The position numbers and the translations under genes are program-made. Below, piece by piece: positions 1 to 64,000 of a DNA stretch of 64,000 bases (the first letter of the stretch is position 1; each line of letters begins with the position of its first letter). This DNA is from Hymenochaete sp. R1. Its lineage: Eukaryota; Basidiomycota; Agaricomycetes; Hymenochaetales; Hymenochaetaceae. Location of the stretch: assembly GCA_019400425.1 (NCBI GenBank), contig JAFREE010000077.1:1-64000 (forward strand), given 5' to 3'. The notes under the pieces are model-generated. The model was not told the origin of the DNA. It saw nothing but the letters and a program-made list of their open reading frames with translations, and made no database searches.

Positions 1-1494
1 ATGTGAAAGAGATAGCGACGAATTGAAGAGGTGAAGAAGAAGGTGAGAACAAAGTGGGAAAGCCCACTTGATTAGGCGATAGGAAATGTTGGAGATACCG
101 GGTGCAGAGGTATTGGAAGTTTTGGCAAGAACGGATGATAGTTCAGAAAGAGAGAAAGGGGGAAAAGTACGAGAGGGAAGTGGAGGGGGATCGGATGTGA
201 GGGAGGTCCTGCAAAGTGGACGATCCGGAGGAAAGAAAGTCTGTCGTAGGAGGACAGCGTGATCTTGTGGTGAATGTGACCACTGGTTATTATGAAGGAG
301 AGGGGGAAGAGCAGGAGATCGACGCCCCTGAGCCCATTTGGCTTTGCGAAAAATAGAGTCTGGATGAGCATCATAGCAGAGCTCGTCATAGAATTGACGC
401 TTAACATGAGAGGTGAGATTATGAAAAGTGTGTTTGTCCTCCCTTGTTGGGGAGGGTAAGGAACGAAGGTTATGAAGAGCGGAGATGCATTCTGCGTTCC
501 ACCACAGATTATGTGGGCGATTGGGCGAAAGGGGCTTGTGGGGGTGGAAGGTAGAGGTAGATGCAAGGGAAAAGGCTGCAATGATTACAGAAGCAAAATT
601 GTCAAGGTCATCTTCAGAGGTGATGGGGATGACTGAGAGTGGGCCGATGGCCCGCCCAAAGGATTCAACCCATTTGTCAGAGAGGCTAGGGTCAATGACA
701 AATGGCCAAAGTTGAGGAGGGGAGATGTCAGGAGAAAACGATATATCAAGGGTGAAAGAAAGATATGCATGATCAGAGCAGAGTGCCCGATCGAAGACTG
801 CAGTCCAATGAGGGATGAAATCATAAAGGAAAAGAGAAGAAGAAATGAATGTTAAGTCAAGAGTGGATTGATAGTGCGGGGAAAAGTAAGTTGCTGTATG
901 CGGCGTATTGAGAAGAGTAAGGGAGTTGGCGGAGATGGTATCATAAAAGATACGGGCTGACTGTGATGTGGAATGTGGGGGAGTTAAGGACCACATAGGA
1001 TGGTGAAGATTAAAATCGCCAGTAATGATGAGGTTATCATACTGAGCGAGAGGGAGATCGTCAAAGGAGTGGACAAATCGATCCTCATGCCCTGGTTGGT
1101 TGTAAGCCGCCAGGATGGAAAAGGAGGGAGTGGTACGGGAGGTTAGTCCGAGAAGAAAGAGAGATGGAGAGAGGGTAGGAGAGATAGAAAAGAGATGGGA
1201 AAGATGTTTGCGGATGTAGATAATGACTTTGAAAGGATCAGAATCCAAAAAGGGATGAGGGGGGGTAAAGGACGTCCACATAGGATGTGAGACGGAGCCA
1301 AGAATAGGGTGGGGTTCGGAGGAGTCGAACTGAGGTCGATGACCAACAACGCCACACCACGGTTCAATGAAAATGGCGATGGAGAAATTGTCATCAATAA
1401 TAGAGTTGAGAGCAACATGCATCCGTGCATTAGAGCGATTGACATTAAGATGAAAAATATGAAGCGGGGATGCGAAAAGGTTGTCACTCATCAT
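1..1494 (-). CDS. LINE ORF2, endonuclease and start of reverse transcriptase (truncated by window)
   Basis: I translated the minus strand by hand over the start and over the last 600 bases to position 1 and found an open frame; the part between was checked through its family motifs. It begins ATG ATG AGT GAC at 1494, inside the end of ORF1. Motifs of the APE/exonuclease-endonuclease-phosphatase fold occur in order: LNVNRSN near residue 17, an EPW motif, AAYNQPGHE and GDFNLHHPMWS. After these comes the WWN..C linker usual between endonuclease and RT, then SAPGISNISYRLIKWA, the start of RT. The endonuclease nicks target DNA; the RT copies the element RNA from the nick. The catalytic RT motif is beyond the window edge. 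Confidence 0.92.
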   Translation of the reverse strand, partial: MMSDNLFASPLHIFHLNVNRSNARMHVALNSIIDDNFSIAIFIEPWCGVVGHRPQFDSSEPHPILGSVSHPMWTSFTPPHPFLDSDPFKVIIYIRKHLSHLFSISPTLSPSLFLLGLTSRTTPSFSILAAYNQPGHEDRFVHSFDDLPLAQYDNLIITGDFNLHHPMWSLTPPHSTSQSARIFYDTISANSLTLLNTPHTATYFSPHYQSTLDLTFISSSLFLYDFIPHWTAVFDRALCSDHAYLSFTLDISFSPDISPPQLWPFVIDPSLSDKWVESFGRAIGPLSVIPITSEDDLDNFASVIIAAFSLASTSTFHPHKPLSPNRPHNLWWNAECISALHNLRSLPSPTREDKHTFHNLTSHVKRQFYDELCYDAHPDSIFRKAKWAQGRRSPALPPLLHNNQWSHSPQDHAVLLRQTFFPPDRPLCRTSLTSDPPPLPSRTFPPFSLSELSSVLAKTSNTSAPGISNISYRLIKWAFPLCSHLLLHLFNSSLSLSH

Positions 1495-3229
1495 CAATCA
1501 TGTCAGATCGGTGCGAGCGGGCATCTAGATCTGCAATCGGAACTGGCCGATTGGGAAGACGGTACTTCTGTTTGACAGGGCACTCGTAGAGAGCATCTGC
1601 ACGGTGGTCGCCTTTGCAGATAGCGCAGACGGGAGGGTGAGGGCATGTGGGGTCAGAATTAGGTTGTTCGCCACAAGCGAAACACTTGTGACGGTGTTGT
1701 TGGAAGGTGTGGGGACCCCCACAGTGAACGCATATGGGAGTTTTGGACTTACATTCAGAGGCGACGTGGCCAGGCTGCCAGCATTGTGAGCATTGACGGA
1801 AGCGGGGTTGGTCGACCCACTTCTTAGGGAAGACTCGCATACCGAACATATAGAAGGGCGTGCGAAGTATCTGTTTCTGTATGGCATCAGTAGGGTCTTC
1901 AACTTCGAAGACAATGGAGGAGGCGGGAGCTGTAATATTCTCAACCTTCCGAAGCCATGTAGGGGGTCGACGGATGGTGAAGTGTTTTACGCATGGATTA
2001 GCTTGGAGGGCACCTAAGAGTTCATCTGCTGTGTGAGGGAGGTTAGTGAAGGGATCCGCAAAAGGAACGCCAGGAAGATGAATGGTGGAGCATTTAACGG
2101 ATTGTCGGAGGGTAGGCGGTGGGAAGTGCTCAAAGACATTTGTGAATTTGTCGGCGTGAGTCTGAATAAGAGCAGGATCAGTACCAAAGGGAAACGTGAA
2201 AACACAATTATTATTTGAGTTCCATTGTGCCCCGAGGGTATGGATGTTGGCGGTGGCAGGATTGCGGTCAAGAGCAATTTTCAACTTGGCGAGGATTTTC
2301 TCGGGGACTGGGCGGACCTTGGGCGGAGCTTGTTTGTTGAAGACGGCCGTAAAGCGAAGGAACTGAGCGCCTGGGAGTGGATTGAGGCGCTGAGGGGCTG
2401 GTTTGGTGTTGGATGCCGGTGTTTTTGGTGGAGGCACTTTGGACGGAGGTGCTGCAGGTTTGGCAGCCGTTTGAGCGAACGACGGTCTGGCTGAAGAGGG
2501 CGTATCCGATGCGGAAGGAGTGCGATTGTCGGAAGAGGCGACATGTTGCGTGATGGTGGCAAGTTGCTTCTGCACCTGCAAGAGATGAGCCTTGACGTTG
2601 TAGCCGGTGTCCACCTGTAGACCGAGTGCAGAAGCCGTACCCCTCATAGAGGTTTGAATACGGTCCTGGCCTTCCTGATTAAGCAGAGGGAAAAGATCAG
2701 TGAGGAGGTGAGCCGATGTTTCGAAAATAGAGAGAAGATCCAAAGCATCGTATGGGTTGATCGTGTATTCAGGCTGATAGGCGATTTCACTGAAACGCGT
2801 CTGGGTAGTGGCGAAAGACTTGAGGAGGGTGCGAAAGCGAGCCTGGCAGCGACCACTGTCTTCTGGCGAGCTGACCTTGTCAATTTGAGATGGGCGAAAG
2901 TTGACCGGGGGAGGTGAGGCTGAGACCGAATGAGTTGCCGAGGGAGGAGCTGAAAAAAGGGGGGACCGAATAGAATGTGAAGGAGAGGGCATGTGTACAT
3001 CCTCTTCCATGTGAAGGGTACGCGTTTCTGCAGGGGGTCGAATGGGCTCCCCCCCTCCCTCTGGGATAACTTGGACTGACAAGGGGTTAGTAAGGGGAAC
3101 ATGAGAAGGATGAATAGGAGGGGTGGATGAGGAGCGAGAGGGACGGGAGGAGAGGGAGGTGAGAGGAGAAGAGAGGGAATCAGAAACAGTGGTAAAGTCC
3201 TGAGGGGGACCACCGGCGGCTCCCGCCAT
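1484..3229 (-). CDS. LINE ORF1, gag-like protein with zinc knuckles
   Basis: About 581 residues from the ATG at 3229 (start MAGAAGGPP); the open frame extends upstream to 3301 but only with a non-ATG codon. The first 300 residues are Pro/Ser/Thr-rich. The C-terminal quarter carries a classic CX2CX4HX4C knuckle (CSQCWQPGHVASEC), followed by further Cys/His clusters (CVHCGGPH, CAICKGDH). Such ORF1 proteins coat the element RNA and act as nucleic-acid chaperones during target-primed reverse transcription. The stop (1486-1484) overlaps the start of ORF2, suggesting coupled translation. Assignment as LINE ORF1 rests on the knuckles and on the endonuclease ORF directly behind it. Confidence 0.9.
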   Translation of the reverse strand: MAGAAGGPPQDFTTVSDSLSSPLTSLSSRPSRSSSTPPIHPSHVPLTNPLSVQVIPEGGGEPIRPPAETRTLHMEEDVHMPSPSHSIRSPLFSAPPSATHSVSASPPPVNFRPSQIDKVSSPEDSGRCQARFRTLLKSFATTQTRFSEIAYQPEYTINPYDALDLLSIFETSAHLLTDLFPLLNQEGQDRIQTSMRGTASALGLQVDTGYNVKAHLLQVQKQLATITQHVASSDNRTPSASDTPSSARPSFAQTAAKPAAPPSKVPPPKTPASNTKPAPQRLNPLPGAQFLRFTAVFNKQAPPKVRPVPEKILAKLKIALDRNPATANIHTLGAQWNSNNNCVFTFPFGTDPALIQTHADKFTNVFEHFPPPTLRQSVKCSTIHLPGVPFADPFTNLPHTADELLGALQANPCVKHFTIRRPPTWLRKVENITAPASSIVFEVEDPTDAIQKQILRTPFYMFGMRVFPKKWVDQPRFRQCSQCWQPGHVASECKSKTPICVHCGGPHTFQQHRHKCFACGEQPNSDPTCPHPPVCAICKGDHRADALYECPVKQKYRLPNRPVPIADLDARSHRSDMIDDE

Positions 3230-3301
3230 AATTACAACAAAAGAGGAACTATCAGGCACACAGAACAGATGACAAAGAGAAGAATGGAAAGTAAAAGACA
3301 A

Positions 3302-3911
3302 AATAAGAAAGGAAACCGGCAGTCAGGATAGAGATGAGCGAAAAACGTTGAGTAGCGACGAGGAAAGAAGCGTGGGAAAAACTTGGGTGGTGGTGGTTAA
3401 AGGGCAAGGATGACGACGTGCAAGTACATCACACTGCCACTGCCTCGGGTTGACTCACTCAGTACTGTCTTTCAACTTGTTATCCTCCTTCCTACTTTTT
3501 TGGTTCGTCAACTTTGTTTTATTTTCTATAATCTTTTGGTTTGTGACGGAAACCACAAGCCACGGCGGTAGTGATTTCGAAAAAATGGAGCACGAGTACC
3601 TCGTTGACCCAACTCACTGTGCATTGTGTCTGGCTACCTAAGGCGTTCATTGTGCAAGCAGGGTTTCTTACGGTCGTGCTTCCGGCTGTCGCATTCAGGG
3701 CAAAAGTAGGTGGCTGGCTCGTTTCATGCATTACGCAGAGCGTAAGCCACAATACGCTATATCGCCGAGCCGCGACCACATAGGTGAGTGTTAAAACCTT
3801 CAAGCTTTGCCTCTTTATCCACTTCTTCATTACCCTCAGTTTCCATCTCTTTCATCTTCTTGAAAAGAACTATCTTTCTCTGTCAAAAGCCTACCTGTCT
3901 CCGATATAATC
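3302..3911. other. Intergenic: LINE 5' flank and BTB gene promoter
   Basis: No convincing gene. The left part presumably contains the LINE 5' untranslated region. The right part (about 3790-3911) is pyrimidine-rich, as is common just upstream of basidiomycete start codons. Short open frames here have no recognisable features. Confidence 0.5.
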
Positions 3912-5095
3912 ATGGGAAAACGTAACGGCAAGCGTACCAAACGAGACCCACCTGGCTCCTCTTCCAATCAGACTGCCGTCGAGGGTGGGTTCGCTTCATC
4001 ATCACAGACCCTTGGCCTGTCGCTCGTTCCAGATAAAAATGTTGCGAAACCTCCATTCGATCAGCCAGGCATTGATTCAGTCACCTCTGTCAGTGAGGAT
4101 CAAGTGACTTCCTACATCAATCGAGGTGTCTTGTTAATGACATCCCGATATTTTGAAAAAAAGTTAAAATCCGAGAGCAAGGTCAAAGCTGCCATTTCTT
4201 GCCCTTGCCCTAGTTTAATCCTCGATATTCTTCTTCGTTTCGTACATCCGATCGATCCCCCAGTATTCAAAGACGCGGGGATCTCCCATGACAGTCTCCC
4301 ATACCTATTGTTGGGTGTCATTTATAACCAGGCGAAGAAGTTTGGAATGGATTACGTATGTTCATCCGTAAACAAGGTCGCTAGCGACCTCGTTTTCAAC
4401 AATATGGTTCCGTCGACTGGCCCAGCGGCTTTTCGCTTGTATGGTGCAGTATGTCTTCTGAATTCGTCCCATGAGCTCAAATTTCGAGCGGCGCAGAACA
4501 CGCTTTATGTTCCGCTAACCATTGATCAATCTCTCATTGATGAGATGACGGAGGAGGGAGTTAGTCTTGCCGACATTGGACGTTTGCAGGTCTACAGGGG
4601 CCACTGCTTCCAGGCGAGTAAGGACCTCCTTACTATCGATGCCCACGACGGATTCCCGAGTGGCTTGCCTGATGTTTATGCTTCGTTTGTATCGTGCATG
4701 CATTGCTGCGGCTCGAGGGTCGTGAGCTCTGGTCCGATGCGCTTGGGTGCTGCCCGATGGTGGCAAGTTTTTGTCGAGCGCGCTCTCGCGCGTCTTCGCG
4801 AGGCTCCTCTTGATCAGCACATTTTTTTCGAATGGTTCGTCACTTCGATCTTTGAGGAGGCCAAGAAATGTGCTTCATGCTCTATGGTCGTTTATTGGAA
4901 GTGGTGCAATGTCATGCCCATGTTGGCTCGCACACTTTCCGAGCGCATTTTTGCTGTGAGTCGTTTTCTTATCCCCTTTATTTCCTTTTGACTTATACGC
5001 CTCAGATTCCACTCGAAACAACCGATGAAGAAGCCTCTCCTGTTCAAACCGGACAAGAGCTGGGCGCCTCTGACAAAAACAGCGGTCACGCGTAA
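3912..5095 (+). CDS. BTB/POZ-like domain protein
   Basis: Two exons, 3912-4955 and 5006-5095, joined at a GTGAGT...CTCAG intron; 377 residues. After a basic N-terminus (GKRNGKRTKR) comes a BTB-like core: VLLMTSRYFEKKL, a short hydrophobic strand, ILDILLRFVHPIDPPVF, then KKFGMDYV and AAFRLYGAVCLLN, matching the helices of the large basidiomycete BTB family. BTB domains dimerise, and many serve as Cullin-3 substrate adaptors or nuclear scaffolds. No second domain is visible, so the partner and role are unknown. It lies beside the LINE in head-to-head orientation. Family confidence is moderate because the very N-terminal BTB strands are weak. Confidence 0.65.
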
Positions 5096-5772
5096 AAGTC
5101 TTGACCAGTTCTTCAATGACATGAAATCGGCTAAATTGTGACCGAGCATTTCGCTCCTTACCGATGTTACGTTGCATCCCCCCCTCTCACTTCATTAATC
5201 CCCTCTCCCGTTTATCTCCAAACTGTGAAACCATCGACCTCCCCATTTTCTAGCAATGACTTTATTTCTATCACTACTTTCTTTCACGCCTCAAGATCCG
5301 TGTTCCTTGACTTGAACTTATGCGTGCATTCACGACAATGCAAAATCAATCGTAAAACTGTTTGAAATCTCGACGTGTTCTGTTGCAAGGCGCCTCACGA
5401 TCGATCATGCTGGTCTTTTCGAACACATGGAGATCATCATAAAGTACACCGAGTAATTATGACGTGTACAGCTTAGACCTGAGAGCACTATACTAAGTCT
5501 TGAAGAACTCGTGTGTATCTGGCAATGCTTGGCATGGAAGCACCGGGAAGCTGTGGCAAAGTTGCCGTGTTAGTGTGTATGTCAACAATGAATGAGCTCT
5601 TGCAAGCGCCTGCCCACAACCACAATACGCGAAGACGCCCGCGAAGTCGCGACGCGTCAAGTCCATCTCTTCGTTCTTGACCACATTGACAACCACGGCG
5701 ACGGCGGCTTCTATCATATCTCGAAATCCCATTGTACCCCGCACGATAAGGACAACACCAACCTTTCAGACG
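5096..5772. other. Intergenic, no gene seen
   Basis: Holds the 3' flank of the BTB gene and the leader of the next gene. Short open frames occur on both strands, but none has recognisable motifs or splice partners. Confidence 0.5.
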
Positions 5773-7656
5773 ATGCGTAATGCAAGTGGCTCTGGCTCGA
5801 CACTATATACTCTCCAGTCTTCATCAACCTCTGTTTCGGGTTCTCCCTGGATTTACGACGCCGGCGTTGATATGGATCTAGACGAAGATTTGGATGGAGG
5901 GGATGGCGACCTAGTGGAAGATGGGCATATAATATGGCAAGCTTCACAGTCTCCCTGCGATGCGTTGAATAGGCTGCTTGTGGATGCTCATACTTCGATG
6001 ACGAGTGAGGTCATTCAAATTTTGTCTCCATGCATTCTGTTCAGCTCATTCCATTCTTTTTAAAAAATCCTTTCCGGCGTTGGGACATGCTGTCAACGTC
6101 TAGCTCCGCATGAGTTGAGTTCGCCGACAAATACATGGTCCCCTTCACCAAGTTCGATATCCAACTCTGCATTCGCCATGACACCACAATCCCGAATCAC
6201 CGAAATGCCCCTACGTCGAAAAATACGCCCTACCAAACCACCATCCAGAATCCGCCAATCGCACAACAGCGTAAACCATTCCAACCCGAACACCAACCCC
6301 GGTTCGCCGTCAACCGACTCCCAACATCCTCCGTCAAATAGTTTATTTCCCCTGGCACATTCTGCAGCGCGTCTCGAGAACGCGACACTAGAGGTGCTTT
6401 CGAGTATACGGAGCGTTGGAAGGCAGGTTGACGCGGATGCTGCGAAGATGCGCATGACTGTCGAGAGGGCAAGAATGAAAGCTGAAGCGGAAAGGAAGCA
6501 GGTTCGGATGAGGAAGAGTGCCACGAAGTCCAGGAGTAGGGTTGGCGGTTTAGGACGGAGCTTGAGCGGACCTGCAGAGGTCGGAGAAACTTCTGCGAAG
6601 GTTGTTGAGGATAGCGGAAGGTTGAAAGATATGGACGTGGACGTGGACGAGGATACGCGACGGATGCCGCCTCCGGCTAATATTCCAATACGACGAAGTT
6701 CGTCCGCAAATGGCCCTGCTCTAGATGATGGTGGTAAAAGCGGCTCAAGATCTGTGCCGAAAGTCGAGGTGCCCAAAGAGAAGCAATGCAAAGCGCTCTC
6801 ATCTTCTCCCTCATCGCCATTAAATATAAAGGAACAATCGGACACTCCTGCAGATTTGACTACCAACCAAATTACTATGAAGGTCGAAGGAACTGAGCCA
6901 GCTGGTCTCGATGAACCAAATGTCGAACCATCAACTACTGCATCCATCGTACCGAAATTTACTTGCAGGAAGGATGCTATCTCGGAAGCGCCTTCAAGTA
7001 AGCTCAATGAAGGAGCAAGAAAACGAAGACATCCAGTTCTCTCGGACTCAACCATGAAATACTTTTCAAAAGGCGAGCGAGCGGCCAAGCACCTGCGTAC
7101 GAACGACTCCGTGATTCCTTCACCTTCACCGCCTCAATCTGTCGAAGTGGACACAAAATCAACTCACTTCGATTTCCCCTCTCCATCTCCTAGGTCTCAA
7201 GGTCCGCCAGTCCTAGGGATGCGGCGACCCACTAACAGTCCATCGCCTTCGACCGGGTCAACACTCAATTTACCAACGAAGCAGAAGAAATTTAAGTCTC
7301 CGCTTGCGAAAAACGCAGGTATGGCTAGTTCAACGACAAACGGGCGGACATCAAGCACCGGGACTGCAGACAAGGCTAATAGCCCAGTGTCTCGGACGTC
7401 GAAGCCGGAAGAGCGAGCCGCTATTGTCGCGCGGGCCAGAGCGAAGCAAGTAGCGAAGGCCGAAGAAGGATTAGAACAATGTCGAACGCAAGCTAAGGTG
7501 GCATCGGATGGTAAAATTGGATCGGCGAAAGATGTTCATACCGCACAACGGTCGTCTTCTCCGCCTGCAGAAGTCAACGATAGCTTTACGTCTGCTGATT
7601 TCGATATGGGAATCGACGAGGACGAATTGGAAAAGGTTTGTAGCATGTACGACTGA
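5773..7656 (+). CDS. Hypothetical protein, low complexity with short coiled coil
   Basis: I do not recognise this protein. Model: exon 1 5773-6004, intron with GTGAGG donor and CTAG acceptor, exon 2 6104-7656; about 594 residues. The N-terminus is acidic (DMDLDEDLDGGDGD). A helical charged stretch follows around residues 190-250 (RMTVERARMKAEAERKQVR), likely a short coiled coil. The rest is Ser/Pro/Lys-rich with many SP sites and basic patches such as RKRRHP, suggesting a nuclear phosphoprotein. Near the end an Ala/Arg/Lys helix (RAAIVARARAKQVAKAEE) precedes an acidic tail. A GTTTGT donor close to the stop could lead to a further small exon. The start codon is the best guess, not proven. Confidence 0.55.
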
Positions 7657-8244
7657 TTTCTTGGAACGACTTGATTATTGTTATGTACCGTGTCACGAAC
7701 GAAACGATATCTTTTTGATGTATTCACGGTACAATGAACTGGATGTCCTTTTTTTGTTCATGCCTCGTAGTCAAACACGTTCACGAACTCATCACGAACT
7801 ATTTTGTTGGTACTCAGCAGGTACTTTCCTCATTGGTTTATTCCCTACCACATCTCCGAAACATTCCCTGGTATGTGAGAAGACTATTTCCCATATTACC
7901 ATAATGTTTCATGAGGCATTGATTTATGGTTGCCGCGCAAGGAGTTTTCCTTTTCCTTCTTCGCTCTCAAACGCAAAAACGCACCGATAACTTTGTCTAT
8001 GATTATACTTTCAGACATTTATGAAGTCGCTTACACGTTGAATAATAACGAAAAAAAAGTTCAGAAAAGAGGGAAACGATTTTGAATCCGAGACGAGATG
8101 TCTCACGGACAAAGGCCGACGGCAAGAGCCGAGGGCAATAAGTACCAGACGTCCGTAGCCACACTGCTTCTGTCTCCCTCCATCATTCCCCTCACCCTCC
8201 CTCCTCCTTGCTCACAACCATCACCCCTCGATTTATCTTCGAGG
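7657..8244. other. Intergenic and leader of the RING gene
   Basis: A-rich to about 8080, then a strongly pyrimidine-rich run (about 8160-8230) right before the likely start at 8245. An in-frame ATG at 8098 would add 49 residues rich in Ser/Pro/Leu, coded by that pyrimidine run; it is more likely untranslated leader. Confidence 0.5.
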
Positions 8245-11200
8245 ATGGAAAACAGTCCGCCCCAACTCGAGCTACAACTCAGTCATTCGGGTTTCAAGCG
8301 GTCTTTCCAGCAGTTCGGTCTGGATGTCGACGATGCAGAGGACTTATCCGAGGAGGGGACGTCCAGTTCGACGTTGAGATCGATCGGGAGTAGCAGGGCG
8401 GGAAGTAGGACTGGTTCTTCGACATTGACGATGGCGAGTGGGAACTCAGACTATGCGTCTCAGTCAGCAGGTGTGGGCTATGGTCATGCAGCGAACGATC
8501 GAAACAAGCGCGCTCGTAGTGAGGGTCCGGAGGGCGGAGGTTCAACGAATAATCGCGGATTGTCGTCGAGTACGGGATCCAGCTCGAGCCAGAGCTCGAA
8601 CAGCAGCGGGTTATCGTATGCTACAGCGCAGTCGGATGTGGAGGATGTGTTGAACAGCGGTATGGAGGACAATAGTCGGAGTCAGGTGCCGCCGCAGGCG
8701 CCTCAAACGGGTTCGCCATCCTCAATGCGCATAGGGTTTGGCGGCCATAGGCAACGACGTTCATTCGAGGCAGTGTCAGGAGCAGCAGAGCCTACTTTCA
8801 GCTTTGGACCACCGCCGACGCCGTCCATCGCAGAGTTCGCAGCGTCTCGTTCGATTGCCCAGAGGGCGACGCTGAGTCCAAGGAACGGGACACCACCACC
8901 TGGGTTCTCCGACATGCTCTCGCCTCGTTCTTCGAGTCCTGTCCCGGCTCCTGCGCTCGATGTAGATGTCATGATGCAAGATAGCATCCAGGATGATGTC
9001 AGTCTCAGGCCGTATATCTTACAGCAACCGGTGGATGCTAGACCGCAAGCTGACTTGCGTCATGCAACGCAGGGTCTGCGAAGGGCAATAGAACGTGCCC
9101 AAGCCTTTGACAGAACGCTGGAACCCCTGAGGCATGATCTGCCGACTTCTTCCATTCGCCATACTTCGCAACCTCGATTGCCACCTTTCGAATTTGAAGC
9201 GTCTCGTCGTCGCTCTTCTCCAACACCAGCGCCACCTTTGACGAGCGCTCAGACAGGTGCAACATCTAGTATATTTGATCGCGACCTTAGCACCCTGCCA
9301 ACGTCTGCAGGCAGTAGTTTTGCTTCCAATTCATCCATCGACTTGTATTTTGCACCAACTTCAGCTCCTGTGCCAGCGGTGCAGCCTACGACAAATTGGA
9401 ACCCTTTTGGTGATCTTAGTGCTGCCCGATCCTCACGCGTTCGTGAGAGCCATCCTGTACCTCTTTCCCGGCGGCGACCAGATCTCTTTCAGAGAAATGA
9501 AGGCAGTAGTGAAGAGGCTATGCCTGAGGACGATTTGGCCGATCACGTTGGGTTGGCAAGATCATCTTCGCGACCGATTCAAAGGCCGCGCTCTCAGAAC
9601 CGCAACAATAGCGAACCCCCACCCCCTGATTCTCAAAGCTCTGGATTAAGATCAACTGAAGGAGTTTTCGAGTCCGCAATGGACGACTTGACAGACCTCT
9701 TGTTTGCGGATGACGACATCTTGTCCCCCTTTTATGATGATATGGATCCTATATCTCTTCTTTCTGGGCAGCGGAGCTCACAAATTGAAACGACGAGAAA
9801 CGAAAGGCGAGCATTGGGACGAAGGCGGCCTTCAAACGGTCGATCACTGATGGAACAGACACTGCGGCAGCAAGATTCTCAAGCAGCTCGCTCGAACCCA
9901 CTCACATCCTATCCCTATGATTTCTATAGTTCAAATCTCTCGAATTCAACATCAACATTCTCTCGTCGTCCAACGAGGCCGTCCGAGCGATCTGGCGAGC
10001 AAAATGGTAGATTGACTATTCAGAACAATTCTCGAGAAAATCTTTTTGTCCCTTCTCAGCTGCCCCCGCTTCGGGCAAGGGATAGCATAGAGGATGAATC
10101 GTCTGTCCTATTCGATCAGTACAGGCGCCTTCGTCCTCGCCCGCGCTCTCCTATTCCCAGTGTCAACCCTACTTCAGAGATAGCTCTCGAGGACATGATG
10201 ACAAACTACAGATTTCAACGGGGAAACCATGATGAAAGGCGCTCAGTCCAACCTCGCCCTCAATCAAGGTCCCCAACTCGCGATCCCCCGGCCCCTCCAT
10301 TCGATTTCTCGTTCAGCTCAGACCTATATCCTTCGTCAGCCTCGCGAGAGAGAGCAACGTCTTCCCACCCCGAATCATCGAGAATGGAACTTCCGACTTT
10401 GCGATCGTCGGTATTTGATCCTCTCGGTATGAATCCACCTTTACTGGATGATTTCTTGAGAGATATCAGAAGTAATAGTTCGAGGGCGACAGAGGCTGGG
10501 AATGCTTCTGGTATCTCGTCCGCAATTTCCAGCTCGGGCCTGAGATCGCGAGGTAAGTTTTCCGTTAATCAGCTCTTGCTTTCGCCGTACTGATGACGAA
10601 GCGCAGCCTCGCATGGCGATGCAGCGGGCCAAAGCAACTCGCTTCTCGAACTCGAGCGTAGAGTTTCAGGCACGTCTGAGTCTTTCGCTCGCTCCGTCCA
10701 AAGACCTCTGCCGGTCAATGAGCCAGCACCATGGGACGACCGAAACACTTGGTCACTACTAGATGAAGAAATTTCATTCCTCGCCAATGGTGACAGTCTC
10801 CTCTCGTCTCAACGCCAGAGCCAGAACCGTAATGAAGACGACTCAGTTGCTAGAACCAGAAGGGCAATGAATGCCAACCGTTGGAATTCGGCCTCCTTGC
10901 ACTCCCGAGATGGTGCGTCAAACACCAGGGAGGTCGAGCATGTTCCCTCGGCACGAACAAGGTTAAGAGAACTTCGCGAAGCACACCGCCTCCCCGTCTC
11001 TACTCGAAACGCCTCACGCAGTTCATGGGATATATATGTAAATGAACCAGCTGCACCTGTCCAGCTTACGAGATCACGTGAACGGGATCGTGATAATTCC
11101 ATTTTACGATTGGAACCGACGAACTCGCATGAAAGGACGCAGACCGGAAGCAATGAGACTGCAAGCTCCACAGAGGCTGCGGCGTTCTTTGCTTCCGGTC

Positions 11201-13197
11201 TATCTAACGAACGTGATCGGAGACCATCGTCTGGCCTTCTCAGGCAAAGGAGACTTAGGTTGTCTGGCCTCGACGATATCTCCATGTCTATTTCAAGAGA
11301 CAGAGATCATGTAAGTCCTGGTATGGATGGTGGCGAGCGAAACCCGTCTTCTTCCTGGCATGTTCCCGCGATGCCGTTCGAAGAGTCAAGCCCAGTCGAT
11401 CTAGAGTTCTCGGACCTTCTATATCCAAGCAGTTCTCAGCGCCCGCATTCAGCTGCAATGCGGAACCCGCGAGAGCAAGATAATACTCTCCCATGGACGG
11501 AAGTAGGCGATCGACGCCCTTCCGCCGGTGATGACCATCCTTGGAACGCAAGCCCGGCGAACGACATAAACTTGATTCGGTATCCAGTGCGCAATATGAG
11601 AGCTTTTGAGGCAACCCAGCCACGAACCTCGAGCCGACCACCGACACTCCCTCCCATTCGCTTCTTGGACGAGTCACCCACTAATGAAATTAACGATTTC
11701 AGTGATTTTTGGAATGGCCGTGAAGGAGAGGAGCGATTGCAACATAACAGGCCACCTATGAGTAGGCGGGAAGCCATTGGAAGATCTATGTCAGCCTCGA
11801 ATACGAACATTGAACCATTGCAGCGCGAAGGGCCGCCAACAATGCACCGCGCTCTATATCTACACTCAATGCGGAATCGTGCATTGGGTAATACTCGAGA
11901 TGGTATCAACCAAACTAGAGAAGATGCATCTTACCAAAGGTCCTCAAACGGTCTCCGCCAAGCTTCGGATGTCTTCGGTCCAAACGGTCTTCCATCTCGT
12001 CGTCAGCAGTTTCTTAGCAGCCTTGAGCGTGACCGCGAGAGGAGAATGCACGTCCGCTGGGGAGATGTCCAGGAGAACGACGACTCGGAATCCAGACCAT
12101 TTTCTCGTTCAATCAGAACGCGCCCTCGTAACAACACTCCTTCGCTTTTCGCTCCACCGCCGGAGAATGCTGACAATGCTCCTCCGAACCGCCCTCGCTT
12201 GAATGGTCGTCTAGGAGCGACCTTACCCCGCGCGGAACTGGAAAGTAATCGCATGCGTCAACGTCGGGAGCAAGCAAGGACCAGCAATATGGATGAGCCA
12301 CTGCATAGATCATTCTTCCGCCGAGCACGCAGTCGTAACGGACTTCGAACTTTTGGCGACTTTATAGTATGTTCTGTTTCTGTTGTAGGCCGTGATTCGC
12401 TTCAACTAATGATCAGCATACTTCACAGCGTGATGAGGACTTCGACACGTCCTACGAGAATCTCATCGCTTTGGCGGCTTCGTTGGGGGATGTGAAGCCT
12501 CGTGCAACGCCATCGGATGTACTGAAGACCCTTCCCAATGGGTTGTTCAAGGACTGGCAGACTCCTGGATGTGACTCTCGTTGTCCTATCTGTCTTGACG
12601 ACGTATGTACTTTCCGCTATCATAGTGCGAGTCAAAATGGCTGACGTAGTGTTTGTTCCAGTACAAAGACATTGACCCTCTCATGAAGTCTGAACCATGC
12701 AATCACTGGTGCCATAAAGAGTGTCTTGAGGTTACTATTCTCAACTACCAACGTATCGCAGATTTGCGCTAATTTAAATTCACTTATAGCAATGGCTTCA
12801 TACAGCCCGAACTTGTCCAGTCTGCCGGACAGAGATAGACTGTTCCAGACGCAACTCCACCCCTCCACCTGTCGCAGGGCCAAGCGGCACACAACGCACC
12901 ACCGCAGCTACTGATACAACATCCACGACTTCGTTGTCGTCGTCGTCGTCGTCCTCAATTAATATCGGTACCAATGACAACTTCTCCATAAACTGGGGCC
13001 TACCCACACGCGCAGCTGAAACGATCAGTAACACTGCAGAAGCGTCATCCGAAGACATTAGTGACGACGACGATGCGAGCAGTGGTATTTCGTTTTATGA
13101 TTACGCTGCAGGTCTGATTGGAGTTTTGAGAGAACCAACTACGAGAGAGCTAACACCGTCGAGGTTCGAGGGGAGGGGGAGAGGTCAAGGCTTATGA
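8245..13197 (+). CDS. Large RING-H2 finger protein, putative E3 ubiquitin ligase
   Basis: Five exons: 8245-10552, 10607-12366, 12429-12602, 12662-12730, 12790-13197; phases agree at every join. The product exceeds 1500 residues, nearly all disordered Ser/Arg/Pro/Asn-rich sequence. A RING-H2 domain near the C-terminus is assembled from three exons: CPICLDD in one, CNHWCHKECLE in the next, and QWLHTARTCPVCR in the third, giving the full C3-H2-C3 zinc ligand set. Such RINGs recruit an E2 and transfer ubiquitin. A Ser/Asp-rich tail follows. No transmembrane segment is evident, so it is probably soluble. The substrate is unknown. In the short exon the spacing CNHWCHKEC has an extra Cys that should not disturb the ligands. 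Confidence 0.88.
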
Positions 13198-13699
13198 TCA
13201 TGCAACCATTTCGAAAACCAAACACGCATTAACTCTTTCACTCTGTGTTCGTTTTCTCGTCCCGTCTTAGACGGGGATCGGCACCCTCGATTGCCCATGC
13301 CTTTCGTTTATTTTCGTCGCAACACAACAATCTTTATAATGCACTTTCCCTTTTGCCTTTTTCATATCGGAATGACTCGCGTATCTTGTGTATAACACAT
13401 ATCTACCTCATGACTAGACATCTCTCTGTACACGTGTACTATCTTCTTGAATGTAATGCAAACGTTCACTGTAAAGTCTTAAGATGTTTTCGCGACCAGA
13501 ACACACTTTCCTCCAAACTGTGAGAACTGATATGGTTCGAGGTTGAGTAAGAAGACTGCATGTTGGAAGGTGTTTAGACAACAACTTCTCGATGAACTAA
13601 ATAAGTTCGAGTAACATGCACATATGATTTACAGTAATTGTCGAGGGCGCGGATGAGATAATGAAAAGCAAGGGAAAGAAAAATGGTAAAAATCATTAT
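13198..13699. other. Intergenic, 3' flank of the RING gene
   Basis: AT-rich sequence between the RING gene stop and the tRNA. Nothing recognisable is seen. Confidence 0.5.
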
Positions 13700-13774
13700 T
13701 GGATACATCCGGAATTGAACCGGACACCTCTCGCATGCTAAGCGAGCGTGATAAACCAACTACACCATGTACCC
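13700..13774 (-). tRNA. tRNA-Ala (anticodon AGC)
   Basis: The reverse complement folds as a tRNA. The acceptor stem is GGGTACA with TGTATCC, including the G3:U70 wobble pair that is the identity element for alanyl-tRNA synthetase. The anticodon stem CTCGC/GCGAG carries the loop TTAGCAT, so the anticodon is AGC. The T arm TCCGG-TTCAATT-CCGGA is canonical, and the discriminator base is A. I see no intron in the anticodon loop. The gene stands alone in an AT-rich stretch, and a T run follows some distance downstream on the minus strand. Confidence 0.95.
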
Positions 13775-14001
13775 TGGCGATTAACAATAATAAACTGCAT
13801 TATATGCCTTATTTTAGTCTATCAAAGACGAAAGACGTAGTCAAGCCGGGATTGATCTGGTTCTGATGATAATATTAGTACTCTTAGCAAGGAGAGCTTA
13901 CGTAGAAGAGAATACTAGTAAAGCAAGAAAGTGGGGTGGGCAACTGAACAGATCCAGAGAGTAGATTACGGGCGACGCGCCTAACTCTCAACCTCACTTC
14001 C

Positions 14002-14916
14002 ATGTTGTCTCATCCTCAACCATATTCTAATTCAGCCGCTGGTCAAGATGCTGTAGCCTCCCGGGTCTCGCTGCCCGTCGGCCAGCTTGACTCAACAAAA
14101 TTCAAGATAAGCCAAATTATGGAGTCTATCCTTGCGTTGAGCGCGACCATCGAATGCGGCGGACAGAACGTGATGCCCGCTTGGCCAGATATCCTCGCGA
14201 AATACAATGTCCTCCTCTCACAGACGCATAACCTCTCCCTGTCGCTTGCATCTACACTGTCTTTACATGCGTCTCAGCAGCAGCAAGGTCAGTTGGTAGG
14301 GGAGTCGACGGCGAACGCGCCAGTGGCCTCTACGCGACCGTTCTCAAAACTCGCACTTCATCCGACGACGGGCGTACCCGATGTGCAGTTTGACAATGAG
14401 CTGATCCCGCTACTTCGTAATCAGCAAACTATCGAAGTCCTTCGTGAAGAGAGCGCGACTGTTCGACGACTCCAGGAACGACTCCCACCCTCCGTTGTCA
14501 CACAACAGAAAGAGCGGCCCAACGCGCCAGAAACACACCACGCGGTCATAGACGCGTGCGATTCTATCAGGAGGGAGCATGATTCGCGGTGTGACAGAGC
14601 TATGAGAGCCGTGGCGATGCTGAGGGAGCGATACGATTGGAAGGCACGTTTGGCGGTTGAGATGGAGGAACCGGAGGAGTTCATTCCTAACCATAGTCTG
14701 GAGCCTGACCCAAACACTGGCGGGACTGCGGACGATGATGACGATGACAACGAGGACGACGATGAAGATAATGACAACGATGAAGAGGGAGATGTGGATA
14801 GGATGGTGGTCGACGGGAATGCGAATGGAGGGGGTGATGAGGATAGCAGTGCTGATGAGGCGGAGATGGCGGAGAGACAGCTAGTACCACCGTCATCGAG
14901 CCCTTCTCAAATTTAG
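14002..14916 (+). CDS. MED8: Mediator complex subunit 8 (MED8)
   Basis: A single open frame of 304 residues. The first two thirds match fungal MED8: ISQIMESILALSATIECGG, WPDILAKYNVLLSQTHNL, KLALHPTTGVPD and LIPLLRNQQTIEVLREE, followed by RAVAMLRERYDWKAR. MED8 is part of the Mediator head module, where it contacts MED18/MED20 and helps link activators to RNA polymerase II. The C-terminal 70 residues are a highly acidic Asp/Glu/Asn run (around residues 238-290), coded by GAT/GAC/GAG repeats; such tails vary between species. No intron is evident, although one close to the start cannot be excluded. It is transcribed toward the convergent glutathione transferase gene. Confidence 0.82.
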   Translation: MLSHPQPYSNSAAGQDAVASRVSLPVGQLDSTKFKISQIMESILALSATIECGGQNVMPAWPDILAKYNVLLSQTHNLSLSLASTLSLHASQQQQGQLVGESTANAPVASTRPFSKLALHPTTGVPDVQFDNELIPLLRNQQTIEVLREESATVRRLQERLPPSVVTQQKERPNAPETHHAVIDACDSIRREHDSRCDRAMRAVAMLRERYDWKARLAVEMEEPEEFIPNHSLEPDPNTGGTADDDDDDNEDDDEDNDNDEEGDVDRMVVDGNANGGGDEDSSADEAEMAERQLVPPSSSPSQI

Positions 14917-14995
14917 GTCGATTAGGACACAAATAGACAAGGATAAGGCTTTTCAACTTCAAAAAAAATACACTGGTACATTCGCATACGGAGCT

Positions 14996-15816
14996 TCACT
15001 GCACGACGAGCCACTTCTGTGCAGCTTCGACCTGCTTCGCCCACCTCCCATGTCCGCTCTGCGCAACAATCTTCCATTCCCTGCTTTCCTCCCCGAATAT
15101 CAACTTTATCCAACTCACGAACGCGACGGAGATGACATCCGCGAACGTGAATGTCTCGCCGAGGTACCATAAGCTTCCCTCGATTCGATGGTCATATATT
15201 CCACTCAACTTGTCCAACGAATCACCCAGGACCGGCCATTTGTCACCATCCTCTTTCCCACTCGCAACGAACCTATCAAACGGCTTTCCGAACCTCGACT
15301 CTCGTGACTCCAACCAAAAGCCTCGGCTTTCCTCATTCAACAAGTCCGGCACCCTCTCAATTGCCAATGGAAAGATGTGCATGATTTGGTTCATGAACTT
15401 CTCCTCAAACAGCGCTATCGCAGCTTTCGAGCCCTTTGGAAACATCGGCGGAGTGCTCGGGTACGCTGCGTCGAGGTACTGCGCGATGACGGTAGAATCC
15501 GAGACGGCTTTGTTCGTGGAAGAATCGTAGATCGTTGGAAGTGTGTAGACTTTAATCTCACGACCGTTCACCAATTTTGTAGTCGGCGTAGCGCCGATGG
15601 ACTTTAGCTTGGGCTCAATGGCGGGGTACTCCAGGTGTTCCGTTCTGTATGGAAGTCCTTTGTAGTTGAGGACGATCCTTTATGAAGGGGGATGTCAGTG
15701 GTCTCATTCCGCGATCGCGAAGCAGGCAAGAAGAAGTTTGCGCACCTAGCTTTCGACGTATTCGGAGAGAACGTATTCTGCTCTAGCTTGCACGGGATAT
15801 CGAACAGCGTAATCAT
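14996..15816 (-). CDS. Glutathione S-transferase-like protein
   Basis: Two exons on the minus strand: 15816-15746 and 15677-14996; 250 residues. The thioredoxin-fold N-terminus reads SPNTSKARIVLNYKG, then LPYRTEHLEY, IGATPTTKL and SDSTVIAQYLDAAYP, the glutathione-site block with the conserved S-D pair. The all-alpha C-terminal domain ends with FTFADVISVAFVSWIK and RWAKQVEAAQKW. This layout, with the first exon ending just before the RIVLNYKG strand, is common to a large basidiomycete GST group used in detoxification of electrophiles and in lignin-derived aromatic breakdown. The substrate cannot be read from sequence. The gene converges on MED8, with stops only 80 bp apart. Confidence 0.85.
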
Positions 15817-16310
15817 CGTCGGCTTTTTGGAGGGTTCGACTCACTTCCTTGTTATCCTTTTTCGTTCTTCTCCTTTTGTAGGATTGCTATTTTCTCGGGG
15901 AGCCTCGGCATTCGTAAGCCTGTCATACTCATGATGGCCTTCGAGGTGTTGATTTATTGAATTGGGTAGATGCATGGATCCTTTTAAGGAGGCGCCGTGG
16001 GCGGTCGGCCTCGTGATAAGCGATTGAGGTCCAGTGAATACCGTTCAATACCGTCCAATACAAAGCTAAAGCTTAGAGCACGGACGTGTCGGAATGATGA
16101 TCACTCCTCAACAACACGTGCGGCTAATGCTTGTCAAATCATGTCAAGTCAATGGGTTCTCAGGTTCACCCCATCGTCTCGGAAAGCCGATTATATGAGA
16201 GATTGTATACCACAGCCAGCTTCCCATCCCCGCCTCGCTATTTCGAAATGCCCCACTCTCACTGTCATTATTCCGGATCCTCAGTTTCGTGATAACGACG
16301 TACAGCTTTG

Positions 16311-17706
16311 CTACCATTGGCACGGTCCAGCTTCGATGTCTAAGCAAATACTTAGTTTCCAATCACCCACCCGCTTCGCCCATCGATACATCTTCAACCC
16401 TTCGTAGTAAGATGCGCGAGCCGCCCCGACGAGATTCATGTAGACGCCGGTGTTCCTTTGATATGGTATGTAGTACTTGAAAGATCGAAGTCGATCGTAA
16501 ACTAAAAGACCTATCGTGTTCGTATCGCTTGGATTATGACAAGGCATCTGCACCTTGACGATGAACGCGTCTTCCCCGTGTATGTTCTTTATAGGCTGTC
16601 TCCGGCGCTCGTTTTCATTTTCGATTTCACTTTGGCGAAGCCGATTATCGTACGTGAAGAACGCTCTCTGTTTCCTTTCGTTGGGACCAATTATGGGTTC
16701 GGAAACGACGTTTATATTCACCCAAGACCCTTTCAAAAGCGGAAAACATTTCGACTTATGACCTTGCTTCCAATCAGCCACCTGGCATTCTTCTCGGAGG
16801 AACCCTTCATCAAAGTCTGAAAGGGGTTCAGAATAAGAGGGGACAGACCTTTTCCGCAGTACGACACCGATTGACAAGCTGCGCACCTCTTATTTGCCGA
16901 CTTTCCGCATTTGATGCATTCAGGCTTGGTGAGCGATCCAATGTTCTCAGACGTTAGAGGTGAAATGGGGAGGAAGAAAGAAGCTGGCCAGTCATGCTTC
17001 GGGGAAAGCTTCGGAGCTATGTAAGAGGAACAGAGGAGCTTCGCGTTCATTTCCAGAACTTTCAGAAGAAACTTGAGTTCCAGTAAAGTACCCTCGATGT
17101 CAACGATTGGTTTGAGAACGCCATCTTCGTCGACAAATACCACCGGTCGTGTTTTCCTATCTGGGGGTATTGGGCCATGGTCGTAAAGAACCGAAACGAG
17201 AGGTATCTCGTTGTTAATGGCTCGTACGCCCCTAACCTGCCGATTTGTACGTGTAAGAGTGGTTGTGCCACATGAACGAAGCTCTTACTTGCCTGTAACA
17301 TAATGTAATGTGTTCTTCCTAGATCTTCTAGCAAGAAGAGCTTTTCTTCTGCTTTTCCAGCATACTCATACACCAGTATCGCCAAAGTTTTTCGAGCATC
17401 GGCGAACGGGTCACCGGACTTGTCGAGTTCAAGTGGACTGAGTTGGCCCTTGACGTGTTCTTTTGAGCTGGCGGCCAGTACAACTTCAAGCAAAGAGGAG
17501 TTCCCTTTCGAGTTCAGATCCCAAGATTCAAGCTTGTCAGGGTTTATTTGCTTAATTGGAAGACTGTTCAACCTCTGAGCGAAGATCACGGCCCTCGCCA
17601 GTTTGTTAGAGAGCCTTTTGCTGGTAATTTTGCTGTCCGGGAAATGCTGGACATCCATTTCTGCCAAGAGTAGAATGGCATCGTCTCTAGATATCTGGTG
17701 TCCCAT
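16311..17706 (-). CDS. MYND zinc-finger protein
   Basis: Three exons on the minus strand: 17706-17293, 17236-16849, 16789-16311; 426 residues. A MYND finger is split between exons 2 and 3: CIKCGKSANKRCAACQ, YCGK, then ECQVADWKQGHKSKC, supplying all Cys/His zinc ligands. MYND fingers bind proline-rich peptides, often in transcriptional regulators or methyltransferases, but no SET domain is present. The N-terminal 250 residues are helical and unassigned; the C-terminus (KNIHGEDAFIVKVQMP onward) looks like the conserved tail of basidiomycete MYND proteins. The first intron appears to use a GC donor (CAG|GCAAGT) and is required for frame. The start was chosen at MGHQIS because residues upstream are hydrophobic and unlike the family. 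Confidence 0.8.
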
Positions 17707-18258
17707 GAAGATTGATAATGGAAAAAGAAAAGACAAGTTTTGATGGAGGAAAGCACAGAAAATGCACCGCACACACGATGTGACACAACCACTATGACGC
17801 GCTACGTCACATCTCTCGCATGGCTTTTTTTTTGGACTCAGACTCAGACACCGCGACGCTCCCGGACCTCATTTCGTTGCACTGTAGACAGCTCTCTTTC
17901 TTTACATTAATCCCTATCACTCATCATATTCTCGTGTAAATCAAATGATAGCTTAAACGTGTAGGTGCCCTAATCCACTAGCATAGTGCCCTTGGCTTAC
18001 TATTTTTCGTGACTGTTTATTTACCTTCTTGTGAACAGCGAAAGACCCCATCGGGCGTCGAGCTTCCCGCTGTTGCGGAGCACCTAAGTTGACATGGAAG
18101 TAGGCGTCCAAGAGCCAGTTTCTGCTTCGACTAATTTACATATGGAACGAATTGTCACGTGAAATGCAAACTGTCAGCCCAAAGCTGAGTCGTGAAAAGG
18201 ACCAGGTCCAACACCCGCATGTTCCAATAACGAAGTATTATTTCCGAACACGTGTGGG
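17707..18258. other. Intergenic, divergent promoter region
   Basis: Separates the MYND gene (minus) from the first kinase-DM9 gene (plus). A T run lies near 17826. Apart from the TATA-like motif annotated next, nothing recognisable is seen. Confidence 0.5.
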
Positions 18259-18266
18259 TATATAAG
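18259..18266 (+). promoter_or_regulatory. TATA-like box of first kinase-DM9 gene
   Basis: TATATAAG lies 33 bp before the start codon at 18299, just after a CACGTGTG E-box-like motif. This would give a very short leader, so transcription may start close to the ATG or use another site. Confidence 0.4.
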
Positions 18267-18298
18267 CTGATTTCTCAGCTTCGCACTTTTTTCCCAAA

Positions 18299-20230
18299 AT
18301 GTCAACTTCCGACTCTCTGTCATTTGACTCTCTCACAGTCCACCCAGACCTAAAAGCCAGAATCCAACATCTCTGTATTCCCGGGGGCGACCTGACTAGA
18401 GGCATCCATCCGAAGTCTCTTAGTACTTTCAGTGACGTGTTTGAGGGAACCCTCAAACGCGAGCACGGGATCGTCAAAGTTGCAGTCAAAAGGTTACGGA
18501 TGAATTTTGATGAACACTCTGCGGTGGGATTGTATATTCAAGAAAGCTTGTTATCCAGTTGCTTATGCTTTCTTCAGGTGTTTGACAAAGAGATTTACGT
18601 ATGGTCCAAGCTGGTGCACCCAAATATATTGACTTTGCTTGGGTATTCTGTTTGTCCTGACACGGGTTATCCAATGCTTATTTCCGAATGGATGGAGAAT
18701 GGCAATGCTCTATTATACGTGCGGAATAAAGAGCTTTCGACTCATCAACTTTTCAATCTGGTACGTCACCAGCCCTGTCATTCTTTTTCGTAGCTGATTT
18801 TTACTGCATAGATTGAAGACGTTGCTGAAGGTCTTACTTATTTGCACGGCAAAAATGTTATTCATTCCGATCTTAAGCCGGTCAATACCTAGTTTTTGTT
18901 TTGAAATTGGCACTTCAAACTTATTCTGTGATCTCAGGAAAATGTTTTGATCACATCTGAAGGACGAGCAATTCTCTGCGATTTCGGTTGTAGCCGCGTC
19001 ACTCTTGCCAGTCTTTCGATCGCTAAACCCACGGATTCTGGGAAAGGAACAATGCAATACATGGCGCCAGAGCTTTTGCAATGGAAGCCGACAGAGCCCC
19101 CAACCTCACAATCCATGGAAGCCGACGTTTGGGCGTTTGGTATGACTGCGTACGTGAGTATTATAACATAATCATAACGAAAAGAGACCCCTGACAGTTG
19201 TTCAAAACGTAATTGCGGTTTGGTAGGCTCTGTTCTTGAAGTCCCCACCGTATGGCAAGGCGAGCGATGTACAGATTCTAATGAATATCAATAAAGGGAT
19301 TCTACCCGAAGTACCTAGCGGGAACCATGATGCGGAGACAAAGCGAATCCATGAGGTTTGTTTGAGGTGCTGGATAAGCGAACCTCAATCTCGCCCCCTT
19401 GCTGAGGAAATTTTACGAGTACTCAAACTTCCGCTATCTGGTGAGCCAAACATACGCATATAGATTAACAGCATCGAAGACCAACTTGTCTTATTTCTCA
19501 CAGAACCACCAGAACATGCTTCTGAATACGAAAACCCCGCAGTGGAGACCCTTACAACTGCCCAACACTTATCGTACGACGACCCTGCAGGTGATTTTCT
19601 ACGTTTGGAATTCGGCACTACCAAATCTTCATTCAAGCGGATACGAGACATTTTTAAGCTAGCGTCCGACAAGTTGTCTGCACCGTGCAAGAATGACAAC
19701 CGGTTTAATTCACCGGTGTACTTCTCTACAGCAACGTTTAGGGGCCTGACCATCCCTGGAAAGGCCGTTGGGTCAAGTGTCTGGCTTCTAGTAGCAAACC
19801 TAAAGCTTCAATGTCACATTACGTGGGAAGGTGTGGTCCACAAATGTAGCGAGTTCTCCGTTCTACGATATGATCGCAATCAGATGGAGCTTGTAAAGAC
19901 AAGCGAGGGCAACATACCGCAAGGTGCGCGTCCAGTTCTAGGAGGCAAGGACCAAAATGGGGCGCCACTGTACCACTCTGTTGCAACGATTGAAATTGGT
20001 GACAGAAGGCTTCGAATCCCTGGTTTTGCAGCAGAGTTTTTGGTGCGTGCTGCTGATGAAAAATGGGTTGCTGTTGATCTTGTATCAAAGGGCGGAGCTT
20101 CCGTACCGTATGGCGAACAGGAGTACAAAGTTGCGACGTCTTATGAAATTCTGTAAGTTTCGTTGCATGCTTCATACACGAACGTCCGAGTTTTTACCCT
20201 TCCATAATTTATAGGTGTTGGAGGACTTGA
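18299..20230 (+). CDS. Kinase-DM9 fusion protein, copy 1
   Basis: Seven exons: 18299-18523, 18578-18760, 18812-18880, 18938-19153, 19227-19440, 19504-20152, 20215-20230; 523 residues. The kinase (about residues 20-300) has VAVK, the C-helix Glu in FDKEIYVWSKL, a catalytic loop IHSDLKPEN (HSD, not HRD), CDFG and MAPE, so the key catalytic residues are present. The C-terminal part (about 350-523) has two DM9-like repeats: VYFSTATFRGLTIPGKA...FSVLRYD, then LYHSVATIEI...RIPGFA...SYEIL. The protein ends LCWRT. DM9 modules are known from arthropod and mollusc proteins, some of them mannose-binding. No signal peptide or membrane helix is seen, so it is probably cytoplasmic. It is the most diverged copy and lies outside the inverted arms. 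Confidence 0.85.
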
Positions 20231-21953
20231 CGAATGCAGGGAGTGTACTCAGTGAACTTCGGTCCTTTCCCTCAGTAAGTCGCCTCATTAACCCCCTTAC
20301 TTCACAATTGGTTTGCTCCCGTAACCTTGTGTAATTATTTCTGTGTCTGAGAGAGTGAAAGAGAGAAAAGGCGAGCACTGTCGAGCACCCAGCCGTGCTT
20401 AGAAGCTTAGTCTCATACATATTGAGCTTTCATTCCTTTTTGACCGCCGACGATCCTTCTTAATGCTACATATTAACAACTACCGACCTTCACAGTGCCC
20501 TCGACCGACCGCCGAAAATATTAAGCACTGACTCAAGTCCCCCCTTCTGGCACCTCCTACTGTATAATTGCTAACCAACTGACGGTCATGAGGACACACG
20601 TATTATAAGGACATACATGCCAGTGCTCAAGTTTCCCTTATCTGCCTCTACGAAAGATGCAGCATTCAATCTGTAAGTGGAAGCTTTTCATATCCACCCA
20701 TAAATCTCTTACCGACATCAACTTCACGCAGCTAAGCTTGATTTGGCTTGAAGGTTTTTACAACGCACTTCACTTAAGCTCGCATTTGGAACGGCAATCT
20801 CATTCTTGGCACAAGCAGCTGACTATGAAGAAATCATTCAATAACCTGAGGAAGTTTCTGCAATTCATCCAGCCAGTGTTCTCTCAAATATTTCATTGGT
20901 GATTATTCTTGGTCCGCCTCATGAACGCGAGAACATTCATTTTGCGGATAGTGCGCCAGCCAACTTGTCACGGCCATAGCTTGGTCCCCGAGCCAGGAGA
21001 TCACACCGGTGGAAATCCCAGGGTACGCGAATAAAATAAACTTATGAATGTCCTTTCGAGTTGGTCATAAGAGCTCTCTGATCTGGATCCTGTTGAACAC
21101 TGATTTGTATTGGGTCAGGCGGTGGACCCGAATCGCAGATTCCAGCTGTAACGCACTGGTACAACATCCATTGACAATGCACTTCCTGCCGCGAGGAAAG
21201 AGAGAAAGGTCAAGAGAGGGTTGAAAAGGGCAAACACTTCGCGTGCAAGGTGTGGGTACTAATTATTTAAGAAAAAATGTCGGCGCCCAGGCTCACTGAC
21301 ACAGCAAATGCGTATTTGATCAGTCCAAAATTCTGGAAAATCTAGGTAGCCTGGATTGAGGCAAATCTGCATAACCATGGCGCCCTCCTGTACCAAAATA
21401 CCTGCCAAAGTATTGCGGCTCAAAGGATATAGAGCCGCGTAGCACGAGGGTCCTTAATCTACTAGTAACCAACCGCACCGCCTATGCATGTCCTGTAAGA
21501 AAAAGTACATCCTATCTATGAAAAGTCTGCTGTGGACATCTCCTTTAGCTATTTTCCTTAGAGCCGTATTCCTTTGCCCATCTTCAAGGTGCGCCCTCGA
21601 GCCGTAAGGATTGCGTATCATATGGCCCGCATATCATAGAAATTTCCCCATAAGCATGTATGCTGTTCAGATTACCAGGATCTTATCTACGGGAACGAAA
21701 CATATCATGAACGCGTTTAACATCTTGTAAAGGAAGCGTATCAACAAACGGCAGGGAAATTCTCAAGACGCCAGCCCGTCGCAGTTCAGGTATAAAAGCG
21801 TGCGATTGAGTTGTTTTTATAAGTATACGATGCATGACATCGATAACAATCGTCCGAAAACCAGGTAATGACAGACATTAAAAAAGGACAACTTCAAGTT
21901 GGAAAAGGAGTTGAAAAAACGATGGATGAGTAAAATGGGAGATTGGTTGTAAA
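20231..21953. other. 1.7 kb without a recognised gene
   Basis: AT-rich, with only short open frames; one of 81 codons at 20657 lacks motifs and splice context. No kinase or DM9 remnant, repeat or RNA gene was recognised. It may hold regulatory sequence or decayed elements. Confidence 0.5.
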
Positions 21954-23701
21954 TCACGAGAAGACCGAAAGACGACCCGGCTCAGTCTTGTTCATCAATA
22001 CGTTAGTCCAGAAATCTGAATCTTCCCAAAGATCGGGGGTCAATTGTATCTGTGCGAGCCTTATACCTTCTTGCTGAAAGATTAGCCTCAACAACCGTTG
22101 CAGACCCAGCACATCCAACCCAAATCGCTCGTATAACTTGAGCGTCTTTAAACTGGCTAATGGCCTCGCCAACTCCTTGGGGAATCCATGAAAGTCATCC
22201 ATAGAAAGCGTAACTGTATCGATGCCATTAAATCGGTCAACGAGATCCGGGATGACGTAAGCAATAACTCCGTGAAGATCATGGGGACCTCCATCATCTG
22301 AGAGCCTTTCATGGCTGAAATCGAATGTAAAATGCCGTAGTTCGCCATAGCTGTGGCTGTCTGGGAGCATCTCCGAGACAACTAAGTGTTCGGGATAGAA
22401 CGGCCCTTTGACGTTCAATACCAATTCGAATGAAACGACCTGGGGCATCTTGAGTAGGCGGGTAACGTTCGCGATGCGGCGGGTAATGTCCGTATTTATA
22501 TCCATGTCCATCTCAGCCAGTTCAGAATCATCATCGTCTCGAAACACTTCGATAGTGATCTTGCAATACGTGAGTCTGGAAAGTTCCACGAAGTTGTCGG
22601 TTAACTTGTTGGTCTGGGAGTCGGAAAAGGGGCTGTCAATCTCGTAACCGAAGTCGAGTTCTTGTAGCGCATGTGCTTTTCTGAGAGTCGTTACGAGCTT
22701 CGACAAGACGGAAGAAGTACGTTTACCCTTGAAAACATTCCTAATGGTCAAAGAGGTCAACTGATCCAATATGGACGCCGGTGTACCACCACCGTCAATC
22801 GCCAAATCTCGTAGATTTGGGAACGTCCAACTTTTGAACACGCTGGATGCATCTTTCTGCGCAGACTCGACGGTCAAGTGCGTAATGGCTGGGAAACGAG
22901 ACCGTTCACTTTTGCCTTCCTCAGGAACAATTGTCTTCGGGAAGTCTAGGCCTGAGGTCTCAAGAGAAAGGTGCGTGCAATGTAACAAATGCTTGACCGT
23001 CATGCCCTGCGTCATCCGGTCGAAACGAATCTGGCACCGACCAAACGAGCTGATTCTTGCTGAACTTTTCGACAAGTCTTCGTTGCAATTGTCCCGACCG
23101 TACACTGTGTACATTTCATGTCTGTATCTAAATCCGATATCGTTCCAAAACGACGGCGTTGTGTACATTAAATCACGAATGCGGCGACTGACAAGACAGA
23201 GTCGCTGTGCTTTTCTCCGCATCAGACCGTAGGTTCGATAACTTCGTTCAGAGAGGCTGGAAGGTTGGCGTACTGATTGCCATTCTGGTCGGCATAGCAT
23301 CAGAATGTTCAGCAGAATTTCATCTGGGAGCTCGGCGAACCCGCGATGATGTGATGCACCAATTACCGCCCTCCCCAGTGAGCTGGTTTTGACATTGAGG
23401 GCAGTTTGTAGAGTCTTCAATGCCTTCGAGGCCGCCTTCAGTCCCTGAAAATTCAGTTTGGCTTGGTGTAGAAGGGCTGGATCAGCGATGAGACTGTCGA
23501 GCTTGGTGAGTACATTCCTTGTCAAAGAACCAATGAACAAGTAGCTCACTTGGAGATATCGTGCCTTTCTCCAGGCCAAACATCGTCTATTGTAACCTCG
23601 CCGTTGGATTTTGACAACCTGTCGCACGCATCCTTGATGAGCTCGAGCGCTAATGAATTTGCAGATACGGTCGATTTTGGTGATACCGATTCAATAAACA
23701 T
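21954..23701 (-). CDS. F-box protein with LRR-like C-terminal region
   Basis: Two exons on the minus strand: 23701-23550 and 23493-21954; 563 residues. The join uses a GTGAGC donor and a GACAG acceptor, which keeps frame and gives DIS-N-LIADPALL. An F-box-like segment follows at about residue 105: FAELPDEILLNILMLCRPEW, then RLCLVSRRIRDLMYTTPSFW. The rest contains irregular hydrophobic repeats typical of the leucine-rich regions of basidiomycete F-box proteins. F-box proteins bind Skp1 and bring substrates to SCF ubiquitin ligases; this family is greatly expanded in Agaricomycetes. Without the intron the frame would also stay open upstream, giving a different basic N-terminus; the spliced version looks more natural. 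Confidence 0.78.
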
Positions 23702-24891
23702 TGGTAGAGAAGGAAACACGAGCACAATGCAGGCAGACTTGAGATATCTTGGAAAGTGAAGAAAAACGGAAAGCAAGAAGACACGGTCGCTATGTAAGTC
23801 GCGTAGCGCGTCATTGACAAATATGCGCAAATAAGCAAATGTCTCTGTAGGCTCGCGCCTGAAGAAACATACCCTTCGCCTCACTCACTTCATTCATTCA
23901 ATTCCCCTCTTCGAGAGCATTTAACTAGCAAGCACTGGTCTATGGCAGTAGGGCGGCTAACTTGATACCTCGACTTTTATTTCCTACGATCAGTGATTCC
24001 TGGGTGCGCTCTTACTTTGCAGAGAGAATGCAATTTCGCCAAACATGCGTCCTGAACTTGGGCTCGAAGGTCTTATTCGTAAAATGCACTGGCACTCGTG
24101 ATATATTGTCCCCTTTGGTAAATCTGCGAAGACGATAGAGGCGAAAGGTTCGAGATCCAAGTTAGTGAATGTCTAACACCTCCAAGCTTTAGCTCGGTCG
24201 GCCCAGCGAGTAAGTACTCGTGTGTATTACGTAGGCAGTGCCCCGACCACTGACCGACGTCTCGCTATCCAGGCACCGACAACGTCTAGCTCAGAGCGAC
24301 CCGACAAGCTTTCTGTTGCGGAGGCCGTTATAGACCTGGAGCTGGAGAATTTTGTCTATTGCGGAAATAGGTCCCGCACTAGCGTCGGTGTTCACTCGAA
24401 TGCGAGGTCCGTTGTTCTCGTGTACCTTTGCCCAGGTCCATGTCAGCCTCAACGACACAATTTCATAGGAATTTTGAGCGATGGTTGGATGAAATGATGA
24501 TTGGCCAACGAGAACTCCACTTTAAGCTGATAGTACGAAGGACTGAGCCCCATATCTTCGAGGAGTTGAGATCACTGTTCTTTTCGCGAGCCATGGACGA
24601 TGGTGCAGGATGAGCATTAATCAACAGGGTATCTTTAGTACGTCTCTAATCATCCGTTGATAATGAGCTCCCACAATCCATCCTAACTGTATAATCTAGA
24701 AATCTTGGGTTTCTATTCGCCCCGCCATTCCCAAATCGGAATTTCCCGATCGGAAGCGAAAAGCTCAAGGGCACCGACAGCAACTCAGGTACTCAGCGTT
24801 TGAACCGGTAAACGGACAGCTTCAAAGTGCCTGGAGCTCCATCACAGAGCCTACGATCGCTCTTTCGTCGGAGGGCCATGGAGCTGCTGGT
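23702..24891. other. Intergenic between F-box gene and DM9 gene
   Basis: Divergent upstream region of two genes. A 91-codon open frame at 24222 has no recognisable motif or intron partners. The part from 24780 on is the promoter of the DM9 gene. Confidence 0.45.
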
Positions 24892-24898
24892 TATAAAA
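24892..24898 (+). promoter_or_regulatory. TATA-like box of DM9 gene
   Basis: TATAAAA lies about 105 bp upstream of the start at 25000. The stretch between is pyrimidine-rich (CTCCCTCTCACTCTGCTCAC), a typical fungal leader. Confidence 0.6.
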
Positions 24899-24999
24899 CC
24901 TGGGCAAGAATTTGTTGTGATGTCAGCTACCAAGCTTCAACTCCCGACCTCAACTCACAACTACCACCCTCCCTCTCACTCTGCTCACTTCACTTTGCC

Positions 25000-26747
25000 A
25001 TGAACGGAGTCAACCCCAACGACATGTTCAAGCAAGCTGGCTTCGGTCAGATTCCTTTCTCAGGCGGCTATCAACCCGATAGGTCACCTCTTTACACCCA
25101 TTATCAAGCCAACCTCCAGGTCGTCATGAACGGTTACATCCCTCCCGAAATGTTCAAGCAGGCTGGCTTGGGCCATATGTTGTCTCCGCATGGCACTTCC
25201 GCTCCCGAGCAGTCTATGGTTCCGCAAGGAGGCGTCAAGCCCGAGCCCAACGCTTACTCGCAGGATCGCTCCGAATTCGCGAAACCCCAGCCGATGGGAT
25301 ATGGCTACCAAGGCCAGCCTGCGCTGAAATCAGAGCCGGCATATGGTCCTAAGGTTGAGCAGCCCTATGGTTCTAGGGCCGAACAGGCATACGCTCCCAG
25401 GGTTGAGCCTAGCTATGCCCCCAACGTCGGTTCTACTTACGCTCCAAAGGCTGAGCAGGTTTACGCTCCTAATGTACAGCCTGGATATGCCGCTCCCAAC
25501 ACACAGTCTAGCTTCGTTCCCAAAGTCGAATCCGCTCCCACCTTTGCCTCTACTGCTACAGGCAACTCCGCATTGAACCAGGCTCCATACTCTCAAGGTA
25601 TCCCTCAATCGATTCAGCCCGAAGTTGAATCCCGCGGCGTACAAGTTCCTACGGAGCGCAACCCAAACGTCTATGCAGAGACGGGTATCTCGGCCGCTCC
25701 AGCTGTTTCCACCAATGTCCCCGCCAGTTATAACACGTTCGAGCAGCCCAGGCAAGAGCAAGCTCCTTATCCCCAAGCTTCTCTTCAGCCCACGCAACAG
25801 ACGGTTCAGGTTTCAGATGCCCCAGTTTCCAGCGTCCCTGCCCAATACACCACTGTGCCCGAAGTTGAGCTCAAGCCCGACTCTGCCTCCACTCTCGTCA
25901 CCCAACCCATTCTCTCCGCCCTTGAGAAGCCTGCATCGGACGCACTGTCCTCTGTAGTTTCTCTTACTACTTCCGCGGCAACCGCTGCGGCTTCAGCTGC
26001 CGGCGCGTCTTCCTTCGTTCCAGGTATCTACTGGCCACTCCCCAACAAGTTCTCCCCAGCTTCCAATGACGCTCGTGCCTTCATCAAGACCCTTACGCGC
26101 GTCGATCCCTCGGGTACATTCCTCCGCACCCAGGTCGGCCCTGGTGAAGGCTTCCGCATTGCGTCTGCGGAGGAGGCGATCCGAGTCGCTCGTGCGAAGG
26201 ATGATGGCGAGTTCGGCGAGCCACCTTGCTCTGAAGAGGACCCATCTGTGCCCGTCTACTTCACGACGGCTTCATTCAACGGCTCTCTCATTCCCGGTAA
26301 AGGAACCACCTGGTGCGACCCAATGTGCCTCGTCTCATGGGGTGGAGGCGAGCATATGTGCCAGTCGTATTCCGTACTGAGGTTCGACAAGGAGTTGATG
26401 GAGCTTGTTCCAGCAAGGGGCGGCGAGATCCCAGCAGGGAAGCGCCCTGTCGTTGGTGGCTACGAGGACGAGAAGAATAGGACTGGCGAGCTTTACCACG
26501 CTGTGGGCGTAGTGGATGGTAACGTCCGTGTCCCGGGCAAGGCCGCGAAGCATTTGGTATGTCTTCTCTCATTGTTTACGATAGACTGTGGCTGACTTCG
26601 TCTCTAGGGTGGAGCTGCTGTTCCTTACAGGAAGGAGGAAATTCGTATCTACGGGTCATACGAGCTTCTGTATGTCGCTTTACCTCCTGTATTCGCAAAC
26701 ATTATTCTGATTCGATTCGCCTTCTCTTTAGCTGCTGGAAGGACTGA
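25000..26747 (+). CDS. Stand-alone DM9 protein with repetitive N-terminus, left arm
   Basis: Three exons: 25000-26556, 26608-26669, 26732-26747; 544 residues. The N-terminus has two copies of an MNG-x-(N/P)-x-(D/E)MFKQAG(F/L)G unit (from residues 1 and 44). Degenerate octapeptides with Tyr, Pro, Val-Glu-Gln follow (YGPKVEQP, YAPRVEPS, YAPKAEQV). A Pro/Gln/Ser-rich linker leads to the DM9 region (about residue 340 on): TFLRTQVGPGEGFRIAS, DGEFGEPPC, VYFTTASFNGSLIPGKG, SYSVLRFDKELMELVPA, RRP-type VVGGYEDE, LYHAVGVVDGNVRVPGKA and SYELLCWKD. There is no kinase and no signal peptide. Low-complexity aromatic N-termini can drive assembly; that is inference. Confidence 0.85.
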
Positions 26748-27297
26748 TGGTGAAACATGGAAGGCTGGGACTCGAGAACATATGCTTGTTATTATATATT
26801 TACTTACTTAGGGTTGTGGATGACTGTACTATCTAAAGGGTAATATGCTACTTTCTGATTTTCTTGCGAACGACTTGAACATCAGCGCCAAACGTTATCG
26901 TTATGTTCCTGAATCGGTTGGAAAACTTGAAGACGCTTCAGTTAATTCTGGTCGAAATTTATTCTCATTAGACCTAGCTGAGTATAGTGATGTGACTCCA
27001 AACTCGTTTTCTAATTCTGACCCCGATATCGCTCAAGGCCCCTTTGGTTTCCCCTCGCCTTCTCTTCTCTTCTGTGCACTTGCATGCGCACTAGCGACGA
27101 AGTTTTGTTCTTCATGGTGGGTGCGTGTTTGTGAAGTGGTTCGCAGCATCTTATGCATTGCGCCAAAAGGTGCGTTATATATTTTTTTCGTTCCTGTTCC
27201 TTCGTATCTATAACAGAATCAATAGCATATAAAATATAAAATACCGCACGCTCTGTAGTCATGACTGATTGACCTCTTCAAGTCACCCTCCAACAAA
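26748..27297. other. Duplicated 3' flank and promoter block
   Basis: Two pieces shared with other family members. The first (about 26780-26900, with GGTAATATGCTACTTTCTG) recurs after the 34-kb and 37-kb genes. The second (about 27000-27297, with CTGACCCCGATATC and CGCACGCTCTGTAGTCATGA) recurs upstream of the 34-kb and 54-kb kinase genes. A 122-codon open frame here is a by-product of these copies. Confidence 0.55.
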
Positions 27298-28165
27298 ATG
27301 CGCTTTATTTCGCACTCCGGTTCTGAGTCCGATAATACTCTTCTTGCTGAGGTGCCGTCTTCACTGTCCTTAGATTCTGAGAGAAAATTAACGATTTATG
27401 TCAACGATGACGACTTCGACTCCGGAGTTTGCTAGAGCATCAGGCATCTGTATCTCCAGCAGACGAGTCTCATCAAATGCCCAAACGAGTCAAACGACAC
27501 AAGCTCGGATGCGTCTGGCGGCACCTTCAAAGGGGCTCTGGTCCAAGTCAACGAAGAAGGAAGTCAGAGAATGTCCAGCGTAACTATCAGGAGGCTAAGA
27601 GCAATCTTCGAAGACTGTCATCACGTAGTCTCTCTCTTTTTTCGCTCTATAAGATTACTTCGTGTTCAGTTACAACTAGGTCTTGTTGCCTAGGCTCTCG
27701 AAAAAGAAATCCGCGTTTGGTCAAAGCTGGAACATCCCAATATTCTACCATTACTGGGATTTTTCGTTTGTCCAGATACGAGGCGCCCTATGCTCAGGCT
27801 GGTATTCAAAAATTTCAAATGGATGGAAAATGGTAATGTCTTGTCCTATGTGACTAAGAACAACTTACCGCCCGAAAAAGTCATGGAACTGGTACGCGGG
27901 GAACAATCTGTTATTTTCCTTTCCATATCTCAATTCTCCTTTAGGTCAATGATATTGCCAGCGGTCCCACCTACTTACATGAAAGGGACGTCACTCATTC
28001 TGATGTCAAACCTGTACGGCCTCATTGTCTTGCTGCTCTTGAAGAACTGATTCTGATCTTCCACGGCAGGACAACGTCATGGTCACAGGCTCGGAGAGAG
28101 CTGTCATTGAAAACTTTATATACGCCTCGACCATGAGAAGCCAGTACAGCTTCCTGTAACTCGGA
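27298..28165 (+). pseudogene. Truncated kinase fragment of the kinase-DM9 family
   Basis: The sequence aligns codon by codon with the start of the 34-kb and 54-kb copies (both begin M-R/H-F/I-x-SHS). An in-frame TAG at 27433-27435 replaces a TCG serine codon just before IRHLYLQ. Downstream the kinase continues: LEKEIRVWSKLEHPNILPLL, a short insertion that replaces the VYEW part before MENGNVLSYV, the catalytic loop THSDVKPDN, then MVTGSERAVIENF where DFG should be. Homology is lost near 28165; no activation loop, C-lobe or DM9 part follows. The copy is dead both by its stop and by truncation. The alpha/beta-hydrolase pseudogene follows, the same order as the copy at 54.7-49.9 kb. Confidence 0.85.
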
Positions 28166-28736
28166 TAGGTGATATTGTTACTGAGTTTCACCGTAGTAGA
28201 AATATTACAGATAAGTAATGCACGAAGTCTATGAGGCAAATGCTCAGTTTTATCTCCGTCCAATCTACAAATCACTCACTGCACATCGTTCTAGCACTTT
28301 CTTTCCTCCACCTTCCCCTTCTTTATACTCAATGAATAGCTCAACTTGAAGACCTTAAACACCTCTAGATGATTAAATGACCAGAGCAAGCTGTCCCAGC
28401 GAGGCTGTATATTTGTTCTCAGATGAGGCTGAGACGTATTGTTGTATGATGTACTGGTACTAGTAATGCAAATAGCAACAGGCAACATGCGCGTTAGATC
28501 TCTTGCCGATCTCATTCTTCCCTTCGTGAATTACCAGAGGTAAATAGAGACATCACTTGGAAAGGCTTTCAAGAAAATGACGATGCTATAAATGCGAAAG
28601 CAGGGGAGTCGATGGGAAGAGTCGAAGGACAACAACCTGGACAAGCCGCCGGAAGCGCGTCCGTCAACGACCTCGTCAGTGCGACATGTACTCGTGCCCC
28701 TCAACTTACACTCCCATCTCGCCCGTGCCATCTTAA
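28166..28736. other. Breakpoint region between kinase fragment and hydrolase pseudogene
   Basis: No gene recognised. It contains the point where homology to kinase copy 6 ends and where homology to the upstream flank of the hydrolase gene begins (about 28640-28736). Confidence 0.4.
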
Positions 28737-30427
28737 ATGTCAGGCTACCTTTTCGGCATGCAGTTATAGCAAAGTTGATCTGTTTGTCCGCTCAGTCTGC
28801 CGTCGTCGCCGATACCGCTCAGTTTGGCGTTCACAAACTCATTCATTCACTGGCGCGTATCGCGCTCGTCGTCGTGAATTCGTTAAGATGGCATGCCCAT
28901 CGCCGCCTCCGAGCGGGTTGCGCAGCGCTTCTAGATTGTGTTGCGAGCCTGACCATGACCCGCCGATAACTTAACGACACCTCTTCTCCCTACCCTTCTA
29001 GGGCACATTCGCTTCAGCCGTCGGATTTTCAACCCTCAGTGAGTTTTTACATCCGACTCTTTCCCTCCAACCACCATCTCCATCGACAAGCTTGTGGGCA
29101 ACGCCGCTGACGACACTCGTTATCCCTTTTCTATCTTATCGGTTTCTTTTCGTCATTTGTTTATTCGGAATCAAATTCGGTCGGTTGGCACGCGGGTCGT
29201 CATGTTCTCGCAAGGTCTTGGGCTGCTCTACTACGGCCAGAACTACCTCATCTACCCTTCTGCTTTCCCTCCCGGATCGAGATCAGGTGTGTTGTTCGTT
29301 CTTCATTGTTTTTGGAGTCTCTTGTTCATCGAATTTGTCGTTGTCAACAGACGTCTCTGTCCCTTCCGAATTTGGGCTCCCATACGAAGAACTTATCCTC
29401 GACACGCCCGACCACGTCAAAGTGCGTGCGTTCTTACTCGTGCAACGGAAGGAACTGGCCGTTGGGGAGAACGGGGAAGTCGTGCACTCAGAGCATGGCG
29501 GGAGTCGGATGTCGGATGATGAGGTGCGTGGCACATGCCTGTTTCAGATAGGAATGTACTAATAATTGGACGTTCTTATATTCGCAAATGAAGTATGCTG
29601 CGACGAGACCGACAGTCATGTTTCATGGGAACGGGGGTAATGCTGGTAAGTAGACAGTGCTCATCCATGTCTTATTTTTAATTTATTTATCTGGGAAGGT
29701 CATCGTATACCTCTGGCGAAGATGTTCTTCATGGAGATGAGGGGCAATGTCTTCATGCTAAATTATCGAAGGTGGGTTTTTTTCTTATTTTGTCTTCCTC
29801 ATCTACAAGACATCGAGGTTGCATATAATTTGACGTGGGATGTGCCCAAACTGGTCCACACTGCCAATTTTATTTCTCGCTTTGACATCTATTTTACTTT
29901 CTAAATCTTACTCAGATTCAGACTTCGCCCGACCTTTCCTGAAACTTCCCGTGCATTGGTTCTGACAATGTTTAATTCAAAGATGCAGCATATTCTAAAC
30001 AATTCCATATTCTCGTATTCAAAAGTGCCGCCCAAGCCTCATCTCAGCTGAAATGCCCTTGATCTCCCGCATCGTCTTCCTCTGCCAACAAGGGTGGGAC
30101 TCAGCCTCAAAAGCACACCTCATCCTCACGACAATTACTGTGCCAATGCTAAGTAGGAGTGAAGACGAGACTCTCCCGTCTGTGTATATACTTAAGCCAG
30201 AGGTGTTACCTGGGGAGGGAGAGGCGAAAATGTCTGGGTGGCAGAGAGGGAAAAAACCCGGCAAGTCAGCTGAGCATTTGGAAGGATCACGCAGTGAGTG
30301 ACTTCTTTTAGTCATCACACTTAAACATGAACTGATGCAATACGTTTTTGACGCCTGTGTATAGCGAAGGTACTGGCCTGACGTGGAAAAATTCATGATG
30401 CCATTTGCGCGCATTTTTTTTTATTGA
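28737..30427 (+). pseudogene. Alpha/beta-hydrolase (BEM46/ABHD13-like) pseudogene
   Basis: A near copy of the gene at 49886-51839, on the opposite strand. Exon 1 (ATG TCA GGC TAC at 28737) has an in-frame TAG where the intact copy continues SVAK. Exons coding LGLLYYGQNYLIYPSAF, the PYEELILDTPDHVK region and HGNGGNAGHRIPLAKMFF are recognisable, and intron sequences match as well. From about 29775 to 30045 unrelated sequence replaces the exons that encode the nucleophile motif GQSIGG. Homology resumes with the C-terminal exon (MPLISRIVFLCQQGWDSAS) and the last exon (RYWPDVEKFMMPF). With the nucleophile exon gone it cannot encode an active hydrolase. Confidence 0.88.
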
Positions 30428-30559
30428 AGTGGCCCATCGATGCTCACCAAAACCAATCGTCCCAGTTTCACGTTGCTAATCTTGTGAATCCTCGTAGCGC
30501 TCGTTGACAGTAGTGTCGCGTGTCTTCCTTCCTTCCGGGCGTCTGACGCCCATTTGTCG

Positions 30560-31107
30560 ATAGGTCTAGTAGCTACTTTCACTGATGCTCGTGCCTTCCC
30601 CAAGGTACTTGCGCAGAATGAAGGTTTCGGCACTTTTCTTCGCTTTCGATTGACCCTGGTGAGGGCTTCCATTCCTGATAAATAGTACCACTCAGAGCGA
30701 CGCGGTGTGCCTCGTCTCGTGGGGTTGTGAGGAGCGCCTGTGTCAGTCCATTTCCGTATTGCAATAGAACTCGTCTTGATAAGAGGCGGTGAAGTGGTGG
30801 CCAGATGGCAATTACGGAGACAAGAAGAACAAGTATGATGAATACCTCAATATACTGTTGAAGTACTGTATGGTAATATATGAGCTGCGGGCGAAGCAGC
30901 TAAACATCTGGTACGCATTCATATTTCTCTTTGGCGTATCGTGACTTGTGCCTTATCATAATATCTATAGGGTGGCCCACTGCTCTGTTCAGCAAGGAAG
31001 AACACTGTTATTACAGATTATACGAATACCTGTATGTTGCTCTTCATATACGAGGCTGTGTGACCGCTGTCTCCGGCGTTTGTTTAATTCAGCCGCTGGA
31101 AGATTAA
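30560..31107 (+). pseudogene. Decayed DM9 gene remnant
   Basis: Scattered matches to the stand-alone DM9 gene in the right order: ACTGATGCTCGTGCCTTC (D-A-R-A-F), CGGCACTTTTCTTCGC (GTFLR), CCTGGTGAGGGCTTCC (PGEGF), a stretch like the LVSWGGGEHMCQS codons at about 30700, the KAAKHL region near 30900, and the terminal exons ending GCTGGAAGATTAA. Many stops and indels interrupt it. No kinase part is visible before it. It is a relic, and it shows that the left arm once held one more DM9 unit right after the hydrolase copy. Confidence 0.75.
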
Positions 31108-31437
31108 GGGGCACGGACGTCCGTAGCAATTTCTCGGAAGTTCCGACTTGTGTTTCCGCTCAAGCAACCTCGGAAGCAGATACTGGTCTGGATGCCTTCT
31201 TGTCTGCCCTTCTCTTCTACACGCCCTTGTAATGCTGCACAATTCCTTTTTGAAGCTCCGCTGATACCAAGATGGTACTGGACAGCAGGTAAAATGGTCG
31301 CTGTGAAGGGTTACGCAGGTGCTTTATATTTGGGTGAGGACAAGAAACATAATTACGAAGTTGGTTTAATTCAATGTCTTTAAAGTTGAAAAACACTCCT
31401 TTTCTTTCTTTCTTTCTCTCTCTCTCCCTATTTGGCG

Positions 31438-31444
31438 TATAAAG
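31438..31444 (+). promoter_or_regulatory. TATA-like box of kinase-DM9 copy 3
   Basis: TATAAAG lies 54 bp upstream of the start codon at 31498, directly after a long CT repeat tract (about 31397-31430). Position and context fit a core promoter. Confidence 0.5.
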
Positions 31445-31497
31445 AATCCAAGTCAATCTCACTGATTGCGCCAATATTTTTTACACCTTCTATAGGT

Positions 31498-33750
31498 ATG
31501 TCAGTTCCGCCAGCACAGAGCGACTTGCCTCCGGTGCACGCTCCCTCTCCTACCACCGCACGCAAGAATTGGTTCAGCAACATATTGGCTACGAAAGTAT
31601 TTCGCGGTTGGAGCAGGACTTTCTCATTATCACATGGCAAGGGTAGCAAGAAGGATCTACCTCTCGTTGTGGTCGAGGGCTCCGGTTCCCCCACGCCTGT
31701 AGCGAAAGTCGTTGCCGCCGATGATAATACTGAACGTAGTGAGGATCACGATCTTGGCGACCTCAAGAAGACGGATATAGCCTTAGGACTGCAGCGCCGT
31801 GAGAATATCAGAGGGATACATGTGACCGAACCAACTCGCGATGCATTGGACTCGTTGGTTGACGCTGGCTTCAATGCTGAAGTGCTATCGCGCGTCAAGC
31901 ATCTCTTTCTCCCCAAAGACATTATAAATAGGCGTGGGGGAGTCTTAGGAAATGGAACCTATGGTGATGTCTTCAGAGGAGTAATTGCCACTGGTGAGGG
32001 TGAACGTGAGGTAGCCATAAAGGTGGTACGGATATCTCCAGCGAACTTACCCCTTGTGAGTAGCAGCTCATAAAATCTTATGTTTAAAAGCTTTCATACT
32101 GAATAAATCGACCAGAGCTTCGTCAAAGAGGTTTACATCTGGTCGAAACTAAGCCATCCCAACGTTTTACCTTTGCTAGGAATCTCCTTCGTTGCGGACA
32201 CCTTGTATCCTATGTTTGTGTCAGAATATATGGAGAATGGCAATGCTCTATCCTATGTGATTAATAGGGCGTTACCACCTGAAAAGGTTTTAAAAATGGT
32301 GAGGGTGACAACAATTCTGACTCTTCCTCGACTTAGTTTTCTCCTAGGTCAGTGGTATCGCGAACGGCCTTGCGTACATGCATGGAAATAATATCATTCA
32401 TTTGGATATCAAACCTGTGAGACTTTGCATCATTTGTCGTAATCTTATAAGCCGTTTCAAGGGTTTGATCTTTCTAACTTAGGAAAACATACTCGTTACG
32501 CAAGCTGGAAATGCAGTCATTTCTGACTTTGGACTCAGCCGTGCGATGCTTGCCAGTTGCTCGATTGCAAAACCTACAACAACGGCCCGCGGAACGATTC
32601 AGTATATGGCACCAGAACTTTTGAAGTTTGATGATGAAGATGTTTCTGCCACACAGTCAATGCAATCCAAAGAAGTCGATATTTGGGCCTTTGGTATGAC
32701 CATTATTGTCAGTTGCCTGGTGCTTGTGTGTTGTATATCGTTGCATACTGATTGGGCGTTTAGGCTCTTCTCCGTAAAGATCATCCCTTCGGGACCCGAG
32801 ATCACTTAGCTGTCAACAGGATTTTGAATCGGGACTTACCTGGCCTTCCGAAGTCAATGCAGCCACCCGACTCGAACACTTCAGTACATCTCCTTTGGTG
32901 TATCTGTCAGACATGTTGGGTGGAAGATCCACCGTATCGTTCCCAGCTGGAGCTGGTGTCTAGGGTGATTGAAGAATATCTTATTTCGGGGTCAATTACA
33001 GCAACCATGAAATATTTCATTCTTCCAAACATCTTCCCGATGCTTCCATACAAGCTCTTCCCAAAGTCCAATAACATGCTTGCCTTTCTCAAAGCTCTCT
33101 CCCGCAAAGATCCTTTCGGTACCTTCCTCCGAACTCAGATCGGCCCAGGAGAAGGCTTCCGCATTACGGCAGACGCCCTCAGAATCGCGTTTGCGAAGAA
33201 CGATGGCGAGTTCGGCGAGCCGCCTGGCTTTGAGAAGGAGCGGGGATCGCCCAAAGATGTTTATTTTACGTCTGCCTCGTACAAGGGCTCCCTCATACCG
33301 GGCAAGGAAATCGATTTTAGGTCCCCGGCGTGCTACATTCCGTGGAATGAAACAGAAATTACTTGCCAATCTTACTCCATACTGAGGTTTGATAGAGAGT
33401 TGATGGAGCTAGTTCCGGCGAGTGGTGGCGAAGTTCCGGCAGGTAGACGTCCGGTTGTGGGCGGCTATGAGGATGAGGAGGAAAAGACCGGTGAGCTGTA
33501 TCACGCTGTCGGTGTGGTGGGCAAGCGCGACCGCGTTACGGGAAAGGCTGCAAAACATCTGGTTAGGATTCTTCCATTGCTTTCGATGACAGTACTATTG
33601 ACTTCACCTTCAGGGTGCAGCTAGGGTGACCTACTACTCTTTAACAGGGATTCGCATCTCCGACTCGTATGAGCTTCTGTGAGCCCTTTTCCCATTTTGC
33701 TTGCTGACAATCATTTTTCTGACTCTGTCTTTAGCTGCTGGAAAGACTGA
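31498..33750 (+). CDS. Kinase-DM9 fusion protein, copy 3
   Basis: Seven exons: 31498-32055, 32116-32298, 32348-32416, 32483-32707, 32764-33561, 33614-33678, 33735-33750; 637 residues, the longest copy. It has an extra N-terminus of about 120 residues rich in Ser, Lys and Pro. Then the kinase: GNGTYGDVF (glycine loop), VAIK, FVKEVYIWSKL, catalytic loop IHLDIKPEN (HLD), SDFGLSR and MAPE; all key residues are present except the HRD arginine. The DM9 region begins at GTFLRTQIGPGEGFRI and includes FGEPPG, VYFTSASYKGSLIPGKE, SYSILRFDRELMELVPA, LYHAVGVV and the end SYELLCWKD. No targeting signal is visible. Exon 4, intron 4 and the start of exon 5 are almost identical to copy 5. Confidence 0.88.
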
Positions 33751-34237
33751 AAGAGAGAAGTTTGATGCTGAGACTTGAGAACATGTGTCTTGTGTCTCAA
33801 TACTATAGCACTATGAGTAAATATACTATCTAAAAGGTAATGCGTTACTTTCCTGCTTTCCTTCCAGCAAAAATAAACATTTGGCTTAATGTGCACTCAC
33901 TATACTCTGGATCACATCCCCGAAAATGCTTTGGTGGACTCTACTTGATTCTTCCTCCTGATGTAGTCCAGCTGACTACGGAAGCCTTGAAGCTATTTTC
34001 AAAATTTGACCCCGATATCAATCAAGGCGCCTCCGCACCTTCTCTTCTCTTGTGAAATCGCACACGCGCCTACAACGTTGCGTTAATGCGTCTTTGTGAA
34101 GTGATTACTCTTGAATCCGATGCACTAAAAGGTGCACTACACGTTATCCCATTCTTTTTATCCGGGATAGAATTGATAACATACAAAAACGACAGGTTCT
34201 GTGGTCACAACTAGGTGACCTTTCACTCTACACCATC

Positions 34238-36249
34238 ATGCGCATCGCATCGCATTCTGACTTGGGGTCCGACTGCACTTTACCTGCAGAGACGCCCCCT
34301 TCTGCCCCTTCTGAGCCTAAAAGCAGATTTTCGCTTCCTTCTAACAGTAATGACCTTGGCGCCGGAGTTTGGTCGACTATCAAGCATTGCTATCTCCAAG
34401 AAACGAGCCTGGCAATTTTACCAGATATCATAACTTCGGATGCTTTCAGCGACAGCTTCAAAGGTTCCTTCGTCCAGTTTGATAAAGCAGGATGCCGGAG
34501 AGAGTCTGATGTAGCCATCACGAGGTTACGAGTGACCTTGGAAGAATGTCATCACGTACGTGAATCTTTTATTTAAAAAGACGTGATACCCGTATTTAAG
34601 TAGATCTTGTTGCTTAGGTTTTCGAGAATGAAATCGATGCTTGGTCGAAGCTCGGACATCCCAATGTTTTACCATTATTGGGATTTGCCGTATGTCAAGA
34701 TACAAAGTGCCTTATGCTCGTGTACGAATGGATGGAAAACGGGGATGTACTGTCCTACGTGAGCGAGAAAAACCCGCCACCCGGGAAGCTCATGGATCTG
34801 GTAAGATATGAAATAGTCATTCTATTCATTCTGCGTCTCAACCTTCTTTTAGGTGGAAAATATTGTCGATGGGCTTGCTTACTTGCATGAAAACGGTGTC
34901 ACTCATTCTGATCTCAAACCGGTGTGCCCTCATAACCTTCACCTTCCCTCCACGCATTGATCTGTTATGCCAGGACAATATCATGATCACGGATTCTGGA
35001 AAAGCTGTCATTGAAAAGTTCGATTTAAGCCGGATAGCTCTTGCTTGCTCGATCGGACAATCGACGACAAAATTGCACGGAACAATCCAGTACAAGGCTC
35101 CTGAGCTTTTGAAATTCAATCCCGAAGTCGGATTGGTTCTACATTCCCAAGAAGCCGACATTTGGGCTCTTGGTATGACCATTGCTGTCAGTTGGAGTTG
35201 CTTGCATGATGATTTTGCGCCACTCTGTACTGAAGATTAGCCAGGCAATTCTTCGGAAAGATCAACCTTTTGGTCGCAATTGCGATACTGCATCGATATT
35301 ACAACGGATTCTGGATCGGGACTTACCTAGCCTTCCGGAATCAATGATTCAGCCAGAAGAAAATGTGATCACCAGTCGTCTGTGGGCAATCTGCCATTTG
35401 TGTTGGATACAGAGCCCACTTCACCGACCAAGGTCAAACAAGGTGTCGATGATGATTAGTCAATATCGTGCTTCGAGTTCAATCATAAGCGCCATGAGTT
35501 ACTTCATCCTTCCAGGAGCGTACCGGACGTTTTCGTACAAGCTCTTACCAAGGCCCGATGACACCTTCGCCTTCCTTCATTTGAAGGCCCTCACATACAT
35601 TGATCCATTCGGCACCTTCCTCCGAACTCAGGTTGGCCCGGGAGAAGGCTTCCGCATTACGGCAGACGCCCTCAGAATCGCGTTTGCAAAGAAAGATAGT
35701 GAATTTGGCGAACCGCCTGGCTTGGAGAAAGATGATGGTCCGCCCAAAGACGTTTATTTCACATCCGCTTCATACAATGGTTCTCTTACACCTGGCAAGG
35801 GAATCGACTTTAACACTCCGACGTGCCAAATTCCATGGGATGGGTCAGAAATTATCTGCCAATCGTACTCCATTCTGAGGTTTGATAGAGAGTTGATGGA
35901 GCTCGTTCCGGCGAGTGGTGGCAGTGGGTAGGCGCCCGATCGTAGGAGGCTACAGCGACGGGAAAAACCGGACCGGTGTGCTTTACCATGCTGTGGGCGT
36001 AGTTAATAGTAGCGCTCGTGTCCCGGGCAAGGCTGCGAAGCATCTAGTATTTTATTTTGTCTTGCTGCTCTTAATGAAGCTGTTGTTGACTTCCATTTCA
36101 GGGTGGAGCTGTGTTACCGTACTACGGGAAAGGGATTCGTAAAAGTGACTCGTACGAGCTTCTGTGCGTCCCCACTATTCCTTTGCTAGTAAACAATAGT
36201 TTTGCTAATAAGACTACCCTGACTTGTGTTTAGCTGTTGGAAGGACTGA
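34238..36249 (+). pseudogene. Kinase-DM9 copy 4, degenerate kinase and frameshifted DM9
   Basis: Exons 34238-34555, 34618-34800, 34853-34921, 34974-35186, 35245-36046, 36102-36163, 36234-36249 fit the family pattern. Three defects are seen. The beta-3 lysine is lost (VAIT instead of VAIK). DFG is replaced by KFD (IEKFDLSR). Compared with copy 3, 8 nt are missing after the SGG codons near 35922, giving a TAG at 35929-35931; exon 5 is 802 nt, which becomes a multiple of three only with 8 nt restored. Beyond that point the DM9 frame is open to the usual end. A shortened kinase-like protein lacking most of DM9 repeat 2 could still be made. The kinase half resembles copies 2 and 6, the DM9 half copy 3. 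Confidence 0.82.
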
Positions 36250-36429
36250 CTATGCTACGTTAAGTGGATGGACTTCGGTTATATAGCTGTTATTCTTTGT
36301 TTCGTCTTGGGCAATCGAGCTATAAAGACCATGTAAATCTTTCAAAGTTCAAACACCGGACTTTCATTGAGTTAGTCATACTACTCAGAACTTCGATCCA
36401 ACGCGCGCAAAGCCATTAATGAATATTGA

Positions 36430-36660
36430 ACATGTCCTCTGTCGCTTTCCCTTTTGTATTTGCAAACATTGTTCTGATTTGATTCGCCATCTCTTTAGCT
36501 GCTGGAAAGACTTATGGTGAAACGTTGAATACTGGGACTCGAGAAAATATGCTTGTTACTACATATTTGCTCGCTTAGGGTCGCGAACGATGTATCATCG
36601 CAAGGATAATATGCTACTTTCTGTTTTTTTTTGCGAATGGCGTAAACATTCAGCGCAAGG
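36430..36660 (+). repeat. Tail-only relic of a DM9 gene (last intron, last exon, 3' flank)
   Basis: The stretch matches 26670-26900 downstream of the stand-alone DM9 gene: the end of the last intron (TTTGCAAACATTGTTCTGAT), the micro-exon TTTAGCTGCTGGAAAGACTTATG (TTAG acceptor, then CTGCTGGAAAGAC) and the 3' flank with GGGACTCGAGAA and AATATGCTACTTTCTG. The upstream coding part is absent. It is a scar of an unequal exchange or deletion between copies 4 and 5. Confidence 0.7.
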
Positions 36661-37112
36661 CACTAAAAGCAGATACGAAAAAATGACGTTACAAAGTATT
36701 GGCGTCTCGCTCAGTCCAATAGTGAATCTTAAGCCATACCGTGGGAATCCGTCATGCAAACACAAACGCTTTGAACGCTGCCGGTCATTTACAGCGCTAG
36801 CAGTTTACAGCCTCATGTGCCTTCGTTCCTCCGTCCAAGTTCTCCAATTCTCATCTGTTGTATATATGCCTGCTCGACATACTTTCCTTTTAAAGTCTTG
36901 TTCCGTTCAAGATGACATTAATCCACGTGCAAAATTGATGTTGTACTCGGACGAGAAGTATGATTGTGGAGTTCGTTCGATCCATTGTCCACAGCCTGAG
37001 TGACAGCCTGAGGTACGTATTTCAAATTCTCCCTCCTTTACTTATAATATATATATATATATTCGTAGTGGGCAGTTCACAGATTGCACTGTTGGGCCGT
37101 ACATCTATAGTC

Positions 37113-39114
37113 ATGTCTTCGGACTCATCCACCAGTCGCAAGAACGACTCTTCTCCAGCGCAATCTGTAGCAAGTGATGATTACTTGGACTCGCTACTCG
37201 AGGCCGGCTTCAACCCCAAATTACTTCCTCGCATCAAACATCTCATTCTCCGACACGACGGTCTCCGAATACGTGGGGGTGCCTTGGCATGTGGCATGTA
37301 TGGAGATGTTTTCAGAGGAGTCATGGACAAGAATGAGGACGGTCGCGAAACGTCGGAAACGATTGGTGTAGCCATAAAGAAGCTGCGGATACCCCTGAAG
37401 GACTGTCTCCATGTGAGTAACAACCCGAAAACGCCGTTGCATATAAGTTTCCGTACTTAATGTGCTGGCCAGAATTTCGACAAAGAGGTTTATGTCTGGT
37501 CGAAACTCATTAATCATCCCAATATCCTACCTTTACTGGGAATTTCCTTCCCCTCGGATACGTTCTATCCTATGTTCGTGTCCGAATGGATGGAAAATGG
37601 CAACGTCCTGAGTTTTGTAAAGACAAATGCCTTTCCACCTGAAAGAGTCGTAGAATTGGTGAAAGTTGTCGGTCACCCGGATCCTTCCCCGACTCATCAT
37701 GCTCTCTTTTAGGTCAATGATATTGCTAGCGGCCTTGCTTATATGCATGAAAGGGACATCATCCATTTAGACATCAAACCGGTGAGGTTTCGCACCACTC
37801 GCTGATACCCTTGTTACTGGCTTAATCTCATTACATTAGGAAAACATACTCGTTACGCAAGCTGGAAATGCAGTAATTTCTGACTTTGGACTCAGCCGTG
37901 CGATGCTTGCCAGTTGCTCGATTGCAAAACCTACAACAACGGCCCGCGGAACGATTCAGTATATGGCACCAGAACTTTTGAAGTTTGACGATGAAGAAGT
38001 TTCCGCCACACAGTCCATGCAATCCAAAGAAGTCGATATTTGGGCCTTTGGTATGACCATTATTGTTAGTTGCCTGGTGCTTGTGTGTTGTATATATCGT
38101 TGCGTACTGATTGGACACTTAGGCTCTTCTCCGTAAAGATCATCCCTTCGGGACCCGAGATCACTTAGCTGTCAACAGGATTTTGAATCGGGACTTACCT
38201 GGCCTTCCGAAGTCAATGCAGCTACCCGAAGCGAACACTTCAGTGCATCTCCTTTGGTGTATCTGTCAGACATGTTGGGTGGAAGATCCACTGCACCGTC
38301 CGCAGCTAACCCACGTGTCTATGTTGATGAGAGAATATCTTGCTTCAAGATCAATCACAGGCGCAATGAAATCTTTCTTCCTCCCAGGCGTCTATCGATC
38401 GTTTCCATACAAGCTCTTCCCAAAGTCCAATGACACTCTGGCCTTTCTCAAGGCTCTCTCACATATTGATCCGTTCGGCACTTTTCTCCGCACTCAGATT
38501 GGCTATGGAGAGGGTTTACACATCTTGTCTGGTGAGGAAGCACTCAGTACTGCTCGTGCAAAGGAAGACGGCGAGTTCGGTAATCCACCTTGCACTGAAA
38601 TAGACCCGAACGAGGCTGTGTACTTTACATCGGCCTCGTTCGACGGCGCGCTTGTTCCCGGAAAAGGTTCGACCCGGGATAGATTGTGGTGCCAAATTTC
38701 AAACGACGGAGAGGAACACATGTGCCAAACTTTCTCCGTATTACGATTTGAGAGAGACCTGATGGTGCTTGTCCCTGCGAGGGGTGGAGAGATCCCGGCT
38801 GGAAGGCGCCCGGTTGTGGGAGGGTACGAGGATGAGGAGAATAAGACTGGTGAACTGTATCACGCAGTGGGTGTAATGAAGGGGTACAACATCCGTGTTC
38901 CTGGCAAGGCGGCAAAACATTTGGTTAGCGGTTTTTTCTCGTTATTTCCAACGAAGCCAGCCTCAACGTCATATAACACAGCGTGGGGTTTTGTTTCCCT
39001 TTGAGTGGAAAGAGCATTGTGTCAATGACGCATACGAGCTTCTGTGAGTTTTGTCAGTTGCACTTAAATGATGATACTACTGAGTCGCTCTTCTTTAGCT
39101 GCTGGAAGGATTAA
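37113..39114 (+). CDS. Kinase-DM9 fusion protein, copy 5
   Basis: Seven exons: 37113-37412, 37473-37658, 37713-37781, 37840-38064, 38123-38923, 38982-39043, 39099-39114; 552 residues. Kinase: ACGMYGDVF in the glycine loop (first Gly replaced by Ala-Cys), VAIK, FDKEVYVWSKL, IHLDIKPEN (HLD), SDFGLSR, MAPE; probably catalytic. The DM9 part is of the type found in the stand-alone proteins: GEEALSTARAKEDGEFG, PPCTEIDPNEAVYFTSASF, GALVPGKG, RRPVVGGYEDEENKTGELYH and SFRVPGKA-like VRVPGKAAKHL. It ends AYELLCWKD. The penultimate exon (RGVLFPFEWKEHC) differs from copies 3 and 4 and resembles copy 6. The N-terminus is short, with none of the extra residues of copy 3. Confidence 0.87.
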
Positions 39115-39701
39115 AGCTGGAAAGAGATTTAAAAGCTTATGCGCGTTCTTAGATGTTTACTTCAGAGTCATGGACGAATGTACTATCCAAGGGGTGAAAT
39201 GCTATTTTCTAATTTCCTTGCGAGCGTCACGAACATGCAGTGCAAAGCACCACCTCGATGTTCTATACCGGCTTGTTCACAAGCCCGAAACTTTATCTGG
39301 TGATTCTGGTGGAAAGTTATTCTCATAGATCCAATTAGCTATGTTAACCCTTAAACGGATAAAATATGAAACACCAGACAGCCATAAGGTAAGTAAAGTA
39401 GAATAGCTATAAATCTCCCATTGTCGACCTTTCATTGTTTTACCCATACTCTGATTTCATTGCACACAGTCACCAATGTCCGAGTCAAACATTCAGTACA
39501 CGTCTCTTCTCTAATTTTAGGCAGGAGCACGTTGGTTCTTGAAAATAATGCTATAACTTACACTGCCGAACATAGGATAGAACCGGCCTGACTGCTTTTA
39601 GTATCATATTATAGATGATCAGTACACGTACAAGATACATCGTCCCAACGCAAGAAAACACCCAAATTCAGCACGATATCCAGCCATGCACGAAGAGAAT
39701 A
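39115..39701. other. Intergenic: shared 3' flank and convergent spacer
   Basis: The first 130 bp (with ATGCTATTTTCTAATTTCC) are another diverged copy of the family 3' flank. The rest is an AT-rich spacer between convergent genes, with nothing recognisable. Confidence 0.5.
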
Positions 39702-42575
39702 TCATGCCGTCCCAAACCTCCTCAGCGTCCCCGGCCTCTTCGCCCCCCTAATTCTCGCCAACTTATCCGCCAAATCTCTCAACTCAATCTCTGCCTCGTC
39801 CCGATCCTCATCATCAACATCACTATCATCCAGCAACGTCTTACGGAACTTGGCCTCGAGCTCAGCATCGTCCATTGATGCACCTGATCCTGTCGGCGAG
39901 CGGGCACGTGTTGAGGGTGCTTGGATGTTGGGGAAGGGTGAGGTGCGGCCTGTGCTGAGGCCGCTGGGCCCGCCTGCACCGGTGGTGTCGGCGAATTGAA
40001 ACTCGGGCATGCGTTCGTTCGTCAGGTCGGAACGACGGCTGGATTGGTCGAGGAAATTTCGGTAGATATTTTGTTAAGGATAGAAATGGTAAGAAATGAT
40101 AAAAGAGAACATACGCGTCGTCGAAGCTGCGAATTGCGCGCCGTATTTGGTTGCCTCGTACGCCTAGCACATCCTCCCCACCTCTTGCTCGTATCGCAGC
40201 CATCCCCGACGCCTCCATCGCAGAATTGAGTTCTGAAGCCGTCTCCGACTCCTCTCTTCAATCAGAAAAAAAAAGTCAGTTATAGAGAAACCGATGAAAA
40301 GTGAACAACACACCGAAGCAATTGGAACATCCTACGCATCTTGCCCACCGCAAGGATCTTGTTCCTGATAGCGTTCCGGCGCTGATCGGCTTCCGCCTCG
40401 GCCGCGCGAGCCTCATCATCGGAAGACGAGTCTTCCAATTCCTCAGCCGTACAGACAGACAGGACAGCGAGCAGCATTTGTACGACTAGTAACAGTAGCA
40501 TTAGCGGCTGTAATCTTCTTTATTACTGAGTCCCGACTCACTCTTGTCTCCCACGAACGGTAAACTCCATGTAAACGCATCCATGAAGTTTGGTAGCCAG
40601 TAGGGATGCCCTGTCGCATTGAATTGTCGTATCGTGATGTTCTTGTCGACATATTTTAGTACTGCGCCCCGGTTATGGTAGAAATCGCAGTAGTTCGGTG
40701 CGGAAAAGATGGTGATGACGGAAGGGAATTTCTTAGCGCGAGTTTTGCGGGCCATCTGATATCTATGAGAGATTTGTGTAAGTTGAGATCGAAGAATGGA
40801 GTAAACTAAAAAGAAACGAACCCTTGCTGCTGCACTTCATGCCCTCGTATGACACCTAGTAAGCTGTTCCGCTCGAGGAAATTACACACAGCTTCATACC
40901 TGGGTAGCATAGGGCACCAATCAGTTACTACCCTGTCCCACTATAAAATAGCGCACGTATAAAAGTATGAGCATCCCCGCGTCGGATTTGGGACAAATGA
41001 TTCCGGATTGGTGCCATTCGTCGATGGATCCGGCTCGTTTCCAAAATTAGGCGCTGGGTCTGCCCAGAGTAAGTCGCAGACTAAACCATGTGAAGGTGGT
41101 TCGAGAAAACGATCTGCCTACGTATCAAAGCGTTGCGATGTCAGCCGTAAGGGTCCGAGAGAAAGGAGGGGAAAATGACTCCATACTTTGTTGATATCGG
41201 AAAGGGTATTGAGTTCAGGAGAGATCCCGCCATGCACGCAGAGGAACCTGCGATCAAGGACAGCGGCGAGGGGAAGGGAGCAAAATGAGTCGATACAAGC
41301 AAGGTACACTTCCATGCTGTATTTCCTAGTCGCTATATGCGTCGTCAAGAAGGTTAACTCCAGCGCCGGACGACAAAAGAAGAGAAATAAGCCGCACTTT
41401 CTCTTTGGAATGTGAAGAACTCCGTCATGTGTCTACATTCGTGATTACCACGAATGAGGAATATTCGGTCTGGGTAACATAATTTTAGGGTATACAAATA
41501 CAACAAGCTCTAAAATTCCACGTTTATCCGTCATTAAGACTATTCTCAAACAAAAAGAAAGGCAACGCACCTCAATCCCAAACGACCCCCTATCAACATA
41601 GTCTCCAAGGAAAAGATACGTGTTGTGTGCGACGTCGCCGCCAATTTCAAATACTTTCATGAGATCATACTAGCCGAACAAGAAAAAGCATGTATAAATC
41701 AGCACGAAGAATGTAGACAAGGTCTTTATGTGCAGCGAGTCGGGCAAGACGGGGTGGGGCATCGAAAATGATAAACGTACATATTGTCCATGAATGTCGC
41801 CGACAACTAACAGATTCCAATGCGTATGCAGAGCCAATGAATTAATGAGTCACCACATTATTAGTTGAAAGGCATTCCAACACAAAGGCCGATTGTACAA
41901 CAAAGGGCAGAGGTAAGGAAACTCTTCCACACGGCCAGAACCTCGCGACGGATCGAAAACCCCCCAAAGAGAAATAGCACTCACTCGTAATCGGCCCCTG
42001 CACCGCCAGCAAATTCGGTTCCCTCCCCAACACACGCTTTGCCTCTGCAAGGATATACAGCGCCTGATCCTCCTCGAGCCTTCCCTCCTTCAGAAAGTGT
42101 TCGCGGACGTATTCTGGATGAGGCAGCCGTAGAGGGGATGGAGCGCCGGCCGCGGAGGAAGTGTAGGGGTCAGAGGCGGGGATGAAGGTGAAGAGCTCGT
42201 CGTCGCGGGGTTTGTGGTACGCCGGTTCTGGGACCTGGATTTAAGGATGTCCCGCAGTAGGCCGCCGTTAAAGAATTGCGTTCGCGTATGTTTACGAATG
42301 TGAATGTGTGCATATGCGTCGTCCAGAGGTTCCGGTGAATAACCCAAGACAAGATGTGGAGAGCATGGTTTCAATTAGCTTCTAGAACAACTTTTCTTTC
42401 ACGGAGAATGAACACGCACGCTAGGCACTTGTCTTTTCTTACATTCGTCTTTGAGCTCAATGTTGTCAATCGTGAGCGTCCTATGTAAGGGTGTTCGGAC
42501 AGCTAGGTTCTTGTCCTTGATGTGCGAGAGCACACTCCGATGGTACGCTTCCTCGTCACGGGGGTCGTCTGCCAT
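39702..42575 (-). CDS. CNA1: Calcineurin A, catalytic subunit of Ca2+/calmodulin-dependent protein phosphatase
   Basis: Multi-exon gene on the minus strand; the first exons are 42575-42420, 42234-41985, 41806-41781 and 41669-41571, and the last ends at 39702. Phosphoprotein-phosphatase motifs appear in order: [67 protein letters not shown] and [14 protein letters not shown], including the metal-binding Asp, His and Asn. C-terminal to the core lies the calmodulin-binding helix ([21 protein letters not shown]) after an acidic stretch, then the autoinhibitory region (around [16 protein letters not shown]). Calcineurin dephosphorylates Crz1-type factors and controls Ca2+, cell-wall and stress responses. 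An unusual exon edge replaces one conserved residue with TTR before KYSMEVY. It sits between copies of the kinase-DM9 family but is not part of it. Confidence 0.93.
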
Positions 42576-42706
42576 ATTCTCGCGTTGCCTTTTTCTTGCC
42601 GTTTCGTATCACTTGTTTAAGATAAGTACGACGTTTCTTTTGAGATCGCGGGATGAGAGAGGGAAACGGAGATGAGGGGGAAAGGAATAGGAGAAGAAGA
42701 GCGTCA

Positions 42707-42903
42707 ACGCGCCCTTCGAGTTTGAAAGTTGAACTCAAGCGCGCGTGTTGATATCAACGATGAGCGTGTAGCCCGGATTTACTAGTCGACCGGTCATCAA
42801 ACTTTTCTACAAATACTCGCAACAAATATTTGTGGCAGACGATGCACCAAATGTCCAACTCAACCTTCAAGACTGGGAGAATGTCCGAAAATAATCATCA
42901 ACA
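42707..42903 (+). repeat. 197-bp dispersed repeat, copy A
   Basis: It matches copy B (49472-49668) along its full 197 bp with about nine substitutions and no indels, in the same orientation. It opens with a near-palindrome around GAGTTTGAAAGTTGAACTC flanked by CGCGC. It codes for nothing evident. No clear target-site duplication flanks it. It lies upstream of calcineurin A, downstream of the hypothetical gene. It may be a non-autonomous transposon or a fragment of a larger element. Confidence 0.8.
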
Positions 42904-43134
42904 TGTGACTATCCAAAACATGATTTATACAATGATAGTAGACGCTACGTTCAGAATGCCATGGTGCTAGAAATACAAGTGATGCAATGTGTAAAGCGAA
43001 ACAGACTCCATCATCCGAAAACAAGATCGTAAAAGTCGTGAACCGAGCTCCTCATTACCCGTCATATAAAAAAGAAAGTACTATCCAACCTACAAACAGA
43101 CGTCAGTCTCCTGAAAGACCAAAAAAGACGACAC

Positions 43135-45850
43135 TCATCTTACCTGAAGCTGAAAGCGCGATTGCGACTGTCTTTTTGGTCGGTCCGAAACTCTACATTG
43201 AGATGAGATACGTGCTCTTTTGCTCTGACGTATGCCGCACTTATATGAGTTGCCTGTCCCAGGCTTTCGTTTCTTCTGGCCGTGCGAGCGCGTGGGACGT
43301 TGCTTCAAAGAATTAGATGGATCGGAGGCGGTCTCTATAAGAGGGAGGCTCGAGGGACGACGGTCCATGTCCATGTCTGGCGCTTCGTCCTCGGCATTGC
43401 GTTCACCGTCATCGTTCACGATAGCTTCGGGATCTTCGACCGCGGTGGTGGAATGCGCTTCGGAATCCCTTTGTTTCGTCGTTGCGGCCAGTCGATAGTT
43501 TTCCGGTTCCCTGCGAGATGATTCCTTTGATAAATCCATACCGACACATGTTTCCTCCAAAGAGAATGCTGTGAGAGCATCGACGGGGTCCTCTTGCGTC
43601 GTTGCCGTCGTGTCCATTTGACAATGATTTCTAGGTAAATCACCATTGCAGCGCGCTTCCTCCAAAGATAAAGCCGGAAGAGCATCCAGACCGTCTTTTT
43701 GCGTCATCGTTGTCGTCGTCGCTTCCGGCTCCTCGATATCACTTGGCAGATCCCCATCGACACTTGCTTCATCCAGAGATTCCGTCGCGACCGCATCTGC
43801 AGGATTGAGACGGAAAGATTCAACCCATTCCTTCACCCAGTTCGATTCGCTATCCTCGTCATATTCGGGCACGGTCACATTATCGATGCACTGGGTCGCA
43901 GCTAGATTGACCTCCGTCAACGGCACACTCGCAACTCGCTCCCCGTTCAACGCAGCTGTGGTCTGATCGTAAGCGTCTTCGGAGTCTGATTCAGAGATGG
44001 AGAGATCGTCTTCCTCGATGAATTCATTGTCTGCCGGTCCTCCACCTTGGTCACCACCATTATTTTCATCCGCTGGAGGTCCCTTGTTGTTCGCGCCATA
44101 GTTTCCGTCTAGCATCCTCCACCTTTGTCCCTCGGTACCTCGATTATAGAGCCTTGTCGCCATTCCAGGTTGCGATTCACGGACGAGGTTGTCGAAGCTA
44201 TCCCGGATGTAGTCGAACGCAGCACAAAGGCCGAGATAGAACATCATAAACTGACTTGCTTCTAGAAGGTCCCAGCTCTTGATCCTTTGAGTCGCCTGGC
44301 AACAAAAATCAGTCAACTGCATAAGTATATCGCTTATTTACTTACAAAACGCTCTCGCCCCAATACGTCGATCTCAGGATAGCTCATATACAGCTCTATC
44401 AAACTACCACTCAACAGAAGGCCGAACACTTCGAAGTCTTTCTTAAAGCCAAGCGCTCTACGATGATGTATCATGGTCCCAAAATATAGCTGGAGTTGAC
44501 GCAGACCAGCATCATGGCCATCGGCTTTGGCCTCGAAAGCAAGTATTATTGGATCATATTCTATATGACCCCAGCTCCAAGAATGAAGAGTCGCGTCGTA
44601 TTGGTCGGTGATAGCATCCAGCGGGATTGGTCTCGTATAAATGGCGTCGGCTCTTGCATTTGTGGCGAGCATTTTTCCCTTAACAGAATAGTGCGGTAGG
44701 GCAATCAAAGCTTCAGCACTAGTCGTTATTGTTGTCAGTTACAGAAGAAAGAAGTACAAAAAGGCTCACTTACCGGTACAGCACCTTCCCTCGGTCTAAC
44801 CCCCGCTGACAAGCAGCATAATGTATTACTGCCTCAACCGGCACCCGTCTGCTAGCTTCGTTAAGTTGAGCTACGCACGCGTCAAGAAACATCTTGTAGT
44901 TCAGAATCAGTGCTTGATAACGCTTCTTGAATCCGTATTTGTCTGCGCCTCCAGTCGGAGAACCTGCCGTTCTCCAGGCCATAAAAGTTGTTTCGCCGAA
45001 CGAATCTATGAACTTTTGCACGATGAATAACGAGAAAGAAATATGCTTTAGGAAATCACTTACATCCTCAGATTTGACAAACTCCGGCAGAGCAACATCG
45101 TCCAGATGCGATTTGATCTTGTCTCCCTTGCATAACAAATATGGGTTTGGTTCCAGCACCATTTTATATGCCTCAGCATATTTCTCCCACTGTGTATCGC
45201 TTTTTACAGCTCTAAAAACAATATTAGAACTTGCATCGACCAATTATAAGTGCATCTTACTTAGAAGCGCAACTTGACCCTTGCGTAAAGCTATACGAAT
45301 GTGTATCAGGGGTGAAAATCTATTGAAACACAATGCCGACGTACAAGGTGCTTGCTTTAGTTGAGTTTTTCTGTCGCTTTCGTCTGTACAATATTTAGAC
45401 ATTGAATAATTTGTGATGGTCGCTTGGCTTACCCTTGACCAGCCATCGCCGCGCCAGAGCTGAAACGATTTTTCCTACAATAGAATGAGAGAGCCATTCG
45501 TATTAGCCACGCAATGATACGTACAGTGATTGCATGACAGATGCCGCTTCCTTTCCCTTTCCGCTACTCTGAACGGAAATCGCCTTTTCTGAGAGACGTG
45601 CACTGGCTGGTGCATCAGGAGGCCCCATGAGTTCTTTAGCTTTGCCTTTGCCCTTCTGTGATTTAGGTGATTTCGATGAGTTTCGAGCATGTGATTTGGT
45701 CTTCTTCCTCGACGGAGATACAGATGGACCTGGTTCGTCTGCTACTGGTTGAGGCTCCCGATGACTTTCTTCACCATTCTTCGAGTGAGCTGAGCGTAGC
45801 GAATGACCGCTCCGACTCCTCTTCACAGAGGCATTCGATACCTTGTCCAT
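43135..45850 (-). CDS. Hypothetical multi-exon protein with acidic repeats
   Basis: I do not recognise this protein. The start is probably MDKVSNAS at 45850; the first exon is a basic Ser/Lys-rich stretch (KSPKSQKGKGKAKEL) that looks nuclear. Introns follow near 45538-45480, 45440-45385 and 45260-45215. A globular part comes next: TQWEKYAEAYKMVLEPNP, FMAWRTAGSPTGGADKYGF, RVPVEAVIHYAACQ, then HSWSWGHIEYDPIILAFEAK and SYPEIDVLGRERF, with short introns near 44330 and 44740. The last 390 residues are acidic, with three degenerate repeats of about 37 residues sharing a SL-E-A...DL core, and a basic end (QKKRKPGTG, KRARISSQ). A second donor close to the stop could add an exon. Exon edges are approximate. 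Confidence 0.6.
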
Positions 45851-46173
45851 TGAGAGATGAGTTGACGATGAAAGAAGAAGCAATGACCGACAGGAGAAAG
45901 GGAAGATGATGAGAGTTGAAGTTCAAGAAGTAGCTTGCTCGACGCGCGACGCGACTTCAGAGAGAAAGTCGCGGTAGCTTCCAACCACATAACGTAATCT
46001 CACATATTAGGTCATCACTTTCTTCGACCGGCTCTCACCTGAGTCACCTGCTTTCTCCCTCTCTCTACGATTCAAAAGAGACTTCAGTATCCACGTTATG
46101 GGGCTACTTACGCATACAGTAACTATCCTGACAGATTCCTCTACGTATTTGCCGACACTAAATCGATTTCCCA
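45851..46173. other. Intergenic, no gene seen
   Basis: Upstream region of the hypothetical gene and downstream of the old yellow enzyme locus. Nothing recognisable is seen. Confidence 0.5.
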
Positions 46174-47551
46174 CTAATTACCCGCGCTCTGCACGTTATC
46201 GCGTGCCTTCTTCCCTTCCAAGTACCTAGCTTCGGACTCCGCATCCGCAAAGCTATGCGTAACGTATCCGTTAGAACTTGCATTACTGTAGAACGTCGTA
46301 CGGTCATACGGTGCGAAAGGAATTTGCTTCTTGAGACGAGCAGGGAGGTCGGGCTGACGAAGGAATAGACTCAGATGGATGATCTACTCGCCAAAGAAGT
46401 ATGATCGAGCATTCTTCCTACTTACGTTCGAAGTGAAATACCGCCCAAACACCACCAATTCTCCCTCCTTCCCTTCACCCTCGACTTCTTCAAATACGTT
46501 CTCAGCGTTATATCCTCCCGCGCTCAAGTACAGCGACCCATTCCGCTCATATTCGCCTTTCCAAATCTTGCGCAGAAAGTCGTTGGACTCGCCTTCGAGA
46601 GGCGTGCGGTCGAAGTTAGCGTGCGCCCGTGGTTCGACCACATGGATGTACGCGAAGTGAGGATACTCAGCGCGGATGGAGGTGACGAAGTGAGTAAAAG
46701 TTGGGTACGGGTCCTCCATATGCATGTCTTACAGGACATTCGGATGCATTGAGTCGTTGTACTCTATCAAATATACACGTACTCACCTTGAAACTGCGCG
46801 AACGGACTCAATCGGATTCCCGTTCGCTCTTCCCCAACTTCCTCCACAACTCTTCTTATTACTTCCAACTCAAACCGGGTCCTCTTCTGAACCGACCCAC
46901 CCCACTCGTCCGTCCTCTTATTACATACATCCCGAGTGAAATGGTCAATCAGATACCCTTGTGTCCCGTGGATCTCAACACCGTCGAATCCAGCACCATG
47001 CACCGCATTCCGAGCCACCTTCGCATATAACTGGATATACTCCAGTATTTCCTCATTCGTCAGCTCAGATGGATCAGGATTCTTCGCATCAGCTCCCGAT
47101 GACTCTGGGTTTCTCGCAGATAATGCAACAGGCGACGAAGAAACATACGGATACGTCCACCTGGATTACTCTCTTCATCTCTCCTTGCAAGTATCCCAGG
47201 ATCCGCTGCTCGGTCCAAGGCCCAAAGCTGTAGATAAATAAAACAACCTTGTGCGTGTGCGGCATCTACAACCTTCTTCTAGCCCTCAACGCACTCGTCC
47301 CAGATTCCTGGGACGTTGTCGTACCCTCCTGCACGAGGAGCGATGAAGGTCGCTTCAGTGACGAGGAGGCCTCCTGGGGTAGATGCTCGTTGATCATAGT
47401 AGTCTACCATGCGAGGTGTCGGGATGTGTGAGAGGGAAGCGCGGTATCGAGTGAGGGGTGCAAGCACGACTCGATGAGATAGATGAGAGATCCCGATGCG
47501 AGTTGGCTTGAAGAGCGGGGACGTTGAAGTGTCCAGATTTGTGGAAGCCAT
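46174..47551 (-). pseudogene. Old yellow enzyme-type NADH:flavin oxidoreductase, disrupted
   Basis: The minus strand encodes a complete OYE-like (beta/alpha)8 barrel: SPLFKPTRIGISHLSHRVVL, APLTRYRA, LLVTEATFIAPRAGG, then FIYLQLWAL, VHGAGFDGVEIHGTQGYLID, NKRTDEWGGSVQKR, ERTGIRLSPFAQFQ and FGRYFTSN. Two breaks interrupt it. A TAG at 47281-47279 stands where relatives have the Trp of the (A/E)WKKV motif. Near 47160 one base is missing, so SNPGG and TYPYVSSSP lie in different frames. Introns near 46785-46735 and 46430-46370 have good splice sites, and the C-terminus (YVTHSFADAESEARYLEGKK) is intact, so decay is recent or the defects are sequencing errors. Intact relatives reduce activated alkenes with NADPH and FMN. 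Confidence 0.82.
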
Positions 47552-48279
47552 GGTTAATGTCTAATTGTCGAAAGAGAGCATCGGAGACGAATATCTTAAA
47601 AGGCTGATGTTGATAACGAGCCAGGAAGCAGCGGGTGGGAATTTCACTGTCTTGAGTCTAGTAAATGCTAACTGCGCGAGTCAGTGGAACCCGCTTTCAC
47701 TGAGGTTCTCCAGAAACATCAGAGAGCGGCCCGCTAGCTTAAGCTCCATGTCGTCGGACGGATTCGAATTTGGTAACCACGGCCATCGGTCCACGCCACG
47801 ACGACACTCCCATAACAAATCCACATTAATGTTCACAGCACAAAATTGCGCATGTGGTAGGATGCACTATGATGGCTGGTCAGTTTTTTTTAAAAAAAAA
47901 AACATTAGCCATGTTAAACCCATTGAAACTCCCAGAGTGAACAGAACATCGGCCCGGTTCCCAAGGAATCCCGCCACAATGAGTTTCGAGTCGGCTGTGT
48001 AACAAAACTGGCTTTTGTCGACCAGCGCGATGTCTGCTAATGTACCGAATGGATGCGCCGGCCCTTCCTCTACGATTCAAATAATCTGCACCTGCTACGA
48101 GTTACGACTGACTTTTTGCGGTTTCGTAGAGCTCAAGGGTTTGAGTCGTAGACAAAGCCACTCACTCTAAGGTATAAAAGACATCTTTAAGATAGTTTTC
48201 TTTTCAACATCATCCAAGACCACCAGTCTCTCAAGCCTACATCGAACCACCGCCTATTCAACCAGAACAGCTGACACAT
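47552..48279. other. Intergenic, divergent promoters
   Basis: Lies between the old yellow enzyme locus and the small-protein gene. A T6-A10-like homopolymer stretch is at about 47885-47900. A GGTATAAAAG TATA-like box (about 48171-48180) precedes the small-protein start by about 100 bp. Confidence 0.5.
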
Positions 48280-48526
48280 ATGGCACCTACAACCGAAGGT
48301 TCGCCTCGTTTTCTGTTTTCTGGGAGCCAATTACGGTGCTAATACCTCTCGCTTCGCTTTAGAACTTTTCCGCGAAGGCCTCAAGGGAAAAAGCAAGCAG
48401 CAGCTCCAGGATGACTTGAAGAAGGCGAAGGAAAAGAAGGCACAAGGACACGAGCTCTTGTTCGCGGGCCTTTCGTATGAAGAAGCGTTCGCGATCTACG
48501 AAGAGGAGATCGCGAAGGCGAAATAA
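48280..48526 (+). CDS. Small 60-residue charged helical protein
   Basis: Two exons: 48280-48298 and 48363-48526, joined at an intron with donor GTTCGC and acceptor CTTTAG. The product is MAPTTEELFREGLKGKSKQQ followed by LQDDLKKAKEKKAQGHELL, FAGLSYEEAFAIYEEEIAKAK and a stop. The second exon is open and highly charged, with helix-forming residues in amphipathic spacing. I do not recognise a family. The short 5' leader contains CTCTCAAGCC and ACCACCAG-type sequence, and a TATAAAAG lies about 100 bp upstream, which supports a real transcribed gene. It is too short to be found by length filters. It might act as an accessory subunit or binding peptide; this is a guess. Confidence 0.6.
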
Positions 48527-49471
48527 TGTAGTGTCCGTCTTCAACTTGAATCTTGAAAGTTGTAATAGTCAATAGTAGGCTCTGGAAGAAAATTGAAAAT
48601 AAATAAAGAATCGATTCGCTCTTCGGTATGCGGCGTTGGGATATGAATGAAATAAGAAGAATAAAGTGGTTGAACAGGCGACTGTCGAAGCGAAGTAACG
48701 CTCAATAGCTGGCGAACAAATCTGAGCCCGAGAGCAATCATGATAAAGCCTGTCTACGTACGAAATATTGGTCATTAGCCCCTTTCAGCTTTCCGTCCTC
48801 GTCATGAGTCCACAAATTTTAAGTTCAAAGGCGCAGAACAAGTCAAAAATATGGAGGAAGCAAATAGTTCCGCCTTCATAGAGCATAGATAACATAGATA
48901 GCACACAGATGCATGGGACGACGCCAAGAAACCTGAGGGAAGAAGTCGAATGAACACCGAACACGGCTTCAGTACTAGAGTTATATGTGCTGCCAGTGAG
49001 TCGACATGACAACCACTATCATAAGATGAATGTTCTCCTCGACATATCGACGACGTTCACGCGCACGGGGGGTCTTTCGTTTCTTTTCTAAGTTCCTGAG
49101 AAAGGGCCGGGAGAAGTTCATCACGACCTTGCGTATTCGTGTGTTGCGGTACATGTTACAACGCCCCGTGAATCGACTTTGATAACGAATGTTACTCGTG
49201 CTCGGTCGCTCCCATGTCGCAAGACCTTAAGCTTGCCATTGTTTAAAAAGAAGCCAAAGGAAGAATTGAGTACTGAGCGCATACTCTAGGCTAGGCCTCG
49301 GGAATACGATTGTCCATCCAGGTTCCATGCTATGAGCTGGCTGTAAAGGCTCGGGAGGTGACGCAGAGGCGGCACATGCACGACGAAAAGAAGATCCTTG
49401 TCGGGCCTAGGGAGAGTGAAGGTTTTATGCAAGGAAGTTGTTCCGTTCCTGGTGAGAGTGTGGGGTAACTG
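48527..49471. other. 0.9 kb without a recognised gene
   Basis: No coding signal recognised. Short open frames on the minus strand have no motifs. Confidence 0.5.
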
Positions 49472-49668
49472 ACGCGCCCTTTGAGTTTGAAATTTGAACT
49501 CAAGCGCGCGTGTTGATCTTAACGATGAGCGTGTAGCCCGGATTTACTAGTCGATCGGTCATCAAACTTTTCTACAAATACTCGTAACAAATATTTGTGG
49601 CAGACGATGCACCAAATGTCCAACTTAACCTTCAAGACTGGGAGAATGTCCGAAAATCATCATCAACA
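49472..49668 (+). repeat. 197-bp dispersed repeat, copy B
   Basis: Full-length partner of copy A at 42707-42903. The palindromic start is better preserved here (TTGAGTTTGAAATTTGAACT). The flanks of the two copies are unrelated, so the 197 bp look like a defined mobile unit and not part of a larger duplication. No terminal inverted repeats join the two ends, and no target duplication is obvious. Confidence 0.8.
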
Positions 49669-49885
49669 GCATAAAAAAGTACACTACATAAAACAAGCAT
49701 CAACCAGGGAAACGAAAATATAAGAAAAGCGGGAAGAAAGCCAGGAAAGAGTTTCGGACAAGAATAGAATAAATGCATTGAAAAAAATGACTAACCCACG
49801 CCGAATTGATCGCGATCTTTGCGAAGTTGAGAAATTCAGTGATGTAACAGAGGAACGACGAGAAATGATGAGGACAAAGGGCAAT

Positions 49886-51839
49886 CTAAATGTAGGAGTG
49901 CGAGCAGAAGGTATCAATGAAGTCAGCCACATCGTGCCAGTATCCTCGTTGTACGCATGTATCGTCTACAGAATGAATCAATGAAGCTTTTCTAACGCAG
50001 TGCAGACCGATTACTCACTATGCGAGCCTTCCCGATACTCGACCAACTTGCCTGGTCTCCTTCCTCTCGACCGACCGGACATTTTCGCTTCCCTAAATAG
50101 TCTCTCCAACTCATGCATATGCGCCTGGGGAACGATCTCGTCTTTACGTCCGCTTAGCATCAGTACAGGTGTTGTCGCAGGGATGAGGTGTACTTTCGAG
50201 GCCGAGTCCCATTTTTGGTGACAAAGAAAGGCAACGCGCGATAACATGGGCATCGCGGTAGGGATAAGTCGAGGGATGGAGAGGAATGTGTTTTCGAGGA
50301 TAAGGGCATGGATCTGACAAATAAATAAGGGTCAGTCTGTGAATAGAAAGTCGACAGAACTTCACGCTCGAGAGTCTGAGAACGACTGGCTCAAGAAGAT
50401 GAAATCGACTCGAAACGTACTTTTGTAGGGTTTTTACTCGCAAGGTCGATTGACACAGCGCCGCCTATTGATTGTCCAAAAAGAACCTGGATGAAAAACT
50501 TGTTTGTATGCAGATGTAATAGACTGAGATCCAGAACGTACGATGCGTGTTTGAGAAAGGCTAGGGTGTGAGGTGATATAGTTTAGTGATGTTTGAGCAT
50601 CCAACTGAATTCCTTCTGAGGAGTAAGAACAACGTAGATACCTATAACTTATAAGAGCTTACCCTTCTCAGATGGAGACCCTTCTGATAAACCATACCTT
50701 GCGAGAGTACATGAGTCTATATGCGAAAAAGAAAGGCTAACGGTCTATCACTCACCCTCGATATGATAGCATAAAGACATTGCACCTCATCTCCATGAAG
50801 AACATCTTCGCCAGAGGTATACGATGACCTTCTCGAATAAATAAGTTTAAAATAATACATGGATGAGCACTGTCTATTTACCAGCATTACCCCCGTTCCC
50901 ATGAAACATCATGACTGTCGGCCTCGTCGCGGCATACTTCATTTACAAATATAAGAGAGCTTTATTAATAGCGCATTCCTATCTGAAACAGGCGTGTGCC
51001 ACGCACCTCATCATCCGACATCCTACTCCCGCCATGCTCTGAGTGCACGACTTCCCCGTTCTCCCCAACGGCCAGTTCCTTCCGTTGCACGAGTAAGAAC
51101 GCACGCACTTTGACGTGGTCGGGCGTGTCGAGGATAAGTTCTTCGTATGGGAGCCCAAAGTCAGACGGGACAGAGACGTCTGTTGACAACGACAAATTCG
51201 ATGAACAAGAGACTCGAAAACAATGAAGGATGAACAACACACCTGTTCTTGATCCGGGAGGGAAAGCAGAAGGGTAGATCAGGTAGTTCTGGCCGTAGTA
51301 GAGCAGTCCAAGACCTTGCGAGAACATGACGACCCGCGTGCCAACCGACCGAATTTGATTCCGAATAAACAATTGACGAAAAGAAGCCGATAAGATAGAA
51401 AAAGAATAAGGAATGTCGTCAGCGGCGTTGCCCACAAGCTTGTCGACGGGGATGGTGGTTAGAGGGAAAGGGTCGGATGTAAAGACTCACTGAGGGTTGA
51501 GAATCCGACGGCTGAAGCGAATGTGCCCTAGAAGGGTAGGGATAAGAGGTGTCGTTAAGTTATCGGCGGGTCATGGACAGGCTCGCAACACAATCTAGAA
51601 GCGCTGCGCAACCCGCTCGGAGGCGGCGACGGGCATGCCGTCTTAACAATTTCACGGCGGCGAGCCCGATATGTGAATGAACGGGCCTCATCGACGTCAA
51701 AACATCTGAATTTGAGTGAAAGACATGACCGAAAGGAGTAGACCGAGCACGGAGTGTGGCGGCGATGGCGGTTGCCTAAATGAATGGATGAAATACTCAC
51801 CTTTGCTACGGACTGCAGGCTAGGTAGGTAGCCCGACAT
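49886..51839 (-). CDS. Alpha/beta-hydrolase of the BEM46/ABHD13 family
   Basis: A gene of about ten exons; the first four are 51839-51801, 51527-51491, 51314-51243 and from 51179. A short N-terminal hydrophobic region (FASAVGFSTLSLGLLYY) is a likely membrane anchor. Family motifs follow in order: NYLIYPSAFPPGSR, DFGLPYEELILDTPD, MFHGNGGNAGHRIPLAKMFF, MRCNVFMLSYRGYGLSEGSP, the nucleophile elbow GQSIGG, the acid strand MLSGRKDEIVPQAHM, and EGSHRYWHDVADF with the catalytic His. BEM46 proteins are membrane-associated hydrolases linked to polarity and growth in fungi; the substrate is unknown. The gene has an inactive inverted copy at 28737-30427. The second intron as drawn is long (176 nt) and may hide another exon. 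Confidence 0.88.
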
Positions 51840-52646
51840 TATCTAGACGGCACGGACGATGAAGGTGAATACACAAGAGACGAAGCGCTGGCCCTCGCCG
51901 CCGTCGATGACGATGACGAACTTGGCTTGGACGCCCGCGTCCGCGACGCGCTACCGGCGGCATACATCTTGTACTAATGTTTAAGCTTAGACTTCTCTCA
52001 CTCTCACATACAAAATCGACGTTTCCCTGAAAACTTGCTACACGACTGGCTTTTCAAGAACAAAAAAGTCTGAAGCATATCATGAGGGGACAAGCTCTAG
52101 CACTGGCTTCTTTTCTTTTCTTCTACGTAGTTAATTAATGTTTTTTGTCCTGCATACGAGGGCATACCGCAACATACGTTTGTTACACTTTCCACCCCAA
52201 CAAGATATTCTCGTAAGGGTTTCCCGAATAACAGACGCGATGGAATTTGACTAAGGGTTATGGCGGATAAGCCGATAAGAGTTAGGACACTATGAGGAGT
52301 GAAGAGGCCGGAGAAATTGAAAAGAAAAATTAGAACGTTTCGAACCCTTCTATGAAGACGTCGGGTAGGACTTGGTGTTAAATCCATATATATTTAGCGA
52401 GACAGAACATATTGCATATGTATCGACGTTTACCAATGGTTTGGCAGTGAAGATAAGAAAGATATATCATCGCCTTGGGTTTCAAACTCTTGCACATGCC
52501 TGGCACGGGCAATGCACAAACAACGACGAAGCTCGGTCCATATCAAGTGCCTTTTGTGCTTTGTCGACTGTATGTCTATCTTACACGTTGTTTATCTGCT
52601 TCCGTTTCCGTCATTTATCAATGTCACGCCGCTACATTCGTCGTAT
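51840..52646. other. Intergenic between hydrolase and kinase-DM9 copy 6
   Basis: Upstream region of the hydrolase and 3' flank of copy 6. The first 60 bp have a recognisable counterpart upstream of the hydrolase pseudogene (CGTGCC..CT..A-ATG). Nothing else is recognised. Confidence 0.45.
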
Positions 52647-54724
52647 TCAGGCCTTCCAGCAGCTGAAGAAAAAGCAACTTAATATGACGATCATTGCGAA
52701 ATGCGTATGAGTAGAACTCACAGGATCTCGTACGCGTCGGAGATGCGATACTCCTTCCACCCCCAGACGAACGAAGCTCCGCGCTTAAGATGCAGTCAAT
52801 AACAATTTCACAAAAAAAAACACCAAGAAAAAACATACCAAATGCTTGGCCGTCTTGCCAGGGACTCGAATATTGGGACCGTTCACAAATCCCACGGCGT
52901 GATACAACTCACCCGTCTTATTCTCCTCGTCTTCGTACCCACCTACAACGGGGCGCCGGCCAGTCGGAACTTCACCATCCTTCGTAAGAACGAGCTCCAT
53001 CAAGTCCCTATCAAATCGCAACACGGTGTAAGATTGGCATGCCTGTTCCTTCCCGTCGTAAGGGATATGACACGCCATCGCCACCAGAAGGCTCCAGGTA
53101 AACCCCTTTCCGGGTACTAGAGAGCCGTTGAACGAGCCCGACGTGAAGTACACAGGGTTGCTTGGGTTTGAATCGCTGCATGGCGGCTCGCCGAACTCAC
53201 CACTACCTTTTAAATTTGCGATTTCGAGCACTTCCTCGGCTGAAGTGATGCGGAATCCTTTCCCTGGACCGACTGGGGTGCGGAGGAAGGAGCCGGAGGG
53301 GTCGCTGTGTGTGAGTTTTTTGATGAACGAACGAACGCCAATGGAGCTCTCCCCCTTGAGCATAGATGAGAGAAGGCCAAATCCCATTCCGCGCCCAGCC
53401 TGCCGCACAGAGGTTTCGAAATAGGGAGAAAGGAGTTGTTCGATGAAAAAATTGTTCAGATCATCAAAGAAAGGACTGCGAAGGAAGTGCAATATATCGT
53501 TTATATTCGGACGGCGCACTGGATCTTGTATCCAACACAACTGGCAGAGTCTCCAAAGACGATCGATCACAACGTCCTTTTCAGGTTGCTTCATTGAGTC
53601 CGGAAGGTCAGGTAAGTCCCGGCTTAAGATTTTCTGTATTGTCAATGCAGCATCGCACATGTAGCCAAAAGGCTGATCTTTCCGGAGAAGAGCCTGCCCG
53701 TCCTTTCAGAACGGAACGATATCTATATTCAAAAGAAAGGCTCCAACTCACAACGACTGTCATACCTAAGGCCCAAATGTCGGCTTCCTGGGACTGTATG
53801 ACTAAACCAACTTCGGGATTGAATTGCAGAAGCTCAGGTGCCATGTACTGAATCGATCCATGGAGCGTTGTCGGAAACCGTCCGGTCAAGCAGCTGGCGA
53901 TGAATATCCGGCTGACATTGAAGTTTCCAATGGCAGCTCGTCCAGACTCCGTGACTACAATATTGTCCTGAGGCAGTAGGTTAGTATTAAACTCAAAGAC
54001 AAACGCCGAAGCAAACTTATGAGGCCTTACCGGGTTGATATCGGAATGAGTAATATTGTTTTCATGTAGGTAAGCGAGACCACTTGCAATATCGTCAACC
54101 TAGAGGAAAGTTAAGACGCATAATCAAGGGAATGACTGCTTATATCATACCAATTCCAATACTGTTCTAAGCGGTAAATTATTCTCTCTCACGTAGGAAG
54201 ACACATTGCCGTTTTCCATGCATTCGTACACGAGCATGGGGTACTTTGTATCTTGACATACGGCAAATCCCAATAACGGCAAAACATTGGGATGTTCAAG
54301 CTTTGACCAGACATCGACTTCTTTCTCAAAAACCTAAGCAACAAGATTCACTCTTGAACAAGTATCAATTTTTTCATAGAAATCATCCACGTACGTGATG
54401 ACATTCTTCCAAGGTCACCTGCAGCCTCGCAATAGTAACGTCGGTCACCGTCTGACCTTTCCCTTCGTCGTGCTGAACAAGGGTCCCTCTGAAGACTTCA
54501 CCGAAACTTGAAGCATCCGAGCTTATGGCGCTTGGGCGTATTGTTAGACTTGTCTCTTGGAGATAGAGATGCCTAATGCTCAAGCAAACTCCGGCATCGA
54601 GGTCGTCATCGCTAGAAGTGAACACACATTTGCTGTTGGGCTCTAAGGATGGAGAAGGTGGCATTTCGACGGAAAGTGTTCTGTCGGACTCAGACGCGGA
54701 GTCAGAGTGCGAGGCGAAGTGCAT
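52647..54724 (-). CDS. Pseudokinase-DM9 fusion protein, copy 6
   Basis: Seven exons on the minus strand: 54724-54395, 54333-54151, 54099-54031, 53967-53752, 53693-52839, 52783-52722, 52662-52647; 576 residues with an open frame throughout. The kinase fold is kept (FEKEVDVWSKLEHPN, MAPELL, DIWALGM), but catalytic residues are lost: VTIA for VAIK, THSDINPDN with Asn for the catalytic-loop Lys, and NFN for DFG (AIGNFNVSR). It should be catalytically dead yet could bind partners. The DM9 region is intact: FLRTPVGPGKGFRITSAEE, GEFGEPPCSDSNPSNPVYF, SGSFNGSLVPGKG, SYTVLRFDRDLMEL, RRPVVGGYEDEENKTGELYH and AYEILCWKA. Its N-terminal half is closest to copies 2 and 4. Transcription runs toward the hydrolase gene. 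Confidence 0.87.
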
Positions 54725-55533
54725 TGCGTTGTATGGTGACTTGACGACTCTGAGGTCAATCGGTCATGACTGCAGAGCGTGCCGTCTTTTGAGTGCCATC
54801 GATTCCGTTACAAACATGAATGAACGTGTAAAACACCTTTTAGAGCAGCGCATTAAATATAGCCTGATTCACTTCACAGACACGCACCAAGAAGCACCTC
54901 GGCATCGTTGCAGGTACATGTGCAGATCCGCAGGAGAAGAGGCACGGAGGGGCACCTTCATCGAGATTGGGTAAGCGAGAGCGAATGTACAGTACTGGTG
55001 GCCCAAAGGGGCAGAGCGTGTAAGGAATGGTAGCATCAACGACGGCGGCCTGACTTGAAGAGAGATCACGATGATGGAGACAGTTGAGGATGGATGTGAG
55101 AGATGCAGCTGCTGCCAGCGCCAGTGGCTACGCGTTCTCGCGGCCCGGGCATATATTCGCAGTCGACGCTCTCTCATCCCCCCTCTTTTTTTCATATCTA
55201 CGTACGGAATATCGCACGTTAACATCATGATATATGCTGGATGGTCAATCGATCATTGTACAGAAACCTGCCTTCGGGACTCATACAGATTTATAATGTG
55301 GATGTATCCTTTCTGGACCTCTCACGCTACTTGAATGCAGACTAGTAAATCAAAGCAAAGAAACGACGTGTGATGTTCTTGACTTAAATACTCAAGTTTT
55401 GCGATTCATTTCTTGGGCATAACGCGGAATACAGTATAAAATTGTGATCTAGTACATCAATTTTGACATCGAGAGCTCTGCCGCGAGACCATTGACTTCA
55501 GCTCGTTAGCTTTTTTTCCGCCAGCCGCCAGTA
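54725..55533. other. Promoter region of copy 6 and spacer
   Basis: The first 150 bp on the minus strand repeat the leader block found upstream of copies 2 and 4 (CGCACGCTCTG-like, AGTCATGACCGATTGACCTC, AAGTCACC). The remainder has no recognised gene. Confidence 0.5.
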
Positions 55534-57500
55534 TTAATCCCGCCAGCATCTATAGACAAATAAATCAAATACAAGCATATGGTCATCGACGAAACAACTC
55601 ACAGTATCTCGTATGAGTCATTGGCACGATGTTCAAATAGTTTGTAGGCATATAAAATACCTCCCTGAAATATGATTAGTGTTTATCATTTTGACGAAAG
55701 AAGCGCACATACTAAATGTTCTGCAGTCATCCCTGGTACGCGGACTAGGACTCCCCTATCATCGTGCGTAGTGACAGCGTGATATAATGTCTTTCCACGC
55801 TCATTCCTGCCGCCAGAGACGGGTCTCCTCCCTGATGGCACGTAGCCTCCACTCGCCGGGACAAGCTCCATAAGGCTTGGATTGAACTTCAGGACCGAGT
55901 ATGAGTGACACGCGTGCTCATACCCATCCAGCGAGACGCGACACGGATCTTCCATCAAAGGCATGGCTTTACCCGGCAACAGGAGGTTATGCACCTTGCC
56001 GGAAGCAAAGTAAACTCGGGTTGAATCATTCGATTTGTGCAGCTCGCCTCTATCGGGAAGTATATCGAGTCCTTGACTGGGGTGGACATTGACGCGGAGG
56101 AAGGTCCCAAATGGATCGCTGCGAGCAGCGGCTTTCAAAGCCGGTAGGGTTCCGATAGGCAGCATAGACGTGAAAAGGCCGTTCGCCATCCCAAAATCAG
56201 CGGGTTGAGTTGAGGCCTCGTGAAAGAGAGAGAAGAGTCGTTCAATGAAGGAAACATTGGTATCGTCGAAGAAAGGTTTACAAAGGGAGCACAGCACCGA
56301 GTCCATCTGTGGACGGGCTGACGGCTTTTCTGCCCAACACTGTTGGCAAATACTCCATAAGCGATTGACTATGGGATTCGCCTCGAGCGTTCGCATTGAA
56401 TTTGGAAGAACAGGTAACTGTCGGTTTACAATCCTGTTCCATGCCATGGGATCACAGATCTTATTTCCGAAAGGATGTTCTTGTTGTAGAAGTGCCTGGG
56501 TAATATATGTTTAGGACGGAGCTACAGTTTACGTTTCAAATAGTGAAAGCTATCACTCACAACGATTGTCATTCCAAGTGCCCAGACATCAGCAGCCTTT
56601 GACTGCGGGAGAGGGTCATTACCAGGATTATATTTGACAAGTTCAGGTGCCATGTACTGGGCTGTGCCATGGACGACGTCTGCGGTGGGTCTACCTATTG
56701 CACAACTGCCAAGAACAATTCGACTAAAACCAAAATCTCCAATGACAGCCCTTCCTGAGTTTGTGACCATGATATTGTCCTAATATAGTAAATTAGGATG
56801 CAGTCTGAAGAGAAAGAGAACAGTCCACGTCTTACCGGTTTGATGTCTGAATGGGTGACGCCTTCGCTATGCAGGTATGCAAGGCCATGGGCAATATCGT
56901 CCACCTTGGAGATATGTGAGGCTTGGCTCCTGAAACGTGTGAATAGTTGTTTCACGACTTACCAGGTCCATGACTTGTGCGGGAGAAGATTTATTTTTTC
57001 TCACGTATGATAAAGCATTGCCATTTTCCATCCATTCGGACACGAGCACAGGATATTTGGTCTCCGGACAAAAGGAAAATCCCCCAAATGGTAAGATGTT
57101 AGGATGGCAAAGCTTGGACCACACGTATATTTCCTTTTCAAATGCCTAGTCACAAAATTTAGTAAGTAGGATTTCATATAAGGTCCTGTACAAAGCTGCG
57201 GCTTACATGATGGCATTCCTTTAGGATTAATCGGAGCACTTTTATAGCTACATCAGCATCCGTAGGGGGCTCCGGATCGCTGTGGATAACGAGGGACCCT
57301 TTAAATATATCGCCGCAGGCGCCAAAACTTTTGGCTCCTTGATACTTTCGGAGAAGATTTGGTGGGAGGTAGAGATGCTTGATGCTCAATAGCACATCGA
57401 CATCGATGTCAGCACCAACAAAAGACTCCAAGCTCTCATCAGAGAGATTGGTAGAGGAAGCAAGCGGGAGACTGAACTCGGAGGACGAGGCTGAAGACAT
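55534..57500 (-). CDS. Kinase-DM9 fusion protein, copy 7
   Basis: Seven exons on the minus strand: 57500-57207, 57145-56963, 56904-56836, 56779-56561, 56495-55713, 55664-55603, 55549-55534; 541 residues. The kinase residues are complete: SFGACGDIF in the glycine loop, VAIKVLRL, FEKEIYVWSKLCHPN, THSDIKPDN (HSD), GDFGFSR and MAPE. The DM9 part is more diverged: TFLRVNVHPSQGLDILPD, VYFASGKVHNLLLPGKA, CHSYSVLKFNPSLMELVPA, RRPVSGGRNERGKTLYHAV, VRVPGMTAEHL and SYEILCWRD. It lacks the FGEPP block of the others. Exon phases equal those of the remaining copies. Probably an active, cytoplasmic kinase; no signal or membrane segment is visible. Confidence 0.87.
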
Positions 57501-58164
57501 GTCGGTAGACGGAAGGGCGTGTCGCTAGGTAGTGATGAATACTGTCACTGCAAGGTTGATGTATCACTTTATATGCCAGATAAGAAAGAGAAAGAAAAAT
57601 ACTTGCTCAGCGCTTGGGACAATGAATCAAACCAACTCCACGAACATGCCTCAGATCCGAATGTTCTTCTTCAGTTGGTTAATATCATCTCGGTTGTAGG
57701 ACCGGATTGAGTCGTAACAAAAGGACGTTGAAGGTGTGTGCAAAAGAGAACGGAAGACGATAGGGCGCTTTCGTCAGATTATCCAACTAAGAACGGTAAT
57801 GAGGTAACTATATTTGGTGGATCCCGACGCGCATTCAATTTTTGATAAATTGGAAGGCGAAGTTACCGATGGTCAGCTGAAGCGTTGTCGGAGCGACATT
57901 CCGATCTATGAGCTTGACATTGCGGAAACACTATCGGTCTTTCTTTGAAGTACAAAGTTTCGTGTACCCAAAATCCGAGAGACGACGGCGCTTGAGGTCC
58001 TTGAGGACACAATGTGTTCACGTTGTCAGCCATGGCCCGCAAAACAGTTCGTTCTTCAATGCAATAGATCGTTAAATTTAGAATAGTACACATGCACAGT
58101 GCCCTGGAAACGAAAAGGAAACCGCAGATAACGACTGGTACAGGAGCCGCCCATCTTTGAAGGA
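57501..58164. other. Intergenic between copy 7 and right-arm DM9 gene
   Basis: Promoter of copy 7 and 3' flank of the next gene. No gene recognised; the open frames here are short and lack motifs. Confidence 0.5.
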
Positions 58165-59222
58165 TTAATCTTTCCAGCAGCTAGTGCAAATGCGAGTGAG
58201 CAAACGATCCCATGATCAAGGATACGGTCAACGTACAGGAGTTCGTACGACCCATAGATACGGATTTCCTCACCACTGAATGGAACTGCGGCACCACCCT
58301 GTATATCCAATGATCAGTCTTCAGTCATATCATAGAAAGGAAAAAGAGAAGCGTAAACGCGTACCAGATGTTTCGCTGCCTTGCCCGGGACACGAATATT
58401 GCCATTCACCACGCCAACAGCATGGTGAAGTTCGCCGGTCTTGTTCTTCTCATCTTCATAGCCCCCGAGAACGGGGCGTCTCCCAACTGGCACTTCACCA
58501 CCCCTCGTAGAAATAAGCTCCATCAAGTCCCTATCAAATCGCAATACGGAATAAGATTCACATGGGCGCTCCTCTCCACCGTACGAGATATGGCACATCG
58601 GGTCGCAAAAGACAGTTGCCTTGCCCGGAACGAGAGAGCCGTTGTATGAAGCTGTTGTGAAGTATACGGGTACATTTGGGTCTTCTTCAGTGCAAGGTGG
58701 CTCGCCGAACTCGCCATCGCTCTTAGCATGAGCGAACTTGAGCGCCTGTTCGCTGGAGGTAATGCGGAAACCTTCACCTGAGCCGACCTGGATGCGAAGG
58801 AACGTGCCAGACGGATCAACACGAGTCAACGCCTTGAGGAGAGAGTGAGAATCAGTGGAAGCAGCGATGGTTTTGACCGGAAGTGGCCAATACACATTCG
58901 GGACGGAGGGGACCATGCCACTGGGAACGACGGACTTGAGAGAATCTTCGGCGTTCTTGGAAATAGCGGAGAAGCCTGGGGGAATGGGGAAAGTCGATCC
59001 ATTCTCGGATCTGAGCGAGGGGTTCGCCATGATCTGTGGTTGCGCTGGAGGTTGATAGCCATAGTTCTGGGCGCCTGACTTGATAGGTTGGAATCCACCT
59101 TGCGAAAATGGCACTTGTTGTGGCTGGAGACCCGTTTGTGAGATAAGGTTCATGTCAGGCCGGAAACCACCCTGAGAAAAGGGAGCGGGTCTGAGTACTT
59201 CGGTAGGAACGTAGCCGTTCAT
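58165..59222 (-). CDS. Stand-alone DM9 protein, right arm
   Basis: Three exons on the minus strand: 59222-58365, 58298-58237, 58180-58165; 311 residues. The start MNGYVPTEVLRPAPFSQGGF resembles the second repeat of the left-arm protein (MNGYIPPEMFKQAG), and PFSQGGF(R/Q)P occurs twice. The Gln/Pro-rich N-terminus is shorter than in the left-arm gene. The linker YWPLPVKTI matches YWPLPNKFS there. DM9 blocks: TFLRIQVGSGEGFRITS, DGEFGEPPCTEEDPNVPVYF, TASYNGSLVPGKA, SYSVLRFDRDLMEL, RRPVLGGYEDEKNKTGELHH, NIRVPGKAAKHL and SYELLCWKD. No kinase and no signal peptide. It marks the outer end of the right arm and mirrors the gene at 25.0 kb. Confidence 0.87.
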
Positions 59223-60416
59223 TATAAAGGTTGGGAATTGGGGAGAAATGGATGGATTGAGGGGCTATAAAAGCAGCGGCGGGATAAGATATAGCAGTGC
59301 GAGGATTGGAGCTGGTTGACCGGACAATCGAGAACTTGTGTATCTTTTATACCCAGTCTGTGTGGCCTCGTTGGAGCGAGGATTGTGAAGCTAGAAACCC
59401 ATCCAACTTCAGATGTGGTCGAGAATTGGGCTAGGAACTCGTCCGACGTCGAGTCGGGACTTCGAGTACCTGGAAAAGTGATCGGCCTATCAACAAGCTC
59501 GGCTCCGGCAGACTCACTTCCGAAAAGGGAATGGCGAGGACCAACTTTCGGAGCAAACCGAGGCTGTTGGGAGCTCGTAAGTCACGAAAACGAATAGAAC
59601 AAGTTCGTGAATTCGACTTACTGGCATCTGATCATTCATCCTGAAATCTGTTACCACCAAATGATGAGTCCAATACTTTGTAAATTAACGAGTCCTCGTC
59701 TTGAGTAGTCGAAAAATTACGCAATGTAGGCAGTCGCTTCTTCAAAAGTGCCTTGAGCATTTGTCCACCTAAAGTCGTTGGGCGTCACTCAGGCGTTCTG
59801 GACAGCGTGCCTGCTCATCAACAAGGACGGTAGGGCCTGAGAGGAGCCAACTCGTCCGCAGCTCGCATTGACGGGGCCGCCGACGCTAGAGCGGGACCTA
59901 ATTCCGCAATGGACAAGAACGAGAGCAATGGTTGCTGTTCAGGCCTAGCCCCATCGGTACCTTGCAAGCGAGACGTCGGTCAAGGTTGCACTGTTTCGTG
60001 AAACCTGGTACTTTTCGCGCACGCTCGGTATTATGTTGTAGAGCCTTGCTCTGCGGTCACATTTTGTGGCAGCTTCTAGGCATTCATTCGATAGATGGCC
60101 CTCGGCGTGCATGGGAGAAAGGAACATAAACGAGTCTCAAGCGAGAAATTACGTAACATTGTAAGACGCCGGCGCCGGGAAAGTTGAACTTGAAAGCTAC
60201 AAGTTAGTTAAAGACGCGTCCGTATCACGTGTCAGACACGAGCGCGTTTTGGGTACGAGCACGGGCACGGGCGTCGAGTCTTTCATGAGTTCAACCACAA
60301 CCGCCTTTGTCATGAACATGAATTAAGCCCGTCGGCCATCTGAGCCATCTTGCCTTACAACTGCGACAAACTATAGACTGACCTCAAGCTCAACGTTTAA
60401 CGACTTACGACCGGTA
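59223..60416. other. Intergenic, divergent promoters of DM9 gene and CHK1
   Basis: 1.2 kb between divergently transcribed genes. Pyrimidine-rich stretches adjoin both start codons. No gene, repeat or RNA recognised. Confidence 0.5.
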
Positions 60417-62440
<2,024 letters not shown>

Positions 62441-63094
62441 GTAACCAGCACTGGTCTCAGCTGCACGAAGTAAACGTTTCCTGCCTTTCTATCTTCTGGA
62501 CTTTTCCCTTGTGACTTTTGCTTCTCTTTTCTCTTTTGCGATTGCCCTTTTTCATACGCTCTTGTTTATCACTGCACTTCTCAAAGTTTTCAAATTTAAA
62601 CTCACCGCATATTATCTTAGCTTGCACTAATATCATTCATCTGGCATTTCCTTCCCCCAATATTAGAGTTTCTGCGCATATCACTCGTTTACGTTCGCTG
62701 GTTATCGCGTCCTTGCGCCCTAATGACGCTCCACTTCGCGTCGCTAGATCGCATACAAGCCACAGCTTTTTTGTTATATTTTTCTCGGAGCAATGCTCAG
62801 ATCAACTTTTGACCCTTGCTCTGTCTTGAGATCCGTCTGTGCTTTCAACGATGCCCGAGTACATTACGGGAATTTAATGGTCAGTTCCTGTGTTTTTTTA
62901 TCAACATTCAGTGACCGCTGACTCGTGTTATTCACCAGCCGAATCGACATCATACCGTTAAGCATCGGCACTAATCCTCGCTAATGCTTCCTGTGGAGTC
63001 GAATATTCGCCGAGCGCTGCATGCGCAGTAAGCGTATTCCGTATGTTGCCCGCTTGAAAAATGAGCTCAAATAACTGACGGAAGCCGGATGAGC
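62441..63094. other. Intergenic, promoter of the secreted repeat protein
   Basis: T-rich region with no recognised gene. Open frames on either strand have no motifs. Confidence 0.5.
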
Positions 63095-63102
63095 TATAAA
63101 AA
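63095..63102 (+). promoter_or_regulatory. TATA box of the secreted repeat protein gene
   Basis: TATAAAAA about 150 bp before the ATG at 63246, followed by a CT-rich leader ending CATCAACCAACA. Such a clear TATA box and leader are usual for strongly expressed fungal genes. Confidence 0.65.
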
Positions 63103-63245
63103 CGAGCCCTTAGCTGGTCTCTGATTTCTTCATTCTGCGTCTCGTTTCGCTCTTTATTCCCTAACCCACCCACCCTCTCAACTTTAGGTGATCTTCGTGT
63201 TCACCCAATCCTCCCTTCCACTCTTTGATCTCACATCAACCAACA

Positions 63246-64000
63246 ATGCACTCTTTTAAATTCCTTGCGCTTGCCGCGCTTACGGCTTTTGCCTCTGCCG
63301 CACCCTTTGGCGGTCTCGTAGACGTTGAGCACAACAAGATTGACCCCAAGATCGATGCGGACGTCCTCTCCGCCCGTGGGCTGCCTGCACCAGGTGTCCC
63401 TGGAGGTAGCCTCGTTGACGTCTCAAACAACAGAATCGACCCGAAGATCGACGCCGATGTTCTTTCTGCCCGTGGCCTTCCCGTTCCTGGTGCGCCCTCT
63501 GCCGTTGAGGTGAAGCACAATGATATCTCCCCCAATGTCGACGCGGACGTTCTCTCAGCGCGCCAGCTCGTTGGTGTTGTTGGAAATGACATCTCTCCCG
63601 ACATTGACCTTGATATCCTTTCCTCACGCCAACTCGCCGATGTTGAGTGTAACGATATCTCCCCCGACGTTGATGCCGACGTGCTTTCTGCGCGCCAATT
63701 AGTCAAAGTCGCTCATAACGATATTTCTCCGGATGTTGACGCCGACGTTCTTTCTTCCCGTCAGCTTGTCAAAGTTGCCCACAACGATATCTCGCCTGAC
63801 GTAGACGCTGATGTGCTTTCTGCCCGTCAGCTCGCCGATGTTGAATGCAATGATGTTTCGCCTGACGTCGATGCTGACGTTCTTTCAGCACGCGACGGCG
63901 GCCTCAAATCCGTCCCCACGATTCTCGATGCCCTACTCACTGACCTCGGGAACGTCATTGATGAGTTGAATTCGATCACGACCGGGAACTGCACGAAAGA
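63246..64000 (+). CDS. Secreted tandem-repeat protein (3' end outside window)
   Basis: Open from ATG 63246 to the window end, at least 251 residues. Residues 1-18 (MHSFKFLALAALTAFASA) are a textbook signal peptide with cleavage before AP. Eight repeats follow, the later ones of 22 residues: core N-D-I-S-P-D-V-D-A-D-V-L-S-A-R-Q-L. The first two units are longer and carry GLPxPG inserts. Every unit ends in a single Arg (SAR or SSR). Two units have a Cys (ADVECND). After the repeats comes a helical segment (SVPTILDALLTDLGNVIDEL) with NCT as a possible glycosylation site. Asp spacing (DVDADV) suggests metal binding, and the Arg at each boundary suggests processing; both are inference. No known family recognised. 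Confidence 0.85.
   Translation, partial: MHSFKFLALAALTAFASAAPFGGLVDVEHNKIDPKIDADVLSARGLPAPGVPGGSLVDVSNNRIDPKIDADVLSARGLPVPGAPSAVEVKHNDISPNVDADVLSARQLVGVVGNDISPDIDLDILSSRQLADVECNDISPDVDADVLSARQLVKVAHNDISPDVDADVLSSRQLVKVAHNDISPDVDADVLSARQLADVECNDVSPDVDADVLSARDGGLKSVPTILDALLTDLGNVIDELNSITTGNCTK

Follow-up and report, generated by a model that had tools for sequence, protein, structure and literature searches.

Can a protein kinase that carries an animal recognition fold serve a fungus as a sensor inside the cell? Apart from NLR-like proteins, little is known of how fungi detect microbes or damage within their cells. The question is raised here by a gene cluster of Hymenochaete sp. R1, for which a first-pass annotation had proposed six kinases with a C-terminal pair of DM9 repeats and two neighboring stand-alone DM9 genes.

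Kinase and DM9 in one gene

All of these genes were found in the window (the whole 64-kb stretch of DNA that was analyzed), and we refer to them as K1 to K6 and S1 and S2 (Table 1). A kinase domain was matched in 6/6 kinase models with an E value of 1.4e-32 or better (the better of PF00069 and PF07714). The models were built from sequence, without transcripts, by a home-made splice search tuned on the 64-kb window and by hand choice; the first automatic models were over-spliced (K3 among them) and were set aside.

Table 1. Features of the kinase-DM9 cluster (positions in the window)
Feature	Position	Strand	Basis or remark
K1 kinase-DM9 fusion	18299..20156	+	gene model and Pfam
S1 stand-alone DM9 pair	25000..26747	+	ORF and Pfam
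Seventh copy, kinase remnant	27298..28120 (approximate)	+	N-lobe up to DFG position, broken
Seventh copy, DM9 scraps	30580..30932 (approximate)	+	stops inside
K2 kinase-DM9 fusion	31498..33750 (end approximate)	+	read to 33561, last exons by analogy
K2 tract near-identical to K4	32498..32915	+	DNA comparison
K2 first DM9 repeat, exchanged module	33091..33440	+	closest to K3
K3 kinase-DM9	34238..36050	+	frame readable to 35931
K4 kinase-DM9 fusion	37113..39114	+	gene model and Pfam
K5 kinase-DM9 fusion	52647..54724	-	gene model and Pfam
K6 kinase-DM9 fusion	55599..57500	-	gene model and Pfam
S2 stand-alone DM9 pair	58165..59222	-	gene model and Pfam

In K2 to K6, the kinase and the DM9 part lie in open frame on one uninterrupted exon, so that these five are true fusions. 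That the two parts are separate neighboring genes is very improbable. K1, in which a 63-nt intron separates them, would fit such an artefact, but the single open exon rules it out for K2 to K6, and a gene of Phellinidium pouzarii (EW145_g6607, here P0002) is annotated as the same kind of fusion. At the site of the paralogues' intron, the K1 model carries 16 in-frame residues (pLDDT <50). In S1 and S2 the DM9 pair is preceded by an N-terminal part, long in S1, that appeared Pro/Gln-rich by eye, and neither gene gave a kinase match.

The intron positions had been described as the same in all copies. This holds for the kinase part, where four positions, all of phase 0, are shared by 6/6 models. 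In the DM9 part, a phase 0 intron after A(K/E)HL is present in K4, K5, K6, S1, and S2 and a last, phase 2 intron in K4, K5, S1, and S2, while the models of K1, K2, and K3 stop short of the site or read through it.

Two further corrections concern damaged copies. The repeat pair is not intact in all six kinases: the frame of K3 stops inside repeat 2 and the match continues in another frame. A metagenome protein (P0001) that is 98% identical to K3 over 226 residues is open at this break. In addition, a decayed seventh kinase-DM9 copy had been overlooked, whose kinase remnant is separated by other sequence (about 2.4 kb) from its DM9 scraps (DM9 match at 30681-30791, E value 7.4e-4). Because K3 is broken and the seventh copy is decayed, part of the cluster is degenerating.

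The DM9 part and its putative sugar contacts

The proposed DM9 identity was borne out by both profile and predicted structure. In the gene models, PF11901 scored above its curated cut-off in 5/6 kinases (all but K3) and in S2, with E values of 2e-11 to 5e-15; the S1 ORF was also above it (3.8e-12). K3 was just under the cut-off of 26.2 bits in hmmscan (23.3 bits) because its frame is broken, and it reached 26.2 bits in a profile search of the genome. That search gave 10 matches, namely the eight window genes and one each on C304 and C294.

The DM9 part of one gene was predicted to adopt the two-repeat CGL1 (N-type) fold, in a model of middling quality that was the one good model of five. A structure search with it gave strong matches to oyster CGL1 (PDB 5ID8, 5IDB, 5MH2, and 5MH3; 18-20% identity over the structural alignment) and to nematode MFP2 (2BJR and 2BJQ). 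MFP2 is a sperm motility protein with a role in MSP polymerization and, unlike the cluster genes, has no kinase domain. CGL1 of the Pacific oyster, also named CgDM9CP-1 (PF11901), is described in PMC5712788 as a DM9 pair alone; in the fungal proteins a DM9 pair of like fold instead forms the C-terminal arm of a kinase. Among 25 pattern stretches in viral_contigs and 23 in genome_contigs, found with one or two short patterns per scan, no viral or prokaryotic DM9 relative was confirmed, and such a source of the fungal DM9 was rejected.

Does the DM9 pair bind sugar? According to the same study, the exchanges D22A and K43A abolish mannose binding by the oyster protein (PMC5712788). We compared D22, K43, and E59 (site A) and K114 and E130 (site B) of CgDM9CP-1 with the fungal repeats, reading the Lys/Glu contacts by eye from the profile alignment. 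The Lys/Glu pair is retained in most DM9 copies and partly lost in K1, K2, and K6. In repeat 1, Lys is kept in 8/8 window genes and Glu in 7/8 (V in K1). The Lys of repeat 2 is present in K2, K4, K5, S1, S2, and P0002 and replaced by F in K1 (PGF for PGK) and by M in K6 (PGM for PGK); the Glu of this repeat is kept in K1, K4, K5, K6, S1, S2, and P0002 and is G in K2, if K2 is spliced like the other copies. K4 retains both pairs, and in K3 the contacts of repeat 2 are unreadable in frame.

Together with the predicted CGL1 fold and the oyster mutants, these residues would agree with a narrow lectin function, in which the pair would bind mannose-type glycans and the kinases would report glycans that reach the cytosol from a damaged vacuole or ER or from taken-up microbial or fungal wall. 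We regard this as possible and hold it tentatively. Against it stand the substitutions in repeat 2 and the ambiguous match of fungal repeats to oyster halves, which cross in the profile alignment and run in order in the structural ranges. Moreover, one would not generally expect to meet high-mannose glycans in the cytosol. Another tentative reading follows the match to MFP2: the pair may be a protein-binding or cytoskeletal targeting module that merely steers the kinase to its substrate, although retention of the oyster sugar contacts in most copies speaks against this.

Kinases, module exchange, and the sister family

Kinase motifs had been reported for all six loci. The VAIK Lys, HxD Asp, and DFG Asp are present in K1, K2, K4, and K6, which look catalytically competent (K1 reads VAVK, HSDLKPEN, and DFG, with a poor glycine loop). 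Both the VAIK lysine and the DFG aspartate are missing from K3 and K5, which are pseudokinase-like: K3 has VAIT and KFD instead of VAIK and DFG, and K5, in an open frame, has VTIA, HSDINP, and NFN. A hydropathy scan revealed no transmembrane segment, in agreement with the first-pass annotation (the top 19-residue mean, 1.67, falls inside the K2 kinase core), and no signal peptide was seen by eye on the N termini. The kinase-DM9 proteins are therefore probably soluble and cytosolic.

Comparison of the copies showed that neighboring genes have swapped their kinase and DM9 halves. One K2 tract is 93-100% identical to K4 at the DNA level, intron included, between flanking windows of about 60-80%, which indicates gene conversion or recombination. 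The K2 kinase is closest to K4, and its first DM9 repeat is closest to K3.

A kinase tree of 33 rows (36 domains, 34 without identical ones, 33 after removal by hand of one overlapping row) placed K1 and P0002 apart from K2 to K6. One single origin of all DM9-kinases is disfavored by this tree (AU p 0.041, weak given the long branches), and the DM9 tree is indecisive (p 0.151). As the DM9-kinases do not form one clade in the kinase tree, one shared function is uncertain.

Where dS was measurable, both parts were under purifying selection, with dN/dS of 0.07-0.35 for DM9 (14/28 pairs, stand-alone genes included) and 0.14-0.33 for the kinase (9/15 pairs); the remaining pairs were dS-saturated, several measurable ones had dS >1.5, and none included K1. 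An arms race is unsupported: many recognition domains evolve fast, but DM9 does not outpace the kinase part. The same values bear on whether the cluster is a tandem array, expanded in this lineage and of little function, its copies born, converted, and lost. The broken K3, the pseudokinase-like copies, the decayed seventh copy, and the K2/K4 conversion would agree with this. We nevertheless consider it unlikely, given the purifying selection outside K1 pairs, the open metagenome counterpart of K3, and the same architecture in P. pouzarii.

The module exchange had been missed by the first-pass annotation, and so had a large sister kinase family in the genome. We counted 53 loci in it, derived from 54 rows chosen by eye among 139 matches (one of these, C286, is possibly a kinase of a different kind). 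The search for modules covered 20 stretches, in which 13 ORFs showed the end of a kinase C-lobe by motif. All 13 were scanned; 4 carried a C-terminal module, and none was found in the other 9. The modules on sister kinases are TPR arrays, PH, FYRN-FYRC, a Ras-type GTPase, and a two-component receiver, the last two resting on spliced models. Not all modules of this sort, PH, FYR, and receiver among them, are sensors. DM9 itself is among the various C-terminal modules borne in this genome by a large fungal TKL-type kinase family, which we call FslK-like on the basis of the PF07714 profile and the expansion. FslK kinases are described as fungi-specific, near tyrosine kinases, and expanded in Agaricomycetes (PMC3937382); both groups are PF07714-type and occur in a large clustered expansion. 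Unlike for the cluster, the passages of PMC3937382 mention no fused C-terminal domains.

A candidate set of internal sensor kinases

A protein database search returned P0001 to P0004 only; its word filter limits sensitivity, so this is no measure of rarity. In P0003 (Arachnomyces), DM9 is the sole Pfam domain. P0002 resembles the window genes in its order, kinase then DM9, and in the C-terminal YELLCWKD. It differs in that its DM9 is 46% identical to K4, its kinase does not group with the K2-K6 clade, and no function is named. The earlier statement that no such fungal system is described holds for the literature searched, in which no fungal DM9 kinase appeared among the hits listed; as a sequence record, the architecture existed in P. 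pouzarii.

With moderate confidence, we propose that these are soluble, probably cytosolic kinases whose CGL1-like DM9 arm would be the recognition or targeting end. On contact with its ligand, which may be a protein surface as well as a glycan or glycoprotein, the arm would assemble kinases or direct them to a site, and the kinase would pass the signal on. The pseudokinase-like K3 and K5 may be partners or brakes, and S1 and S2 adaptors or decoys. Several observations weigh against this proposal: the DM9 part is not the faster-evolving one, its fold is shared with MFP2, some copies are degenerating, modules on sister kinases are partly no sensors or are missing in 9 of 13 ORFs, the DM9-kinases do not form one clade, and the DM9 model is of middling quality.

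Two known systems may work alike. Wheat Sr43 is described in PMC10260397 as an active kinase with domains added by gene fusion; it differs in that it comes from a plant and that the function of its added domains is not known, and the comparison is one of working principle. Fungal NLR repertoires, as presented in PMC12881547, consist of intracellular receptors of modular build, with TPR repeats in some of them. The cluster differs from them in its kinase core, and the Pfam scan found no nucleotide-binding domain in the six kinase models.

The cluster may thus represent a modular series of kinases that act as sensors inside the cell. Kinases joined to a known animal recognition fold, in a series whose parts can be exchanged, provide concrete genes for expression studies, ligand tests, and deletion, and one DM9 type on kinases that do not group in the tree is a natural experiment in domain shuffling. 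More speculatively, mushroom-type fungi might hold a combinatorial intracellular sensor-kinase repertoire, in which recognition and relay modules are fused to one expanded core and exchanged between neighbors by recombination, with pseudokinases and stand-alone modules as partners. If true, such a repertoire would parallel the immune repertoires of NLRs, with kinases as its basis.

Kinase-DM9 genes and their kinase motifs

The window contig, C312, belongs to a 27.8 Mb assembly of 336 contigs, and spliced models gave a fungal-like gene structure, their GT-AG introns being 48 to 73 bases long. The first-pass annotation had proposed kinase-DM9 fusions at K1 to K6 and DM9 genes lacking a kinase at S1 and S2, which the spliced models bore out. 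Pfam detected a kinase domain in all six fusions (best E values, 1.4e-32 to 2.9e-43), and seven of the eight genes passed the cut-off for DM9; the exception was K3, because its frame is broken. In K2 to K6, a single open exon after the fourth intron spans the last kinase part and the DM9 pair, showing that the fusion is free of any splice assumption. The shared intron positions were also confirmed, with places and phases agreeing between gene models, and a hydropathy scan of the kinase-DM9 models found no membrane segment, as predicted.

VA(I/V)K, the HxD aspartate, and DFG are all present in K1, K2, K4, and K6. K3 carries VAIT and KFD at the VAIK and DFG places, and K5 has VTIA, HSDINP, and NFN at the motif places; the two are sisters in the kinase tree (100/99).

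The table includes three further window features. The inverted-repeat copies are 91-94% complementary and separated by 21 kb. Overlapping the left copy are hydrolase-like reading frames, which by eye we take to be BEM46-like and which split the decayed seventh kinase-DM9 copy. The 577-residue ORF has an F-box-like match under the cut-off (19.9 of 24.3 bits). The additional kinase exon match has stops between its pieces and no DM9 match.

Coordinates of window features, other DM9 loci, and sister kinases with additional modules
Feature	Position	Strand
Inverted repeat, about 920 bases (left / right)	28858-29777 / 50750-51671	
577-residue ORF between K1 and S1	21954-23690	minus
Kinase exon match of different type	60636-61232	plus
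K2 tract similar to K4	about 32498-32915	
DM9 locus L009	C304:335988-336317	
DM9 locus L010	C294:117268-117755	
Sister kinases with intron-free passage into TPR (x2, C81), FYRN-FYRC (C106), or Mcp5-type PH (C26)	L016:8320-9999, L017:4430-6013, L024:6296-7486, L014:6334-6963	
Spliced models with Ras-type GTPase and two-component receiver	L011:1416-3607 and L013	L013 minus

Exchange of modules between neighboring copies

K2 resembles different neighbors in its two halves. Its kinase is 76% identical to K4 and 47% to K3, and its DM9 part is 82% identical to K3 (109 codons compared) and 64% to K4. At the DNA level, the K2/K4 tract, intron included, shows 93-100% identity and is bordered by windows of about 60-80%. 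The kinase tree joined K2 with K4 (100/99), and the DM9 tree joined K2 with K3 (96/99 in the eight-row tree, 90/88 in the six-row tree). Forcing K2+K3 in the kinase was rejected (p 2e-116). In DM9, K2+K4 was rejected both with eight rows (p 0.001) and with six (p 0.019), and K3+K5 was rejected too (p 0.003 and 0.005). The switch point lies between about residues 421 and 490 of K2. Identities, trees, and rejected groupings together make recombination between paralogues close to the kinase-DM9 junction a well-supported reading of these sequences.

DM9 and sister kinases beyond the window

A genome profile search found DM9 beyond the window on C304 and C294 only, with no kinase nearby among the matches listed. 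At L009, a 44-residue piece near the DM9 gene start matches CBM_5_12 weakly (22.1 bits; cut-off, 26.2), and this protein is possibly chitin-binding. The DM9 gene at L010 has low complexity in its upstream part.

Phellinidium pouzarii EW145_g6607 has the same order, kinase then DM9, and shares the terminal YELLCWKD. The last residues, YE(L/I)LCWK(D/A), are conserved in K4, K5, S1, S2, and the P. pouzarii protein, i.e., across genera; their coding is split by an intron in the window genes. Of two JGI metagenome proteins, one is 98% identical to K3, with its frame open, and the other groups with K2. The longest contig given for each measures 5846 bases, and the two probably share one contig, so the array is present elsewhere too. 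Arachnomyces has DM9 without a kinase.

Among the best-scoring matches, the same N-lobe exon recurs with at least 40% identity at about 53 further loci; of those listed, C302 has 19, C26 has 11, and C124 and C81 have 5 apiece. Some Agaricomycetes, e.g., Fomitiporia mediterranea and Laccaria bicolor, are described as having expanded sets of such kinases (PMC3937382, PMC2838846). Among 13 sister ORFs with the kinase C-lobe end, four run directly, with no intervening intron, into an additional Pfam module, and Pfam found no further module in nine. For two more sister kinases, spliced models predict a terminal Ras-type GTPase in one and a receiver domain in the other.

The putative sugar site and the role of DM9

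The oyster lectin is described as contacting mannose through Asp22, Lys43, and Glu59 (site A) and Lys114 and Glu130 (site B), with additional main-chain and stacking contacts (PMC4932603); binding was reported to be abolished by D22A and K43A, with a limited effect of H52A (PMC5712788). We read the corresponding residues by eye on alignments, leaving the unreadable K3 repeat 2 out of the counts. The repeat 1 Lys is present in 8/8 window genes and the Glu in 7/8 (V in K1). In repeat 2, K2, K4, K5, S1, and S2 keep the Lys (F in K1, M in K6), and K1, K4, K5, K6, S1, and S2 keep the Glu (G in K2 if splicing matches the other copies). At or adjoining the Asp22 place, the profile alignment has an acidic residue in all readable copies but K6 (N). 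With these residues retained in most copies, the sugar-site chemistry appears mostly kept, although not uniformly.

The fold predicted for one DM9 part matches MFP2, the nematode sperm motility protein, and high-mannose glycans are not known to occur in the cytosol; both points call for caution over glycan binding by DM9. Where it could be measured, purifying selection was found in both kinase and DM9 halves, which favors a functional role and speaks against a simple arms race. Copies have been both gained and lost, as the decayed seventh copy, K3, and the pseudokinase-like members show. On the simplest reading, these genes encode a family of cytosolic kinases whose C-terminal arm serves recognition or targeting and can be exchanged; DM9 would be one kind of arm.
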